This document shows positions 1-64,000 of a DNA stretch of 64,000 nt, one piece after another. Every line of letters starts with the position of its first letter. Positions within the stretch are counted from its first letter, which is position 1. The notes below the pieces were generated by a model that searched no databases, was not told the origin of the DNA, and was given only the letters and a program-made list of their open reading frames with translations. Source of the DNA: Cohnella rhizosphaerae (GTDB taxonomy: Bacteria; Bacillota; Bacilli; Paenibacillales; Paenibacillaceae); the NCBI RefSeq assembly GCF_029525575.1, contig NZ_JAPDIA010000003.1, positions 2,038,214 to 2,102,213 of the forward strand, written 5' to 3'. The position numbers and the translations under genes were made by a program.

Positions 1-423
1 CGCCCGCTGGTCGTCGTCACCGGCATCCTCAAGGAGTTCGGATGGGCGGCGATCATCTACCTGGCCGCGCTGACCGGCATCGATCCGCATCTGTACGAAG
101 CGGCCAAGATCGACGGGGCGAGCAAGCTCCGGCAGATCTGGCATATTACGCTGACGGGCATCCGGCCGATGATCGCGATGCTGCTGATCCTTCAGCTGGG
201 CAGCATTCTGGATGCCGGCTTCGAGCAGATTCTGATTCTGTCCAACCCGGTCGTCTACGGTGTCGGGGATATCATCGATACGTACGTTTACCGCGTCGGA
301 TTGCTGGAAGCGAACTATGGATTAGCCACGGCCGTGGGACTCTTTAAAGGCGTGATCGCCGCGATCTTGATCGTGTCGGCCAATCAGATCATTCGACGGA
401 CAGGAGAGAAGTCGCTTTGGTAA
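1..423 (+). CDS. Sugar ABC transporter permease, LplB type (5'-truncated by window edge)
   Basis: This is the C-terminal part of an inner-membrane permease for oligosaccharide import. It is open from base 1 in frame 1. The EAA loop that docks the ATPase is clear (EAAKIDGASKLRQIWHITL, about 95-150), followed by hydrophobic helices and the DIIDTYVYRVGL segment typical of the LplB/YtcP-partner family. The stop overlaps the TTG start of the next permease by 7 nt, so the two are translationally coupled. The cargo is unknown, but the downstream GH38 and GH2 mannosidases suggest mannose-containing oligosaccharides. The N-terminus lies outside the window. Confidence 0.9.
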   Translation, partial: RPLVVVTGILKEFGWAAIIYLAALTGIDPHLYEAAKIDGASKLRQIWHITLTGIRPMIAMLLILQLGSILDAGFEQILILSNPVVYGVGDIIDTYVYRVGLLEANYGLATAVGLFKGVIAAILIVSANQIIRRTGEKSLW

Positions 424-1363
424 ATCCACCGGTTCAAGCGGATACGAACGAATTGGCGCTCATCAACCGACCCGGAAGCTTGGACCGCAATCCGGCGTGG
501 GTCCAAACCTTGATCTATCTCGCATTGAGCGCGATGGCGCTGATCACCTTGCTGCCGATTTTGAACGTGTTCGCCATGTCGTTCAGCGAGGCGGACGCGA
601 TCTTCAAGCACCCGCTCATGATCATGCCGTACAGCTTTACCTTCGCGGCATACGAGTATATTTTTTCGACCTCGATCCTGCTGAAGTCGTTTTTCGTCAC
701 CGTCTTTGCCACGGTCGTAGGCACGCTCTGCAATCTGGCTTTTACGATAACGGGGGGCTTACTCGCTCTCCAAGACGGCCATGCCGGGCAATAAATTCCT
801 GCTATGGATCTGCATCTTCCCGATGCTGTTCGGGGCGGGGCTGATCCCGACCTACATGCTGCTCAAGGAGCTGCACCTGCTCAACAACATTTGGGTGCTC
901 GTCGTGTCGGGCATGGTCGTTCCATTTAACCTGATCCTGATGCGCAATTTTTTCTGGAGCATCCCCGAGGAGCTGGAGGAGGCCATGCGGATCGACGGCG
1001 CTTCCGATATGGGCATTTTGTGGAAAATGGTCATTCCGCTCTCGAAGCCGGCCATCGCCACGATCGGTCTATTTTACGCCGTCGCTCACTGGAACGACTT
1101 TTTTTACCGGCTTGTTTTATCTGAACGATAATACGAAATGGCCGCTTCAGGTGCTGCTTCGTTCCATCGTCATCGATATGAACGCCCTCAATACGCGGGG
1201 CGTAACGGCCGTGATCGGCCAGGACGCGACCAAGATCATGCTGACGCCGGAAAATATCAAGGCGGCGACGATCATTTTCTCGATCGTACCGATCCTGCTG
1301 GTCTATCCGTTCCTCCAAAAGTATTTCGTAAAAGGCATCATGCTCGGATCCGTGAAAGGCTGA
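417..1363 (+). CDS. Carbohydrate ABC transporter permease, LplC/YtcP type (two frameshifts)
   Basis: This is the second permease of the importer, about 315 residues after repair. It starts at TTG 417 behind a GGAGAG ribosome site. It carries the EEAMRIDGASDMGILWKMV EAA loop (about 970-1030) and ends with the family tail YPFLQKYFVKGIMLGSVKG. Two breaks are seen. A G6 run at 752-757 should be G5, which restores AYSLSK. A T7 run at 1099-1105 should be T6, which restores WNDFFTGLFYLND. Both are +1 errors in homopolymers and conservation resumes directly after each, so the gene was probably functional. The lipoprotein gene follows after 64 nt. Confidence 0.88.
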
Positions 1364-1370
1364 ACGCGTT

Positions 1371-1392
1371 GAGAGATCCGCAAGGATTTTTC
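1371..1392 (+). terminator. Weak hairpin between permease and binding-protein genes
   Basis: A short stem (GATCC/GGATT with a GCAA loop) followed by TTTTT lies between the permease and lipoprotein genes. It is short for a true terminator and could be an attenuator or RNA-stability element that sets a different dose for the binding protein. This is inference only. Confidence 0.25.
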
Positions 1393-1427
1393 ATATAAAA
1401 CAAATTGGCGAAGGGGTGTCTTGCAAC

Positions 1428-3030
1428 ATGCGTAAAAGCGGAATCATGCTGCTCGTTCTGGCGATGATGACAGCCATGTTGGCGGCTTGCTCGGGGAACA
1501 AGGAAAACGGAAAGGCGGGCGAATCGGGCTCGACGCAAGGAGGAAGCCAAGCGGCAAGCGCGTCCGCGGGGAGCAAAGAGGAGACGGCCAAGTTCAGCTA
1601 TGTGCGGCCGGTATGGGGGGCGGCCACCTATACGAAAGGCGGCGCCTACGAGAAAGAGATGTTCGAGAAAGCGAACGCGAAAATCGACGTGCAGATCATC
1701 CCGGTAACCGAATACGACCAGAAAATCATGACCGTCATCGCATCCGGCGATATTCCCGACGTGTTCTGGGCATTGGGGCCGACGGACAAGAAGTTCAAAG
1801 ATATGCAGGACCAGGGCGCCTTTTTTGAGAATTAACGATTACCTCGAGAAATATCCCGCCATCAAGGATGCCGTGCCGCAATCGGTGTGGGACACGCTGA
1901 CGGACGACAAAGGCAATATTTATTTTATTCCCAACGTATCCAATCCGCTCATTCCGATCTTCATGTATTACCGCCAGGACATCTTCGAGAGCCTCGGCAT
2001 CGCCGAGCCGAAGACCGTTCAAGAGCTGGAGGCCGCGCTGGCCAAAATCAAGCAAAGCGACGCCAAAATGATTCCGCTGACCGCCCAGGACACGATCTGG
2101 GGACTCGGCGCGCTGTCGACCTCCTTCGGATTTACGCATTTCGGCTGGGGACCGGCGACCGGCGAGGACAAAGAGAACCCGAATACGATCGTTCCTTTCT
2201 ATTTAACGAAGGAAATGAAGGACTACTATTTTTACTTGAAGGACCTCAGAGCCAAGGGACTGCTGGACAAGGAATTTCTGATGGCGAAAAACTGGGATCA
2301 CGCGAAGCAAAAGTTCACCTCCGGCCAGGCGGCGGTGCTCGGCATCAACTGGGGCTACGGTCCGGAAATTTACTCGACGCTGAAGAAGACGCATCCGGAA
2401 GCGAAGATCGGCGTTCTGCCTCCGCTGGAAGGTCCGGGCGGCGCGATGGGCGGCATTCGTCCGTTCGGCGCGTGGGACAGAGGAATGTACGTGAACGCGA
2501 AAATGGCCGATCCAGACGGATTTTTCCGCGTGCTCAACTGGACGCTGACGGAAGGCAGCGATTTTAGAAGATACGGCGTAGAAGGCAAAACCTACAACGT
2601 GGTAGACGGCAAGAAGGTGCTGCTGGGAGACGACGAGAAGGAAACGGATTACAAGACCGGCCAGATCGAGCCGCTGAAGTTCCTGCAGCCGATGTCCGAA
2701 GCGCTGGATTGGGATACGATCCAGGCCACCTACGAAGGCGCCGGGGTCGGGGAGGCGTTCGCGGAAGCCAAAGCCAAATTCGAGGCGTACAACGCCGTTC
2801 AATATCCGGAATACCGCAATCCGACCGTCTTCTCTCCGCTTGAAGTCGAACAAGGCGCGCAGCTGTATACCGATTATCTGCAATCGGTGATCGACGGCGC
2901 GATCATCAACGACAAAGTGACCGGGCAAGAATGGGATACGGCGATCGACAAGTATCTGAAGGCCGGCGGACAGAAAATCGTCGATGAAGTGAACGAGCTT
3001 CAGAAAAATAAAACGAAGCCCCAGTATTAA
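1428..3030 (+). CDS. Extracellular solute-binding lipoprotein of sugar ABC importer (one frameshift)
   Basis: This is the surface lipoprotein that captures the sugar for the upstream permeases, about 530 residues. ATG 1428 gives a lipoprotein signal peptide (MRKSGIMLLVLAMMTAMLAAC) with lipobox LAAC. It lies behind AAGGGG at about 1410; the in-frame GTG at 1416 is less likely. The body has family-1 binding-protein features: an Asp-rich IASGDIPDVFWALG segment and a C-terminal AIDKYLKAGGQKIVDEV helix. A T6 run at 1821-1826 breaks the frame; five T's restore GAFLRINDYLEKYPAI. There is no ATPase gene nearby, as usual for this family, which shares an MsmX-type ATPase encoded elsewhere. Confidence 0.9.
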
Positions 3031-3054
3031 AAAGAGGATAGGAGAATCCGGAGA

Positions 3055-5832
3055 ATGACCCTACAGCAACAGAGCAAGCAGCTCGGCAAAGTGTACGTCG
3101 TCTCTCATACGCACTGGGACAGGGAATGGTACCAGGACTTCCAAAGCTTCCGGACGCGGCTCGTCTACATGATGGACGAATTGCTGGATCGTCTGCGGGA
3201 GGATGCCGCCTACCGGCACTTTATGCTCGACGGCCAGACGATCATGATCGAGGATTACCTGCAAATTCGTCCGGAACGAAAAGAAGAGCTGTTGAAGCAT
3301 TTGCGGGAAGGCAGACTGGCAGCGGGCCCCTGGTATGTCATGCCGGACGAATTTCTCGTGAGCGGGGAGTCGCTCGTGCGCAACTTGCTGACCGGCTTCC
3401 GGCAATCGAGAAAGCTGGGATTCGAGCCGATGAAGTCGGGCTACGTGAACGATATTTTCGGGCACAACAGTCAGATGCCGCAAATTTTCCAAGGGTTCGG
3501 CATCGATAACGCGGTGTTGTTCCGCGGGTTTTACGGCAACGGGGGATCCCGCGGAAATGTGGTGGGAAGGCGCCGACGGCAGCCGATTGCTTGGTCTGAA
3601 GCTGGACGAAGACCGGTCCTACAGCGATTTTTACTTCTTCCTGCGCTGGCCGTTTCTCGATCGGGCGTTCCAGTACGAGGAGCAAGAGCTGGTCGAACGC
3701 GCCGAGGCGATGCTCGACTACAAAGCCAGACGCGCGACGACGGACATCGCGCTCAGTCTCGACGGCTGCGACCATATCGAGATCGAGCCGAATCTGGGCT
3801 GGATGCTGGACCGGTTAAACGACAGGACCCCGGGCGTGGCGTGGGAGCATAGCACGATCGAAGCTTATGTGGCGGCGCTGCGCGCCCGGATCGGCGAGCT
3901 TGAAGTGTTCAAGGGCGAGCAGCGCATGCCCGGCTACAACGGCGTCAACAACATGGTGCTGGCGAACGTGCTGTCGTCCCGCGTACATCTCAAGCAGCAC
4001 AATCAGCATGGCGAGAACCTGCTGACCGGGTGGGCGGAGCCGTGGAGCGCGTTTGCGTCGCGGGACGGACGCCCTTACCCGAAGGCGTTCCTCGACCTGG
4101 CCTGGAAGCATTTGCTTGAAAATCATCCGCACGACTCGATCTGCGGCTGCTCGATCACGCAGGTTCACGAGGATATGCTGTATCGCTTTGCCCAGAGCCG
4201 TTCGCTCGGGGAAGGCATGCTGGCCGAAGCGTTCAATTACGTGTCCGGGCATATCGCGGAGCAAGCGTTAGAGGGACGGCACGCCGTCGTGCTGTTCAAT
4301 TCGTCCCAGCGCCCCGTCGACGGCGTGATCCAAGTCGAACTGGAGCTGCCGCTCAATACGGCGGTGCCCGCCGTATCGCCGCAGATCGGCGGCGCGAACT
4401 TTAGGTTGCTGGATTCGGAGGGCCAGGAGGTGCCTTTCCAGGTCGTCGGCGTGAAGAAGCAGAGCATGAGAAGATGGCGTCCCTACCGCGATATTCCGCA
4501 CGGGGGAGCAGGTCGACAGGATCACGGTCGCGCTGAAAGGCGACATTCCCGCGTTCGGCTATACGACGTACACGGTCGATATGCAGGCGTCCGAGCCGCC
4601 GGGCAAAGGGGGAATACGGATTTCGCCGGGCCGCGGAGCCCGTACGTTATATCGGCAGCCAGCAGATCGCGCCGAACGTATGGGAGAACGGCAGGCTTCG
4701 TCTGGAAGTCGCGGCGAACGGCACGCTTGCGCTGCGCGATCTGGACACCGGCTACGAGACGGAAGGCTTGCTGACGTTCGAGGATCAAGCCGATATCGGG
4801 GACGGCTGGCAGTACATCGCGCCGGTCGGCAACGAGACGGCCAGCTCGGCGGCCGGCGGCGCGTCTGTGTCCGTCGTGCATGACGGGCCGCTGGAAACGT
4901 GTCTGCGCGTCGCGCTGCGGCTGGAGGTGCCGGAAGAGATCGCGCCGGACCGGACGAGGCGTTCGGACAAGCGGACCGGTCTCGCGGTCGCTACTTATAT
5001 CACGCTTCGCAAGAACGACCCGGTCGTCCGCTGCCGCACGGTCGTGGACAACGGCGTGCGCGACCATCGTCTGAAGCTGCTGTTCCCGACGCGCGTCGAC
5101 AGCGACCGCTACTATACCGGCACGCCTTTCGATATCGTGGAGCGAAGCGTCCGGCTTCCGGATTACAGCCGTCATATGGAGAAGGACAGCGGGATCGTGC
5201 CTTCGAACGGGCTGCTGGCCATCCGCGGCGAGGGGCATGGATTCGCCGTCTACAGCAAGGGGCTCTACGAGGCGCAACTGCGCGACGACCGGACGCGGAC
5301 GGCGGCGCTGACGCTGTACCGAAGCACGAGGGACGAGGTGCTGAGCGACGGCGGCGACGGCGGCCAACTGCTGGGACGACTGGAATTCGAGTATGCGTTC
5401 CGGCCTTTCGCGCCGGCCGACGCCTCATGGGGCGACTTGCTTGCCGAGCAGCAGCAATTCTCGCTGGGCATCCGGAGCGTGAACCGGAAGCCGGGACCGG
5501 TCGCTTTCGAGACGCTGCACAGACGGGCGACCGACCTGCCTGCCCGGCACGCTTATCTGGGCCTGACGGGCGCCGATCTGATCGTCAGCGCCTGCAAGCG
5601 GGCCGAAGACGATGCCGGCGCCTGGATCGTCCGGCTGTGGAACTGCTCGGATCGCGAGACGAGCGGTAGCCTTCGGCCGGCCGATCCCGTGATCAGGGCG
5701 GAGCGGACGAATCTGGACGAGCACACCGTCGGCACGGTCGAAGTCGAGCAGGACAACAGCTTGCGCGTCGCGGCGAAGCCCAAGGAAATCGTAACCTTGA
5801 AGCTTTGGTTTGGTCCGCAGAAGGAGCGTTGA
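3055..5832 (+). CDS. GH38 alpha-mannosidase (three frameshifts)
   Basis: A cytoplasmic alpha-mannosidase of about 925 residues with no signal peptide. The N-terminus has the GH38 zinc-site signature SHTHWDREWYQDF, and the nucleophile region is GYVNDIFGHNSQMPQIF, where the Asp of NDIFGH is the expected nucleophile. HPHDSICGCSITQVHEDM is the second conserved block. Three G5 runs (3541-3545, 4502-4506, 4608-4612) each carry one extra G; four G's restore GNGDPAEMWWEGADG, PHGEQVDRITVAL and KGEYGFRRAAEPV. Four bases separate it from the beta-mannosidase, so the two are co-expressed. With the importer it suggests intracellular trimming of imported mannosyl oligosaccharides such as N-glycan fragments. 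Confidence 0.9.
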
Positions 5833-5835
5833 CCG

Positions 5836-8418
5836 ATGCGCATCGATCTGACGGAAAATTGGGAGTTGACCGGATCGTACCCCGGCTTCTGGGCGTTCGG
5901 CCGGAGCATGGAGGTGGGCGTGCAGCTCAAGGGGATCGTCCCTTGGCTGCCGGCCGAAGTGCCCGGCAGCGTACATTGGGATTTGCAACGCGCGGGCTAT
6001 TTGCCCGACCCGTATTACGGCGCGAACGCGCCGGCTTGCGAATGGGTGAACCAGCGGGACTGGCTGTACAGAACTTCTTTTACCGCCGAAGCGTCGTGGA
6101 AAGGCAAACGGATCGCGCTGCTGCTCGATGGCGTCGATCATTCGGCGCAGGTGCTGCTTAACGGCGAGCGAATCGGCAGTCACGCGGGGATGTTCGTTCC
6201 CGGCGAATTCGATCTGTCGGCTTCGCTGCGGTATGGCGAGCGCAATACGCTTGTCGTGGTGGTGGAGCGGTCGCCGGACGGTGTGGCCCAGCTTGGCTAC
6301 ACGCAGCAGGTGGAGCATCTGAAAAGCAGGTTCGGCTACAGATGGGATTTCTGCCCGCGGCTGGTGCATATCGGACTCTGGAAGGGCGTTAGCCTGCAAA
6401 TCTCGGAATGGAGCCGGTTCGACAACGTTAGGGTCGAAGCGGTTCCCGGGGCGGACGGAGGCGGCGAAGCGACGGTGAGCGCCGCGATCGACAGCGTACG
6501 GTCGGGACGATTCCGGCTGACGGCCGAGCTGTACGAACCTGGCGGCCGGCTCGCCGGGGAGGCCGGCTATGAAGGCCAAGCGGTTCCCGGCTTGCAGACG
6601 GTCAGGCAGCGCATCTCGGTTCCGGATGCGCGGCTGTGGTGGCCAAACGGCTATGGAGAGCAGCCTTTGTACCGATTGAAGCTGCGGCTCGAGGCGGCCG
6701 AATCGGAGGGCGAATATCGCCTTTCCGACGATCATGAAGCGAACGTGGGCTTCCGCACGCTGTCGTTCCGCGCCAATCCCGGCGCGCCCTCGGATGCGCT
6801 GGCGTTCACGGTGGCGGTGAACGGAGAGCCGATCTATATCAAGGGATGGAACTGGGTGCCCGCCGATCAACTGTACGGCAGGGACCGCGAGGACCAGGTT
6901 CGGCACCTGATCGCGCTGTCCAAACGGGCCAACGTCAACATGCTTCGCGTGTGGGGCGGCGGTCTGATCGAGAAGGATCTCTTTTACAGGTTATGCGACG
7001 AAGCGGGCATTCTCGTCTGGCAGGAGATGATGCAGTCCAGCTCGGGCTTCAACAACGAGCCGTCCGTCAGACCCGCCTTTCTCCATACCGTCTCGCATAC
7101 GATGCGGCACGTCATTCGCGCCAAGCGCAATCACCCGTCCATGGCCATCTGGTGCGGCGGCAACGAGTTGACGGAGGGCGGACATCTGGACAGCCAGATG
7201 GTGCCGCTCACCGACCGGCAGACGAACCTGCGCCTGCTTCGCGATCTCGTCTCCGACCTCGACGAGACGAAGCTTTATCTACCCACCTCGCCTTCAGGCC
7301 CGTCTTTTTTTCTGGAAGAGGCCCACGCGGGCGAAGGCAGGATGTACGACGTGCACGGACCGTGGAAGTATGCCGGGGAGACCGCGCACTACCGGCTGTA
7401 TAACGGGAGCGATGCGCTGCTGCACAGCGAATACGGCGGGGACGGCTTTGCTTCGATCGAAAGCATACAACGCTTCATGCCGGCGGACCGGATGGAAGCC
7501 GGGCATGCCGGGTCGGTCGAATGGCTGCTGCACGGCTATGAATACTGGAATATGGACGACCAGCTGCAGTATTTGTTCGGCGATTCCTTCGGTACATTCG
7601 ATCGGATGGTTATGGCGTCGCAGTGGCTGCAGGCGGAAGGCATACGGTATGCCGTCGAGTCGAACCGCAGGCGGGCGCCTCGCTGCAGCGGAAGCCTGCT
7701 ATGGCAGCTGAACGAACCGTATCCGAACGTATCCTGCACGAGCGCGATCGACTACTACGGCGACCCGAAGCTGGCTTATAGCTGGGTGGCGAAGGCAAAC
7801 CGCAATTTGCACGTCTCGCTGCAGTATGACGGCATTTCCTATCGGCCAGGCGATACGTTTAGAGGTTTGATCTATGTAACGGCGGATGGCATGGAAGCGG
7901 GCGATCTGACGGTGGAATGGACGGCAAGGGACGAGAAAGGCGGCATCGTTGCGAACGGCGCTTATGCGCTGAACGCAACCGTGGTTGCTGCGGCGTTTGC
8001 CGGCACCGTTGAATTTCAAGTTCCCCGGGCTGTCGCCGTATTCGTCACGCTTGACGCGGTCGACGCCGCGGATGGGCGGGCGCTGGCGGACAATGAATAT
8101 GCCTTCGCCGTCAAGGAACGGGACGAGGAGCCGCCGCTGCAAGCCTTCCTCGCTTTGCCCGCGACAACGATCGAATGGGAGACGAGGGAGGAAGACGGCG
8201 CAACGACTGTCGCAGTCCGTAATACGGGAGAGACGGTCGCGCTATGGGTGAGAGTTAGCGGCACGACGCCTGAAGACGGCGGCAACCACCCGGTCGTCCG
8301 GCCGCTGGAAGACGGATTTTTGATTTTTCCCGGCGAGACCGTCCGCCGTCGCTTCGCGGACATTTTGCCGCAGGACCGGCGCTGGCGCGTTAAAGCGATG
8401 AATACCCCTACCGAGTGA
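5836..8418 (+). CDS. GH2 beta-mannosidase
   Basis: Intact, 860 residues, cytoplasmic. It has the usual GH2 order: sugar-binding N-terminal domain with PGSVHWDLQRAGYLPDPYYG, immunoglobulin-like domain, then a TIM barrel. Barrel motifs include RVWGGGLIEKDLFYRLCDE, the acid/base loop WCGGNELTEG (Glu of NE) and a likely nucleophile in HSEYGGDGF. GH2 beta-mannosidases typically run 820-900 residues, so the length fits. AAGGAG sits just upstream and the start follows the GH38 stop by three bases. It probably removes beta-linked mannose, for example the core Man-beta-GlcNAc of N-glycans, after alpha-mannose removal. A T7 run inside is in frame, so not every long run in the window is wrong. Confidence 0.92.
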   Translation: MRIDLTENWELTGSYPGFWAFGRSMEVGVQLKGIVPWLPAEVPGSVHWDLQRAGYLPDPYYGANAPACEWVNQRDWLYRTSFTAEASWKGKRIALLLDGVDHSAQVLLNGERIGSHAGMFVPGEFDLSASLRYGERNTLVVVVERSPDGVAQLGYTQQVEHLKSRFGYRWDFCPRLVHIGLWKGVSLQISEWSRFDNVRVEAVPGADGGGEATVSAAIDSVRSGRFRLTAELYEPGGRLAGEAGYEGQAVPGLQTVRQRISVPDARLWWPNGYGEQPLYRLKLRLEAAESEGEYRLSDDHEANVGFRTLSFRANPGAPSDALAFTVAVNGEPIYIKGWNWVPADQLYGRDREDQVRHLIALSKRANVNMLRVWGGGLIEKDLFYRLCDEAGILVWQEMMQSSSGFNNEPSVRPAFLHTVSHTMRHVIRAKRNHPSMAIWCGGNELTEGGHLDSQMVPLTDRQTNLRLLRDLVSDLDETKLYLPTSPSGPSFFLEEAHAGEGRMYDVHGPWKYAGETAHYRLYNGSDALLHSEYGGDGFASIESIQRFMPADRMEAGHAGSVEWLLHGYEYWNMDDQLQYLFGDSFGTFDRMVMASQWLQAEGIRYAVESNRRRAPRCSGSLLWQLNEPYPNVSCTSAIDYYGDPKLAYSWVAKANRNLHVSLQYDGISYRPGDTFRGLIYVTADGMEAGDLTVEWTARDEKGGIVANGAYALNATVVAAAFAGTVEFQVPRAVAVFVTLDAVDAADGRALADNEYAFAVKERDEEPPLQAFLALPATTIEWETREEDGATTVAVRNTGETVALWVRVSGTTPEDGGNHPVVRPLEDGFLIFPGETVRRRFADILPQDRRWRVKAMNTPTE

Positions 8419-8429
8419 GGTGGTCGTGA

Positions 8430-11400
8430 ATGAAAAAGTCCATTCGCAAGCTGGCGACAACCGCGATCGCAGTCGCGGCGCTGTCGCAGAGCGCCGCCGC
8501 CGCGCAGGCGAACGCCTACACTTTTTTCAGACCGGGCAAGACTATCGAACCCATCTGCATCTGCCGGTCGACGCCGCGGCTCCTTATTTGTTCAGCAACA
8601 AGGACCCTTACGAAAATGCGATCGCAAACTACGGCAACGCCGGCTACGAAAAGATGGCGATGCTTTCATTCACCCACGATTTTGACAACCGGTATGTCGG
8701 CGGCTTCTACGACGGATCGACGCACTACGATATCGTGCAGAAGGACGCCGCTGGCAATCTGAAGCAGCATCTGGGCACGCACAGCTACGTGACGCCGACC
8801 GCCGGCTGGAACGATTACGTCCGCGACCAGGCGGTCAAAGCGATCGGCAAGGGCGCGACGACGATCATTCTGGAAGAGCCGGAGCTGTTCGGCGACGCGG
8901 GCTACGAGGACGCGTTCAAAGCCGAATGGCTCGCCTATTACGGCACGGCGTGGGCCAACCCGGCCGGCAGCGAGGCCAATTTCCTCAAAGCGTCGAAGCT
9001 GCGGAGCTACTTGCTGCAGCGGGAGATCGACGCCGTCTTCGGCTATATCAAGACCCACTATCCGACCGTCAAAACGTATATCGCCGCGCACAGCCAGCTC
9101 TCCTACTTCCCCTGGAAAAATCCGTACGCAGGACAGGAAGGATTGGCGAACGCGAGCGTCGACGGCATCGTCGGGCAAGCGTGGTCCAATACGATGGAAG
9201 CCGGCGTCCTGTACGAAGGCTCGTCCGTCTCGCTGCCCTTCGAGAACGGTTATCTGGATTACAGCTACTTCGCGCAGCTCGGCAGGGCGAATCCGGGCAA
9301 AGACGTCGCGCTCATCATCGACCCGAAGGGCGACGGCTATTCGGCCAAGTCCTGGGACTGGCTGGCGGACATGAACGCCCATCAGTTGACGGCCGCCCTG
9401 TCGCAGCCGAACGCGTACCGGTACGAGATCCCGATCTGGCCGGAACGGATCATGGGCATCGACGAAAACGAAGCGCCGGAGAGCTTCAAGACCGCGATGG
9501 CGAACGAGATTACGGTTTTGAACGATATGCATAACTATACGGGCGCGATCGCGACGCCCAATCGTCCGCTGAAGGCAGGCATCCTGATCTCGGATACGAC
9601 GAACTGGCAGGCGGGCGGTCCGGGCAATACGGCCAATCAGGACAGCGTTTATTCGCTCGCGATGCCGCTGCTGCACCGCGGCTTCCTGATCGACGGCGTG
9701 CCGCTCGAAGGGATAACGGCCGCGGCGAACCCGCTCAGCCAATACGATGTCGTCTACGTGAGCTACGATCTGATGAAGCCGCAAAGCAGCGCCTACAATA
9801 TCAAGCTGCGGGACTATGTGAACGGCGGCGGCATCGTGGTCTACTTCGGCGGGCGCACGCCGTACGAGAACACGCCGAACCAATGGTGGAACTCGGGCGG
9901 CAGCAGCTACGCCAGTCCCCAGGACCACTTGCTCGGTCTTTTCGGAATCGGCGCGACCGGCCGCACGGCCGGCACGCTGTCGAACGCGACGCTGTCGGCG
10001 GAAGCCGGATCGGCGCTGGCTGCCGGCATCGGCTCGCTGCCTTCGACGTCCGGCGTCGGCTATATCGGCTACACGGGCGGCAGCTTCACGCCGATGTATA
10101 AGCAGGGGACGACGACGATCGCGTTCGAGAAAAGCTACGGATCCGGGAAGTTCGCGTACTTCGGCATCGATCCGTATTATTTCGGGAACAGCGCCGGCGG
10201 CAGCTCCAAAATGTTTAACATCATGCAAAATATCGGCTCCGTGTACAAAAGCGCGTCGGTGAGCGCGCAAAACGCGATTTCCTATACGAGAGGCCCGTAC
10301 AAAGGCATTTATTCGATCAGCGGCACGGCCGTGGAGACGGGTAAATACATCGACGTGCTCGATCCGGACCTTCAGGTCGTCACGACGCGCAAGGTCGCGC
10401 CGGGCAAGTCGGCGCTGCTGAAGGACGTCTCGGGCGCCACGGTGACGACGATCCCCCCGCGTGCTGTTCGCGCAGGGCAACAACCCGGCGATCAGCGAGA
10501 ACGCTTCGAGCACCGTCGTGACGGCCAAAGGCGCTTCGAATACGCTTGGCGCGCTCCGAATCTTAAGCAAGGACGGCCTCGTACCGCAGCTCGCGACGGC
10601 GGTGAACGGCAGCGGCCGCAGCACGCTGTATTCGCAGGAATGGGACGACGAGAGCAAGTCGGCGCTGGTCAAATACTGGAACGATCCCGGCGGCGTGACG
10701 GTGACGGTGAACTGGAGCGCCGCGGGCGCGCCGGCGAAGCTGCAGACCAAATCCGTCGACGATCGGGACGCTGCCGTCGCCTATAGCGGCGCCTGGAACA
10801 ATTGGGACGGCGACAAGCTCGACCACGCCGCGACCGAGAAGTTCAACTACACGGCGGGCGGTTATGCGGAGTTTGCGTTCACCGGCAGCCAGATTCGGGT
10901 CATCGGCAAGTACGGCGGCAATCAGGGCAAAGCCGACTTCTACGTCGACGGCGCGCTGCAAGCGTCCGACGTCGATCTGTACGCGCCGGACGCGCGGTAC
11001 CGCCAGGTGCTGTTTGCGAAAACGGGGCTGACGGACGCCGCGCATACGGTCAAAGTCGTCGTCAAAGGGACGAAAAACGCCGCCTCGACCAACGCGAACG
11101 TCGTCATCGACCGGTTCGAGTACGGCACGTCGCTCGCGACCAAGGTGGACGACCGCCACGCATCCGTCGCGTACACCGGCAGCTGGGGGCAGTGGGCGGA
11201 CGCGTCGGACTACGCAGGCACGGAGACGTTCGGCAGCGCCGTCGGCAACGGCGCGCAGCTGACGTTCACCGGCACGGCCGTGCGCGTGATCAGCAATTTC
11301 GGTTCGAACCAAGGCCGGGCCAACATCTATGTGGACGGCAAGCTGGTTCGCACGGTCGATTTGTACAGCGCCGTCAAGAAATATCAGCAGATCATCTACA

Positions 11401-11513
11401 GCGCGGCCGATCTGACGCCAGGCTCGCACATCGTCAAGGTGGAGGTCGACAGGACGAAAAACGCATCGGCGAGCGATTACAACGTCGTCATCGACGCGTT
11501 CGAATTCGGTTAA
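8430..11513 (+). CDS. Large secreted glycosidase-like protein with two C-terminal repeats (two frameshifts)
   Basis: About 1,027 residues. ATG 8430 encodes a Sec signal peptide (MKKSIRKLATTAIAVAALSQ, AQANA cleavage region). A probable TIM-barrel region follows, with ILEEPELFGDAGYEDAF offering acidic candidates. A middle alpha/beta domain (about 9570-9900, LRDYVNGGGIVVYFGGR) resembles the glutamine-amidotransferase-like trimerisation domain of clan-A galactosidases. Two copies of a beta-sandwich of about 120 residues, each opening VDDRxAxVAYxGxWxxW, lie at about 10755-11130 and 11145-11510. The frame breaks at T6 8522-8527 (net -1 or +2) and C6 10453-10458 (+1). Family not certain; probably an extracellular enzyme feeding the mannoside locus. 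Confidence 0.65.
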
Positions 11514-11576
11514 TGCGAGCAACAAGGCGGCCAAGTATGAACGACGGTCGATAGTTGGCGGGTAGTAGTCACGACG

Positions 11577-11613
11577 AACGACGGCGAACGGGGATGCCCC
11601 GTTCGCCGTCGTT
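11577..11613. terminator. Perfect 17-bp inverted repeat, bidirectional terminator candidate
   Basis: Seventeen bases at 11577-11593 are the exact reverse complement of 11597-11613, with a 3-base ATG loop. It lies between the convergent secreted-protein gene and AraC gene. No long T tract follows on either side, so intrinsic termination is likely but not proven. Confidence 0.6.
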
Positions 11614-11644
11614 GTTCATGGTTGGCATATGCCGGTTCAAGCAG

Positions 11645-12489
11645 TCAGCGCGAATCCGCCTGTTTGCGAAACGCGATCGGCGACATGCCCGTCTTTTCCC
11701 GGAACACCCGTTCAAAATGAGCCAGCGTATTAAATCCCGATGCGTAGCAAATCTCGGTAATCGACGATTCCGAAGCGAGGAGCAGCGATTTCGCGAAGCG
11801 AATGCGCAATTGCTGCAAGTAGCCCCGGAACGAGAGGCCGACCGTCTTTTTTAAACAGCCCGCTGAAATAGTTCGGGGCCAGCGCGGCCTGCTTGGCCAC
11901 GGCTTCAAGCTCCAGATCCTCCCTGAAGTGATGCTCCATATAGAGCACGGCCCTGCGAATGGATAGCGGCAGCACTTGCGAGTCTTTGGTGCGTTCGAGC
12001 GAAGCCGATCCGCGACAAGCGCGGGCATGCCTCAGCAATATGCGTTCGAGCAAGTTCTCGAGCATCTTCCGTTTTCCCGGCCGGGTGTCGTTCGCTTCGT
12101 TCCACATCGCGGCAAAATCAGCCGCCGCACCATCTTCCGGCGCATAACGATGCCCGAGATGGGGCGCCTCCGAGAACAGCAGAAACCGCAGCTCGTCGTC
12201 CAGCATGTCCTCGGAGAAGATGACGTTGATCAGCTCCAGGCCGTCGCCCGCAAGCGGGCTCAGATGATGAAAATCCGCGGGCGTGAGCAAAAAAAGTGCT
12301 GCCGGGCCCCACCGGATAGGCTCGACCGTTCCAATCGTTGCGCCCTTCTCCGGACACGATATGCGTAATTTCATAAAATTCATGCCAGTGCAGCCCGGTC
12401 GTGCCGCGCAGACATCCGGAAAACACCTGGACGGAGGCGTCCTTCGGCATAAACTGTTCCATCGTAAGCCTTTCGGGCTGCTGGGTCAT
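11645..12489 (-). CDS. AraC-family transcriptional regulator (two frameshifts)
   Basis: About 280 residues. The N-terminal cupin sensor domain (LHWHEFYEITHIVSGEG) would bind a sugar or metabolite. The C-terminal double helix-turn-helix is recognisable as LELEAVAKQAALAPNYFSGL plus SSITEICYASGFNTLAHFER and the FREKTGMSPIAFR signature. Two ATG codons (12495, 12489) follow GGAGG; the second has the better spacing. Breaks lie at A7 12289-12295 and T6 11847-11852, each +1 on the minus strand. It is followed directly by the PhyH-type gene upstream on the same strand, so it may control that gene or the mannoside genes. Confidence 0.85.
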
Positions 12490-12549
12490 CCGCATTCCGC
12501 CTCCATCCTCGTCTCTGTCTTCGTCTTCCTCTTCGCCTTCGTCAGCCGA

Positions 12550-13335
12550 CTATATCCATGCTTCGCTGCCGCGGAAGCGCATATGCTGCGCCGGATCGAA
12601 CTTGGGACGCTCTAAATAGCTGTTAACGCCGGGCACCGCTTCGCCTCTGAGCAGGAATGCGCTGGGCCAAGGGTCCACGGTGATGCGCGTGGAAGTCGGG
12701 ATGTATCTGATGGTCAACCCGCAGCGGCGCATCGGAGACAAATTCGCTTCCGACCCGTGAATCACGTTCGGATGATGCACGGACACGTCGCCCGAGCGGA
12801 GAATCAGATCGACCGCCTTGTCTTCCTCCACGAGCGACGGGTCGACCTCCGACTCCAAGACGCTCATGACCTGCGTATTCTGCTTCATTTCCTGCAGCTC
12901 CATCGTCTGCGTGCCGGGAATGACGCGCAGGCAGCCGTTCTCCCGTACCGAATCGTCTACGGCCAGCCACAGCGTGACGACGTTCATGGGCGCAAGCGGC
13001 CAATAGCTGCCGTCCTGATGCCACAGCACCGGCCTGCCGTCGAAGGGCGGCTTGCTGATGTAGTGGGAAGCGAACAAGGCGATGTTCGGTCCGATGAACT
13101 GTTCGGCGATATCGAGCAGCCGGTCGTCGCCGATCAGCCGGATCCAGAACGGATCGTTCGCGAGCAGATCGTTGCCCAGCTGCTCCGGCCGCTTCTCGGG
13201 ATATTTTTTCATGAGCCAGGCGATGTGTTCTTTGGCTTCCCCCATCAGCTCGGCATCCAGCACGTTCTGAAAGACCGCGTAGCCCAGTTGATCGTACTGC
13301 TGCTTTTTTTCCGCCAAAACCGATTGATTATTCAT
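12550..13335 (-). CDS. Phytanoyl-CoA dioxygenase (PhyH) family Fe(II)/2-oxoglutarate oxygenase
   Basis: Intact, about 261 residues from ATG 13335, which has AAGGACGGT about nine bases upstream. An upstream ATG at 13434 is in frame but lacks a ribosome site. The iron-binding facial triad is visible: H-x-D in PVLWHQDGSYWPL and the distal His in VIHGSEAN, with an Arg nearby for 2-oxoglutarate. PhyH proteins hydroxylate diverse small molecules, and bacterial members near sugar loci have no settled substrate. It sits upstream of the AraC gene in the same direction with about 60 nt between. Substrate unknown. Confidence 0.85.
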   Translation of the reverse strand: MNNQSVLAEKKQQYDQLGYAVFQNVLDAELMGEAKEHIAWLMKKYPEKRPEQLGNDLLANDPFWIRLIGDDRLLDIAEQFIGPNIALFASHYISKPPFDGRPVLWHQDGSYWPLAPMNVVTLWLAVDDSVRENGCLRVIPGTQTMELQEMKQNTQVMSVLESEVDPSLVEEDKAVDLILRSGDVSVHHPNVIHGSEANLSPMRRCGLTIRYIPTSTRITVDPWPSAFLLRGEAVPGVNSYLERPKFDPAQHMRFRGSEAWI

Positions 13336-13438
13336 ATGAGCACCGTCCTTGAGAGGATTGGTTGATGAATCTCTCGTTATTATAGGATAGGAGCGCGGAA
13401 GCCGGCTTTGCATTTCTACATAATGAGTATGCATTTAC

Positions 13439-13797
13439 TCAGGTGTTGAAGGATGGCGGACCGAGCGCTACCGGTTGGCGCCTTGATAGAGATTCGCCTT
13501 GATAGAGATTCGCCTTGTACTTCTTCGGACTGACCCCTGTGTATTTCGTAAACACATGCGTGAAGTAAGCGGGCGTATCGATGCCGACGGCACTCGCGAC
13601 TTCCAATACCTTCCCGGAGGGGGCCTTCAGCAATTTCTTGGCGATCTGGATCCGATGCTTGTTCATGGCGTCGACGATGGATTCGCCGGTCTCCCGCCTG
13701 TACAAGCGGCTCAGATAGCTGCTGTTGACGTGGATATGGTCGGCGATGATCTGCAGCGTCAGATTCCGGTTAAAGTTGTCGCGGCATTTCAGCGACT
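13439..13797 (-). pseudogene. C-terminal remnant of an AraC-family regulator
   Basis: Only the DNA-binding part remains. Reading down from about 13797 gives NFNRNLTLQIIADHIHVNSS, SYLSRLYRRETGES and the second helix-turn-helix (LEVASAVGIDTPAYFTHVF, YTGVSPKKYK). A TAG stop lies immediately upstream in this frame, and no sensor domain continues on the minus strand. About 115 codons survive of the usual 250-300. This truncation is not explained by a one-base homopolymer error, so it is probably a real deletion or rearrangement. Confidence 0.7.
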
Positions 13798-13962
13798 ATG
13801 GGCAACGGCAGCTTCGGCCCGAATGCCAGCCTGACCCGCGGCGATTTCCTGGTCATGCCGGGCCCCGGCCCTTTAGCGAAGCCCCACAGTTTCCTCCAGG
13901 TAACTCCCTCACGCGAAAGTGCCTACTTACGCAAATGGAACGATGACTCTACAATGGGCTAG
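13798..13962 (+). other. Short cupin-like open frame (54 codons), probable gene fragment
   Basis: An open frame opposite and head-to-head with the AraC remnant reads GSFGPNASLTRGDFLVMPGP and then PLAKPHSF. The pattern GDFLVMPxxxxxxPHSF resembles the core of cupin sensor domains. There is no convincing ribosome site. It could be a displaced sensor-domain fragment or chance. It overlaps the region expected to hold the hxlA promoter. Confidence 0.3.
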
Positions 13963-13992
13963 AACTGAGCAAGCACAATCACCCGAAGGAGA
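13950..13992 (+). promoter_or_regulatory. Candidate hxlA promoter and ribosome site
   Basis: A TACAAT -10 candidate at 13950-13955 has no good -35 at 17-18 bases. That suits an activator-dependent promoter, as known for hxlAB under HxlR in Bacillus subtilis. AAGGAGA at 13986-13992 is nine bases before ATG 14002. The -10 assignment is by eye. Confidence 0.4.
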
Positions 13993-14001
13993 GATCATTC
14001 C

Positions 14002-14635
14002 ATGGAACTTCAATTGGCGCTGGATCTTGTAGATATCCCCGGAGCGAAGCAAGTCGTTGCGGAAGTGGCGGATCATATCGATATCGTGGAGATCGGCACG
14101 CCTGTCGTCATCAACGAGGGGCTGCGAGCGGTTAAGGAAATCAAGGAGGCTTTTCCGTCGCTGCGCGTGCTGGCCGATCTGAAAATCATGGATGCCGGCG
14201 GCTACGAGGTCATGAAGGCATCCGAAGCGGGCGCTGATATTATCACCGTGCTGGGCGTATCGGACGATTCGACGATTCGCGGCGCCGTCGAGGAAGCCCG
14301 CAAGCAAAACAAAAAAAATCATGGTCGACATGATCAACGTGAAGGACATCGAAGGCAGAGCGCAAGAGATCGACGCGCTCGGCGTTGATTACATCTGCGT
14401 GCACTCCGGTTACGATCATCAGGCCGAAGGCAAAAACTCCTTCGAGGAGCTTGCGGCGATCAAACGCGTCGTCAAGCAAGCCAAGACGGCGATCGCCGGC
14501 GGCATCAAGCTGGACACCCTGCCGGAAGTCATCAATGCCCAGCCGGACCTCGTCATTGTCGGCGGCGGCATCACCGGCCAGGCGGACAAGAAGGCGACGG
14601 CGGCCGAAATGAAGAAATTGGTCGGCCTGGCCTAA
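14002..14635 (+). CDS. hxlA: 3-hexulose-6-phosphate synthase (one frameshift)
   Basis: About 210 residues. It condenses formaldehyde with ribulose 5-phosphate to D-arabino-hex-3-ulose 6-phosphate, the first step of the ribulose monophosphate route, used in bacilli to detoxify formaldehyde. It begins [15 protein letters not shown] and has the orotidine-decarboxylase-superfamily motif [13 protein letters not shown], where the D-x-K-x-x-D set is catalytic. [14 protein letters not shown] and [13 protein letters not shown] form the phosphate-binding loops. An A8 run at 14311-14318 breaks the frame; A7 restores [13 protein letters not shown]. The isomerase gene starts four bases after the stop, as in other hxl operons. 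Confidence 0.92.
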
Positions 14636-14639
14636 ACGC

Positions 14640-15198
14640 ATGGAAGCGATCCAATACGTCGCCGAGATCGTCAAGGAGCTCCAGCGTTCGGCCGAGCAGA
14701 TCGCCGATGCGGAAGCCGAGACGCTGGCGGATCTCATTTTGCAATCGAACCATGTATTCGTCGCCGGCGCAGGCAGATCGGGCCTGATGGGACGGGCCTT
14801 CGCCATGCGTCTGATGCACACCGGGGCCAACGCCTATGTGGTCGGCGAGACGATCACGCCCGGCATCGGCAAAGGCGATGTACTGATCATCGGAACCGGC
14901 TCGGGGGGAAACGAAAAGCTTGATCCCGATGGCCCAAAAAGCGAAAAGCTTCGGCGCATCCGTCGTGGCCGTCACGATCGCGCCCGAGTCTACGATCGGA
15001 AGCCTGGCAGACGCGGTGGTCAGGCTGCCCGGATCGCCCAAGGATCAAGCAAGCGGCAGCTATTCGACCATTCAGCCGATGGCTTCGCTGTTCGAGCAGA
15101 CGCTGTTGATCTTTTACGACGCCGTCATTCTCAGAATGATGGAGAAGCAGGGACAGGACAGCGGCCGGATGTACGGCAGGCATGCCAACCTGGAATAG
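14640..15198 (+). CDS. hxlB: 6-phospho-3-hexuloisomerase (one frameshift)
   Basis: About 185 residues with a single SIS (sugar isomerase) domain. It converts hexulose 6-phosphate to fructose 6-phosphate, returning fixed formaldehyde carbon to glycolysis. Motifs are [20 protein letters not shown] (SIS phosphate loop), [17 protein letters not shown] and the C-terminal [21 protein letters not shown]6 run at 14903-14908 is one base too long; five G's restore [17 protein letters not shown]. It lies four bases after hxlA and is followed by a terminator. Confidence 0.92.
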
Positions 15199-15228
15199 CG
15201 GACGCCAACCGCTCAAATAACGGACCGG

Positions 15229-15262
15229 ACAGTCCTTGCCTTCGCGGCGGGGGCTGTTCTTT
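15229..15262 (+). terminator. Terminator after hxlAB
   Basis: A 12-bp stem including G-U pairs (15229-15240 with 15246-15257) around a TTCGC loop is followed by TTCTTT. It separates hxlAB from the hxlR promoter. Confidence 0.6.
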
Positions 15263-15287
15263 AGTTTCCAGTTGGTAGGTATAGGCT

Positions 15288-15317
15288 TTTACATCCTGTA
15301 ATCGCTCGTTGTATACT
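15288..15317 (+). promoter_or_regulatory. Promoter of hxlR-like gene
   Basis: TTTACA (15288-15293) and TATACT (15312-15317) are 18 bases apart, a good vegetative sigma-A promoter. AGGAGG at 15324-15329 follows. Confidence 0.6.
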
Positions 15318-15337
15318 GCCTAGAGGAGGGGATGACG

Positions 15338-15730
15338 ATGGCGACGGAGATCAAGGATCGGATCGACTTGGCGACGATCAACTGCGAGAAGGAATTGACG
15401 CTGGCGGTGATCGGCGGCAAATGGAAGCTCATCATCTTGTGGCATCTTGGTCTGGAAGGCACGAAGCGGTTCAGCGAGCTGAAAAAGCTGATCCCCCACA
15501 TTACGCAAAAAATGCTGACCAATCAGCTGCGCGAATTAGAGGAGGACCAGCTGGTTTTCCGCAAAGTATATCCCGTGGTTCCGCCGAAGGTGGAGTATAC
15601 GTTGACGGAATATGGCGAGAGTCTCATCCCCGTTTTGAAGATGATGTACAATTGGGGCAAACATTACGGCGAGCAAGTCATCTGGAAAGACGGCAAGACG
15701 GCTCCGGAGACCGCGGCGGCCGAGGCGTGA
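15338..15730 (+). CDS. hxlR: HxlR-family winged-helix regulator, probable hxlAB regulator
   Basis: About 130 residues, intact. The HxlR family signature is clear: an N-terminal Cys ([19 protein letters not shown]), the [10 protein letters not shown] helix and the [17 protein letters not shown] wing. AGGAGG at 15324-15329 is only two bases from ATG 15332 but eight from ATG 15338, so the latter is preferred. In Bacillus subtilis hxlR is divergent from hxlAB and activates it in response to formaldehyde through the conserved Cys. Here it is downstream, in the same direction and with its own promoter. The role is inferred from family and position. Confidence 0.85.
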
Positions 15731-16281
15731 TCATCGGTGCGTAGAAGGTGAGCATCGTGACGAGCGATGGTGACGCCTCGCTATTCGCTGCGTCCCGCCG
15801 ATCTCGCCACCATAAGACGCTCGCACATCCTTATTCCTCTGCGTCCTGCCGCTTAGGCAGGAATAAGACGCTCGCACATCGCTATTCCACCGCGCACCGC
15901 CGATCCCGCCGGAATAAGACGCTCGCACATCGCTATTCCACCGCACACCGCCGATCCCGCCGGAATAAGACGCTCGCACATCGCTATTCCACCGCGCACC
16001 GCCGATCCCGCCGGAATAAGACGCTCGCACATCGCTATTCCACCGCGCACCGCCGATCCCGCCGGAATAAGACGCTCGCACATCGCTATTCCACCGCGCA
16101 CCGCCGATCCCGCCGGAATAAGACGCTCGTATATCCTTATTACATTGCGTCCCCGCCGGTCGCCGCTCCCGCCTCGTTGGAAGCGGTCATTCTAGCGACG
16201 TCGGGGAGCAGCATCAAAAAATCGTACGGCAGCTGGTGACACGGCACCGGCATTTTAACCGAAGCGGGGGGCGGTAACCCC
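15731..16281. repeat. Gene-free stretch holding a 51-bp tandem repeat array
   Basis: Between hxlR and the response regulator lies a tandem array with an exact 51-bp period. The motif AATAAGACGCTCG recurs with starts at 15810, 15861, 15912, 15963, 16014, 16065 and 16116. The five central units are nearly identical and the outer ones are degenerate. Each unit has GGAATA and TATTCC as short inverted ends. Because 51 is a multiple of three, both strands show 17-residue periodic open frames, but these have no ribosome site and odd composition, so I do not call a gene. No spacers are present, so it is not a CRISPR array. Confidence 0.85.
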
Positions 16282-17793
16282 CTAAATATCCGTGTCCGCC
16301 GCCTGGATGCCCACGATCCGGTCGCGGTAGTCGCTCGGGTGATAGCCGGTCGCCTCTTTGAATATTCGGCTGAAATGCTTCCAGTCGCTGTAGCCGACCT
16401 GCGCCGCAATATCGTAGATTTTGGCTTTGGGATCGGCCAGCCGCTTCTTGGCTTCCGCTACGCGAACGTTCGTTAGATATTCGAGAAAAGTCGCGTTCGT
16501 GCGGGCACGGAACAAACGGCTGAGATGGCTCGGGCTGACATAGACGGCCGCCGCGACGTCGCCGATGTTGAGCGCTTCCGAAAATCGGGCTTGAATGAAC
16601 GTCTTGGCAAGCGCCACGATGCCGAATTCGGAGTGATCGGGAAGTACGGCGCCCAGCCAGCCGTTGAATTCGGTCATAAGCAGCTGAAGGAACCGATCCT
16701 TCGTTCTTGACCATAACAGCTGTTCGGTGAGTTTGGGAATCCGGTTGAAAAGCGTAAGACTCGCCGCCGGGTAGCTTTTGGCCAATTGGGCGTACAAAAA
16801 CTGGATCAACCCCTCTGCAGCCGAGAGCGGAGCCGCCGCCTGGCGCTCGAAGATGCGCAGCAATTCCTTTTCTAGCTCCGAGAGAACGGCCTGCGCATCG
16901 CCGACTTCGATCGCGGATGGAAGCGAAGACCTGGCCTGAACGGACAGCGGCAGGGGCGCCGCAGGCGCGAAACGGTAAATGCCGCTGCGCAAATGAATGC
17001 GATAAGACAGCGCGCTGCAAGCTTCCTTCTCCAAGGCGCGAAACGGCGACGTTCCGCTCGCCGCCGACAGGCCGAAGCTGATCTTCAGCTTGATGCTGTC
17101 CGACCAGAACGCGCGAACGGCCGCAGCCAGCTTATCGAGCTTGCCGGCAGCCGCTTCGGGCGTCTCCGCGCCGGCGCCGATGAGCATATTGAAGCTGTCC
17201 AGCGGCGAGCTGGCCGATATAAAATAAAGATGGTCGAGCCCGTCGGCAGCCTCGTAAATGACCTTCCTGTACATCCAGAGAATCATTTCGTCGTTTCCGA
17301 GCTGGGAACGCCTATCCTCGCCGCCTTCATCCAGATCGCAAGCGAGGATCATTTTCGTCGGATACGCAAGCGCGTCGAACTGTTCTTCGCGGAAAAACCG
17401 GTCGCGTTTGCGGTCGGTCGTCTTCCGCAGGTGAATTCTTTGGAACAGGCTCGCGAGATCTTCCTTTTTGACGGGCTTGAACAAGTAGTCCTCCGCCTTC
17501 AGCCGGATCGCTTGCTGCATGTAGGAGGAATCGTTATAGCCGGTCAGCAGCACGACCGGAATCTCGGGATGGCGGTAACGGATCGTTCCCGTCAAGGATA
17601 AGCCGTCGATCCCGGGCATATGGATGTCCGTGATGACCAGATCCACGGGACGGGAAGAAAGGATATCCAAAGCTTCGGCGCCGCTGAGCGCGCTGTAAAT
17701 CTCTCCGCCTGCCGACGCTTCCGGCAATTCGGAGAGGAGCGCGGCCAAGCCCTTCAGAATCGTATCCTCGTCATCTACGATCAGCACGTTCAT
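16282..17793 (-). CDS. YesN-type response regulator with AraC output domain
   Basis: Intact, 503 residues. The receiver domain (MNVLIVDDEDTILKGL) has phospho-acceptor Asp in DLVITDIHMPGIDGLSL and Lys in DYLFKPVKKED. A long linker follows, then a C-terminal AraC double helix-turn-helix (LNIGDVAAAVYVSPSHLSRL and YDIAAQVGYSDWKHFSRIF, ending EATGYHPSDYR). Its ATG overlaps the kinase stop as ATGA, so the two are coupled. It probably activates the divergent importer at 19.87-23.3 kb when the kinase senses extracellular sugar. Confidence 0.92.
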   Translation of the reverse strand: MNVLIVDDEDTILKGLAALLSELPEASAGGEIYSALSGAEALDILSSRPVDLVITDIHMPGIDGLSLTGTIRYRHPEIPVVLLTGYNDSSYMQQAIRLKAEDYLFKPVKKEDLASLFQRIHLRKTTDRKRDRFFREEQFDALAYPTKMILACDLDEGGEDRRSQLGNDEMILWMYRKVIYEAADGLDHLYFISASSPLDSFNMLIGAGAETPEAAAGKLDKLAAAVRAFWSDSIKLKISFGLSAASGTSPFRALEKEACSALSYRIHLRSGIYRFAPAAPLPLSVQARSSLPSAIEVGDAQAVLSELEKELLRIFERQAAAPLSAAEGLIQFLYAQLAKSYPAASLTLFNRIPKLTEQLLWSRTKDRFLQLLMTEFNGWLGAVLPDHSEFGIVALAKTFIQARFSEALNIGDVAAAVYVSPSHLSRLFRARTNATFLEYLTNVRVAEAKKRLADPKAKIYDIAAQVGYSDWKHFSRIFKEATGYHPSDYRDRIVGIQAADTDI

Positions 17794-19661
17794 CGCGCAA
17801 GCCCCTCTCCGTAGTCGAATTTAAGCGGGATTTTCAAGGCGACGATCGTCCCGTTGTGCGGCTCGCTTTGAATATACATTTCCCCCTTCCTCCTTGTAGA
17901 TCAGGCGAATTCTACGATAGACGTTCAACAAGCCGACGCTGCCCGTCTGGCCCGTATCGGCGCTCAGATCGCTCCAAATCTTGTTCAACTTATCCGGGGA
18001 AATGCCTCTGCCTTCGTCGATGACGGAGATGCTAAGCTGCCCCTGCCTGGCTTTGATACGGATCGTCACGGCGATCGTCCCGGTCAGGCTGCTGCCGTGG
18101 ACGATCGCGTTCTCGACGAGCGGCTGGAAAAGCAGTCCCGGCAAATAGGCGGGGAGCGCGGCGTCGTCGATGTCGTACTCGATCTGCAGCCGATCGCCGA
18201 AGCGAAGCTTTTGCATGTGCAGGTAGTTTTTCATAAATGCCATTTCCACCGCGAGGGAGACCATCTCGTGCTCCCGGACGGCGTGATAGCGGAACAAGTC
18301 GGCCAATGCGATCAGCCCTTGCTCCGCGGATTCCGACCGGCCGCTCTTGACGAGATAACGCAGCGTTTCGAGCGAGTTGTTCAGGAAATGGGGATTGATT
18401 TGGCTTTGCAGCGACCGAATTTCCGCTTCCTGCTTCAAGATTTTCGACTGATACACTTCGTTGATCAGCACGTGAATCCGGCCCGCCATTTTGCTGATCG
18501 CGCCCCATACGCGCCCGACTTCGTCGGTCCGCATCGGGGGGGAACGGCATTTGAAAGTCGTTTTTTTCCAGGTCCCGCAGGCTGACGACGAGAAGCCGAA
18601 GCCGCCGCGTCATGCTGTACGCCAGCAAGATGGCGGCAATGACCGCCACGGTCGTGCCCGCGGCAATGCCCCCGATCGTCGACCATTTCACCTTGCCGAT
18701 GCCTTGCGTCAGGTATTCCGCCGGGATGACGGCGATGACCTTCCAGCCCGTCTGGTCGGATTTGGTGTAGCTGACGAGATGCCGGATGCCGCCGAGCGAG
18801 ACGAAGCGGGAGCTCCCGGCTCGCGACCAATCGCCTCCGGCGAGGCCGAAGTCGCCCTTCCATTCCTCGCCCGCGCCGACGCCTGGATCGCCTTTGGCAT
18901 ACATCAGCCGATCGTGGTGATCGAGAACGAAGAGACGGGTGTCCGGCCCGAAGTTCACGTCGAGCAGCATGGTGTTGATCAGCTGCAGGGAACCGTCGAC
19001 TTCGAGAAAACCGGCCACGTTCTGGCCGTCCTGGCTGCGGATCGGCTGAACGATCTTGAACACGGGCGGCGCGCCCGGCGTATCCGAGAGCGCTTCGGTG
19101 CCGAATATGACAGGGACGGGGTTGCGCTCGTCCACTTCCGGATACCACGATTCTTCCCTGTAATTCCGTTGCGCCAGCCATACGCCGCCTTCCCCGATCT
19201 GATAGTAGAACGCGCCGGAGTTGTGCGAATAGAGCGTCACGCCCGTCACGTATTGCCGCTGCTCGATGTTCAGCTGCCGCATCGCGTCGTTGAGCTGGAT
19301 CGAGGCCATCAGCGACTGCGTGCCAAGCGCGCCGTCCGATTCGGCTTGCCGGAGCGCACGGCGGATCGATGAGATGTTCTGCTTCGCGAGCGCCGTGCGG
19401 GTAACGTACAGCAGCTCCCCCTTGATACGTGTCCAGATGGCGGCTCGTCTGGCTGAGCAGCTGCGGGATATACGCTTTGATTTGATTTTCCATGGAGAGG
19501 CTGTAGTAGTAGTAAGAAACGATGCCTACCGTGGAGAGCGTCCCCGAGATCAAAAGAGAGTAGACGACGATCAGCTTGGTGGCGATCGGCCAATTGTCGA
19601 TCGTCCAACGTTGATTGGGTCGCTTCGACGCTTTCGGCGGCTTTAGCGGTTTCAAAGGCAT
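17790..19661 (-). CDS. YesM-type sensor histidine kinase (three frameshifts)
   Basis: About 622 residues after repair. ATG 19661 follows AGGGAG by six bases. Order: cytoplasmic basic stretch, first membrane helix (IATKLIVVYSLLISGTLSTV), extracellular Cache-like sensor, second helix (IAAGTTVAVIAAILLAYSM), HAMP, histidine-kinase block SQINPHFLNNSLETLRYL (phospho-acceptor His), and an ATPase domain with VENAIVHG and DEGRGI. Breaks: C5 at 19417-19421, G7 at 18536-18542, C5 at 17882-17886, each one base too many. The repaired end (IQSEPHNGTIVALKIPLKF) runs to 17790 and overlaps the regulator start. Confidence 0.88.
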
Positions 19662-19873
19662 CAACGGCTCCCTTCCCTGAACCGGAACCAAGTGAACGGC
19701 GCGGTTTTCTTCTACGATGACTTCAGTTAATCACGATCGTCGGGAATGCGCAATTTCCTCGAAGCGACAAGGTCGGATCGTCCCCCCCATGCGCAAGGAT
19801 TGACCTATTTCCATGCGCCGCTCTATTCCCTAACATTAGGCGTATACAAACGGCGGCGAAAGGGGAGGGACGC

Positions 19874-20774
19874 GTGCTTCGGTCGAAAATAGGGAAACAT
19901 AAAATTCTCTATCTGCTTTTTATCCCGGTCATCATCTACTTTATTACGTTCCGATATTATCCGATGTTCGTTCAGGTGCTGCTGGCGTTCAAGCAGTACA
20001 ATCTGACCGGCGGCATCTGGGGGGAGCGGCTGGGTCGGCTGGGACAATTTCAGCGCGCTGCTTCATCACAAGGACTTCAAGAGAGTCTTTATGAACACGG
20101 TGGAAATCAGCCTTTTGCGCATCGGATTCGGATTTTTTCCGCCGATCCTGCTCGCGATACTGCTGTTCGACCTGGCCTCCTCCCGGTTCCGCAAAGTAAG
20201 CCAAACCGTGCTTTACATTCCGCACTTTTTCTCCTGGGTTATCGTGTACGCGATCGCCTATGCGATGTTGTCGAACACGGGGTTCGTGAATCAGGTTTGG
20301 CAGGGGCTGACGGGACATACGATCGCCTTCCTGACGTCCGAGTCCTGGTTCCGGCCGATCTTGATCGGCACCGGCATCTGGAAGGAAATCGGCTGGGGAA
20401 CGATCATTTACCTGGCGGGGTTAACCGCCCTGGATCCATCGCTCTACGAAGCGGCGAAGATCGACGGAGCGGGACCGGTCAAGCGCATTATCCATATCAC
20501 GCTGCCGGGCATCTCCTCCATCATCGTGTTTCTGTTTACGATCCAGATTGGCTCCATCTTGTACGCGGGCGGCGAGCAGGTCCTGCTTTTCTACAATCCC
20601 GTTACGTATTCGGTGGGCGATATTATCGATACGTGGATTTACCGCCAAGGCGTTGCGCAGCTCCAGTACAGCATGGCGACGGCCATGTCGCTGTTCCAAT
20701 CTTTCTTTGGCCTGCTGCTCGTCCTGGCGGCGAACAAAGCGGCCAGAAAATACGCCGGCACGGGCATTTGGTAG
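19874..20774 (+). CDS. Sugar ABC transporter permease, LplB type (one frameshift)
   Basis: About 299 residues, six membrane helices expected. GTG start at 19874 with GGGGAGGGA upstream. It carries the EAA loop LYEAAKIDGAGPVKRIIHITLP and the DIIDTWIYRQGV segment. A G6 run at 20019-20024 is one too long; five G's restore GGIWGSGWVGWDNF. It is divergent from the kinase/regulator pair (213 bp between) and starts a three-gene importer operon. Confidence 0.9.
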
Positions 20775-20789
20775 AAAGGAAGCGTGGAT

Positions 20790-21671
20790 ATGAAACCGTT
20801 CCGGGGCGAACGCCTTTATCAAATTTTCTCTTTTGCCGTCATCGGGCTGTTGTCGCTGGCTTCGGCGTATCCGATCGTATACGTAGTGTCCATGTCGCTC
20901 GTCAGCGAACAGGAGTGGATTCAGCGCAACGGCTTTATTTTTATTCCGTTCCATCCGACCTTTCTGGCGTATGAGCGGTTGTTCGCCGGAAGCGTGTTTA
21001 CGAATGCGCTGACGGTCAGCGTGCTAAGGGCCGTAATCGGCACCGCGCTGACGCTGACCATGACGATGATCGGCGCCTATGTCGTATCCCGCAAGCGGCT
21101 GCCGGGACGGAAGATTTTCTTGTTTCTCATCCTGGTCACCGTCTTGTTCAACAGCGGGCTTATCCCGACTTACCTGGTCGTCAAGGATCTGCATCTGCTC
21201 GACACGTTCTGGTCGCTGATCGTTCCAGGGTTGATCGACAGCTGGAGTTTGCTCGTATTAAAGCAATTTTTCGAAGGAATTCCGCAGGAGATCGAAGAGT
21301 CGGCCGAAGTCGACGGGGTGAACGACTGGTCCTTGATGACCCGCATCATCCTGCCGATGAGCAAGCCGGCGCTGGCGGCCATCGGGCTGTTCATCGCCGT
21401 GGCCCACTGGAACAGCTGGTTCGACGCTTTCATTTATATCAACAGTCCGGATTGGATGCCGCTGCAGTTGATCATGCGGAACATGTTCGCGAATGCGAAC
21501 ATCGGCTCCGACTTCAATCCGACTTCCGTGCTCAATCCCGCGCAGCGCGTCTCGACGGAATCGCTCAAGATGGCGGTCGCGGTGATCGGTACGGTGCCGA
21601 TCTTGCTCGTTTATCCGTTTCTCCAGAAGCATTTCGCCAAAGGCATGTATCTGGGCGCGGTGAAAGGATAA
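20790..21671 (+). CDS. Carbohydrate ABC transporter permease, LplC/YtcP type
   Basis: Intact, 293 residues from ATG 20790 (AAGGAAG eight bases before; GTG 20784 is too close). The EAA loop is EESAEVDGVNDWSLMTRI, and the family tail LVYPFLQKHFAKGMYLGAVKG ends the protein. It follows the LplB-type partner by 15 nt and precedes the lipoprotein gene by 31 nt. Confidence 0.93.
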   Translation: MKPFRGERLYQIFSFAVIGLLSLASAYPIVYVVSMSLVSEQEWIQRNGFIFIPFHPTFLAYERLFAGSVFTNALTVSVLRAVIGTALTLTMTMIGAYVVSRKRLPGRKIFLFLILVTVLFNSGLIPTYLVVKDLHLLDTFWSLIVPGLIDSWSLLVLKQFFEGIPQEIEESAEVDGVNDWSLMTRIILPMSKPALAAIGLFIAVAHWNSWFDAFIYINSPDWMPLQLIMRNMFANANIGSDFNPTSVLNPAQRVSTESLKMAVAVIGTVPILLVYPFLQKHFAKGMYLGAVKG

Positions 21672-21702
21672 ATGCAGAAAACTGACGATGGGGGAGCAGC
21701 AA

Positions 21703-23302
21703 ATGAGGAAAAAGCTAGCAAGCGCACTATTGACGATGGCGTTGTCGGGCACGGCGGTGTTGACGGGGTGCAGCGGAGACAAGTCGGAGACGGGCGGTTC
21801 GAGTCCGTCGTCCGGGAGCCAGGCAGTCAGCCAGACAGCGGGCCAAGGCACCGCGGCAGCATCGGATTCTTCCGACAAGAAGGTGACGATCTCCTTTATC
21901 GAGAACGGCTGGGTCAATACGCCGACCGACGACAACGATCCGTGGAAAAAGTGGATGAACGAGACGTACAACGTCGACTTCAAGCTGTCCGCCTATCCCG
22001 AATCCGATCTCGAGAGCAAGCTCATGGTGCAATTCGCTTCGAACGATCCGCCAGATATGATCTACGCCTGGGATCTGAATACGATCAAAAAGCTGTACAA
22101 GCAGGGCGTGCTGCTCGAGGATTGGACGCCTTATCTGGATAAGCTGCCGACCTTGTCGGGCACCTTCTCCAATCAGTCTAAAGCGTACGTGAACGAAGGC
22201 GGCAAAATGATCGGATTGCCGACGCTGCCCGAATCCTAATACGTTTTCGTTCAAAATCAGGCAGGATTGGCTCGACAAATTACAACTGAAGCAGCCGACG
22301 ACGCCGGAAGAGCTGCTGGACGTTTTGCGCAAATTCACCCACGACGACCCGGACGGCAATCAGAAGAACGACACCTGGGGCATCAGCTCGGCCGGCGCCG
22401 GCGCCAATCTGGGCGAACTGAAAAACCTCGAGCTGATGTTCGGCAAAAGCCGGATCTTCGCGGGCAGCGGCGAGGCGGAGAGCGCGATCGTCAACGGCAC
22501 GCACAAAAAGCTGCTCGACTACGTGAAGACGATCGTGGACGAGAAGCTCATCGATCCGGACTGGTACACGCAAGGCTGGGAGCAGCGCAAGCCAAAGCTG
22601 TTCGCGGGCAAGGTGGGCTTGACGTTCTACCCGGGCGTACTCGTCAACGAGGTGGAAGGCGGCACCGGCTCGACCGGCTCGACGATCGGCTGGTTCGAGA
22701 ACCTGCCGATGCCCAAAGGGGGCCCGGATGGCGGCAAGCTCCCGCCCGGCGCGATCAACAGCGGGATCATCACGATCTCCAAGGCGGCCGCGCAGGATCC
22801 GGTGAAGCTGGAACGTATCCTGAAGATCCTCGAGAACTCCACGTATCCGAACGACGGCTACTGGGCGCTTCGCTGGGGCGTCGGCGTCAACGGACAGAAG
22901 GTCATGGACGTCGAAGGCGGCGGCAAATTCGTCAGCCTCAAGGGAGAAGCCTACCGCCAGGACAACAAAGGCGCTTACGACTGGGGAACGTGGGTCGCCA
23001 CGGGACAGGACGGCGTGGTGGAGAGCACGAACGAACAGCCGGCGGAATCGGATAAAAAGCAGATGAGGCTGGACAACGAAACGATGCAAATGCCGGCCAA
23101 TCCGAACGATATGGCGATGCTGACCCTTGATCCGCAGATTGTGTCCGACCTGGATACGCTGCAGAACGAGTTCGACATCAAGTACATTTTGGGCGGCACC
23201 AAAGATTATGACGGGTTCGTGAAGCAATGGCTGGCGTCCGGCGGACAGACGCTGCTCGACGAGGCGACGAAGCAGTTCAAGGCAGCCGGTCTGATCAAAT
23301 AA
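21703..23302 (+). CDS. Extracellular solute-binding lipoprotein (one frameshift)
   Basis: About 532 residues. ATG 21703 (GGGGGAG seven bases upstream) gives signal peptide MRKKLASALLTMALSGTAVL and lipobox LTGC. Binding-protein family features include LMVQFASNDPPDMIYAWD, RKFTHDDPDGNQKNDTWGI (a Ca-site-like DxDxN loop) and the C-terminal QWLASGGQTLLDEATKQF. The frame is lost at about 22235-22237 (CCT); removing one base gives LPTLPESNTFSFKIRQDWLD. Unlike most breaks in the window this one is not in a long run. It completes the importer controlled by the divergent YesM/YesN-type pair. Confidence 0.9.
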
Positions 23303-24137
23303 TGGCGCGGTTCGCGAAGCTGTAGCGTAACTTTTTTGCCCCTACAGCAACTTTTGGACCGGTTCGCGACGCTGAAGAGCGTGTTTGAGGTGAAAATCCT
23401 GCACTTTTAATCGATTGATGATTACGCCGTGCTGCGCTAGCCAGCTGCGACATCGCGGGGGCGTCGAAGTTCTATCTAGGAACAAACTGGCCCTCTTGCG
23501 CCATCGCCCCGCCGCCGAAGTCTCGGTTAGAAACAAACTAGCCATCCTGCGCCATCGCAGGGCCGTCGAAAGTTCTGTGTAGCAACAAACTGGCCCGCTT
23601 GCGCTATCGCGCGGTCGTCAAAGTCTCGGTTAGGAACAAACTAGTTTTCTTGTAATCGGATGTTCCAGGAGGAGATCAAGCGCAATTGTGCTCGATCTAG
23701 ACACGGATAACCCGGAGCTGAGAGCTGAGAGCTGGGAGCCGGGAGCCGGGAGCGATAAGTGTTGAAAAGCAGTTAATCGGCGCGCTGATCGGGGCTGAGA
23801 AGGAAATAAGTGTTCAAACGCATTTAATTGGTTCAAGACCGGGTCAAAACGCTCGAAAGTGGGAATTTAATTGCGCTTCAACACTTATTTGGCCCAATAA
23901 TGTCGTGATCAAAGGAAATAAATGCGTTTTAACAACTATTGGCTATACGCCGCGAGCGCGAGCACGTCAAGCCCGTCAAGCCCGTCAAGCCCGTCAAGCC
24001 CGCCAAGCCCATCAAGCCCGTCAAGCCCACGCCACGCCTCGCTGGCGGGCGCCGCCTGCGGAGGCGTTGGCGCGGTTGGTTGTGCGTTCAGGCGGTCACG
24101 GGCTGTCCACCGATCGTGAACGCGCTTGATGCAAGGA
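23303..24137. repeat. Gene-free repeat mosaic of about 835 bp
   Basis: No convincing gene. From left to right: GCTGTAG and CTACAGC inverted repeats at about 23320-23350; a degenerate 51-bp-period array (units at 23466, 23517, 23568, 23620, each with AACAAACTGG or AACAAACTAG); a 7-bp tandem (GAGCTGA/GAGCCGG) at 23715-23750; copies of an ATAAGTGTT-CAAACGCATTTAATT-like element in direct (about 23753, 23803, 23916) and inverted (about 23862) orientation; and a 9-bp CCCGTCAAG tandem at about 23967-24030. It ends at a strong plus-strand terminator. It may hold a non-coding RNA or be a repeat sink. Confidence 0.7.
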
Positions 24138-24177
24138 CCGTCAGGGAGAGCTGCGACCTTCCCTGACGGCTTTTTTT
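24138..24177 (+). terminator. Strong Rho-independent terminator
   Basis: A perfect 10-bp stem (CCGTCAGGGA with TCCCTGACGG at 24138-24147 and 24160-24169) is followed by C and seven T's. The nearest upstream gene ends more than 800 bp away, so it probably ends a long 3' UTR or an RNA transcribed from the mosaic. Confidence 0.9.
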
Positions 24178-24341
24178 ATGTTCGCGCAGAGCTGGGCATC
24201 TTTTAACGCCAATTCACAAAAGCCGGCCAATCTTTAAGTTTGATTTAAGCCGCGGCCCGCATGATGGAAACAAGACATAAGGCAATAGCCGCCGTCTTAA
24301 CCATAATCGCGCTCTGCCGAGCGTTCAAGGAGCGTTGAACG

Positions 24342-25625
24342 ATGAGATTAAAAACAGTAAAAATCCTAAGCGCCGCGACGATGGCCGTATTGCTTAGCGC
24401 ATCAATCGCAGGATGTTCCCGGGCGCAAAGCGGCGGCGAAAGTGCCGAAGCTGCGCAAGCAGCGGTTACGCAGTCGGCAAGCGCGCCATCCGCGAGCGAG
24501 CCGTCCGCCGCAACGTCAACGACGAGCACGACGGCTGCCTCCGGCGCAGCTTCGGCAACCGGAACGACGAAGCTAGATTCGTCGACTTTGTTCAGCGATC
24601 GCGATCTAGCGCAGACGGCGGATCTGACGGCGGCTGCGCAAGTGAAGCTGGAGAGCGGCAAAGACGTGACCATCGATGCCGAAGGCGTCTACGTGCTGAG
24701 CGGCGACGCGACCGATGCGACGGTGATCGTCGAGGCGCCCGACGATGCCAAGGTGCAGCTTGTCCTCGATGGCGTCAGCATCGTCAATGCGGATGCGCCG
24801 GCCATTTACGTAAAGACAGCGGACAAAGTGTTCGTGACTGCGACGGACAGCGCGAATCGTATGGAAGTCACGGGCGCTTACGCGGCCGATGGAGAGACGA
24901 ACCTGGATGCGGTCATTTTCTCCCGCGCGGATCTGACGCTGAACGGAACCGGGACGCTGGACATCGTATCGAAGGAAGGGAACGGGATCTCGTCCAAGGA
25001 CGATCTCAAGATCACGGGCGGCGTTTATAATATCCAGACGGCTGCGGATGCGCTGGAGGCGAACGATGCGATTTTGATCGACGACGGTACGGTCACGATC
25101 GACGCCGGCAAGGATGCCCTGCACAGCGAAAACGAGGAGGATGCGACGCTCGGCTATATCTATATCAAAGGCGGCACGCTGAACATCGCCGCGGGCGACG
25201 ATGGCATCCAGGGCACCAGCCTGGTTCAAATCGACGGCGGCACGATCGACATTGCCAAAAGCGAAGAAGGCATCGAAGCCAACTATATTTTGATCAACGA
25301 CGGACAAATCAAGCTGTATGCGAACGATGACGGCATCAACGCCGCGCAAAAGGCGAGCGGCGACGTCGCGATCGATGTCAACGGCGGCACGATAGATGTT
25401 ACGGTGGGCAGCGGGGATACGGACGCGTTCGATTCCAACGGCGATCTTTATGTGAACGGCGGCACCATCAAGGTGACGGCCCCGACCTCTTCGTTCGACG
25501 CGGACGGTACGGCCCAGCTCAACGGCGGCGATGTCACGGTCAACGGCGAGAAAATCACGGAGATGCCGGTATCGCGCATGGGAGGCGGCGGTGGCGGTGG
25601 CGGCAGAGGCGGCATGCGAAGGTAA
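24342..25625 (+). CDS. Cthe_2159-like carbohydrate-binding beta-helix lipoprotein
   Basis: Intact, 427 residues, AAGGAG upstream. Signal peptide MRLKTVKILSAATMAVLLSA with lipobox SIAGC, then a Ser/Thr/Ala linker (about residues 30-70). The body is built of beta-helix turns with repeating ITGGVYNI, IDDGTVTID, IKGGTLNI, IDGGTIDI, INDGQIKL and VNGGTIKV, plus Asp-rich loops (AGDDGIQGT, ANDDGINA) that look Ca-binding. This pattern matches the Cthe_2159 family, known as a polysaccharide-binding beta-helix. The C-terminus is a Gly-rich tail of GGGGGGGRGG type. It probably binds wall or plant polysaccharide at the surface; in other genomes this family often sits by CotH genes, which are absent here. 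Confidence 0.8.
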   Translation: MRLKTVKILSAATMAVLLSASIAGCSRAQSGGESAEAAQAAVTQSASAPSASEPSAATSTTSTTAASGAASATGTTKLDSSTLFSDRDLAQTADLTAAAQVKLESGKDVTIDAEGVYVLSGDATDATVIVEAPDDAKVQLVLDGVSIVNADAPAIYVKTADKVFVTATDSANRMEVTGAYAADGETNLDAVIFSRADLTLNGTGTLDIVSKEGNGISSKDDLKITGGVYNIQTAADALEANDAILIDDGTVTIDAGKDALHSENEEDATLGYIYIKGGTLNIAAGDDGIQGTSLVQIDGGTIDIAKSEEGIEANYILINDGQIKLYANDDGINAAQKASGDVAIDVNGGTIDVTVGSGDTDAFDSNGDLYVNGGTIKVTAPTSSFDADGTAQLNGGDVTVNGEKITEMPVSRMGGGGGGGGRGGMRR

Positions 25626-25644
25626 GCGGAAACGTCCCGAATGA

Positions 25645-25667
25645 AGAGAGGCGGCAGCCTCTCTTTA
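25645..25667 (+). terminator. Terminator after the carbohydrate-binding lipoprotein gene
   Basis: AGAGAGGC pairs with GCCTCTCT around a GGCA loop, followed by a short TT-A-T tail. A moderate terminator in the right place. Confidence 0.6.
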
Positions 25668-25749
25668 TCAGATGAACGCGCCAGATTTATGCATCATTTT
25701 CGGTTCCCCGGGGACGCTAATCACCAAACGACGGGGAGCGGATACAAAG

Positions 25750-26318
25750 ATGAGGCTGGCGCCGATCCAGAATCCGGAGAAGATCAAGAAGGTTGGCGAA
25801 ATATACGAAAAGGTCGTCGATGCCAATAAAGATTATTTCGACTTTTGGCTGAATCATACGCTGTTCCATTGGGACTTCTGGATATCCCTGGCGCTGACGA
25901 TATTGCCATGGGCCGTGTGGCTGAAGGTCAGAAAAAAAGGCAGCGCGGACCGTTCGTTATTCGTCATTTTTTTTTACCGTTATCGTTACGTGTTGGTTGG
26001 ACTTTGTCGGCACCTCTTACGGGCTATGGTATTACACGGGCAAAGTGATTCCTACGATTCCCGTGTTTGTCCCATGGGATTTTTGCGTACTTCCCGTTTT
26101 TATCGCTTTGCTGATCGAATACAAGCCGCATTTCTCTCCGCTGGTCAAAGCGATGATCTTCGCTGGCGTCAGCGCCTTTATCGGGGAGCCTGTCTTCCTT
26201 TGGCTGGGCTTTTATGTCATGGTAAATTGGAATATCCTGATTTCGTTCCCCATTTATTTTCTCATCTACCTGGCTTCTTACAAGATCGGCACAAAAAAAA
26301 CGCTTTGCGGCGTTTTAA
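25750..26318 (+). CDS. CBO0543-like integral membrane protein (frameshifts)
   Basis: About 189 residues, predicted multi-pass membrane protein of unknown function. Start ATG 25750 (MRLAPIQNPEKIKKVGEIYE). Hydrophobic helices include FWISLALTILPWAVWL, then WLDFVGTSYGLWYYTGKVI, VPWDFCVLPVFIALLIEY and NWNILISFPIYFLIYLASY. The YGLWYY and VPWDF blocks resemble the CBO0543 family. A T9 run at 25967-25975 is one too long (T8 restores IFFTVIVTCW). An A8 run at 26293-26300 may also be long; A7 gives GTKKRFAAF and a TAA at 26316. Without that second repair the frame runs to 26410. Confidence 0.6.
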
Positions 26319-26370
26319 GAGAAAACAACTGCGTTTCAACCGCTGTTTGGATAGGCGGCGAGCGCAAGGA

Positions 26371-26398
26371 CGCCAAGCCCGCGGGCTTGGCGTTGTTT
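26371..26398 (+). terminator. Terminator hairpin after membrane-protein gene
   Basis: CGCCAAGCCC and GGGCTTGGCG (26371-26380 and 26383-26392) form a near-perfect GC-rich stem followed by TTGTTTAT. The preceding sequence (about 26315-26370) resembles part of the 23.9-kb repeat mosaic. Confidence 0.6.
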
Positions 26399-26494
26399 AT
26401 GGTTCTGTAACGACGAATATTGCAGCCTCTCATTGCATCCGGCAGATGTCTTGACATCGATTCTTGTTTAAGTTAGTCTTTATATAAGCAATTC

Positions 26495-26520
26495 CTTGTA
26501 TAATAAAATGCTTGTATAAT
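26495..26520 (+). promoter_or_regulatory. Twin CTTGTATAAT elements upstream of the SRPBCC-arsR pair
   Basis: CTTGTATAAT occurs at 26495-26504 and again at 26511-26520, 16 bp apart. Either may be a -10 box (TATAAT). A TTGACA at about 26451 is too far for standard spacing to either. As direct repeats they could also be operator half-sites for the ArsR-type regulator encoded downstream. Confidence 0.4.
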
Positions 26521-26545
26521 TGCGTTTATCAGGGAGGCGAGCGCC

Positions 26546-27188
26546 ATATTTAATCTGGAATCCTGCCTAGGCGCCGTTACCCGCACGGTAACGGAGCTCG
26601 AGCGAGAGGGGGAAGCCCGCGCGCAACGTGACGCTGGAGCGCGCGTACGACACGACGCTGGACGATCTGTGGGATGCCATGACCAATCCGGAGCGCCTGC
26701 CTCGCTGGTTTGCGCCGGTCGGCGGCGAGTTGCGCCTGGGAGGCAGGTATCAGATCCAGAACAACGCCGGCGGCACCGTGACCGAATGCGAACCGCCGCG
26801 TTTTTTCGCCTTGACCTGGGAGTTCGCCGGGGGGCTAAGCTGGGTCGAGGTGCGATTGTTCGCCGAAGGGGAGGACCGGTCCCGCTTAAAGCTGTCGCAC
26901 ATTTGCCCGGTCGACGACCATTGGAAAAAGTTCGGGCCGGGCGCGGTCGGCGTAGGCTGGGATTTAAGCCTGGCCGGTCTGGCATTCCATCTTGCCGACG
27001 GCGGTGCGGAGCGGATCGATGAGCATGAATTCGGCGCCTCCGTCGAAGGAAAGGCGTTCATGGCCGACTGCAGCGAGGAATGGCGTCGCGCGGCAGTCGC
27101 CGGCGGGGAGAACGAGTCCCGGGCCGAGGCGGCCGCGAACCGGGTTACGGCCTTCTACACGGGCGGCGAGCCGCCGGAGGCCGAATGA
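26546..27188 (+). CDS. SRPBCC (AHSA1-like) domain protein (one frameshift; start unclear)
   Basis: About 213 residues. A START/AHSA1-type fold that would bind a hydrophobic ligand: VTLERAYDTTLDDLWDAMTN, PERLPRWFAPVGGEL, FALTWEFAGGLSWVEVRL. A G5 run at 26608-26612 is one too long; G4 joins LESCLGAVTRTVTELEREGK to PARNVTLERAYD. No ATG is present at the expected N-terminus. GGGAGG at 26532 leads to ATA 26546 (weak) or CTG 26555, so the true start may be a misread ATG. Its stop overlaps the arsR-like start as ATGA, the common ArsR-SRPBCC gene pair. Confidence 0.8.
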
Positions 27189-27556
27189 ACGCATTCGACG
27201 TGCTCGGCGATCCGGTTCGGCGCCGCATTCTGATGGCGCTGGCCGAGAGCGAACGGCGTTCCGGCGATATCGTCGAGATCGTCCAAGGCGAGTTCGGCAT
27301 CTCCCAAGCCGCCGTCTCGCAGCACCTGAAGATTTTGCGGGACAGCGGGTTCGCCCGCGTCAAGGTCGACGAGCAGCGCCGCATCTATTCGCTCGATTCC
27401 CGGCCGCTGCAGGAGGTCGACGAATGGCTCGATCGTTTTCGCGCCTTCTGGGAACCGAAGCTCGGCGCGCTGGACACCGAGATCGCGAGAGGCAAGAAAA
27501 TGCGGCAAACGAAAGGACAACCTGAAGGGCAACCTGAAGGGCAACCGAAAGCGTGA
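27185..27556 (+). CDS. ArsR-family winged-helix regulator
   Basis: Intact, 123 residues from ATG 27185, which overlaps the upstream stop. Winged-helix motifs are VLGDPVRRRILMALAESE, GISQAAVSQHLKILRDSG (recognition helix) and RVKVDEQRRIYSLDSRPL. There is no Cys metal box, so it is not a classical metal sensor; ArsR proteins next to SRPBCC genes are usually autorepressors. The C-terminus ends in a short GQPEGQPEGQPK repeat encoded by a 12-bp tandem, an unusual tail that may be polymorphic. Confidence 0.9.
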   Translation: MNAFDVLGDPVRRRILMALAESERRSGDIVEIVQGEFGISQAAVSQHLKILRDSGFARVKVDEQRRIYSLDSRPLQEVDEWLDRFRAFWEPKLGALDTEIARGKKMRQTKGQPEGQPEGQPKA

Positions 27557-27613
27557 AGCTTCATGGGCGTTTGGCGGACCGAACCTTACTTGAGAGCGGG
27601 AGGAAGATAAAAG

Positions 27614-28010
27614 ATGGACAAGGTGATTCCTTTTTTTGATGTTTCAGGACGGCAAAGCGGAAGAAGCGATGAATTTTTACACCTCGCTGATCGAGGACTC
27701 CGCCATTACGAATATCATTCGGTACGGCGCGAACCAAGCCGGGGATGAGGGCACCGTCATGCAGGCGACATTTACGTTAAAAGGCCAGGAATTCATGTGC
27801 ATCGACAGCAACGTCAAACATCAATTTACGTTCACGCCATCGTTCTCCATCTATGCGGTCTGCCATACCGAGGAAGAAATCGACGCGCTCTACGAGAAAC
27901 TGAAAGAGGATCGACAAGCGCTGATGCCGTTGGGCGATTACGGGTTCAGCAAAAAGTTCGGTTGGGTGAACGACCGTTACGGCGTTTCGTGGCAGCTTAA
28001 CCTGGTATAA
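27614..28010 (+). CDS. VOC-family (PhnB/glyoxalase-like) protein (one frameshift)
   Basis: About 131 residues. A single beta-alpha-beta-beta-beta VOC module of the type often labelled 3-demethylubiquinone methyltransferase-like: DGKAEEAMNFYTSLI, VMQATFTLKGQEFMCID, and FGWVNDRYGVSWQLNL. A T7 run at 27631-27637 is one too long; T6 restores MDKVIPFLMFQDGKAEE. The substrate is unknown. It lies downstream of the SRPBCC/arsR pair and is followed by a shared terminator. Confidence 0.85.
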
Positions 28011-28034
28011 CGGCTTGTTCGGAAACGGACGCGG

Positions 28035-28061
28035 AGAGAGGCTGCCCGCCTCTCTTTTTTT
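28035..28061. terminator. Shared terminator between convergent VOC and WYL genes
   Basis: AGAGAGGC and GCCTCTCT form an 8-bp stem around TGCCC, followed by seven T's on the plus strand. The WYL gene on the minus strand ends two bases beyond. Confidence 0.85.
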
Positions 28062-28062
28062 G

Positions 28063-28976
28063 TTATCGGTAATGGTTCATGATCTCCGCTATATAACGTT
28101 GAAAATCCGCTACGTAAGCTGCCGGCGCCACGAGTTTGATTTCCTTGCCAAAGCCCGCCAGATGTCGAAACACGATTTGGCTTTGCGGAATGCGGATGGT
28201 CGCCGACAGCCATTCGGCGCTATGGGGCGTCAGACTGCTTCTCCCGTACCTTTCGATGAATTGATCCCTGATCGCGGGCGAGATGAGCGCCTGGACTTCG
28301 ACGAGCTGCGGCGTGAAGTCTTCTGCGGGCTTTCGGTCCATTGCGTCGTCCCGCGGAACGAATGTCTGCTTGTCCGGCGCCAGATGGTCGGTTCGGGACA
28401 GCTTGAACGTTCGATACCCCGCGCGCGTCAGGCAGAACCCGATCAGATACCAGCTCGACTCGCTGAAATGAAGCTGATACGGCTCGACGGTTCGCTTCGT
28501 GGACGTGCCGTTTTTATCGATGTAGTCGAAGGTCAGCCTTCTGCTATGCCGGATCGCCTCCTGGCACAAGCGCAGGATGTCCGCGATCTCGTCGCGGCCG
28601 CCCCAGTCGTAGAAGGAGAGATGAACGGCGCTTTTTTACATGCCCGGCCTTTACCATCGATTCGATTTTTTTGATCGTGACCTCGACTTCCCGGCTGACG
28701 TAGATTTGCTCCAACCCGCCTAAGGCAACCAGTATATTCTCCAGGTCGCCGCTGTTCAAAAGGCGCTTGTCGATCTTGTATTCGTCCATGATACCGTAGC
28801 CGCCGTTCGCCCCATGGATCGAATAGATCGGTATGTTCGACAAGCCGAGCGTCTCCATATCGCGGAGGACGGTTCGTTTGGAAACGTTGAACAAGCGCGA
28901 CAGCTCCGTCGTCGAGACGGTTTCCTTTTTGCAGCAGAATCATGACGATCGCGATCAGCCGCTCGATTTTATCCAT
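28063..28976 (-). CDS. WYL-domain HTH regulator, YafY type (two frameshifts)
   Basis: About 304 residues. ATG 28976 follows GGGAG with a short A-rich spacer. The N-terminal HTH reads MDKIERLIAIVMILLQKETV and TTELSRLFNVSKRTVLRDM after repair. The WYL region has SSWYLIGFCLTRAGYRTFKL, and the C-terminal WCX-like part has ATIRIPQSQIVFRHLAGFG. Breaks: T5 at 28926-28930 and T6 at 28632-28637, each one too many. It is divergent from the VOC gene at 29067 and probably controls it. WYL domains sense nucleic acid or small ligands; none is evident here. Confidence 0.87.
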
Positions 28977-29066
28977 CTTTTTTCTCCCGCCCGGTTGGAA
29001 TGATGACAAGATGCTGTCACCTATCATAGCGTATGCTCCTCTTATAACAAAGAGGAGGTTTTAAGC

Positions 29067-29534
29067 ATGGCGGTTATCGCGTACTTGAACTTTGATGGGA
29101 ATGCGGCGGAAGCGATCGATTTTTATGCCAAGGCGTTCGAGGCGGACGAGGTGAAGCAGGTGAAGTTCGGGGATCTCCCGCAAGATCCGAACTACCCGCT
29201 GCCTGAGCGCGAATTGAACATGATCATGGAGTCGTCGATCGCGTTTGCCGGGGGGAAGCTCATGATATCGGATCTGTTGTCGGCGATGAAGCAAGGCTCC
29301 GGCGAACTGGTCCGAGGCAACAATGTGCTTATCAGCATCGCGAACGAAAGCCAATCGACGCTGGAACGCTGCTTCGAACGCCTATCGGTCGGCGGCCATG
29401 TGATCATGCCATTGTCCGATACGCCCTGGTCCTCCTGCTTCGGCATGCTGGCCGACCGGTTCGGCATCGTCTGGAAGTTCAATAGCGACGCGGACAAGTT
29501 TCTGGATCGCGTGCTCGCGATGAAGCAATCGTAA
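29067..29534 (+). CDS. VOC-family (PhnB-like) protein
   Basis: Intact, 155 residues, AGGAGG eight bases upstream. It begins MAVIAYLNFDGNAAEAIDFY and has VKFGDLPQDPNYPLPE, VLISIANESQSTLERCFERL and PWSSCFGMLADRFGIVWKFN, the PhnB-like VOC pattern. Members are metal-binding or resistance-like proteins of mostly unknown substrate. It shares a 90-bp divergent promoter region with the WYL regulator. Confidence 0.9.
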   Translation: MAVIAYLNFDGNAAEAIDFYAKAFEADEVKQVKFGDLPQDPNYPLPERELNMIMESSIAFAGGKLMISDLLSAMKQGSGELVRGNNVLISIANESQSTLERCFERLSVGGHVIMPLSDTPWSSCFGMLADRFGIVWKFNSDADKFLDRVLAMKQS

Positions 29535-29554
29535 AAAAAAAGGAGCTGCACGGC

Positions 29555-30139
29555 TTGCCGATGGAAATGAAAAACCTGCTCGCCGTCAAAACGAAAGCGG
29601 AATTAAGGGCCTGGCTGCGCGAAAATGGCGGGACCGAAAAAGAATGCTGGGTCATCGTCGGCATGAAGCCGGCCGCGGATACGCTGCTGTATCTGGATGC
29701 CGTCGAACAAGCCTTATGTTTTGGGTGGATCGATAGTACGAAAAAGAAAGTCTCAGAAACGGAGGTTGCGCAAAGACTATCTCCAAGGAGCAAAAAAAGC
29801 GCCTGGACCGAACTGAACAAAGCGCGGGTCCGCCGGCTCGAGAAGCTGGGGCTGATGACGGAGGAAGGCAGGCGCGTCCTTCCCGATATGCGACCGGATG
29901 CTTTTAAGATCGATCCGCTCGTCGAGCGACGGCTTAGGGAGGACGCGGCGACCTACGAGAACTTCGCCCGGTTCCCGACTTTGTACCGAGCCGTCCGGAT
30001 CGATACGATTCAGAGCTGCAAGAAGGATGCCGAATTGTTCGGCAAGCGATTGGAGAAGTTCGTCCAACATACCAGAGAAAATAAAATGTACGGCCAGTGG
30101 CACGACGACGGACGGCTGCTGGAGGATTCGGATTCATAA
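29555..30139 (+). CDS. YdeI/OmpD-associated family protein
   Basis: Intact, about 194 residues. AAGGAG at 29540 is nine bases before TTG 29555; ATG 29561 is an alternative. Family blocks are LRAWLRENGGTEKECWVIVG, AVEQALCFGWIDSTKKKV, QRLSPRSKKSAWTELNKARV and RLEKLGLMTEEGRRVLPDM. The family is widespread and poorly characterised. It follows the VOC gene by 20 nt and probably shares its transcript, which ends at the hairpin at 30165. Confidence 0.88.
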   Translation: MPMEMKNLLAVKTKAELRAWLRENGGTEKECWVIVGMKPAADTLLYLDAVEQALCFGWIDSTKKKVSETEVAQRLSPRSKKSAWTELNKARVRRLEKLGLMTEEGRRVLPDMRPDAFKIDPLVERRLREDAATYENFARFPTLYRAVRIDTIQSCKKDAELFGKRLEKFVQHTRENKMYGQWHDDGRLLEDSDS

Positions 30140-30164
30140 TTGGCGCACGCTTTTAGGGGCGAAC

Positions 30165-30205
30165 TAAAGGGAGAAGCAGAGGAATATCCTGCTTCGTCCC
30201 TTTTT
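30165..30205 (+). terminator. Terminator after the YdeI-like gene
   Basis: AAAGGGA-GAAGCAG pairs with CTGCTTC-TCCCTTT with one bulged G, followed by a T5 tail. Good position, 26 bp after the stop. Confidence 0.8.
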
Positions 30206-30236
30206 CGTTTGGTGGCTATGGCCTAAGTGACAGCCG

Positions 30237-30292
30237 CACCATTATGGTGCTATCATTTCCTTTATACTAAACTTCGTTTATTATAATAAACG
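30237..30292. promoter_or_regulatory. Two palindromes upstream of the AraC gene
   Basis: GCACCATTATGGTGC (30237-30251) is a perfect palindrome around one T. CGTTTATTATAATAAACG (30275-30292) is a perfect 18-bp palindrome. They lie 24 bp apart in the promoter region of the membrane AraC regulator and are too AT-rich and short-looped for terminators, so operator function is likely. TTTATACT at about 30260 could be a -10. Confidence 0.5.
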
Positions 30293-30392
30293 ATCTGCTG
30301 TGTGCGGACGTTATCGGATTGACGGATCCGGACCTCGGGAATTAAGGTAAAGAAGGGCCGGTCCGACGCGAGGCGTCCGCCTCAGCCACATT

Positions 30393-30407
30393 TTGTAAAC
30401 GGTTCCA
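30393..30407 (+). promoter_or_regulatory. CcpA cre site upstream of AraC regulator
   Basis: TTGTAAACGGTTCCA matches the cre consensus WTGNAANCGNWNNCW at every fixed position. It is 27 bp before the start at 30434, consistent with carbon catabolite repression of the regulator. Confidence 0.7.
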
Positions 30408-30433
30408 TTTAGCTTGGCAGAACGGGGGATAAG

Positions 30434-32722
30434 ATGCGCAAGTTTCGTCTGGCGAACGTAGATAAGAGTCTTTACATCCGGATGCTCGTGCTGATCACGG
30501 TGCTGCTGCTAAGCAGCGTGCTGCTCATCTCGCTGCTGACGTATTCGCTTGCGAAGAAGAACAGCTTCGAGAATGCGCAGCAGTCGAACGCGGCCGCGCT
30601 CACGCAGCAATTGTCGCTGATCGATCAGGAGCTGGAGTCGGTGAGCAGCCTCGCGGCCAACATTTTGATGACGCAGTCCTATATGTTCGCCGAGTGGGAA
30701 AATACGCTGTCCGTCGGTTCGATCATCGATCTGAACAACTACCTGAAGCAGCAGCGTTCGCTTAACCCGTATATCGATTCCATCTATTTGTACTACGACA
30801 AGCTGGATCAGATCATCACGAGCGGTCTGCAGGCGCGGCCGCTTGCCGAGTTCGCGGACCGGGGCTGGACTTCCGCGTACGGAGGCAACGTCCAGCGTAC
30901 GCAATGGCTGGTGAATCGCGAGACGCATCCGGAAGTCGCGGTCGCCAAGACAGCGGAAGCGCCCGCCTCCGAACGACGCTGGATCACGCTGGTGCAGACG
31001 ATGCCGCTGATCGGCAAGCCGATCGGCGCGATCGTGATCAACATCGATCAGGACAGGCTGTTGGGCGATTACCTGCAAGCCTATTCGTCCAGCGCCGGCG
31101 AGATGCTCGTCCTCGGTCCGTCCGGCGAGTTCCTCTACGGCGGCGACGAGCTGCGGACGAACGGGGGAGCGGATCGTCAAGATCGCGCTGGCCCAGCGCG
31201 GCGGAGATTCGATCGTCGCGACCGTCGCGCATCGGAAGCAATTGGTCACCACGCTGGAATCGGAGGCGACGCATTGGCGGTTCGTGCATCTGGTGCCGGT
31301 GGCGCAGCTGCTCGCGCACATCGACAAGCTGAAAACCGTCGTGTTCTCGGTCTCTCTCCTTTATGTCGCGATTGCAGGCGTGAGCGCCTGGTATTTTTCC
31401 CGGCGTATCTATCGTCCGCTGGCCCAATCGATCGCCTATATCCGCAGGCTGGAGGAGGAGACGAGCGACAGCCGCAGCGAGGCGGAGCTCATCGTCTCGG
31501 TGTACGACCGCTTGCAGCGAACGCGGCAGCAGGAGCGGCAAAATCATGAGGAAATCGTGCGGCAAAGGCTGCTGCTCGACATGATGCAGGGGCTGGGCTT
31601 GACCCAGTACAAGCATCTGCCGATCGCGCCTTTGGAGAAAGAAGTATGGTCGGCCTGGGAAGCCCAATATACGCTTTTCCTGTTCGAGCCGGAGAGCCAG
31701 TCCGACGGCCGACGGGCGGAGGACAACATTCAGCAGCAGCTGTCGCTGCTGGAATGGAGCGATTCGCTCCGCAAGCAGGTGTCGGGCGAGGTCGTCCTGC
31801 GCGACGACGGACAGATCGTCGTCATCGTCGGCGGCGAACCGGCGCCTGACATGGCGGAGCACTGGCGGCGGCAGGCGCTGCAGTTCGGCTTGCCGCCGAT
31901 GACGGTGGGGATCAGCGAGCTTCACCGCGGGATCGACCGACTCGAGCAGGCCTATCGCCAGGCGAACGAGGCGCTGCGCCGCAAGCTGTACGCGGGCCGC
32001 GGCGCGATTATCCGCTACGAACGGCTGCAGGACGGCGGCGACGGCGCGGATCGGCTCCAATCGTATCCGGGCGCGATCGAAAAGCAGCTCGTGCAGGCGA
32101 TTAAAGATAAAGATGCGGAAGGCGTCAGGCAAGGGCTCGACAGCCTCAAAGACTGGATGCTCGAGCACAGGCCTCACCCGGTCGTCATGCAGCAAGCGAT
32201 GACGCAGATTCGCGGCGAGATGCTGAAGCTGATCGCGGGCTTCGGCGCGGAGGAGCAGACGCTCATCCTGCAGCTCTCGATGCCCGAGCGCCACGACATG
32301 ACGCTCGACGAATACATTCGGCTTGCTTCAGCACATCGCGGACGCCCTGATCGAGCAGTACGCCCGAATGTCGTCCCGGGCGCACGACGCCACTTTGGAG
32401 CGCGCCGTTCGCTACATCCAGGACCATTATGAGCAGCAAGCTGTCGGTCGAGCAGGTGGCCGACCATGTGCGCCTGAGCGCATCGTACGTGAACAAGCTG
32501 TTCAAGGAGCGGCACGGCACGACGATCAACGAATACATCATCGAGCTGAAAATCGGCCGGGCCAAACGCTTGCTGACGGAAACCGACCTCGTCATCGAAG
32601 AAATCAGCCAGCAAATCGGCTACAATACGCTCAGCTATTTTACGCGGCTATTCAAAACGAAAACCGGGATGACGCCCGGACAATATCGCCGGCAGCATGG
32701 CGCGAAGCCGGAAAATACCTAG
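30434..32722 (+). CDS. Membrane-anchored AraC-family regulator with extracellular sensor (three frameshifts)
   Basis: About 762 residues. The first membrane helix (IRMLVLITVLLLSSVLLISL) leads to an extracellular Cache-like domain. A second helix (VFSVSLLYVAIAGVSAWYFS), a HAMP-like stretch, a cytoplasmic linker and a C-terminal double HTH follow (LSVEQVADHVRLSASYVNKL, EISQQIGYNTLSYFTRLF, KTGMTPGQYRR). It thus senses outside and binds DNA in one chain, without a kinase. Breaks: G5 31163-31167, a short site at 32322-32324 and another at about 32431-32436, all +1. It sits before the cre-controlled binding-protein gene and probably activates the 32.9-50.9 kb locus. Confidence 0.87.
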
Positions 32723-32747
32723 AGAATCAGCGATGATTCTCTTTTTA
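32721..32747 (+). terminator. Terminator of the AraC regulator gene
   Basis: AGAGAATCA and TGATTCTCT form a perfect 9-bp stem with a GCGA loop, then five T's. It overlaps the stop codon and isolates the regulator from the polysaccharide locus. Confidence 0.85.
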
Positions 32748-32827
32748 CATAAGAAAACGCGAAAAAGACAAAGGCAAAATCGGCCGATATTCACGGAAAA
32801 CGCAAAAAAATCGGAATAACGAAATTG

Positions 32828-32841
32828 TGAAAGCGCTATCT
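32828..32841 (+). promoter_or_regulatory. CcpA cre site upstream of the polysaccharide locus
   Basis: TGAAAGCGCTATCT matches the strict cre consensus TGWAARCGYTWNCW at all positions. It lies 63 bp before ATG 32904, where it could block initiation of the whole operon when preferred sugars are present. Confidence 0.75.
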
Positions 32842-32903
32842 ATTCCGTTACGCTGTGCCTTGAATCGATCGCGATTCCATTTAAGCCAAGGGGGAAATTC
32901 CAC

Positions 32904-34502
32904 ATGCAACAAAACATGCGTTGGTGGGCAAAGGCGGCCGCGACGGCGACCATCCTGACATCGGTGCTGAGCGCCTGCTCGTCGGGCAACACGTCCGAGT
33001 CGTCGCCCGCTTCATCATCGGCAGCGGCCACGGAGACAGCGGGCGGCAGCGCGAGCGCCACGGCATCCGCCGAAGCGTCGAACAACGAGCACTATACGAT
33101 TAATTGGGGCATTCACTTCCAGGCGCCGGGCGTCATCGCCGATACCCGCGTTCAGAAGGAGCTGGAGAAGCGGTACAACGTGACGATCAAGCCGGTCAAA
33201 ATTACCGATGCGAGCATCGCCGGCGGCGAAGTGCCGGATGTGTTCACGCTAAGCGATCCGAGCGCGGTCGCGGCCTATCAGACGCAAGGCGTGCTGATGC
33301 CGATCGAGCGATCGCTGATCGGGGAGCGGCTGCCGGAATACGAAGCCGACATTCAATCGGTGCCGGGCAATTTATTCGCGCCGGCCACCTTCGACGACAA
33401 GCTGTGGGCGATTCCGATGTTCGTGATGCTTCGCGGCTACGACTTTGCCGGCCTGTGGCGCACGGATTGGCTTAAGAAGGTCGGCATCGAGAAGACGCCG
33501 GAGACGCTCGAGGAGTTCGAGAAAGCCGTATACGCGTTCGCCAAAAACGATCCGGACGGCAACGGAAAGAACGATACGTACGGCTTGACGGGCACGATGA
33601 CGACGACGTGGTCGTCCGGCTTCTACAACATATTCGGCGCGTACGGCGTGGAGCCGACGATGTGGCATGTCCGCGACGGCAAGGTCGTCAACGGCTCCGT
33701 CATGCCGGAGACGAAGGAAGCGCTCGCCACGCTCCGCAAGTGGTACGCGGACAAGGTGATCGATCCCGAATTTATCACGGATACGCAGGAGTCGTACCGG
33801 ACGAAGCTGTTCAACGGCCGCATCGGCTTCATCGAAGAGACGATCGGCCGCCTGTATCGCGAGGACGCCTCCACCATCGCCAGCATGAAGGAGATCAACG
33901 CCTCGGCGACGCTGGCGCCAGGCGTGAATCCCACCGGTCCCGGAGGCAGCGGCTCGTGGAGCTGGGGCTCCAAGAGCAACTACGTCGTGTTCGGCTCGCA
34001 AATGGCCAAGGACCAGGGCAAGCTCGATCGCATTCTGCAGATCATGCGGGACTACAGCGCCGACCGGGAGCTGTACCTGCTGCTCAACCAGGGCTATGAA
34101 GGCGAGCAGTGGAAATACGTATCCGGCACGAGCGGTCCGACCGAATTCCTCGACGGATGGGCCAAGGTCGAGGACAGAGACCAGACAGGCGCGCGCATGT
34201 TCGCGCTGGGCGCCATCAACACGAACGCCATGCGCGCCGACTTGACGGATCCGGACCTCACGGCCGCCATTCAAAAATACGGAGCGGGCGACAACTGGAC
34301 GGACGCCACCTACTTCATGGTGCTGCCTTCGGAAGGCATGTACAAAGCGGATCTGACCCTGCTGATGCAGCGCACGTTCGCCGAGATCATCACCGGGCAG
34401 AAGAGCCTGGACGACTATGACGCCTACGTGAAGCAATGGTACGCCAAAGGCGGCCAGAAGCTGACCGATGAAGCGAACGCGCTGTATGCCACATTGAAGT
34501 AA
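32904..34502 (+). CDS. Extracellular solute-binding lipoprotein of the polysaccharide locus
   Basis: Intact, 532 residues. AAGGGGG precedes ATG 32904. Signal peptide MQQNMRWWAKAAATATILTS with lipobox LSAC, then a Ser/Ala-rich linker (residues 25-60). Family blocks: GGEVPDVFTLSDPSAVAAYQ, KNDPDGNGKNDTYGLTG (Ca-like loop) and the C-terminal YVKQWYAKGGQKLTDEANAL. It is the likely first gene of the operon under the cre site. Its permeases lie 6 kb downstream, beyond the giant secreted protein, an unusual spacing. Confidence 0.93.
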   Translation: MQQNMRWWAKAAATATILTSVLSACSSGNTSESSPASSSAAATETAGGSASATASAEASNNEHYTINWGIHFQAPGVIADTRVQKELEKRYNVTIKPVKITDASIAGGEVPDVFTLSDPSAVAAYQTQGVLMPIERSLIGERLPEYEADIQSVPGNLFAPATFDDKLWAIPMFVMLRGYDFAGLWRTDWLKKVGIEKTPETLEEFEKAVYAFAKNDPDGNGKNDTYGLTGTMTTTWSSGFYNIFGAYGVEPTMWHVRDGKVVNGSVMPETKEALATLRKWYADKVIDPEFITDTQESYRTKLFNGRIGFIEETIGRLYREDASTIASMKEINASATLAPGVNPTGPGGSGSWSWGSKSNYVVFGSQMAKDQGKLDRILQIMRDYSADRELYLLLNQGYEGEQWKYVSGTSGPTEFLDGWAKVEDRDQTGARMFALGAINTNAMRADLTDPDLTAAIQKYGAGDNWTDATYFMVLPSEGMYKADLTLLMQRTFAEIITGQKSLDDYDAYVKQWYAKGGQKLTDEANALYATLK

Positions 34503-34580
34503 TCATCGCCTGAAGCGGTGCGCCTCTTCGCCGGGAGAGCGGAAAGGCGCGCCGTTGAATCCGAATCCGCAGGAGGAATA

Positions 34581-37500
34581 ATGATGAAAGTCAGAATTTT
34601 CAGGCGAATTACGGTTTGGACGGTTTTTCTGACTTTGCTGTGGGGGCTGCTGCCGCCCGCGGGCGGTGTCATTCGGACGGCAAGCGCCGAAGAGAGCGGC
34701 AGCTTGACGATTCAAGCCTCGCTGTATCCGAAGCTCGAATGGACCGAGGACGCCGGCGCGTCGCAATACCGATTGACGGTACAACGGGAAGGAGAAGCGG
34801 CGCCGGAGGCCGTGTACACGTTGCCTGCCGGCGTGCGTTCCCTCGCATTGCCGAACCGTCTTCAGCCGGGCGCGACCTACGACCTGACGGTCGAGTCGGG
34901 CAGCGCCGGGAGCTGGACGGCGTGGGCCGAGGATTCGCTCGCGACGCCGGCCGATCAGGAGCAGCTCGTGTCCGATTCGTTCGAGGACGATGCGGTCGGC
35001 ACGCTGCCGGCGGGCTTCACGAAGTACACCCCGGATGCCAACAACACCGTACAGGTCGTCGCCGACGGGACGCAGCACCGGATCGAGCTGAACCGGTCGG
35101 TAGGCTCCGCCGTATACGGGCCGGCGCTCACGTATCCGTTCGGGGCGCCGCTGACGGACGGCATCGTCAGCGCGGAATTCAGCGTGAAGCGTTCGAGCAC
35201 GCAGCGCTTCATCTTGTATTCGCTCGGCTACAGCCTGACGCGCTCGCAAAATGCGGCTTGGGCGTTCGTCGACTACAGCCGCCACTACTTGTACGATCCG
35301 ACGTACCGCGACGTCGGCGCCATGAACGCCGATACGTGGTATCACTACAAGCTGGTCGCCGATATCGATGCGGGGACGTACGATTTCTACATCAACGGCG
35401 TCAAGGCGAACGCGGCGCCGGTGGCGTTCCAGGCGACCCAGCCGATCCGCGAGTTCACCGTGTACAACTCCGCCGGGCGGGGCGGCGGCGATCTGGCTTA
35501 CCAGACCGGCCCGTACTGGGTCGACGACGTGACGATCCGCCATTCGCGGACGCCGCCGCGGGCGGTAGCGCCTGCATCCGGCGCGAGCCAGCTCGGGTTG
35601 ACGGAGACGCTGCAGTGGCAGGACAGCGGCGCCGAGGACTATGCGATCGTGATCGCGCGCGACGCGGCGATGACCGACATCGCATGGAGCGGCGCGGCGG
35701 CCGGTACGGCGGACAGCTTGAGCATTCCCGCCGCCGCCGGGCTGGATTACGACACGACGTACTACTGGCGGGTCGTCGCCCATGACGACGGCTGGAGCTG
35801 GACGGCCGACACGGCCAGCTTCAAGACGATGAAGGATCCGGCGGGGCCGCAGGACGTGAGCCGCTATCCGTCGCTGACCTGGACGGCGGTGCCGGGCAGC
35901 GACGCGTACACGGTGAGCATCGCGTCGGTCGACGGCACGCCTCAATCCTACGCGTACAACGGCATTGCCGGCACGCAATTTACGGTGCCCTTCGCGCTCG
36001 ACGCTTCGCGCAGCTATAGCTGGCGCGTGCTGGCGGACGACGGCGTCACCGAAGCGGGCAGCGGCTTGTGGCTGACGGAGGCCGACGACAGCGTTTGGGT
36101 GTCGGAGGACTTCGAGTCGGCCGCGACGGGCAGCGTTCCGGCGCCGTTCACGGCATTTGCGCCCGGCGCCGTCAGCACCGTGCAGGTCGTCGAGGCGGGC
36201 GGGGAGCGCTATGTCGAGCTGAATCGCTCGACCGGATCGACGGATGCGGGCCCGGCGCTCATCTATCCGTTCGGACGGACGGTCGCGAGCGGCACGCTGG
36301 ACGCGTCGTTCCGCGTCAGACGCGATGCGACCCAACGCTTCCTCACGTATGCGATGGGCAACAATCTGACCTACAATCAACAGCCGGTATGGGCCTTCGT
36401 CGACTACGGCAACGTCTACGCGACCGACCCGACCTACCGGTCGCAGGGCAAGATGGATGCGGATAAGTGGTACGACTACCGCATGGTCGTCGACGTCGAT
36501 GCGGGCGCGTACGACCTGTATATCGACGGACAGAAGACGAACCAGCAGCCGATCGCGTTCCAGGGCGCGAATCCGCTGACCCAGTTCATGGTCTTCAACA
36601 AGTACGGCAGAGGGGGGCGCGGACAACGGGTATCATACCGGCGCCTACGACGTGGACGACGTGACGGTCGCCTGGCAGCCGACTTCGCCGTCCGCAGTCG
36701 GTCCCGTCGACCGCAGCGAGGACACGTCCGTCACGCCGGCGTTCGAATGGCGGGACGCCCACGCCGATTCGTACACGCTCGTCATCGGCAGAGACAGCGG
36801 ACTCACCGAGGTGACGCAGGTAATCGACGGCATTACGGACAACGCGTACACGCTGCCTGCGTCCGCGGCGCTCGATTACGACACCGTCTACTACTGGAAG
36901 GTCGTCGCACACAAAGGAGCCGACAGCTGGTCCGGCGGCAGCGCGGCGAGGCTGACGACGCAGCTCGACGCCAGCGGCAACCGCGTGCCCGTGCTGTTCT
37001 CCGCGGCGCCGACGGAGGCGAAGCCGGGAGAGATGTTCCAGCTGTTCGGAGCAAGCTTCGATACGGACGACGTGCGGCTGCTGCGTCTGGACGATACGCC
37101 GGCGGCCGGCCTCGAAGCTTTGATCGGCGCAGCAGCCGATCCGGAAGCGCTGGACCGCGACGAAGCGGCGGCGATCGGCGAGCCGTACGGCAACGATACG
37201 GTGCTGCGGGCGGTCGTGCCGGCTGCGGAGACGCCGGGCATGTACGCCGTATGGGCCGTGAACGATACGCAGTGGAGCGCGCCCAAGCTGCTCAACAAGA
37301 CGACCGTTTACTTCGCGTCGCCGAATCGCTTGAACGCGGCTTCCTCGCGCGAGGTGCGGATCATCGGCAAGCAGCTTGCCGGCGATTCGAACGCGGCTTA
37401 TGTATATCTCGTCGACGAGGAAGGAGACGCGACGGCGGTCACGCTCGAGGAAGCGGGACCGTACGAGCTCGTGTTCGAATGGCCGCTGGCGCTGGGGCCC

Positions 37501-40500
37501 GGCACGTACGAGATTTGGACGCACAACGGCTACGGCGGGGCGTACGGCTGGGGAGAGACGCAGACGATCGAAGTCGTCGACGAGCCGTTCTCGACCTACT
37601 CGGCGTCGATCGCGACCTACGGCGCGATACCGGACGACGGTCTCGACGACCGGGCGGCCATTCAGGCGGCGCTGGACGCGGCCGACGGCAGCGGCGGCGG
37701 AACGGTTTTGGTGCCGGCGGGCACGTACGATATTTCAAATACGCTTCACGTCGGGGAGCATACGGCGCTGAAGGGGCTTGGCAAGGACGCCGGCGGCGAG
37801 CATCAATCGGTCATCAAGTTTATAACCGGCGATCCCGTCGGTCCGTCGACAGGCGGCATCGGCAAGGCGATCGTTCGCGTCGGACCCGGCTCGGGCGTCG
37901 AAGACCTGAAGCTCGTCGGCAGCGTCAGCGTCGACATGGGCATCGACGTCGAGGACGGCGCGGACGACGTATTTATCCGCAACAACGAGGTGCGCAACTA
38001 CTTCCCGACGAGCGGGATCAAGGGCTATTACAGCGGCGTCTCGGGCAGCAGCGGCACGACGGATTATTTCGAGCGGCTGCAGATCGTGGGCAATACGTTC
38101 GAGGGCTACAACGGCATCAACTTCGACCTGTCCGAATACGGCCGTTTTATCGACAATACGGTGCTGACGCGGCGGTATACGCCGATCGCGTTTACGAGCT
38201 CGTCCAAAAACATCATCGAAGGCAACACGATCGACGGCCGCAACGCCTCCGGGGTGAGAGAGGCGAGCCGCGGCATCACGTTCAACACGGGCTTCGACCG
38301 TCCGGGGCTGAAGCCGAACGAGATGAACTATGTGTCGGACAACAACATCACCTACGTCGGCAACCAGGCAGCGCCCACCAACGACGGCGAATACGTGCTG
38401 TTCGACAACAACGGCGACGCCCCGTTTCCGAACACGCATTATTACGGCGCGGTGGCGGACGGCACGCCCGAATCCTTGACGTTCGCCAACGTGAGCTGGA
38501 CCGCGAACCAGATGAAGGAGCTGTACGTGCTCGTCGTCGACGGCCGCGGACTCGGGCAATACCGCAAGGTGACGGGCAGCAGCGGCGGCACGATTTACGT
38601 CGACAAGCCGTGGGACGTCACGCCGGACTATCGCTCGAAGGCGGTCGTGGCGCGGTTCCACACGCTTAACCTTGTCGTAGGCAATCATGCATACCTCAAC
38701 AAGGGCAACAATTTCGTGCTGTGGGGCAACGTGCTCGACAACATCGTGGACGGCAACGAAGCGGAGCAGGGCGGCTCCACCGTGTCCGCGCTCGATCATT
38801 CGTCCCATCCGAGCCAGTACGGCGCGGCTTACTACAACCTGATTCAGAACGCGGATTCGCCGGAGGCGGCGATCACCTATTCCGAATACGGCTACGGCAG
38901 CACGGCGCGCGCGTCGGTCATCTCGTACGGCAATACGCTGCGCCGCAACGACACCGACAGGCTGTCGTTCCGCACCAACTCGGTGCAATCGGCCAGCGGG
39001 AGCGTGCGGGCGAATCTGCTGGAGCACAACAAGGTCGGCAGCGCCATCGTCGTCACGCCCAATGCCAGGAACAACGTGCTGCGGGAAAACGCGGTGTCCG
39101 GCGCGTGGCCGCTCGTCGCGGACGGCGGCGAGTCTACGATCGTCATCGAGCGCGGACTGCTTCCTGCGCCGTCGGAGGTATCCGTCATCCCGGCCGTATA
39201 CGGCGTCCAGTTGAACTGGTCCGCGGTGACGGGCGCGGACGGCTACTATGTCTTCCGCAAGCTTCACGGCTCGGCAGATTCGTACGAGCGGCTGGACACC
39301 GGCACGGGCGCCGGCCCGCTGGCGGCGACGAGCTGGCTGGATGCGGATGCGGCGGTCGGCGAGCTGTACGACTATCGCGTGGCTACCTATGCGGATGGCG
39401 TCGGACAGGGTCATGCCGGGCAGCCGCAAGCCGGGTTCAGCGGCGCGATCACGGCGGCGTCGCTGACGGCGGCGGAGTGGCAGTGGACCGCTCCGTATGA
39501 CGGGGAGGTCGAGGCGCTCGCTTCGCTCCGCAAGCTGGACGGCTCCGATTACGACTTCGAGCTGCGAGTCAACGGCGATCCCGCAGTCGGCGCATCGGTG
39601 CTGACGTCGGTCTACCAGGCGCACGAACGGATCTCGCTGCAGGCCGGCGACGAGCTGACGTTCGTCTGGACGTCTGCCGATCCGGGCAGCCGATGTGCAA
39701 GCGCACTACGGCGTGCTGTTCACGCGGGACGCGCCGATTCCGCTCGCGCCGCAGCAGGGTTCGCACGACGTCGTCACCGACGGGGCGGCCTTCTCGTGGA
39801 CCGGCGTGCCGAGCGCCGAATCGTATCGTCTGCTGATCGGCACCGATCCGGCGCTGACGTCGCCGACGTTCGTATACGAGGACATCGCGACGAATTCGTT
39901 CACGATGCCCGCCGCAGACGGGCTCGACGAACGGACGACCTATTATTGGAAGGTGCAGGCGGTGGACGGCTCCGACGTCTGGGAGCGGGCCGACGCGGTG
40001 CAGCAGATTCGCACGGCGCCGTACGGACGCGAGCTGCTGTATGCGCAGAACTTCAACGCCCTGAGCGGGCTGCCGTCAACGTGGACCGTCCGCACGGGCA
40101 CGACCAGCAGCATCGGCATCGCGGAGGTGCCGGGCAGGTTCAATCGCTCGCTGGTCATCTCTTCCGAAGGCCAGCAGGACGCGCCGCGGCTCACGATTCC
40201 GCTGCCGATGTCGCTGGACAGCGGCAAGGTGCATCTGAGCTGGGACGTCATGCATACCGGCAACCAGACGGCCCACTTCCAGCTGTTCCCGGCCAAGGCG
40301 CCGGTGACGGCCAGCGGTTTGAGCGGCCTGTTCTCGGCCTACGGCTACTACTACGTGGACTGGAGCCCAGCCTCTACGTATCCGAGCCTGCTGAACCAGT
40401 GGAGGCATATCGACATGCTGCTCGATCTCGATACGAATCAGTACACGGTCGACATCGACGGCGTACGGCTCAAGCTGAACAACGGGACCGAAGTGTTTAC

Positions 40501-40606
40501 GTACGCGCCCGGGGCGATCGATACGCTCGTCCTGCAGTTTTCCTCCGACCGCTGGCCGGCCGTCGTCTACTTTGACAATATCGCAATCATGGCCGTAGAG
40601 GAGTAG
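34581..40606 (+). CDS. Giant secreted modular protein with pectate-lyase-like beta-helix (two frameshifts)
   Basis: About 2,008 residues. ATG 34581 follows AGGAGG; signal peptide MMKVRIFRRITVWTVFLTLL, likely cleaved after TASA (about residue 36). Then: a fibronectin-like unit, two diverged copies of a laminin-G-like module (about 130-320 and 510-700, sharing ELNRS, AWAFVDY, DPTYR, FNKYGRGG/YNSAGRGG) separated by fibronectin-like units, an IPT-like part (about 800-1000), a parallel beta-helix opening YGAIPDDGLDDRAAIQAALD (about 1003-1530), more fibronectin-like units and a third laminin-G-like end. Breaks: G6 36612-36617, and CC at 39690-39691. Likely a polysaccharide lyase or hydrolase; catalytic residues not assigned. 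Confidence 0.8.
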
Positions 40607-40612
40607 AGAGAT

Positions 40613-41521
40613 TTGAGCCAGATCCGACTGTTCTGGAAATATAAAGAGCTGAGCGTCATGCTGCTGGTTTCGTTGTCGGCCTTCATTTTGTTCAAGTTCG
40701 GTCCGATGTACGGCCTGCTGATCGCGTTCAAAAATTTCAGGGTGGTGGAAGGCGTGTGGGGCAGTCCGTGGGTCGGACTGCTTCACTTCCGCCGGCTGTT
40801 CGCCGACCCGAACTTTTACACGCTGTTCCGCAATACGATGCTGATCAACGTCTACTTCGTGCTGATCGTGTTCCCGGCGCCGATCGCGTTCGCCATCATG
40901 CTCAACGAGCTGCGGCATCGCTGGTTCCAGCGGCTCGTGCAGACGACGACGTATTTGCCGCATTTTATCTCGTGGGTCATCATTTCCGGCCTGTTCATCT
41001 ACTTTTTGTCCCCCAGCATGGGCGTCGTCAATTATGTGATCCAGCTGCTCGGCTTCGATCCCGTCTTCTTCATGGGCGAAAAGCAATATTTGCGGCCGCT
41101 GCTGGTGCTGTCGATGCTGTTCAAGGAGCTGGGCTGGAACTCGATCATTTTCTTCGCGGCGATCGCCGGCATCGATCCGCAGCTGCACGAGGCGGCCGTC
41201 ATGGACGGCGCCAAGCGGTGGAAGCGCATCTGGCACATTACGCTGCCGTGCCTCATGCCGACCGTCGTCGTGATGCTCATCCTCAACGTGGGCGGATTTT
41301 TGAACACGAACTTCGAGCAAATTTACAACTTTCTCAATCCGCTGAACTATGACCGCGGCGACGTGTTCGAGACGTACGTGTACCGCATCGGCCTGCAGCA
41401 GTTCCAGTACAGCTACACGGCCGCGATCGGGCTGTTCAAGTCGGTCGTCGGGCTGACGCTCGTGCTGCTGACGAACGCGATCGCCCGCAAGGCCAGCGGA
41501 GGCGAGCAAGGACTATGGTGA
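40613..41521 (+). CDS. Sugar ABC transporter permease, LplB type
   Basis: Intact, 302 residues. TTG start at 40613, with GAGGAG just upstream inside the previous gene's end. The EAA loop is LHEAAVMDGAKRWKRIWHITLP; DVFETYVYRIGLQQFQYSY is the family segment before the last helices. It follows the giant gene by six bases, so all belong to one transcript. It pairs with the lipoprotein at 32.9 kb and the next permease. Confidence 0.93.
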   Translation: MSQIRLFWKYKELSVMLLVSLSAFILFKFGPMYGLLIAFKNFRVVEGVWGSPWVGLLHFRRLFADPNFYTLFRNTMLINVYFVLIVFPAPIAFAIMLNELRHRWFQRLVQTTTYLPHFISWVIISGLFIYFLSPSMGVVNYVIQLLGFDPVFFMGEKQYLRPLLVLSMLFKELGWNSIIFFAAIAGIDPQLHEAAVMDGAKRWKRIWHITLPCLMPTVVVMLILNVGGFLNTNFEQIYNFLNPLNYDRGDVFETYVYRIGLQQFQYSYTAAIGLFKSVVGLTLVLLTNAIARKASGGEQGLW

Positions 41522-41534
41522 GGAGAGAGACGCA

Positions 41535-42408
41535 ATGAACTTAAAATCTCCGGGCGAAAAGGCGGTCGACGCGGTGCTGTACGCGGTGATCGGGGCGGTG
41601 CTGCTCATGGTGCTGTACCCGTTCGTCCACGTCCTGTCGGTATCGTTCAGCGACCGCGGAGAGGCGCTTCGCTACGGGTTTCACTTTTTCCCGAGATCGT
41701 TCAGCCTGGAAGCCTACGAGCAGGTGTTCCAAGCCCGCAACATCTGGGTCGGCTACGAGAACACGCTGTTCCGGATGATCGTCGGCACGGCGGCGAGCCT
41801 GCTCGTGACCATTCTGGCCGCCTATCCGCTGTCCCGCCCTTATTTTCCGTACAAGCGCGCGTTTACGCTGGTCATTCTGTTCACGATGCTGTTCGACGGG
41901 GGGCATCATCCCGACGTACCTGCTGCTGCGCGATCTCGATCTGATCAATACGCGGGGCGTTTACGTCGTGCTGCATATGGCCAGCGCGTTTCACGTACTC
42001 GTCATGATGAGCTTCTTCCGCACGATCCCCAAGGAGCTCGAGGAGTCGGCGCGCATCGACGGCGCCGGCGAGATGCGGACGCTGATGCGGATCATGCTGC
42101 CGCTCACCGTGCCGGTGCTGGTGACGCTGACGCTGTGGAATCTCGTCATGCATATGAACCAGTTTTCCGACAACCTGCTGTACGTGACCGATCGCGGCAA
42201 ATTCGTGCTGCAGTACGTGCTTCAGGAAATCTTGATCCAGGACCGTCAGGACTCGTTCGGGTCGTTGACGCAAACCCAGGAGCCTCCGGCGCCGGAGAGC
42301 CTCAAGATGGCGTCCATCATGGTGGCGATCACGCCGCTGCTCGTCATCTATCCGTTCCTGCTGAAGTACTTCGAGAAGGGCACGATGGTCGGCTCGGTTA
42401 AAGGCTGA
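41535..42408 (+). CDS. Carbohydrate ABC transporter permease, LplC/YtcP type (one frameshift)
   Basis: About 290 residues; GAGGAGAG before ATG 41535. The EAA loop is LEESARIDGAGEMRTLMRIML and the tail is VIYPFLLKYFEKGTMVGSVKG. A G6 run at 41899-41904 is one base long; five G's restore MLFDGGIIPTYLLLRDLDL. It closes the importer of this locus; the ATPase is not encoded here. Confidence 0.9.
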
Positions 42409-42463
42409 GGCTGTCGGAGCAGGGACCGGCGTTTAATCAACAACGGGATGAGGGAAACGAAAA

Positions 42464-44456
42464 ATGATAGCGATACGCAGTACGCTGCCGCTCGTCGAAC
42501 CGCCGGCGTGGGCGCAGCTGGAGCGCGAGCTGATCGCCCGCATGAACGAGGCGGCGGAGCTGGCGATCTCCCGATACGTGCGCGAGGACGGCACGATGCT
42601 GTGGCCGCCGGACGCGGACCACGAGGACATCGACGCGCTCGACGATATGTTCGAGAGCTTCCACAACTGGCCGCTCCTGTATATGCTCGGCGGGGACGAA
42701 CGGCTTCGGGGATGGTCGCTGCGGCAGTACGACGCGATCGTCAAGCAGTTCGCCGGCGTTCAGACCGGCCACGGCCATCCGATGGTCGTGGACGAGTACG
42801 AGCAGGGATACGACTGGTTCCACCAGGGCGAGGGCTATCTGTTTTTTTACTTGCTGAACATGATGGACCCCGCGGGCGGGACGAACCGGGAGCGGGCGAT
42901 CCGCTATGCGGATCTGTACGTGGAAGAAACGGCCGGCAACTACGACGCGGCGCGCAACGTGATCCGCAGTCCGCACAGCGGGAGCATGGGGCCGGGCTGG
43001 CGCAACTTCGCCGGCAAGTCGTGGGGCTACGCGAACTGGAAACGGTTCTACGGCTTGCCGTTCCAGGACGTGCCGGGCGTCGGGCGGCTGGACGACGTGA
43101 AGGAAGAAGCGGCGGCCGCGGCGATGGGCCGGGCGCTTGAAGCGCGGCAGAGCCGCGGCGACGCGGCGGTGAATCTGGCCGTCACGTCGATGGTGGCGCA
43201 GGCCTATCTGCATACGGGCGACGACAAGTACCGCCTGTGGATCGAGCGTTATGTAAGCGGCTGGATCGAGCGGGCGGAGGCGAACGGCGGCGTCGTGCCG
43301 GACAACGTCGGTTTGGGCGGGCAGGTCGGCGAGTATACGGGCGGGAAATGGTACGGCGGCTACTACGGCTGGACGTGGCCGCACGGCTGGCATGCGGTCG
43401 GCTGCGCGGTGATGGCGGCGGCGGAGAACGGCTGGCTCGTCAGCGGCGGCGACGAACGATACTTGCAGTTCGCGCGGCGGCAGCTCGACGCCTTGACGGA
43501 GCGGGGCATCATGCACCGCGGCACGCTGCATGTGCCGTACAAGTACGGCGATCCCGGCTGGTACGATTACGACCTGTGGATCGACAGCGTGCTGCTGGCG
43601 GACGGGAGCGCGTCGCGTCCGCACGAGCCGACCGGCAGTCCGGTTCTGTGGCGGGACGGCTGGTTCGAATTTCAGCCGATGGAGCCGCACTTCCCGGCGC
43701 ATCTGTGGCATGCGTCGATGGCGGAGGACGACTGGGACCGCGCGGTCAAGCTGCGGCACGCGCACGAAGACGACGCGCGGCGCGTCCGGTCCGGCTTCCG
43801 CGTCAAGAAGGACTTCGGCGGCAACGACGAGCCGTGGGCCGCTTACTTGCACGGGGGAATACCCGGATTATCCGCTGCATATGCTCCGGCACAGCCTGAC
43901 GCTGCTGTATTACCGGCTGGCCTTCATCCATCACGATCGGGAGGATCCGGCGTCGTATCGCGAGACGTACTTCCAGTATCGCAATCCGGTCGTGACGGAG
44001 GCGCTGTCGCAGCTCATGTGCGGCGCGCCGCGCATGATCTACAACGGCGGGCTGTGGTTCCCGCGCGTGCGGTATTACGATGCGGAGCTGCGGCGTCCCG
44101 GCGTGCCGGACGACGTGGCGGCGCTCGTCAGCAGGCTGACTGAAGACGAGGTGGAGCTGGAGCTGGTCAATCTGCATCCGTCCCGCGCGCGGCGGCTGAT
44201 CGTGCAGGCGAGCGGCTACGGCGAGCACCGCATCGTTCGCGTCCATGCCGGGCAGCTGTCCGGCGAGCTGAAGCTCGCGACGTACGTAGAAGCCGGGGCG
44301 CCATGGCCTGCCGCCGAGCGGACGACGCGGACGACGGAGATCGGCGCGCCGGCGTTCGAGGTCGAGCTGGCGCCGGCTTCGCGGCTGCCGCTGGTGCTCG
44401 AGGTGGAGCGCCATGCGTACAAGCCGAGCTATCGGCAGCCCTGGGAGACGGCATGA
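42464..44456 (+). CDS. Unknown cytoplasmic protein, probable alpha/alpha-toroid enzyme (one frameshift)
   Basis: About 663 residues, no signal peptide. I do not recognise the family with certainty. The sequence is rich in Trp/Tyr/Gly helices typical of (alpha/alpha)6 barrels of lyases and unsaturated-glucuronyl hydrolases: DDMFESFHNWPLLYMLGG, EQGYDWFHQGEGYLFFYLL, YGGYYGWTWPHGWHAVG and HRGTLHVPYKYGDPGWYDYD. A beta-rich tail follows (VELELVNLHPSRARRLIVQ). A G5 run at 43853-43857 is one too long; G4 restores HGEYPDYPLHMLRHSL. Lying between the permeases and the catabolic enzymes, it probably cleaves the imported oligosaccharide inside the cell. Confidence 0.6.
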
Positions 44457-44574
44457 GTAGAGTGCTTGCGGGAGAGCACTTGAGGAAGCGGATTTCTGGA
44501 AGAGAACTTGCAGAAAAGTGCCCGCGGAAGAGGCTTTGCTGAAGCGTACTTGAGGGAGGAGGACTGGAGCGGAA

Positions 44575-45585
44575 GTGACAGCCATGATCGAGGATATACG
44601 AAGCTTTTATTTGCTGCACGGCCGTCGGGACCCGATCCCTTACGGCATCGGCTGCGCGTACGTGAGGGATGCGGCGGTTCACCGCGCCGCCTACGGGAGC
44701 GGAGTCCGGTATTTCGATACGTCCTATAACTACGGCAAAGGCGCGAGCGAGGAGGTGCTCGGGCAATTCGTCGCCGAGACGGACAGGGGTTCCATATTCA
44801 TCGCGACCAAGGCGATCGTCGTGCCGGGGCGGTTAAGCGGTCCGGAAGCGGCGGCGCTTGTCCGCGCCAGCCTGGAGGCAAGTCTCGGGCGGCTGCGCAC
44901 CGACTATATCGATCTGTATCAATTGCACGAGACGACGTCGCTCCATCAGGCATTCGGCGAGGACGGCATCCTGCAAATGCTTCAGGCGGCCCGGCGGGAA
45001 GGCTTGATCCGCTATATCGGGATCGGCACCGCCAGCCACGAGGTGCTGGGGGAAGCGGCGGCAAGCGGGGCGTTCGACAGCATTCTGACCTATGGCGACT
45101 ACACGCCGTTGGAGCAGAGCGCGCAAACGCTCATTCAAGAGGCCGCAGCCTCGGGCGTCTGCGTTGTCAACGGCAGCCCGCTCGCCGGCCGGCTGATCTC
45201 GCGCGAAGACCCGCGCAGCCTGGCGCTGACGGAGGACGATCATCGGCGGCGGCGCTTGCCCGCCGCGGTCGCCTACCGGAGCTGGTGCGCGCGCGGCGGC
45301 GTCGATCCGGTCGGCTTCGCCCTGCAATTTCCGCTCGGCTGCCCGGATATCGCGCTGAATTTATTCGGACCGGCATCGCTCGGCCAGCTTGAGGAAAATC
45401 TGGACCTGCTGGCAGAGCCGTTCGAGCAGCAGGCGTACGATTCCTGGCTCCAATGGTATCAGGCGTGGCGCGGCGGCGGCGGTTCTGATCCTGAAGCTCG
45501 CCGGGAGGAGGGGGAGCGGTCATGCGCTATTTTGACAGCCACGTGCACTTCTGGCAGCTCGCGCGGGGAGATTACCGCTGGCTGA
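44575..45585 (+). CDS. Aldo/keto reductase, probable sugar dehydrogenase
   Basis: About 320-336 residues. GTG 44575 has GGAG seven bases upstream; ATG 44584 is possible. The AKR tetrad is visible: Asp and Tyr in RYFDTSYNYGKG, Lys in FIATKAIV, His in YQLHETTS. Related AKRs oxidise L-fucose, L-galactose or similar free aldoses to lactones. The next gene encodes a lactonase-type amidohydrolase and overlaps its end, which supports that reading. A G5 run at 45510-45514 may be one base long; with G4 the protein would end GSGHALF at 45535. Cofactor and substrate not determined. Confidence 0.83.
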   Translation: MTAMIEDIRSFYLLHGRRDPIPYGIGCAYVRDAAVHRAAYGSGVRYFDTSYNYGKGASEEVLGQFVAETDRGSIFIATKAIVVPGRLSGPEAAALVRASLEASLGRLRTDYIDLYQLHETTSLHQAFGEDGILQMLQAARREGLIRYIGIGTASHEVLGEAAASGAFDSILTYGDYTPLEQSAQTLIQEAAASGVCVVNGSPLAGRLISREDPRSLALTEDDHRRRRLPAAVAYRSWCARGGVDPVGFALQFPLGCPDIALNLFGPASLGQLEENLDLLAEPFEQQAYDSWLQWYQAWRGGGGSDPEARREEGERSCAILTATCTSGSSRGEITAG

Positions 45586-46368
45586 AGCCGGACAATGCCG
45601 CGCTCTATCGGGACTATGTGCCGGACGATCTGTTCGCCGCGGCGCCGGGGGGCCGATGTTGAAGGCTTCATCGCCGTACAAGCCGCGGCGACGACGGCGG
45701 AGACGGCGTATTTGCTGGCGCTGGCCGACCGGCATGAACGCATCGCCGGCGTCGTCGGATACCTGAACCCGCTCGCGGACACTTTCGCAGAGGAATACGG
45801 CAGGCTGCGCCGCCATCCGCGATTCGCGGGCATTCGGATCGACCGCGCCATCGTCGAAGCGTACCGCGGAGCGCCCGACCCGGAACGCCTGCCGGCGAAT
45901 CTGGCCCTGCTGGAGCGGGACGGCCTTGCCGTCGATCTGCTGATCGGGCCGGCGGATATGCCGGTCGTGGCCGGATGGCTGGCGCGCCTCCCCCGGCTGA
46001 AGGCGGCCATCAACCACATCGGTTCGCCGGACGTCCGCCGGGGCGAGCTGGAGCCGTGGGCAACGCTAGTGGGCGAGCTGGCGTCGTTTCCCCGCGTTTA
46101 TTGCAAATGGTCGGGGCTGATCACCGCGGCGGGGGGCGCGGATGCAGAGGCGCTCGCGCCGTATATTGGGCGGACCGCGGAGCTGTTCGGTCCAAGCCGC
46201 ATCCTGTTCGGCAGCGATTGGCCAGTCGCCTTGACGGCGGGAACGTACCGGGACGTCTTGCAGCTGTTCGAGCGGCTGCTGCCGCAGGCGTGGAGCGAAT
46301 CGGAGCGGGACGCCGCGAGAGGGGCGAACGCCCGGCGATTTTATACGGAAGCGGGAGATCGGTCGTGA
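45522..46368 (+). CDS. Amidohydrolase-family lactonase, fuconolactonase/rhamnonolactonase-like (one frameshift)
   Basis: About 281 residues. It begins MRYFDSHVHFWQLARGDYRW with the H-x-H metal motif, and has AAINHIGSPDVRRGE (metal/catalytic His), YCKWSGLITAAG and the C-terminal ILFGSDWPVALTAGTY with the conserved Asp. This layout matches sugar-lactone hydrolases such as L-fuconolactonase. A G6 run at 45647-45652 is one too long; G5 restores AAAPGADVEGFIAVQA. It would hydrolyse the lactone made by the upstream reductase. Its stop overlaps the next start. Confidence 0.85.
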
Positions 46369-47045
46369 TGAGAGTGAGGCAGCTGTATTACGCCCAGCTT
46401 CGCCAAGGCGCGGAGCGCGCGTTCCGTCAGCAGGTCGGGCGTGAGTCCGCCGCGCTGCGGGAAGGCTGGGAGAGCGAAGGCTTGCGCGAGATATCCGTAT
46501 TCGCCTGCGGCCCGTACGTTTGCATGTATGCCGAGCGTCTGGACGCGAGGGAAGGCGCCGTTTGGGATTGGCCGCGTTCCTACGAGACGTATTTGGAAAA
46601 ATGGCCGCCGGCGCCGTCGGGGACGCGGACGGGCGGCGCGGACGAGGCGCCGTTCAGGCTGGCGGTCCCGATGATCGACATTTTCCACGACGGGCTTCCT
46701 GAGGAGCTCGAAGCGTCGGGCGTCCGCTTCCGGCCGGAGGAACGGATCGGCACCCTCGCGCGGTTGAAGCCGGCGCTGGCGTCGAGCTATATCTACTATC
46801 ACTATCAGCGCCAGGAGGAGACGCCCGGCAGCTTCAACGCAAGCTGCGTCATCGGCAGCGCCGGCGCGCTTCTGTTCAACTACCGCGAGCTGCCGGCCGT
46901 CGCGGGCGCCGTCAATCGGCAGGGGCTGCTGACGACCAGGCTGTCGCCGGCCGACTGGCACGAGGTCATGGCGCCGCATTTCGATCCGTGGGCGGATGCG
47001 AAGGCCGGGGAGGAGCTGTGGCGCAGGATGGTGCGAATCGTATGA
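46368..47045 (+). CDS. Unknown protein, possibly mutarotase-like
   Basis: Intact, 225 residues. ATG 46368 is preferred to GTG 46365; both overlap the lactonase stop. I do not recognise the family. Two similar-looking halves: RVRQLYYAQLRQGAERAFRQ with FACGPYVCMYAERLD, then ASSYIYYHYQRQEETPGSF with GALLFNYREL. Short ferredoxin-like halves ending in an aromatic-rich strand recall L-rhamnose mutarotases, but identity is not established. Its stop overlaps the FGGY kinase start (ATGA), so it is embedded in the catabolic operon and probably acts on the same sugar. Confidence 0.55.
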   Translation: MRVRQLYYAQLRQGAERAFRQQVGRESAALREGWESEGLREISVFACGPYVCMYAERLDAREGAVWDWPRSYETYLEKWPPAPSGTRTGGADEAPFRLAVPMIDIFHDGLPEELEASGVRFRPEERIGTLARLKPALASSYIYYHYQRQEETPGSFNASCVIGSAGALLFNYRELPAVAGAVNRQGLLTTRLSPADWHEVMAPHFDPWADAKAGEELWRRMVRIV

Positions 47046-48110
47046 TAAGCCTGCTCCTTGACATCGGAAGCACCTCGATCAAGTGGGCGGTCTACGACCG
47101 GGAGAAACGGCTGAAGTCCGAGGCTGCTTCGGTGCCGTTTCCGATGCCCGTGGAGAATCGTCCGCCTATACACGAGGTGAGCGTCGAAGATATCGTCCGG
47201 CCAATCATGGACATGTTGCAGCGTTATGCCGCCACGGTGGACCGCCTTTACATCTCCACGCAAATGCACGGATATTTGCTCGGCGACGGCAGCGGCGGCT
47301 TGCTGACGCCGTATATTTCCTGGCAGGACCGGCGCAGCACGCTGTCCGCGAATGGACGGAGCTGCCTGGCGCAGCTCCCCCGTTCGATTGCCGCCGGCGT
47401 CGGGCAGCAGCGTTAAGCCGAACTCGCCGCTGTGCGGCTTGTTCGCGATAAAGCTGCTGGAGCCCCAACTGTTTTCGCGGGCGCGGCGCTTTTACACGCT
47501 GGGATCTTATATCGCCTGGCGGCTGACGGGCGCGAATGCGACGCATATCACGGATGCGGCAGCTTGCGGGATGTACAACAAGGAAAACGGCACGCCGCAA
47601 TTTAACCCCTATCCCGAGCTGGAGCTGCCCGAGGCGACGATGAAGGTGCTTCCGATCGGCTTTTGGGGGCATGTAGCGGTGTACAGCCCGGTCGGCGACC
47701 ACCAGGCCTCGGTGCTTGGAAGCGGGCTGCAGGACGAGCGCGAATACTTGCTGAATCTGGGGACGGCGGCCCAGCTTTGCGTCGTCGCGGAGTCGCATGC
47801 CGAAGGCGCGTTCGAGAGCCGGCCGTACTTCGGGGGCCGGACGCTGTGCACCGTGTCCGGCCTGCCCGGCGGCCTGGAGATGGCGGCCCGCTCCGGCACG
47901 GCCGGGCTTGCGGACGAAATGACAAGCGGCTACCAGTCCGCGATGATCAAGCTGCCCGCCAGGGCGCGGCTGCTCGTGACCGGCGGAGCGGCCAGGCATC
48001 ACGAGGCGCTCGTGTCCGCGGTCTGCGATCGGCTGAACGTGCCCTATCGGCTGCGTTCGGATCGCGATGCGCTGGACGGGCTGATCGAACTGATCGATCG
48101 GACGGATTGA
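47042..48110 (+). CDS. FGGY-family carbohydrate kinase, short form (one frameshift)
   Basis: About 356 residues. The phosphate-1 loop is SLLLDIGSTSIKWAVYDRE, the sugar region is LYISTQMHGYLLGD and YISWQDRRST, then PVGDHQASVLGSGL and LLNLGTAAQL of the second actin-like domain and RLLVTGGAARHHEALV near the end. FGGY kinases are usually 450-520 residues, so this is a compact member. A C5 run at 47376-47380 is one too long; C4 restores LAQLPVRLPPASGSSVKPN. It would phosphorylate a ketose or polyol from the imported sugar; rhamnulose-like or sedoheptulose-like substrates are possible. Confidence 0.85.
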
Positions 48111-48188
48111 TCGGGCGGATCGATGCACATTTCGATGAACGGGTTGATGAACGGATTGGTTCGAGCAAATGAAGAAGGTGAAAACGAT

Positions 48189-48934
48189 TTGAAACCCAAC
48201 GAGATATATGCGGGCACGATGCTCAGCGAGATTCCGCTGCCCAATATGGCCGTGCTGTTCAAAAGCGGCGGACTGGACTTTTTTTATCGTCGATACGGAG
48301 CACGGCGGCTTCGACCACGCCGCGCTGTCGGGACTGATCATGACCGCCCGGCTTGCCGGCATCACCGTGCTGGTGCGGCTGGCGGATCATTCGCGCAGAG
48401 ATATTACCCGGCTCATGGACATGGGCGCCGACGGCGTGCTGCTGCCGATGACCGGCGGCAAGGAAGACATCGCGGCCGTCGTCCGGCATGCCAAGTACGC
48501 GCCGGTCGGGCGGCGCGGCATCTCGACCACTCGTGGGCATACGTTGTACGCGCCGCCGGCCTTACGCGATTATATGCAACAAGCCAACGAACGCACGCTT
48601 GTATTCGCGCAGATCGAATCGAAGGCAGGACTGGACGCGATCGATGAGATCGTCGGCCTGGACGGCGTTGACGGCGTCATTGTGGGACCGAACGATCTGG
48701 CCTGCGATCTCGATTGCCTCGGGGGAGGCGGCGCCGATTCTGGACGCGATCGCCGCCGTTGCGGCAGCGGCGCGTCGCCACGGCAAGGCCGGCGGCATCA
48801 TCACCTCGGAGCCGGTTTTTCTGCGGCATGCCAAGGCGCACGGCATGGGCATTTTCTGCATCGGCAGCGAGCTTCATATGCTGAAGCTGGCATGCCGGGG
48901 TATCATCCAACAAGTAGAGGAGCTGCAACGATGA
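48189..48934 (+). CDS. HpcH/HpaI-type 2-keto-3-deoxy acid aldolase (two frameshifts)
   Basis: About 247 residues. TTG 48189 lies eight bases after AAGGTG. Class-II pyruvate-aldolase blocks: FFIVDTEHGGFDHAALSGL (catalytic His and metal Asp/Glu region), GADGVLLPMTGGKEDIAAVV, LVFAQIESKAGLDAIDEIV (metal Glu) and GVIVGPNDLACDL. Breaks: T7 at 48279-48285 and G5 at 48721-48725, each +1. The family cleaves 2-keto-3-deoxy-L-rhamnonate or similar acids to pyruvate plus an aldehyde. With the reductase and lactonase this supports an oxidative deoxy-sugar pathway; no acid dehydratase gene is visible. Its stop overlaps the next start. Confidence 0.87.
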
Positions 48935-50029
48935 ACCGAATTCGTCTCGTCCACCGCGACCATCTGAGCTGCGAGCCGATCCTTCGGCGCTGTCCGAACG
49001 GCGAGCTGATCTGCGTCGGCCAGGTCGGCGACATCACGGAGCCGGCGCCCGGCAATCGGGTCGTCGTTTTTCATAGTAAAGATAACGGAGAAACCTGGTC
49101 GGAGCCGTTCCCGATCTATCCGGAAGACGGCCGGGCGGTTTACGCCACGGAGCTGATGCTGCTGGACGGCGTGCTCTACGCTTTTTTGACGCTGCACAAC
49201 GGTCATTTCGTCAACTGGCGGTGCACGACGATGCAAAGCCGCGACAACGGCTATACGTGGGAGGACATCGGCATCCATCCCGCCCTGCCGAATTTTTCGT
49301 TCGCGCGCGGGATGATTCGGCTGAGCAACGGCGACATCGTCATTCCGTATCAGTACTACCCGATCTCCCCCGAAGAAAACGACCGTCTGGCGCAGTCCGG
49401 CTTGAAGATATGGGAAGCGCGCATCTCGCATGTGGAAAACGGGGTGCTGATCAGCAAGGACAACGGCCGGACCTACACCCGGCACGAAGGGCCGCGGACG
49501 CCGATCAAGGGGGGAGGGGCTGCCCAAATGGAACTGGCCTGAGCCGACGCTCGCGGAGCTGTCCGACGGCACGCTCGTCATGCTGCTGCGCGTCAACGAA
49601 TCCGGCTGCCTGTGGCGAAGCGAGTCGCGGGACGGCGGGGCCGGTTGGAGCGCGGCCGAGCGCACCGACATTCCGAATCCGTCCAACAAGCCGAAGCTGA
49701 TCGCCATGCCGGGCGGCCGAATCGCGCTCATCCACACGCCGAACGGCAAGCACGGCATGCTGGAGCGTAATCCGCTGGCGGTCTGGATCTCGGACGACGA
49801 CATGCGGACCTGGGGCTACAAGCGGATCGTGAGCGATTTTCCCGGGGGCTTCTGCTATGCGGACGGCATCTGCGAGGAGGGGGGCAGGCATATTCGATTC
49901 ACGATCGAGTACAGCCGCTTCAACATTTTGTTCGTCGATCATGAGGTAGAGTTAGAGATCGAGGCAGAGGCAGAGGCAGAGGCAGCGGCAGAGCCAAAGG
50001 AAGCGGAAGAGCCAAAGGCAGAGGTTTAA
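48931..50029 (+). CDS. Sialidase-fold (BNR repeat) protein (one frameshift)
   Basis: About 365 residues, no signal peptide. A six-bladed propeller of the sialidase superfamily: Asp-box motifs SKDNGETWSEPF, SRDNGYTWEDI, SKDNGRTYTR and a weaker SRDGGAGWSAAE; the start has HLSCEPILRRCPNGELICV. A G6 run at 49509-49514 is one too long; G5 restores KGEGLPKWNWPEPTLAEL. The C-terminus is an acidic Ala/Glu repeat tail (EIEAEAEAEAAAEPKEAEEP) from a 6-bp GAGGCA tandem, unusual and perhaps polymorphic. Cytoplasmic members near catabolic genes can be glycosidases or lyases; sialic acid is not implied, as no sialate genes are nearby. Confidence 0.8.
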
Positions 50030-50065
50030 GGCACAGCCCGGCGGCTAGGAGGGGGAGAGCGAGCG

Positions 50066-50953
50066 ATGAGCGATAACGGATGGCCGATCGAGACCGTCAT
50101 CTATAAAGAAGCGAACGGCGCGCGCCTTAAGCTGCTGGTCTGCAAGCCGGAAGGCTGGCACGAAGCGGACGGCCGCTCCGCGGTCGTATGGATTCACGGC
50201 GGCGGGTGGCATAGCGGCGCACCGGAACAATTCTTGCGGCACAGCCGGATGATGGCGGATCGGGGCGCGGTATCCTTCAGCGTGGCGTACAGGCTGCTGC
50301 CGAGCCCCGGTACGCCCGATACGGCCGGACGCGCGTCCTCGCTCGAAGATTGTATGGCGGACTGCCGTTCTGCGATCCGCTTCATCCGTACGAACGCCAG
50401 CCGGTTCGGCATTCGCCCGGATCGAATCGCCGTCGTCGGCGATTCGGCCGGCGGCCACCTGGCGGCCAGCCTCGCATTCGGCCCTGCGTTCGGCCTCGTC
50501 GATGGCTGCGACTCTGAGCAGGCTAGCGTGGACGCCGATCGCGAGGTTTCCGCCAGGGCCGATCTCATCGTCGATTGCAACGGCATCGTCGATTTGACGG
50601 GGAAATGGAAGCAGATGATTCCGGCGCGGTCGCCGGTCGCCGGATGCGAGGACGACGCTGTGCACGCCTGGATGGAGAGGCATGAGCGAGCCAAGACATG
50701 GTCGCCGCTCTATCGCGTGTCGGCCGGACAACCGCCGATGCTGATCTTGCACGGTTTGGCCGACGACGTGGTTGCGTCCGAGGATGCCGTTCGCTTTTAT
50801 GAAACCTATCGATCGGCCGGCAACGACGCGGAGTTGGCGCTTTACCCGGGCTGGCGACATGCATTTATCCTATTCGACTATAAGGCGGCGGAGACCGAGG
50901 TGCTGCGCGCGATGGGGCGGATCGAGGCGTTTCTGGCGCGGCATGGATACTAG
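50066..50953 (+). CDS. Alpha/beta-hydrolase, acetyl-esterase type
   Basis: Intact, 295 residues, AGGAGGGGG upstream. Hormone-sensitive-lipase-like motifs: oxyanion box VVWIHGGGWHSG, nucleophile elbow VVGDSAGGHLAAS, acid in HGLADDVVASEDAV (Asp) and base in YPGWRHAF (His). Such enzymes remove acetyl groups from sugars or xylan-like oligomers. As the last gene of the locus before a terminator, it suggests that the target polysaccharide is acetylated. Confidence 0.9.
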   Translation: MSDNGWPIETVIYKEANGARLKLLVCKPEGWHEADGRSAVVWIHGGGWHSGAPEQFLRHSRMMADRGAVSFSVAYRLLPSPGTPDTAGRASSLEDCMADCRSAIRFIRTNASRFGIRPDRIAVVGDSAGGHLAASLAFGPAFGLVDGCDSEQASVDADREVSARADLIVDCNGIVDLTGKWKQMIPARSPVAGCEDDAVHAWMERHERAKTWSPLYRVSAGQPPMLILHGLADDVVASEDAVRFYETYRSAGNDAELALYPGWRHAFILFDYKAAETEVLRAMGRIEAFLARHGY

Positions 50954-50974
50954 AATACATTTTCACGATAGCAG

Positions 50975-51004
50975 GTCAGCCGGAAGTTTCGGCTGGCTTT
51001 TTTT
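50975..51004 (+). terminator. Terminator of the polysaccharide locus
   Basis: GTCAGCCG and CGGCTGGC form an 8-bp stem (one G-U) around a 7-base loop, followed by seven T's. It lies 22 bp after the esterase stop. Confidence 0.88.
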
Positions 51005-51434
51005 CTATGATTGCTATGCGGGTAGCCGTTGAGTGCAAGCCGGGCGGCGGGCACCGGACCCAGGAGGCGTTATTTTCGCCAAAACCGGTACTTTGGCGAA
51101 CGTTTCGGACCGGGTGACGTTATTGACCCGGTTCGAGGCTTAAAAAAGGCCGGCAACCCCGAAATAACGGCTTCTGAGTCCGCAACCGTGCCGTTAATCG
51201 CGCCAGGAACAAAATAACGGCCCCGGAGTCCGCTAGCAGGTCCGCTAGCAGGTCCGCAAGCGGGACCGCAACCAGACCGCGAATCGTGCCAGGATCAGAA
51301 ATCAGAATCCACCCGCGTCTACGAGGGAATTTAGCGATCCAGGCAGGAAAACGGAGATTGGTGTCGAAATCGTGTGGGTCGAGAAGCCGGATGAGTCATC
51401 TTTCTATTTCTTCTAAACGAAAGGGGCGGACTTA
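51005..51434. other. Gene-free stretch with short direct repeats
   Basis: No gene is supported. From about 51150 to 51300 there are repeated AATAACGGC plus GAGTCCGC modules, two exact copies of the 12-mer GTCCGCTAGCAG, and diverged copies (GTCCGCAAGCGG, ACCGCAACCAG). GGGGCGGA before TTG 51435 is the ribosome site for the amidase gene. Confidence 0.6.
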
Positions 51435-52686
51435 TTGCGTTATGCGATCGGAAGCGCGGTAATCAGCGCATGTCTGCTGCTCGGTACGACCGGACCGTCT
51501 ATAGCATCGGCGGCATCCTCCCAGTCGAAGAGCGGCGCCGCGGTGAAAACGGCTGACGTGAAGGCGAGCAAGACGTACGCGCAGAGCACGGTCGACCGTC
51601 TGAACGTACGGACGTCGCCGAAGCTGACCGCGTCGGTCATCCAGATGATCGGCAAAAGCGGCAGCTACGAGGTGCTGGACACGCAGGGCGAGTGGCTGAA
51701 AATTCAATTGTCGGACAAGCAGGCGGGCTGGGTGTTCGCCGATTATATCAAGCTAACGACTAAAGGCTCAACAAGCGGCGCCGTTACGGCGGTCGTCAAG
51801 TCGAATACCGGGCCATCGGTCGTGAAGATCACGGACGTCACCAACCTGCGCAAGGGGCCGAGCACCGAGGACGATATCGTAGGCAAGGCGCAGCCTGGAG
51901 ATTCTTATCCCATCCTCGAGAAGGTGGGGGGATTGGTACCGCATCTCCCGCGGCGCGAAGGGGACGGCCTACGTGGCGGCCTGGGTCGTATCGACGAGCG
52001 GCGGCGCGGACGATTCCGGTACGAAGACGGCGAACGCGGCGAGCGGCAGGCAAGTTTACATTTATCATACGCACAATCGGGAGTCCTGGAAAAACGTCGC
52101 GACGCAAACCAAGGGCTCATCGATCGACGACCCGAAGGTTAACATTACGCTCGTGGGCGAACGGCTGGGGACCGCGCTGCAGAAAAAAGGCGTCTCGGCG
52201 TTCACGGCGGACGACGACGTTACGGAGCGGCTCGCCACAAAGAACTTGAGCTTCTCGCAGTCGTATACCGAGTCTCGTAAAATCGTGCAAACGGCGATGA
52301 AAGAGAACGCGTCGCTCGGTTACTTTTTCGATATTCACAGGGACGGCGACGTACCGCGCAAGCAGACGACGGTGACGATCGGCGGCAAGACGTATGCACG
52401 AGTGCTGTTCGTCATCGGCATGGGCAACGCGGATTACAAAGCCAACAAGCAATTCGCTGAGGCGCTCAGCGAACGCCTGGAGAAGAAATATCCGGGCTTG
52501 TCGCGAGGCGTGCTGATGAAGGACAAGGCGCACGGAGACGGCGAATACAACCAATCGCTGTCGCCGAACAGCATGCTGCTCGAATTCGGCGGCGCCAACA
52601 ACACCTTGCAGGAGGCGCTGAATACGGCCGACGCGTTCGCCGATATCTTCGCCGCTTATGTCGGGACGTCGAAGCTGTCGATCTGA
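51435..52686 (+). CDS. SpoIIP-type cell-wall amidase with two SH3b domains (one frameshift)
   Basis: About 416 residues. TTG 51435 gives an export signal (LRYAIGSAVISACLLLGTTG, with an SAA cleavage region). Two bacterial SH3 wall-binding domains follow (RLNVRTSPKLTASVIQMIG; NLRKGPSTEDDIVGKAQPG), then a SpoIIP-like N-acetylmuramoyl-L-alanine amidase with VYIYHTHNRESW, LGYFFDIHRDGD and the Glu of MLLEFGGANNT. SpoIIP normally carries a membrane anchor, so the SH3 pair is a variant architecture suited to vegetative or spore wall turnover. A G6 run at 51926-51931 is one too long; G5 restores KVGDWYRISRGAKGT. Confidence 0.87.
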
Positions 52687-52694
52687 TATGAAGA

Positions 52695-52736
52695 GAGCCA
52701 TGGGAAACTTCCGCGAGGAGGTTCTCCGTGGCTTTT
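52695..52736 (+). terminator. Terminator after the amidase gene
   Basis: AGCCATGG pairs with CCGTGGCT across a long imperfect hairpin (AAACTTCC with GGTTCT inside), followed by TTTTT. Confidence 0.65.
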
Positions 52737-52869
52737 TAACGATGGCAATCTTTGCGTCTTGCGATATAAGGAACCATTATACATGCCGCCGGCGTGCTGC
52801 TCGGTATGGGACGCAAAGGAAGGCGAGAAATGAAAGGATGCATTAACTCGTTGAATACAACTTCAACAA

Positions 52870-53719
52870 TCATAACCACATTTTTCGATACTGCAGCGGC
52901 GTGCGATTTTCGTATTTCTTAAAAGTCACAATATAATGGCTAACGCTATCAAAGCCAACGAGCTCGGCAATTCTCTCTATTGATTTTGTTCGTTCTCGGA
53001 GCAAGAGCGATTTGCTCATTGTAATACGCTGTCTGATTAAATATTCAATGGGAGAGCACCCGGTCCAAAGTTTGAAGGCTCTCGTAAAGTGGGATTTGCT
53101 CATGTTTGCTTCTCGGGCCAAGTCGTCTACGGAAATAGGTTCGGCATAACGAATTTGCAGGTATTGAAGTGCTTTCTCGAGGCCATCGCTTTGACGCGCC
53201 AGAATACCATTGCCGGAAGGGGGAGGTTGTACCTGCTGTGAAAACCTCCATTAGTAACTGAAAGATATGAAGTGCGGCTTCTGCTTCAAGGTTAACTCCG
53301 TTGCCTCTAATGATCTCGATAAGACTTCGCTGGTGCTGAATGAACCTGTGTGGAACCGGAAGCCGAATGACGGGTCCGTATTTATCGTGTATAGCTTGCA
53401 TATAAGAGGCACTTCCGTTTCCATCGAAATGTACCCAGCCTACGTCCCATTGCTCATTCGAAAGCGTCCCGTACTCATGATATTTCCGGCAATCGATAAG
53501 AATGACGGAATCAGCCAGTAACTCATATTCCCTGTCTTCGTGCTTAAGATAGCCGCGACCGCTAAAGGTGTATTGAAATAAATAACTATCAAACCCTTCC
53601 CGCGTAATGACGTAATCGTCGTCATACTTCCATCTTCCGATATGTTGTACATACAAAAACGTAGACCTAGCCAACTGACTTGGTGTGTAGACAAGCATTC
53701 CATAATCTGTTGAATCCAT
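52870..53719 (-). CDS. AraC-family regulator (one frameshift)
   Basis: About 282 residues. GAGGGG precedes ATG 53719. Cupin-type sensor (YLFQYTFSGRGYLKHEDREY) and C-terminal double HTH (ISVDDLAREANMSKSHFTRA, IERIAELVGFDSVSHYIVTF) are present. A G5 run at 53219-53223 (C5 on this strand) is one too long; C4 restores TTSPSGNGILARQSDGLEKA. Base composition is noticeably more AT-rich than in neighbouring genes, which may mean recent acquisition. It is divergent from the DUF4185-like gene and probably its activator. Confidence 0.87.
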
Positions 53720-53847
53720 AGTTATCCCCTCTACTAATTAGCGCAATAGTTATATTTTTAAGCATTTTAGCTAGAAAAGTCCTTTTAAATCAAGGATATA
53801 ATATAGCTGGATACATGAAAAATATAACACATAGACGGGGTGCAAGA

Positions 53848-54923
53848 ATGAGCGGCGATTTTCCAATCAGCGAAATGATTGAATGCGCGATCATGGACAG
53901 CCGAAGATATCACAAAGCCGACGGAGACATGTGGCCGATTACTTGGGCGGCGGACGGCCATTGTTACGGCGCGGCAGGGGACAATCTTGGAAGTCCAATG
54001 AACGTATGGCGGATTGAAGGCCATCCGGGCGAACCATTCTGGGGGGCCGTATCCTCATCTGTTTCTCATCGACAACCTGCCGATCGACCCCAAGGAATAT
54101 TGCCAGCGTCCCCATGTGCATCCGCATTGGGGAGTCAAGCCGGCGAGCTTGCTGAGCTTGAACGGTGTATTGTATTTCGCGGTGCAGTTGATGAATTTCG
54201 GAGATAATCCGTCTTTTAATCGCCAACATAATATTTCCAGTTGGATCATTACGAGCGATGATAACGGCAACACATGGAACCGGGAGGCGACTCGGCAGGA
54301 TTTCTTTGACGGCCGATTGGCATCTCCGCATTTCATCCAATTCGGGCAGGATTACGAGGGGGGCCAGGGACGAGTTCGTCTATGCGTATTTCCCTGCCGC
54401 GACGGACGGGAATAGCTATTGGTGCAACGGCGATTACCTGCTCCTGGGAAAAGTCCGCCGAGATCGCATCCTCCAGCGCGATGCGTGGACGTTCTATTCG
54501 GGCGATGAGCATGGCCAACCGGTCTGGCATTCGGATGCGGACCGCGCAGCTCCGGTATTTGAATATCCGCTGATGACGGGAGAAAATCATGTTTCGTTCA
54601 ATAAAGGCTTAAATCGGTATATCATGGGCAACTTTTCATTCACGGATAAACAAGGCAACCCTCGTCCTTATCACCAGCAGCCGGGAGATCCCATTGACGA
54701 CAGCCGGTTTCCGAGCCAGTTGACCTTGTTCGAGGCTCCGAATCCATGGGGGCCTTGGTCCCTGTTCCATCAGGACAACAACTGGGGAAGCTCAGGTGAC
54801 TATCAGCCCATATTTCCGACGAAATGGATCAGCGAAGACGGCAAGGAAATGTGGATGGTGTCTTCCGGCAGCGAAGAGGATTACAATTTTACTTTTCAGA
54901 AAGTCCGGTTGAAGCTGCGCTGA
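53848..54923 (+). CDS. DUF4185-like beta-propeller protein (two frameshifts)
   Basis: About 358 residues. ATG 53848 has GGGGTG upstream; ATG 53815 is in frame but lacks a ribosome site. DUF4185-like blocks: DMWPITWAADGHCYGAAGDN, SWIITSDDNGNTWNREATRQ, YLLLGKVRRDRILQRDAWTF and SLFHQDNNWGSSGDYQPIFP. This resembles five-bladed propellers of glycoside hydrolase or arabinofuranosidase clans, function unknown. Breaks: G6 54041-54046 and G6 54358-54363, each +1. No signal peptide, so it acts in the cytoplasm. A TATAAT at about 53800 is a -10 candidate without a good -35, fitting activation by the AraC protein. Confidence 0.78.
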
Positions 54924-54996
54924 GAGAGAAGCATGTGACTCAGGAGAAAATCGCAAATCTGTCGTGGTCTGGATATCCCGCAAGCTTCTCGTACGC

Positions 54997-56076
54997 TTAG
55001 CAATGCGTAACGTTAACCGGCAGGGGCGCTGCAGCCGCTGGCGTGAAACGAGAATGCCGCCCGTCGCCGCCAAGCGCCAGCACCGCTACGATTCGCTCCT
55101 GAGGACGAACGCCGAACGGCTCGCACTGCGCCGGCTCGTAGATCCATTCCGGCATCGTGCGCCGTACGGGCCACGGCTCGGATGCGGCCAACAATTGAAA
55201 GTTCTGGATCAGGCAGCATACCGCCGCATAATCTTCTTCGCGCTTGTGCGGATCCGATTCTTCCTTGGCTACGACCAGGAGGAACGCTGCAGAAGAATCT
55301 CCCTCCAAGGCGCGGAGCCTATTCGCCGATTCGCCGCCGGCCACGTAGACAAAACGCCACGGCTCTCGCAGTCCGTCGTTGGGCGCCCAGACGGCATCGT
55401 TCAGCAGGGCCAGAACGCTTTGCGAAGATACCGTTGGCAAAGAGGCCTGGAGTTCTGAACCTTTCTGCGCAGATGCCTGAGGCTGGTCCGCATACCCGCT
55501 CATGTCACCTTCGACGATCGTCCACTTTTGCTCCGCGGGCGTTCTTTTGCGCGCTCGCGGCACCTTTTCATAAAATCCGATGCTTAAGATCCCCGCGAAT
55601 CTTTCGCCTTCCCCCAAACCGATCTCCCGGTCGAACGCAGCGCTGTTCAGCATCGGATCCGTATACCACAGCATGCCGAGTCCCTGTTCCCAGCCCAGCA
55701 GCTGAACGTTCTGCATAATGCTGCATACCGCCGCATAATTTTCGTCGCTCTGCCGCTGCGTGCTGCCGGATTCCGCGATGAAGACCAGGTGCGCGGGCGT
55801 ATCCGTCACTTGCTTTTTCATGAGATCGAGCATTTTGCCCGGCAGCAGCTTGCCGAGCGTGCTTCCCTTCACCTTGGCGACCATGCTGTCGGCCAGTCTG
55901 TGGCGCGCTGCCGGCGTGGAATAGCAAATACTGCGCCAATGAGAGGCGCCTTCTCCTTCGGCCTGGTACAGACTTGCAGCCTGGTTCAGCAAGGAATCGA
56001 TCATTTCCCTTGCAACCGGCCTGGCGCTATATCTGCGGATGGATCTGCGTTCTCTTATCGTGGTGGACGTATTCAA
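54997..56076 (-). CDS. Nitroreductase-family protein with duplicated domain
   Basis: Intact, 359 residues. TTG 56076 with GGGAGGGA six bases before. The N-terminal half is an FMN nitroreductase (TTIRERRSIRRYSARPVARE, FAGILSIGFYEKVPRARKR). The C-terminal half repeats the fold in shorter form (LALLNDAVWAPNDGLREPWR, EDYAAVCCLIQNFQLLAASE, VRPQERIVAVLALGGDGRH). A similar ENYAAVCSIMQNVQLLGWE block in the first half confirms the duplication. Nitroreductases usually form two-fold dimers of 180-220-residue chains, so this may be a covalent pseudo-dimer with one degenerate site. It is divergent from a MarR gene with paired palindromes between. Confidence 0.87.
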   Translation of the reverse strand: MNTSTTIRERRSIRRYSARPVAREMIDSLLNQAASLYQAEGEGASHWRSICYSTPAARHRLADSMVAKVKGSTLGKLLPGKMLDLMKKQVTDTPAHLVFIAESGSTQRQSDENYAAVCSIMQNVQLLGWEQGLGMLWYTDPMLNSAAFDREIGLGEGERFAGILSIGFYEKVPRARKRTPAEQKWTIVEGDMSGYADQPQASAQKGSELQASLPTVSSQSVLALLNDAVWAPNDGLREPWRFVYVAGGESANRLRALEGDSSAAFLLVVAKEESDPHKREEDYAAVCCLIQNFQLLAASEPWPVRRTMPEWIYEPAQCEPFGVRPQERIVAVLALGGDGRHSRFTPAAAAPLPVNVTHC

Positions 56077-56115
56077 AGTAAATCCCTCCCCGCACGCGAA
56101 TCTAGTCGCAATATT

Positions 56116-56129
56116 GTTTACAGGTAAAC
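56116..56129. promoter_or_regulatory. Operator candidate 1 between nitroreductase and MarR genes
   Basis: GTTTAC-AG-GTAAAC is a perfect 6-2-6 inverted repeat 40 bp upstream of the nitroreductase start. It adjoins a TATAAT (56130-56135). Confidence 0.6.
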
Positions 56130-56192
56130 TATAATTCCGGAATACGCATCTGTCAAATTCATTTTTTATCGCCTAGACGATGTGCTATATTT

Positions 56193-56206
56193 GTTTATAC
56201 ATAAAC
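56193..56206. promoter_or_regulatory. Operator candidate 2 between nitroreductase and MarR genes
   Basis: GTTTAT-AC-ATAAAC is a perfect 6-2-6 inverted repeat of the same type as the one at 56116, 77 bp away and 33 bp before the MarR start. The shared GTTTA half-sites suggest that one regulator binds both. Confidence 0.6.
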
Positions 56207-56238
56207 GATAATCACCGTATCGTAAGGGGCGCTATGAC

Positions 56239-56745
56239 ATGACGAACACATCCGACGGGCTTAAGCGATTGCTGCACAGCCGATTCAACCACTATCTGCA
56301 TGTACTCGAGCAGACCGTCACTTCCGAGATCGATGCGTTCGCCGATCTTGCGCGCTTGCAGGGCATCTCGTCGATTCCGAGCCATATGACCAGCGTTCAC
56401 GTCATCGATTGCATCGGGCGCCACGAGCCCGTTAACAACACGTCGATCGCGGAGAAAATGAACCTGTCCAAGGCGAGCATCACGAAAATAAGCGCCAAGC
56501 TGCTGCAAGAGGGATTCATCAAGCGAAGCCAGTTGAACGACAACAAAAAGGAAGTGTACTTCAGCCTGTCGACCAAAGGCAGGCAGATTTTCGAGGTGCA
56601 CGATATGATGCACGACAAGATAGAGGCTTCTTTCATACGTGCATTAGATGCCTTTTCCGAACCCGAGCTTGCGGCATCGCTGAAGTTTATCCAGACGTTG
56701 ATCGACCAGACGGATAAGATTATAAAAGGCGAGATCACGTTGTAA
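56239..56745 (+). CDS. MarR-family regulator
   Basis: Intact, 168 residues. The winged helix is seen in NTSIAEKMNLSKASITKISA (recognition helix), KLLQEGFIKRSQLNDNKKEV and YFSLSTKGRQIFEVHDMM (wing). It is divergent from the duplicated nitroreductase gene, and twin palindromes lie in the shared promoter. It most likely represses both genes and releases on a redox or phenolic ligand, as many MarR proteins do. Ligand unknown; there is a Cys only in VIDCIGRHE. Confidence 0.92.
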   Translation: MTNTSDGLKRLLHSRFNHYLHVLEQTVTSEIDAFADLARLQGISSIPSHMTSVHVIDCIGRHEPVNNTSIAEKMNLSKASITKISAKLLQEGFIKRSQLNDNKKEVYFSLSTKGRQIFEVHDMMHDKIEASFIRALDAFSEPELAASLKFIQTLIDQTDKIIKGEITL

Positions 56746-56831
56746 GGCAATTGCGACAGGGTGCTGCCTGCTTGACTGGACGCGCGCATGCGGCGAAGAT
56801 AGAGGCAGGAACGCAAAGGGGTGACTTGGCC

Positions 56832-57858
56832 ATGACCGTTTCCGCGCGCAGGAAAGTCGACTTTTTGCAATTGGCGCCCTATGTCCGTTATATTCACGAA
56901 TACGACGGACCGGGCGACATCAAGGTGCCGCCCCGCTTTATCTACGATCACGAGCTTGTCTTCTTCACGCATGGCGGCGGCGTCTACGCCATCGATGGCG
57001 TAACCTACGAGGTCGGCGCTGGCGACCTGCACGTCATTCGGCCCCATCAGCGCAATTCCTGCGTTATTCCCCCCCGGACACGCGCGTTATTTTGCGGTTC
57101 ACTTCGATTTTCTGTACATGGGCGACACGCTCGATTTTCCGCCGGAGGTGTACACGGACTGCGATTATACCCAGGATGCGCTCCCCGTCGAGGAAGGCCT
57201 GGACGAACGACCGCTCGTCGAGCCAAGCGAAGTGGAGTTTCCGTCCTTGATCCGAACCGGCGACCCGCTGCATTACGAGCGACTGTTCACCGACCTGCTG
57301 CGCGCGTTCACCGAGCGGACGCCCGGCTTCCAGTTGGAGATGCGCGCGATTTTGCTGAAAATATTGCGGCTCATGTACCTGGATACCGCTTATGCGGAAG
57401 AGAACGCCAACAAGCGGCAGGGGCGGAAGGAGATCGACGAGGTTATCCGCTACTTGCGCGACCATTACCGCGAGAGCGTCGACTTCGCGCGGCTGGCGGC
57501 CGATCTGGCGCTATCGCCGAACTATTTGCGCACGATGTTCAAGAAAGCGACGGGAAAATCGCCGTTGGAATTCGTCATCCAGTGCCGCATGGAGAAAGCC
57601 AAGGCGCTGATTCTGGAAGGACGGCATCCGATCAAGCGCATTAGCGAGATGGTCGGGTACGACGACGCGCATTATTTTAGCCGGCTGTTCAGGCGGTACG
57701 AAAAAAGATCGCCGAGACAGTACGCGGACTTGATGCTTCCTATCGTAAAATCGTCCACCTTTTCCGATATCCCCTCTATCTACAATCCGGATCCCCGCGC
57801 CTATAATGGAGGCAAATCAATGAAGCGTGTATTCGAAGGAAAGCAGTCCAAGAATTAG
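56832..57858 (+). CDS. AraC-family regulator (one frameshift)
   Basis: About 341 residues. ATG 56832 follows GGGGTGA. Cupin sensor: LAPYVRYIHEYDGPGDIKVP, DHELVFFTHGGGVYAIDGV and VGAGDLHVIRPHQRNSCVIP. Double HTH: SVDFARLAADLALSPNYLRT and IKRISEMVGYDDAHYFSRLF. A C7 run at 57069-57075 is one too long; C6 restores VIPPGHARYFAVHFDFLYM. It precedes the small ORF and kinase by under 100 bp in the same direction, so it may be co-transcribed with the two-component pair. Confidence 0.87.
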
Positions 57859-57874
57859 GCAAGGAGGACGTTGT

Positions 57875-57952
57875 TTGAAAAAGTCGCCATTCGAAAAAGA
57901 GACCATGCTCGTTCGCGATGCCTATGAAGGCAAGGAGGGGCCGGCATGCTAG
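57875..57952 (+). CDS. Small ORF (25 codons) coupled to sensor kinase gene
   Basis: TTG 57875 lies seven bases after AAGGAGG and encodes about 25 mostly charged residues (LKKSPFEKETMLVRDAYEGK). Its stop overlaps the kinase start by seven bases, so it may act as a leader that couples translation. Without it the strong ribosome site at 57861 would serve no gene. No homology recognised. Confidence 0.4.
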   Translation: MKKSPFEKETMLVRDAYEGKEGPAC

Positions 57953-59679
57953 CCGGCCTCGTTCGCACGATCCGCTCCCGTCTGCTGTACAAAATGCTCA
58001 TCAGCTACTCGATTCTGACGCTCGTCCCGCTCGTCGTCGTCAGCGCCGCGTTCTATGTCCGCTCCGATCAGTTGCTGGAGAAGAAGGAGACGGAGACGGT
58101 GCAGCAGGACCTGAACGCCACCGCGAGCAAGATCGACGCCCGGCTGCATGAGGTGCGCAAGCTGCTGTCGGAGCTCGGACGGCAGGAAGCGATCCGTTCC
58201 CTGCTGCTCATGGACGCCCGCGAGGGAATCAAGCCGGAGGACGAGGACCACCGGCGGCAGGAAGCGGCCGCGGCCGAGCTGATGCAGTCGGAGTTGGAGC
58301 AGGCCCGCAACAATGTCGGCGAATTCGTCGACAATATGTACCTGATCAACAAAGAAGGCGCCATCTATGCTACGGATTCCAGTAAGCGTTTGCAATACGT
58401 ATCGGCTTTCGGGCTGCTTCCCTTCGAGTTTCCGAACGTGCCGCAATGGGCGTTTTTTACGGACGACAAGCGGATGGCCTGCGACTTGAAGCTGTATGTC
58501 GGCGGCGCTGCGATGACTTCGGAAACGGAGATCGGCATGCTCGTCCTGACCCTCGATCCGGCTAAGGCCTCCCAGCTGTACGAGAGCTACGAGCGGGGCA
58601 CGTTTTATATCGCGAATGCGGACAACCTGATCGTATCCTCCTCCGAACTGTCCGACATCGGCAACTTGCTCGATTCCGAAGGCCAAGGGGACCGGCTCGT
58701 CGTGCGGCAGAAATCGCAAACGTCCGATTTTCAATATGTCCGTATCGCGACCGCAGGCGCGAACGAGCTGGTCAAAAAGCAAACGCTGTTCGCGCTGGCG
58801 GTGACGCTGGCGGCCTGGGCGGCCGTGTTTATTACGACCTATCAAATTCTGAAGCGGATCACCCATCCGATCGGTCGGCTATACCGGCTCATGCGCAAGG
58901 CGGAGCTGGAAGAATACCACATCTTCCCGAACATCCGCGGACGGGACGAGATTGCCATGCTCTGCCGCGGCTACAATCGATTGGTCACCCGGACGGAGCA
59001 GCTGATCGAGACGAACTACAAGAACGAGCTGAGGGTACGCGAAGCGGAGCTGAAGGCGATCCGCATGTATATCAACCCGCATTTCCTGTACAACATCATG
59101 GAATATATCAGCGTCATCTCCCAGGAGCCGGATAAAGCGAAGTACGTGCCGGATGTCGTGCGGAAGCTGTCGGGCATTTTCCGTTATTCGATCACGCCCG
59201 GCGGCACCTTCGTGCCGCTTGCGACGGAGCTGCAATACGTGGAGAGCTTCCTGCAGATCCATCAATACCGCTTCGGGGAGCGGCTGCAGTATTCCATCGT
59301 ATTGCCTGCGATGTTCCGCCAGGCGGCCGTCCCCCGATTCATGCTCCAACCGCTTGTGGAGAACAGCATTCTGCACGGCATCGACCGTCTGCCTGAGGGC
59401 GGGAGGATCGAGATCGAGGTACAGGAGGCGGACTATCATCTGGAGATCGTGATCCGCAATCCTTCGCCCGAGGAAGAAGAAGCGCCGGACGGCGATTCCT
59501 CGCGAGCGAGCGAGAAGCGCGCAAGGCGCGGGCTCGGCTCCGGCATGGACAACGTGAACGATCGTATCCAGCATCATTTCGGCGGCGATTATGGCGTCCA
59601 ACTGGCTCGCGACGAGGGATTCGTAACCGTGAGAGTGACGATACCGTTCCAAATATGGCAGGAGGAATCGACGGGATGA
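57946..59679 (+). CDS. YesM-type sensor histidine kinase
   Basis: Intact, 577 residues. Membrane helix 1 (YKMLISYSILTLVPLVVVSA), extracellular sensor with coiled N-terminal part, helix 2 (LFALAVTLAAWAAVFITTYQ), HAMP, then His-kinase box MYINPHFLYNIMEYIS (phospho-acceptor His) and ATPase motifs VENSILHG and RRGLGSGMDNVNDRI. Its stop overlaps the regulator start (ATGA). No importer lies beside it; the nearest downstream genes are WbsX-like and DUF4038-type glycosidases, which it probably controls. Confidence 0.92.
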   Translation: MLAGLVRTIRSRLLYKMLISYSILTLVPLVVVSAAFYVRSDQLLEKKETETVQQDLNATASKIDARLHEVRKLLSELGRQEAIRSLLLMDAREGIKPEDEDHRRQEAAAAELMQSELEQARNNVGEFVDNMYLINKEGAIYATDSSKRLQYVSAFGLLPFEFPNVPQWAFFTDDKRMACDLKLYVGGAAMTSETEIGMLVLTLDPAKASQLYESYERGTFYIANADNLIVSSSELSDIGNLLDSEGQGDRLVVRQKSQTSDFQYVRIATAGANELVKKQTLFALAVTLAAWAAVFITTYQILKRITHPIGRLYRLMRKAELEEYHIFPNIRGRDEIAMLCRGYNRLVTRTEQLIETNYKNELRVREAELKAIRMYINPHFLYNIMEYISVISQEPDKAKYVPDVVRKLSGIFRYSITPGGTFVPLATELQYVESFLQIHQYRFGERLQYSIVLPAMFRQAAVPRFMLQPLVENSILHGIDRLPEGGRIEIEVQEADYHLEIVIRNPSPEEEEAPDGDSSRASEKRARRGLGSGMDNVNDRIQHHFGGDYGVQLARDEGFVTVRVTIPFQIWQEESTG

Positions 59680-61230
59680 AAATGCTGGTCGTGGACGACG
59701 AACGGGAAATTCGAGACTATATCGCAGGTATGCCGGAATGGGCGGACATCCGCTGCACCGTGGCGGCGGTCGCCGCGAACGGCGCGGAAGCGCTGACGCT
59801 CGCGCGAACCATACGGCCGGATATCGTGCTGACGGACATCCGCATGCCGGTGATGGACGGCATCGCGCTCGCGGAAGCGATCCGCAAGGAGCAGCCGGAG
59901 CTGCCGATCGTTTTTCTGTCCGCCTACAACGAATTCGAGTACGCCAGGCAAGCGATCCGCCTCGGCGCCGTGGACTTTATTACGAAGCCGTTCGTCGCGG
60001 CCGATCTGGTATGGGCCGTGAAGCAGGTGCAGCAGCAGCTCATGACGGAGTGGAAGCACCAGGAGGCTTTTTTTTGCCTTGTTCGGCGGGCCGGCGGAGC
60101 GCGACGAGGAGAAGCTGGCGTGGCTGCGCGACCGCAATCAGCCGGACGAGCCGTTCATCCTGCTCTACGGCGAGCTGGATACGGTCGCGGGGGCGGCCGG
60201 CGAGCGAAGTCCGTTCCGCGAGCGCGCCGTACTGGCGGCGGTGATGCCGGCGCTGGAGCGAAGCGCCGTTCCTTATTGGACGCAGGGAACGAACAGCGGT
60301 CTCTATGTGTTGCTGCGCGGGAGCGGGATCGATCCCGCGAGACTGCAAGAGGAGGCATTCGAGCTCGCCAAGCAGATGGTGGAGCTCGGAGGCGCCGCAA
60401 GCGAGCTCTCCCTGTCGGTCGGGATCGGACGGGCCGAGCCATCGCTGCTTCGCTTGCCGGACGCGCTCCGGCAGATCGCGGAATGCATGGAATACCGGAT
60501 GCTGATCGGGAAGCGGTCCGTCATCGCATACGATGCGATCCGCTCGATACGGAGCGAGAAGGACCGGCAGCTGTTGCTATCTACCAACCGGCTGGAGGAG
60601 CTGCTGCGCGTCGGCGATCGCGACGGCATCGCGGACGCGCTGCGCGAGGCGTACCGGACGATGCTGACCGTGGGCGCCGGCAAGCCGGACATTCAGCATT
60701 TTTGCATCGACCTGGTCGAGAAGGCGGAGTACGTGATGGAGGAATTCGGCCTCTCGATCGATCCGAAGGACAAGCTGCGCATTCGGGAGAAGGTGCTATC
60801 CAGCGTCATCCTTACAGATATGATGCGGGATATCGAGCAGCTGCTGCAGGGCAGCGCCACCCGGATCGGCACGCTGGTCGAGCAGGCGCCCAAGCGGCTC
60901 GTCGCCGAGACGAAGGCGATCGTAGGACAAGCGTACGAGGACGAGCTGACGCTGCGGATGGTCGCCGAACGGCTGAGCGTCAATTATTCCTATCTGAGCC
61001 GCGTGATCAAGAAGGAGACCGGCAAAAACTTTTCCGATCTGCTGTGGCTCACCCGCATCGAGGCGGCGAAGGCGAGGCTGCTGAGCGAAGACTTGAAGGC
61101 GTACGAGGTTGCTTATGCGGTCGGGTTCAAAAACTACGCGCACTTCAGCCTGCTGTTCAAGAAGGTCGTCGGGATGTCTCCGAGCGCCTACAAGCTCCAT
61201 GCATCTGAGCAACGCGACGGAGGGAAGTAA
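59676..61230 (+). CDS. YesN-type response regulator with AraC output domain (one frameshift)
   Basis: About 517 residues. ATG 59676 is ten bases after AGGAGG and overlaps the kinase stop. Receiver: MKMLVVDDEREIRDYIAGMP, phospho-Asp in DIVLTDIRMPVMDGIAL, Lys in DFITKPFVAADL. C-terminal double HTH: TLRMVAERLSVNYSYLSRVI and AYEVAYAVGFKNYAHFSLLF, ending VVGMSPSAYK. A T8 run at 60068-60075 is one too long; T7 restores HQEAFFALFGGPAERDEEKL. Confidence 0.89.
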
Positions 61231-61273
61231 AACACAGCAATGATAAACCAGAATGCAAGTATCCGCGCGTCGT

Positions 61274-61288
61274 TAGAAAGCGGTTACA
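61274..61288 (+). promoter_or_regulatory. cre-like site upstream of the WbsX-like gene
   Basis: TAGAAAGCGGTTACA matches WTGNAANCGNWNNCW except for one position (A for T at the second base). It lies 55 bp before ATG 61343. Confidence 0.4.
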
Positions 61289-61342
61289 ATCGGGCTAGCA
61301 AGTTATCCTGTTGCAACTAGAGCCAGACAGGAGGGAGCTCGA

Positions 61343-62428
61343 ATGGGCAGCGGCTACGAGGTGGCGGTTTATTACTTTCCGCAGTGGCATGCGGATCCGA
61401 AGAACGAAGCGGGCAAAGGGAAGGGATGGACGGAATGGCCGTCGCTACGAAGTGCCCAGCCCCGCTTTCTAGGGCACGAGCAGCCGAAGCGGCCGCTCTG
61501 GGGCGAGATCGACGAAGCGGATCCGCGCGTGTCCGAAATGCAGATTCGGGAGGCGGCCGACCACGGCATTACCTGCTTTCTGTACGATTGGTACTGGGAT
61601 ATGGGCGGGGGAGAGGGTCCTTTCCTGCAGCGCGCGCTGGAGGAGGGATTCCTGCAGGCGGCCAACCGCGATCGGCTGAAGTTCGCCCTCATGTGGGCGA
61701 ATCACAACGAAGTGTCCCGGGCGCGGTTCGACGCGATGACCGATTACATCGCGGCCCATTATCTCGGTTATGACAACTACTTGACGATCGACGGGAAGCT
61801 GTACTTCTCGGTCTACGAGTGCATGACGCTGATCCGCGGGCTGGGCGGCATTGAGGCGACGGTCGAAGCGATGGCCGATTTTCGCCGCAAGGTCAGGGAA
61901 GCCGGCTATGCGGATCTGCATCTCAATTTTGTCGAGTGGGGATTAAATCCGCGGCATGCCGACATCATCGGCTCCGACGCGAACGCGCTGCTCGCCAGGC
62001 TTGGCGGGAACAGCGTTACGTCTTACGTGTGGCTGCACCATGCGGAGCTGGAATCGTTCCCCGGCGTCGACTATGCGTCGTGGTCGCGGCAGGCGACGGG
62101 GATGTGGGACGACTTGCAGGCGCGATTCGCCTCCGTGCCCTATTATCCGAACGTGACGATGGGATGGGACCCGAGTCCGCGCTGCGATCCGGACCTGCCG
62201 TACGTCAGAGGGGATTATCCGTATACGCCGGTCGCGACGGACAATACGCCGGCCGCTTTTGAAGCGGCGCTGCGAGAAGCCAAAGCGTATTTGGACCGCA
62301 TGCGGCTCTCGCCCCCGATGCTGACCGTCTATGCATGGAACGAATGGACGGAAGGGGGATATCTGGAGCCGGACACCAAGCACGGCATGGGTTATCTGGA
62401 AGCGATCCGAAACGTATTTCATTCTTGA
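61343..62428 (+). CDS. WbsX/GH99-like glycosidase-fold protein
   Basis: Intact, 361 residues, AGGAGG upstream, no signal peptide. WbsX-type (GH99-related) blocks: VAVYYFPQWHADPKNE, WTEWPSLRSAQPRFLGHEQP, HGITCFLYDWYWDMGG, KFALMWANHNEVSR and the C-terminal YAWNEWTEGGYLEPD. The paired acidic residues late in the barrel (NEWTEG) are the likely catalytic group by analogy with GH99 endo-mannanases. Members occur in both polysaccharide synthesis and degradation clusters. Here the neighbours favour degradation. Confidence 0.85.
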   Translation: MGSGYEVAVYYFPQWHADPKNEAGKGKGWTEWPSLRSAQPRFLGHEQPKRPLWGEIDEADPRVSEMQIREAADHGITCFLYDWYWDMGGGEGPFLQRALEEGFLQAANRDRLKFALMWANHNEVSRARFDAMTDYIAAHYLGYDNYLTIDGKLYFSVYECMTLIRGLGGIEATVEAMADFRRKVREAGYADLHLNFVEWGLNPRHADIIGSDANALLARLGGNSVTSYVWLHHAELESFPGVDYASWSRQATGMWDDLQARFASVPYYPNVTMGWDPSPRCDPDLPYVRGDYPYTPVATDNTPAAFEAALREAKAYLDRMRLSPPMLTVYAWNEWTEGGYLEPDTKHGMGYLEAIRNVFHS

Positions 62429-62447
62429 CCGAGAGGGAGAGATTCAG

Positions 62448-64000
62448 ATGCGAAAAATCGTTTTCTTTTGCGTATTGTTCGGCTCTATGTTGGGATTGGC
62501 GGTGCTGGGGGGGGATTCTCCGGCACCCGGACGGCGTATGCCGCCGATTATTCGGTTCAGCAGTGGCAGGCGGTCGAAATTACGCTGAACAGCTCCGTTG
62601 CTTACGCGGATCCGTTCAACGGCGTGGACGTGACGGCAACCTTTACGGGGCCGGGCGGCACAGTCATCACGCGTCCGGCGTTCTGGGACGGGGGCAGCGT
62701 ATGGAAGATCCGCTTCGCGCCAACGAAGACCGGCAGCTGGACGATGACGACGGCCGCCACGGATACGGCGAATACGGGCCTGCACAACGTGACGAAGACC
62801 GTAGATGCCGTGAGCTATACGGGCAGCAAGGATATCTACAAGCACGGCTTCTTAAAAGCGAGCACGAATGGCCGTTACCTCGCCTACGCCGACGGTACGC
62901 CGTTCTTTTACCTCGGCGATACGCACTGGATCCTGCCTCATGAGCGGTTCTCCACGTCGAACGCGACAGGCGTCGCTTCGCAGTTCAAGTACACGGTGGA
63001 CAAAAGGGTCGCCCAAGGCTTCACCGTCTACCAGTCTGAGCCGATCTGGCAGCCGCATGGCGGCGGGACGCACGCAGGAGCCGACGAGGAAGCGGTCGCC
63101 AACCTGAGCGACGGCTTTACGAACGCCGATCTTGCAGGCTTCGCGAACCTCGACCGGAAGTTCAAGTACATCGCGGATCAGGGGCTCGTCCATGCGAATG
63201 CGCAGGTGAGCTGGGCGAACGATCCTGCAAGCTACGGCGTCTACACGAATGCGTATATGGCCAAAATCGCGCGTTACTGGGTTGCCCGCTACGGGGCCTA
63301 TCCCGTCATCTGGACGATCGCGCAGGAAATAGACAAAAATCAATACGGCACTTATAATGCGACGACGATCCAGAAATGGTACGCGGTCGGCCAAAGCATC
63401 TCCGACAACGACGCGTACAACCATCCGCTGCTGCCGCACATGGAAGATACGAGCTACACGGTCGCCTCGACCTCGTGGTGGGCGAGCAAAGCCTATCACG
63501 ACGGCTGGGCCGTGCAATGGCAGGGCGACATGACCGGGATGAGCAACGCCAAGAACTTCTGGTACAATCCCGTCGCCAAGCCTTCGGTTCTTTATGAGAG
63601 CGCTTACGATCAATTCTGGACCGACTCCAATGGGGCGTTAGGCGCGGCCTACAAGGCGTTTCAATACGGCATTTACGGCTATGGCTACGGGGCGGCCGGC
63701 GTGTGGAACGACATTTATGCCAAGACGGGAGAGCCGGACGATTATGGCACTGGCTATGAGATGCCGGCCAAATATTACTGGTGGTACGACGGCGCCAACC
63801 TGGCGACCGGGGATCGGCTCTCTTATTTCAAAGCGTTCTATACGAGCCTCGAATGGTGGAAGCTCACGCCGCGGTTCGATGACAACGCTTGGGGTTCTTT
63901 CAGCGACGGATCGCGTTCTCTTCTCTCGTCGGACGGGAACAGCGTCTACGTGGTGTTTTTCTTTAACGGCACGACGGCGTCGGGGACGCTCAAGCAGATG
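62448..64000 (+). CDS. Secreted DUF5060/DUF4038 glycoside hydrolase (frameshift; cut by window end)
   Basis: At least 517 residues. Signal peptide MRKIVFFCVLFGSMLGLAVL with TAYAAD cleavage region after repair. The DUF5060-like N-terminal beta domain (FTGPGGTVITRPAFWDGGSV, WKIRFAPTKTGSWTM) is followed by a DUF4038 barrel: YADGTPFFYLGDTHWIL, RVAQGFTVYQSEPIWQPHGG, HANAQVSWAND, YPVIWTIAQEID and SVLYESAYDQFW. The barrel type includes apiosidase-like and other exo-glycosidases. The G8 run at 62507-62514 needs six or nine G's, so the net shift differs from the usual +1. The 3' end lies beyond the window. Confidence 0.85.

Follow-up and report, generated by a model that had tools for sequence, protein, structure and literature searches.

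Frame breaks in the 64-kb window

The window, as we call the whole 64-kb stretch of the Cohnella rhizosphaerae assembly (G000) analysed here, carries genes for a GH38-type protein, a histidine kinase, a protein of 2026 aa carrying a LamG-type domain, an amidohydrolase, AraC-type regulators and a response regulator, and reading frames are broken in these and other genes on both strands (Table 1). Frame changes at the protein level and DNA alignments with the closest relatives, merged by hand, give 38 frame breaks, close to the roughly 40 of the original prediction, which had been made from the letters of the window. They fall in about 25 of the 41 genes with a comparable relative and leave 16 unbroken, both counts being rough, as each gene was represented by its longest open frame and several frames so chosen are antisense or wrong. 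Intact genes and hits on both strands had been foreseen, but the broken genes are fewer than the approximately 30 suggested. The expectation that most genes here would be annotated as pseudogenes is about right (25/41).

The breaks are nearly uniform in direction, with 36 at +1, one at net +2 and one at -1. Their proposed location in homopolymers holds for 31 of the 36 +1 events, which lie in runs of at least five identical bases; it does not cover the other five, in runs of two or three bases. All 15 runs named beforehand exist with the base and length given; 14 start where they were placed, and a G6 starts at 41898 instead of 41899. A protein-level frame change is the basis for 36 of the breaks, while the two at 45510 and 45647 were recognised by aligning the DNA and reading all three frames.

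Table 1. Frame breaks in the window, with run lengths in relatives or the basis of the call
Position	Run	Change	Gene or context	Gene strand	Relative or basis
752..757	G6	+1			frame break
1099..1105	T7	+1			T6 in G010
1821..1826	T6	+1			frame break
3541..3545	G5	+1	GH38-type gene		
4502..4506	G5	+1	same GH38-type gene		G4 in G010
4608..4612	G5	+1	same GH38-type gene		G4 in G010
8522..8527	T6	-1	sole -1 of window		T7 in G010
10453..10458	C6	+1			frame break
14311..14318	A8	+1			frame break
14903..14908	G6	+1			G5 in G010
17882..17886	C5	+1	histidine kinase gene		
18536..18542	G7	+1	same histidine kinase gene		
19422..19423	TT after C5	+1	short run, same histidine kinase gene		
20019..20024	G6	+1			vs L017, L018; G6 also in L016 (same pipeline)
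22228..22230	CCC	+1	short run		
25967..25975	T9	+1			frame break
28632..28637	T6	+1			T5 in G026
28926..28930	T5	+1			T4 in G010, G026
31163..31167	G5	+1			G4 in G010
32323..32324	TT	+1	short run		
32438..32439	AA	+1	short run		
36612..36617	G6	+1	2026-aa LamG-type gene		
39684..39686	GGG	+1	short run, same LamG-type gene		
41898..41903	G6	+1			G5 in G010
43853..43857	G5	+1			G4 in G010
45510..45514	G5	+1	close to end of 319-aa gene		DNA only
45647..45652	G6	net +1	amidohydrolase gene		DNA + three-frame reading
47377..47381	C5	+1			C4 in G010
48279..48285	T7	+1			T6 in G010
48721..48725	G5	+1			G4 in G010
49509..49514	G6	+1			frame break
51926..51931	G6	+1			frame break
53219..53223	G5	+1	AraC-type regulator gene	-	
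54041..54046	G6	+1			G5 in G010
54358..54363	G6	+1			G5 in G010
57069..57075	C7	+1	AraC-type regulator gene	+	
60068..60075	T8	+1	response regulator gene		T7 in G026
62507..62514	G8	net +2			frame break

Several candidates were omitted from the 38. Frame changes near 17464, at about 19922-19927 and at about 20060-20088 were rejected as window breaks, since the DNA alignment places the extra bases in L016; the +1 at 20019 was retained. Also left aside were a frame change at 51420 (which precedes the probable start and shows up in no comparison but that with G026), a short antisense frame (22952-23308) and the +1 runs outside genes or past gene ends at 3029, 11590, 12289, 15328, 28978, 29533 and 32860.

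Compared with the hybrid assembly G010, our main reference for run lengths, the window shows 28 single-base insertions and one deletion in runs of at least four bases, and 21 insertions and 20 deletions in runs of fewer than four. With strict flanks, 18 of 263 window runs of four or more are +1, one is -1 and 244 are the same. For the control pair G026 and G010, none of 59 runs in the window region changed.

Run-length changes across the genome and its relatives

Across 417 kb aligned between G000 and G010, 98 of 1,535 runs of at least four bases are +1 and nine are -1, with one each at +2, -2 and -3. The +1 share rises with length (27/1,118 at length 4, 36/322 at length 5 and 25/71 at length 6), and most runs of four or five are unchanged (1,090/1,118 and 280/322). 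The excess is present in all five sampled stretches, the rpoB and dnaA regions among them; the stretch on contig C9 has 9/233 runs at +1 and 5/233 at -1. Scaled from the 98 strict-filter calls, the +1 errors would number about 2,000 in the genome. A frame-changing difference occurs in G000 for 102 of the 191 G010 open frames inside the alignments, a figure that we set aside as an error count because natural indels, from stretches that are divergent or intergenic, and probably spurious frames enter into it.

Coding and noncoding runs do not differ significantly in their +1 share (21/968 vs 6/150 at length 4, p = 0.16; 29/279 vs 7/43 at length 5, p = 0.30; 24/70 vs 7/20 at lengths 6-7, p = 1.0). 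At lengths 4 and 5 noncoding runs have a slightly higher rate than coding ones (pooled odds ratio coding to noncoding 0.67, z = -1.5), so that a minor fraction of the +1 calls may be genuine indels under negative selection. Sequence context matters as well: where the base after a run of 4-7, read on the purine strand, is the other purine, the run is +1 in 72/579 cases vs 22/951 otherwise in G000, and in 29/210 vs 5/341 in G009, for A runs and G runs alike. G runs seem to be +1 more often than C runs, but the difference lacks significance in the window (p = 0.69) and in the larger set (p = 0.06).

G009, the assembly of C. ginsengisoli DSM 18997T, was published with the same Nanopore-only pipeline as that of C. 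rhizosphaerae, and against G010 it has 30/434 runs at +1 and 2/434 at -1. A length could be scored in both G000 and G009 for 297 runs: the two genomes share +1 at 15, each has a further 8 of its own, and the remaining 266 are +1 in neither (odds ratio 62, Fisher p = 2.9e-14). Because 8 of the 23 G000 sites in this set are not +1 in G009, the errors are partly, and not fully, fixed by site. The control genomes show hardly any +1 against G010, the one of these assemblies known to be hybrid (G026 1/572, G031 2/234, G020 0/44, G024 0/58); in the larger comparison G026 has 6/572 runs at -1. The G000 excess appears as well when G010 is left out (44/643 vs G026, 16/221 vs G031). G009 is nearer to G031, though G031 is without the extra base at seven of the eight scorable sites where G000 and G009 agree. 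The +1 calls follow the sequencing method, not nearness of descent. This comparison of run lengths with related genomes had been proposed as a check in the original prediction, and the runs are shorter in the relatives, as it anticipated.

Assembly provenance and the origin of the extra bases

G000 consists of 8,497,463 bases in nine contigs, with C9 at 2,277,727 bases, figures that match the genome size, contig number and N50 published for C. rhizosphaerae DSM 28161T. The agreement of these numbers shows that G000 is the Nanopore-only assembly. According to the published methods, Flye assembled it from Nanopore R9.4.1 reads and Medaka followed, without Illumina data, in a study that includes both Nanopore-only and hybrid assemblies. 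The Medaka step means that the assembly was polished, with its own long reads only, and not "unpolished" as first described; the window errors are therefore a residue of long-read polishing and not random raw-read noise.

Essential genes are affected too. G000 has dnaN in two pieces, where each of the 36 further genomes has one full-length piece; adk is split in G000 and G009 but intact in all 35 others. The dnaA match ends at profile position 422 of 437 in G000 and reaches 437 in G010 and G026. We also considered rplK as a broken gene, from a +1 at a T7 in a long G010 open frame, and rejected it; the family search shows rplK whole, and the T7 therefore lies outside the conserved protein. In the same work, an NCBIfam match was absent for most of the 20 G010 proteins searched.

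We therefore hold, with a probability of about 0.97, that systematic errors in the consensus of the Nanopore-only assembly (R9.4.1, Flye, Medaka) produced the frame breaks and that the real genes are intact. Over-calling of runs, the cause named at the outset, agrees with the single sign, the dependence on length, the recurrence under the same pipeline and the near absence in four relatives. Base calling and consensus would add one base at a fraction of runs, with a chance set by the length of the run and the bases beside it. Judging from the sequences compared, the true run would be the shorter one, and the step that adds the base is presumably Guppy, Flye or Medaka. Run length alone is insufficient as an account, because the window also has one -1, one +2 and five +1 at runs of two or three bases, and the dnaA break is a further case.

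One variant is compatible with consensus error: modified bases in native DNA, and not plain context, would shift the nanopore signal. The recurrence of +1 sites in two related species could be read this way, and the available text of the Homopolish paper (PMC8011154) names species-specific modification as a source of residual Nanopore errors. However, the context is the generic junction of a purine run and the other purine, with A and G runs alike, and a longer motif is not visible by eye in the listed +1 sites. We consider this variant unlikely, and we are equally doubtful that the recurring sites mark base modification or another clade-specific DNA feature disturbing the signal in both species. 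If modification were the cause, the error map would show indirectly where modified purine runs lie.

Real run-length mutations after the loss of mismatch repair, with homopolymers slipping and genes broken in the living cell, are much less probable still. Slippage would likewise grow with run length, and a C6 with +1 lies in a gene about 3 kb from mutS (a gene without family assignment in the naming search). However, mutS of G000 is open across its matched length, slippage should give both signs while 98 of the changes are +1 and nine are -1, and a living cell would have broken dnaN and adk. Moreover, coding and noncoding rates show no significant difference, and the sites recur in G009 though its nearer relative G031 mostly lacks the extra base.

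Gene decay, by which the window would be a decaying region rich in pseudogenes, seems scarcely credible, although 25 of the 41 comparable genes are broken. The +1 excess extends to every sampled stretch, and in the broken genes most of the divergence is still at the third codon position, with 0.050, 0.029 and 0.141 changes per codon at the first, second and third position in 23 genes with breaks, and 0.047, 0.041 and 0.135 in six without. Among the 82 segments aligned (20,297 residues in all), six contain an inner stop; we judge one of these to follow a break, one to precede a likely start and four to sit in frames taken as antisense or wrong, which leaves no convincing substitution stop among these segments. 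This upholds the original prediction in disfavouring decay.

Programmed or tolerated frameshifting, in which long runs would be read through by ribosomal or transcriptional slippage, could draw on the 15 +1 sites common to two species and on the essential genes that must function, but its chance is negligible, given that most runs of four or five are unchanged, that noncoding DNA, where no reading occurs, has +1 calls at least as often as genes do, and that such calls are nearly missing in G026 and G031, going with sequencing method and not with descent.

Consequences and comparison with known systems

The window breaks almost certainly belong to a known type of artefact, and the annotation of the public C. 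rhizosphaerae genome will be wrong. Two public type-strain genomes are affected (C. rhizosphaerae DSM 28161T and C. ginsengisoli DSM 18997T); care is therefore needed when pseudogenes are counted, genes called absent or pangenomes compared on their basis. The presence of Nanopore-only beside hybrid assemblies in one study makes this a clean example of how an artefact can be recognised without reads. Its marks are one sign, length dependence and like rates inside and outside genes, and further the involvement of essential genes and recurrence by method instead of descent.

The errors resemble the Nanopore R9.4 homopolymer indels described in the available text of the Homopolish paper (PMC8011154), which remain after polishing, shift frames and are detectable through related genomes. 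In its examples, as far as that text goes, Flye drafts have mostly insertions, like the assembly here, and polishing cut the insertions and often raised the deletions. The insertion excess that survives Medaka in G000 is therefore not the textbook outcome, and it looks like weak polishing. Unlike those examples, almost all changes here are +1 after Medaka, with many sites common to two species. The Kastor paper (PMC12007338), in the portion available, likewise describes apparent pseudogenes from homopolymer indels, in a small genome, with a non-random k-mer context. In its main example, deletions outnumber insertions in a long-read assembly, whereas insertions prevail in C. rhizosphaerae, mostly at junctions of a purine run and the other purine.

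Frame breaks in the window and in essential genes

Frame changes in protein alignments, combined manually with DNA alignments, give 38 breaks across 25 of the 41 comparable genes, and both strands carry broken genes. The original prediction of about 40 breaks in about 30 genes on both strands was thus close for breaks and strands, with fewer genes affected. All 15 homopolymer runs that it named are present, and the pattern it described is real: 36 breaks are +1 (the run is one base longer than in the compared relative), 31 of these in runs of at least five bases, while one break is +2 and one -1. Among the broken genes are a GH38-type gene, a histidine kinase, an amidohydrolase, two AraC-type regulators, a response regulator and a large protein with a LamG-type domain. 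Run length does not account for five of the +1 breaks, which lie in runs of two or three bases (see coordinate table).

The window occupies positions 2,038,214-2,102,213 of contig C5. A search with named records places it in Cohnella, to which its top three named hits all belong, led by C. ginsengisoli with 79% amino-acid identity. Two close relatives, C. hashimotonis F6_2S_P_1T and Cohnella genome G026 (92-94% DNA match over the queried 4.6-kb stretch), align to 50,426 and 14,985 window bases, respectively. Against C. hashimotonis, the DNA alignment shows 49 single-base insertions and 21 deletions, divided into 28 and 1 in runs of at least four bases and 21 and 20 in shorter runs. The gene content of the window (1-64000) resembles sugar uptake and breakdown. 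It includes a solute-binding protein and a WbsX-type protein, enzymes of GH38 type and weakly LacZ-like ones (below curated cut-offs), as well as histidine kinases and AraC-type response regulators.

Broken dnaN, dnaA and adk are also found in this genome, all outside the window, while rpoB, mutS and rplK were checked for breaks and are all open. A cell with broken dnaN and adk is not expected to live, and the fault therefore lies in the sequence and not in the cell.

Coordinates of affected genes and of +1 breaks at short runs in C. rhizosphaerae DSM 28161T (C3 and C8 are contigs)
Feature	Position	Observation
dnaN	C8:8405-9539	two pieces; whole in 36 other genomes of the genus
adk	C3:18459-19092	split at profile position 87, also in C. 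ginsengisoli; whole in 35 others
dnaA, extra T in two-base run close by	C8 about 9811	match ends early
+1 break	window 19422	2-3-base run
+1 break	window 22228	2-3-base run
+1 break	window 32323	2-3-base run
+1 break	window 32438	2-3-base run
+1 break	window 39684	2-3-base run

Distribution of extra bases among genomes

The excess of +1 runs appears in all five stretches sampled from the C. rhizosphaerae genome (runs of at least four), and is hence not confined to the window. Across the 417-kb sample, 98 of 1,535 runs are +1 and nine are -1 (p 5e-20), with +1 rates of 2.4%, 11% and 35% for runs of four, five and six bases.

Run lengths in relatives bear out the original prediction, since the controls G026, G031, G020 and G024 (further Cohnella genomes) have nearly no extra bases against C. 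hashimotonis. The assembly of a second type strain, C. ginsengisoli DSM 18997 (contig L016), shares the excess. In both assemblies it recurs against other references, indicating that the choice of C. hashimotonis is not decisive.

Runs one base longer (+1) or shorter (-1)
Comparison	Run length	+1	-1	p
C. rhizosphaerae, C3 stretch	at least 4	20/358
C. rhizosphaerae, C8 stretch	at least 4	6/76
C. rhizosphaerae, C9 stretch	at least 4	9/233	5
C. rhizosphaerae, upstream C5 stretch	at least 4	5/106
C. rhizosphaerae, window	at least 4	18/263
C. rhizosphaerae vs C. hashimotonis (hybrid)	at least 4	58/1,039
C. ginsengisoli vs C. hashimotonis	at least 4	30/434
G026 vs C. hashimotonis	at least 4	1/572
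G031 vs C. hashimotonis	at least 4	2/234
G020 vs C. hashimotonis	at least 4	0/44
G024 vs C. hashimotonis	at least 4	0/58
C. rhizosphaerae vs G026		44/643	6
C. rhizosphaerae vs G031		16/221	0
C. ginsengisoli vs G031		18/288	1
C. rhizosphaerae, coding; noncoding	4	21/968; 6/150		0.16
C. rhizosphaerae, coding; noncoding	5	29/279; 7/43		0.30
C. rhizosphaerae, coding; noncoding	6-7	24/70; 7/20		1.0

Compared with each other, C. rhizosphaerae and C. ginsengisoli are even (15 +1 and 14 -1 in 581 runs). Among the 297 runs scored in both, the extra base is shared in 15, restricted to either one in eight each, and found in neither in 266. Among these genomes C. ginsengisoli is closest to G031 (4.6% difference over 56,087 common columns; 6.7% from C. 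rhizosphaerae), yet G031 has no extra base at seven of the eight scorable sites where the two type strains agree on +1. The extra bases track sequencing method rather than descent.

Sequence context and coding status

Runs were oriented to the purine strand and split by whether the other purine comes next. In C. rhizosphaerae, runs of four are +1 in 26/407 cases when it does and in 1/711 otherwise, and runs of four to seven in 72/579 and 22/951; the same split in C. ginsengisoli gives 29/210 and 5/341. A purine run meeting the other purine is thus the place of extra bases, nearly exclusively for runs of four (26/27). The counts for G026 (1/250 at purine junctions, 0/392 elsewhere) and G031 (2/91 and 0/142) are too few for a test; all three of their +1 differences sit at such junctions. 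Such a pattern is expected if the length errors made in base calling or by the consensus model depend on sequence context. Novelty is not claimed for this junction rule, our literature search on it being limited.

Genes are expected to purge real frameshifts strongly. For runs of four to seven bases in C. rhizosphaerae, coding and noncoding +1 rates do not differ significantly, with a noncoding lean at lengths four and five.

Sequencing method and known assembly errors

According to PMC10308117 (2023), Flye and Medaka were applied to Nanopore R9.4.1 reads to assemble C. rhizosphaerae DSM 28161T (9 contigs, 8,497,463 bp, N50 2,277,727) and C. ginsengisoli DSM 18997T (8 contigs, N50 2,121,708), and C. 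hashimotonis F6_2S_P_1T (N50 8,667,868) is a hybrid assembly that includes Illumina reads. With Nanopore-only and hybrid assemblies side by side, that study contains its own control. The published total size of C. rhizosphaerae and the three N50 values agree with the assemblies used here; C. hashimotonis was compared as 2 contigs, and the same text gives 8. The original prediction of over-calling in an unpolished assembly was right about the cause, but the methods as published there describe long-read self-polishing.

A limited literature search found no paper linking C. rhizosphaerae with frameshifts. The frame breaks are an artefact of an already known kind: homopolymer indels that remain in Nanopore assemblies and disrupt genes are well known (PMC8011154, PMC12007338). 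In the former, insertions dominate Flye drafts and were lowered by polishing, whereas in the main example of the latter deletions exceed insertions.
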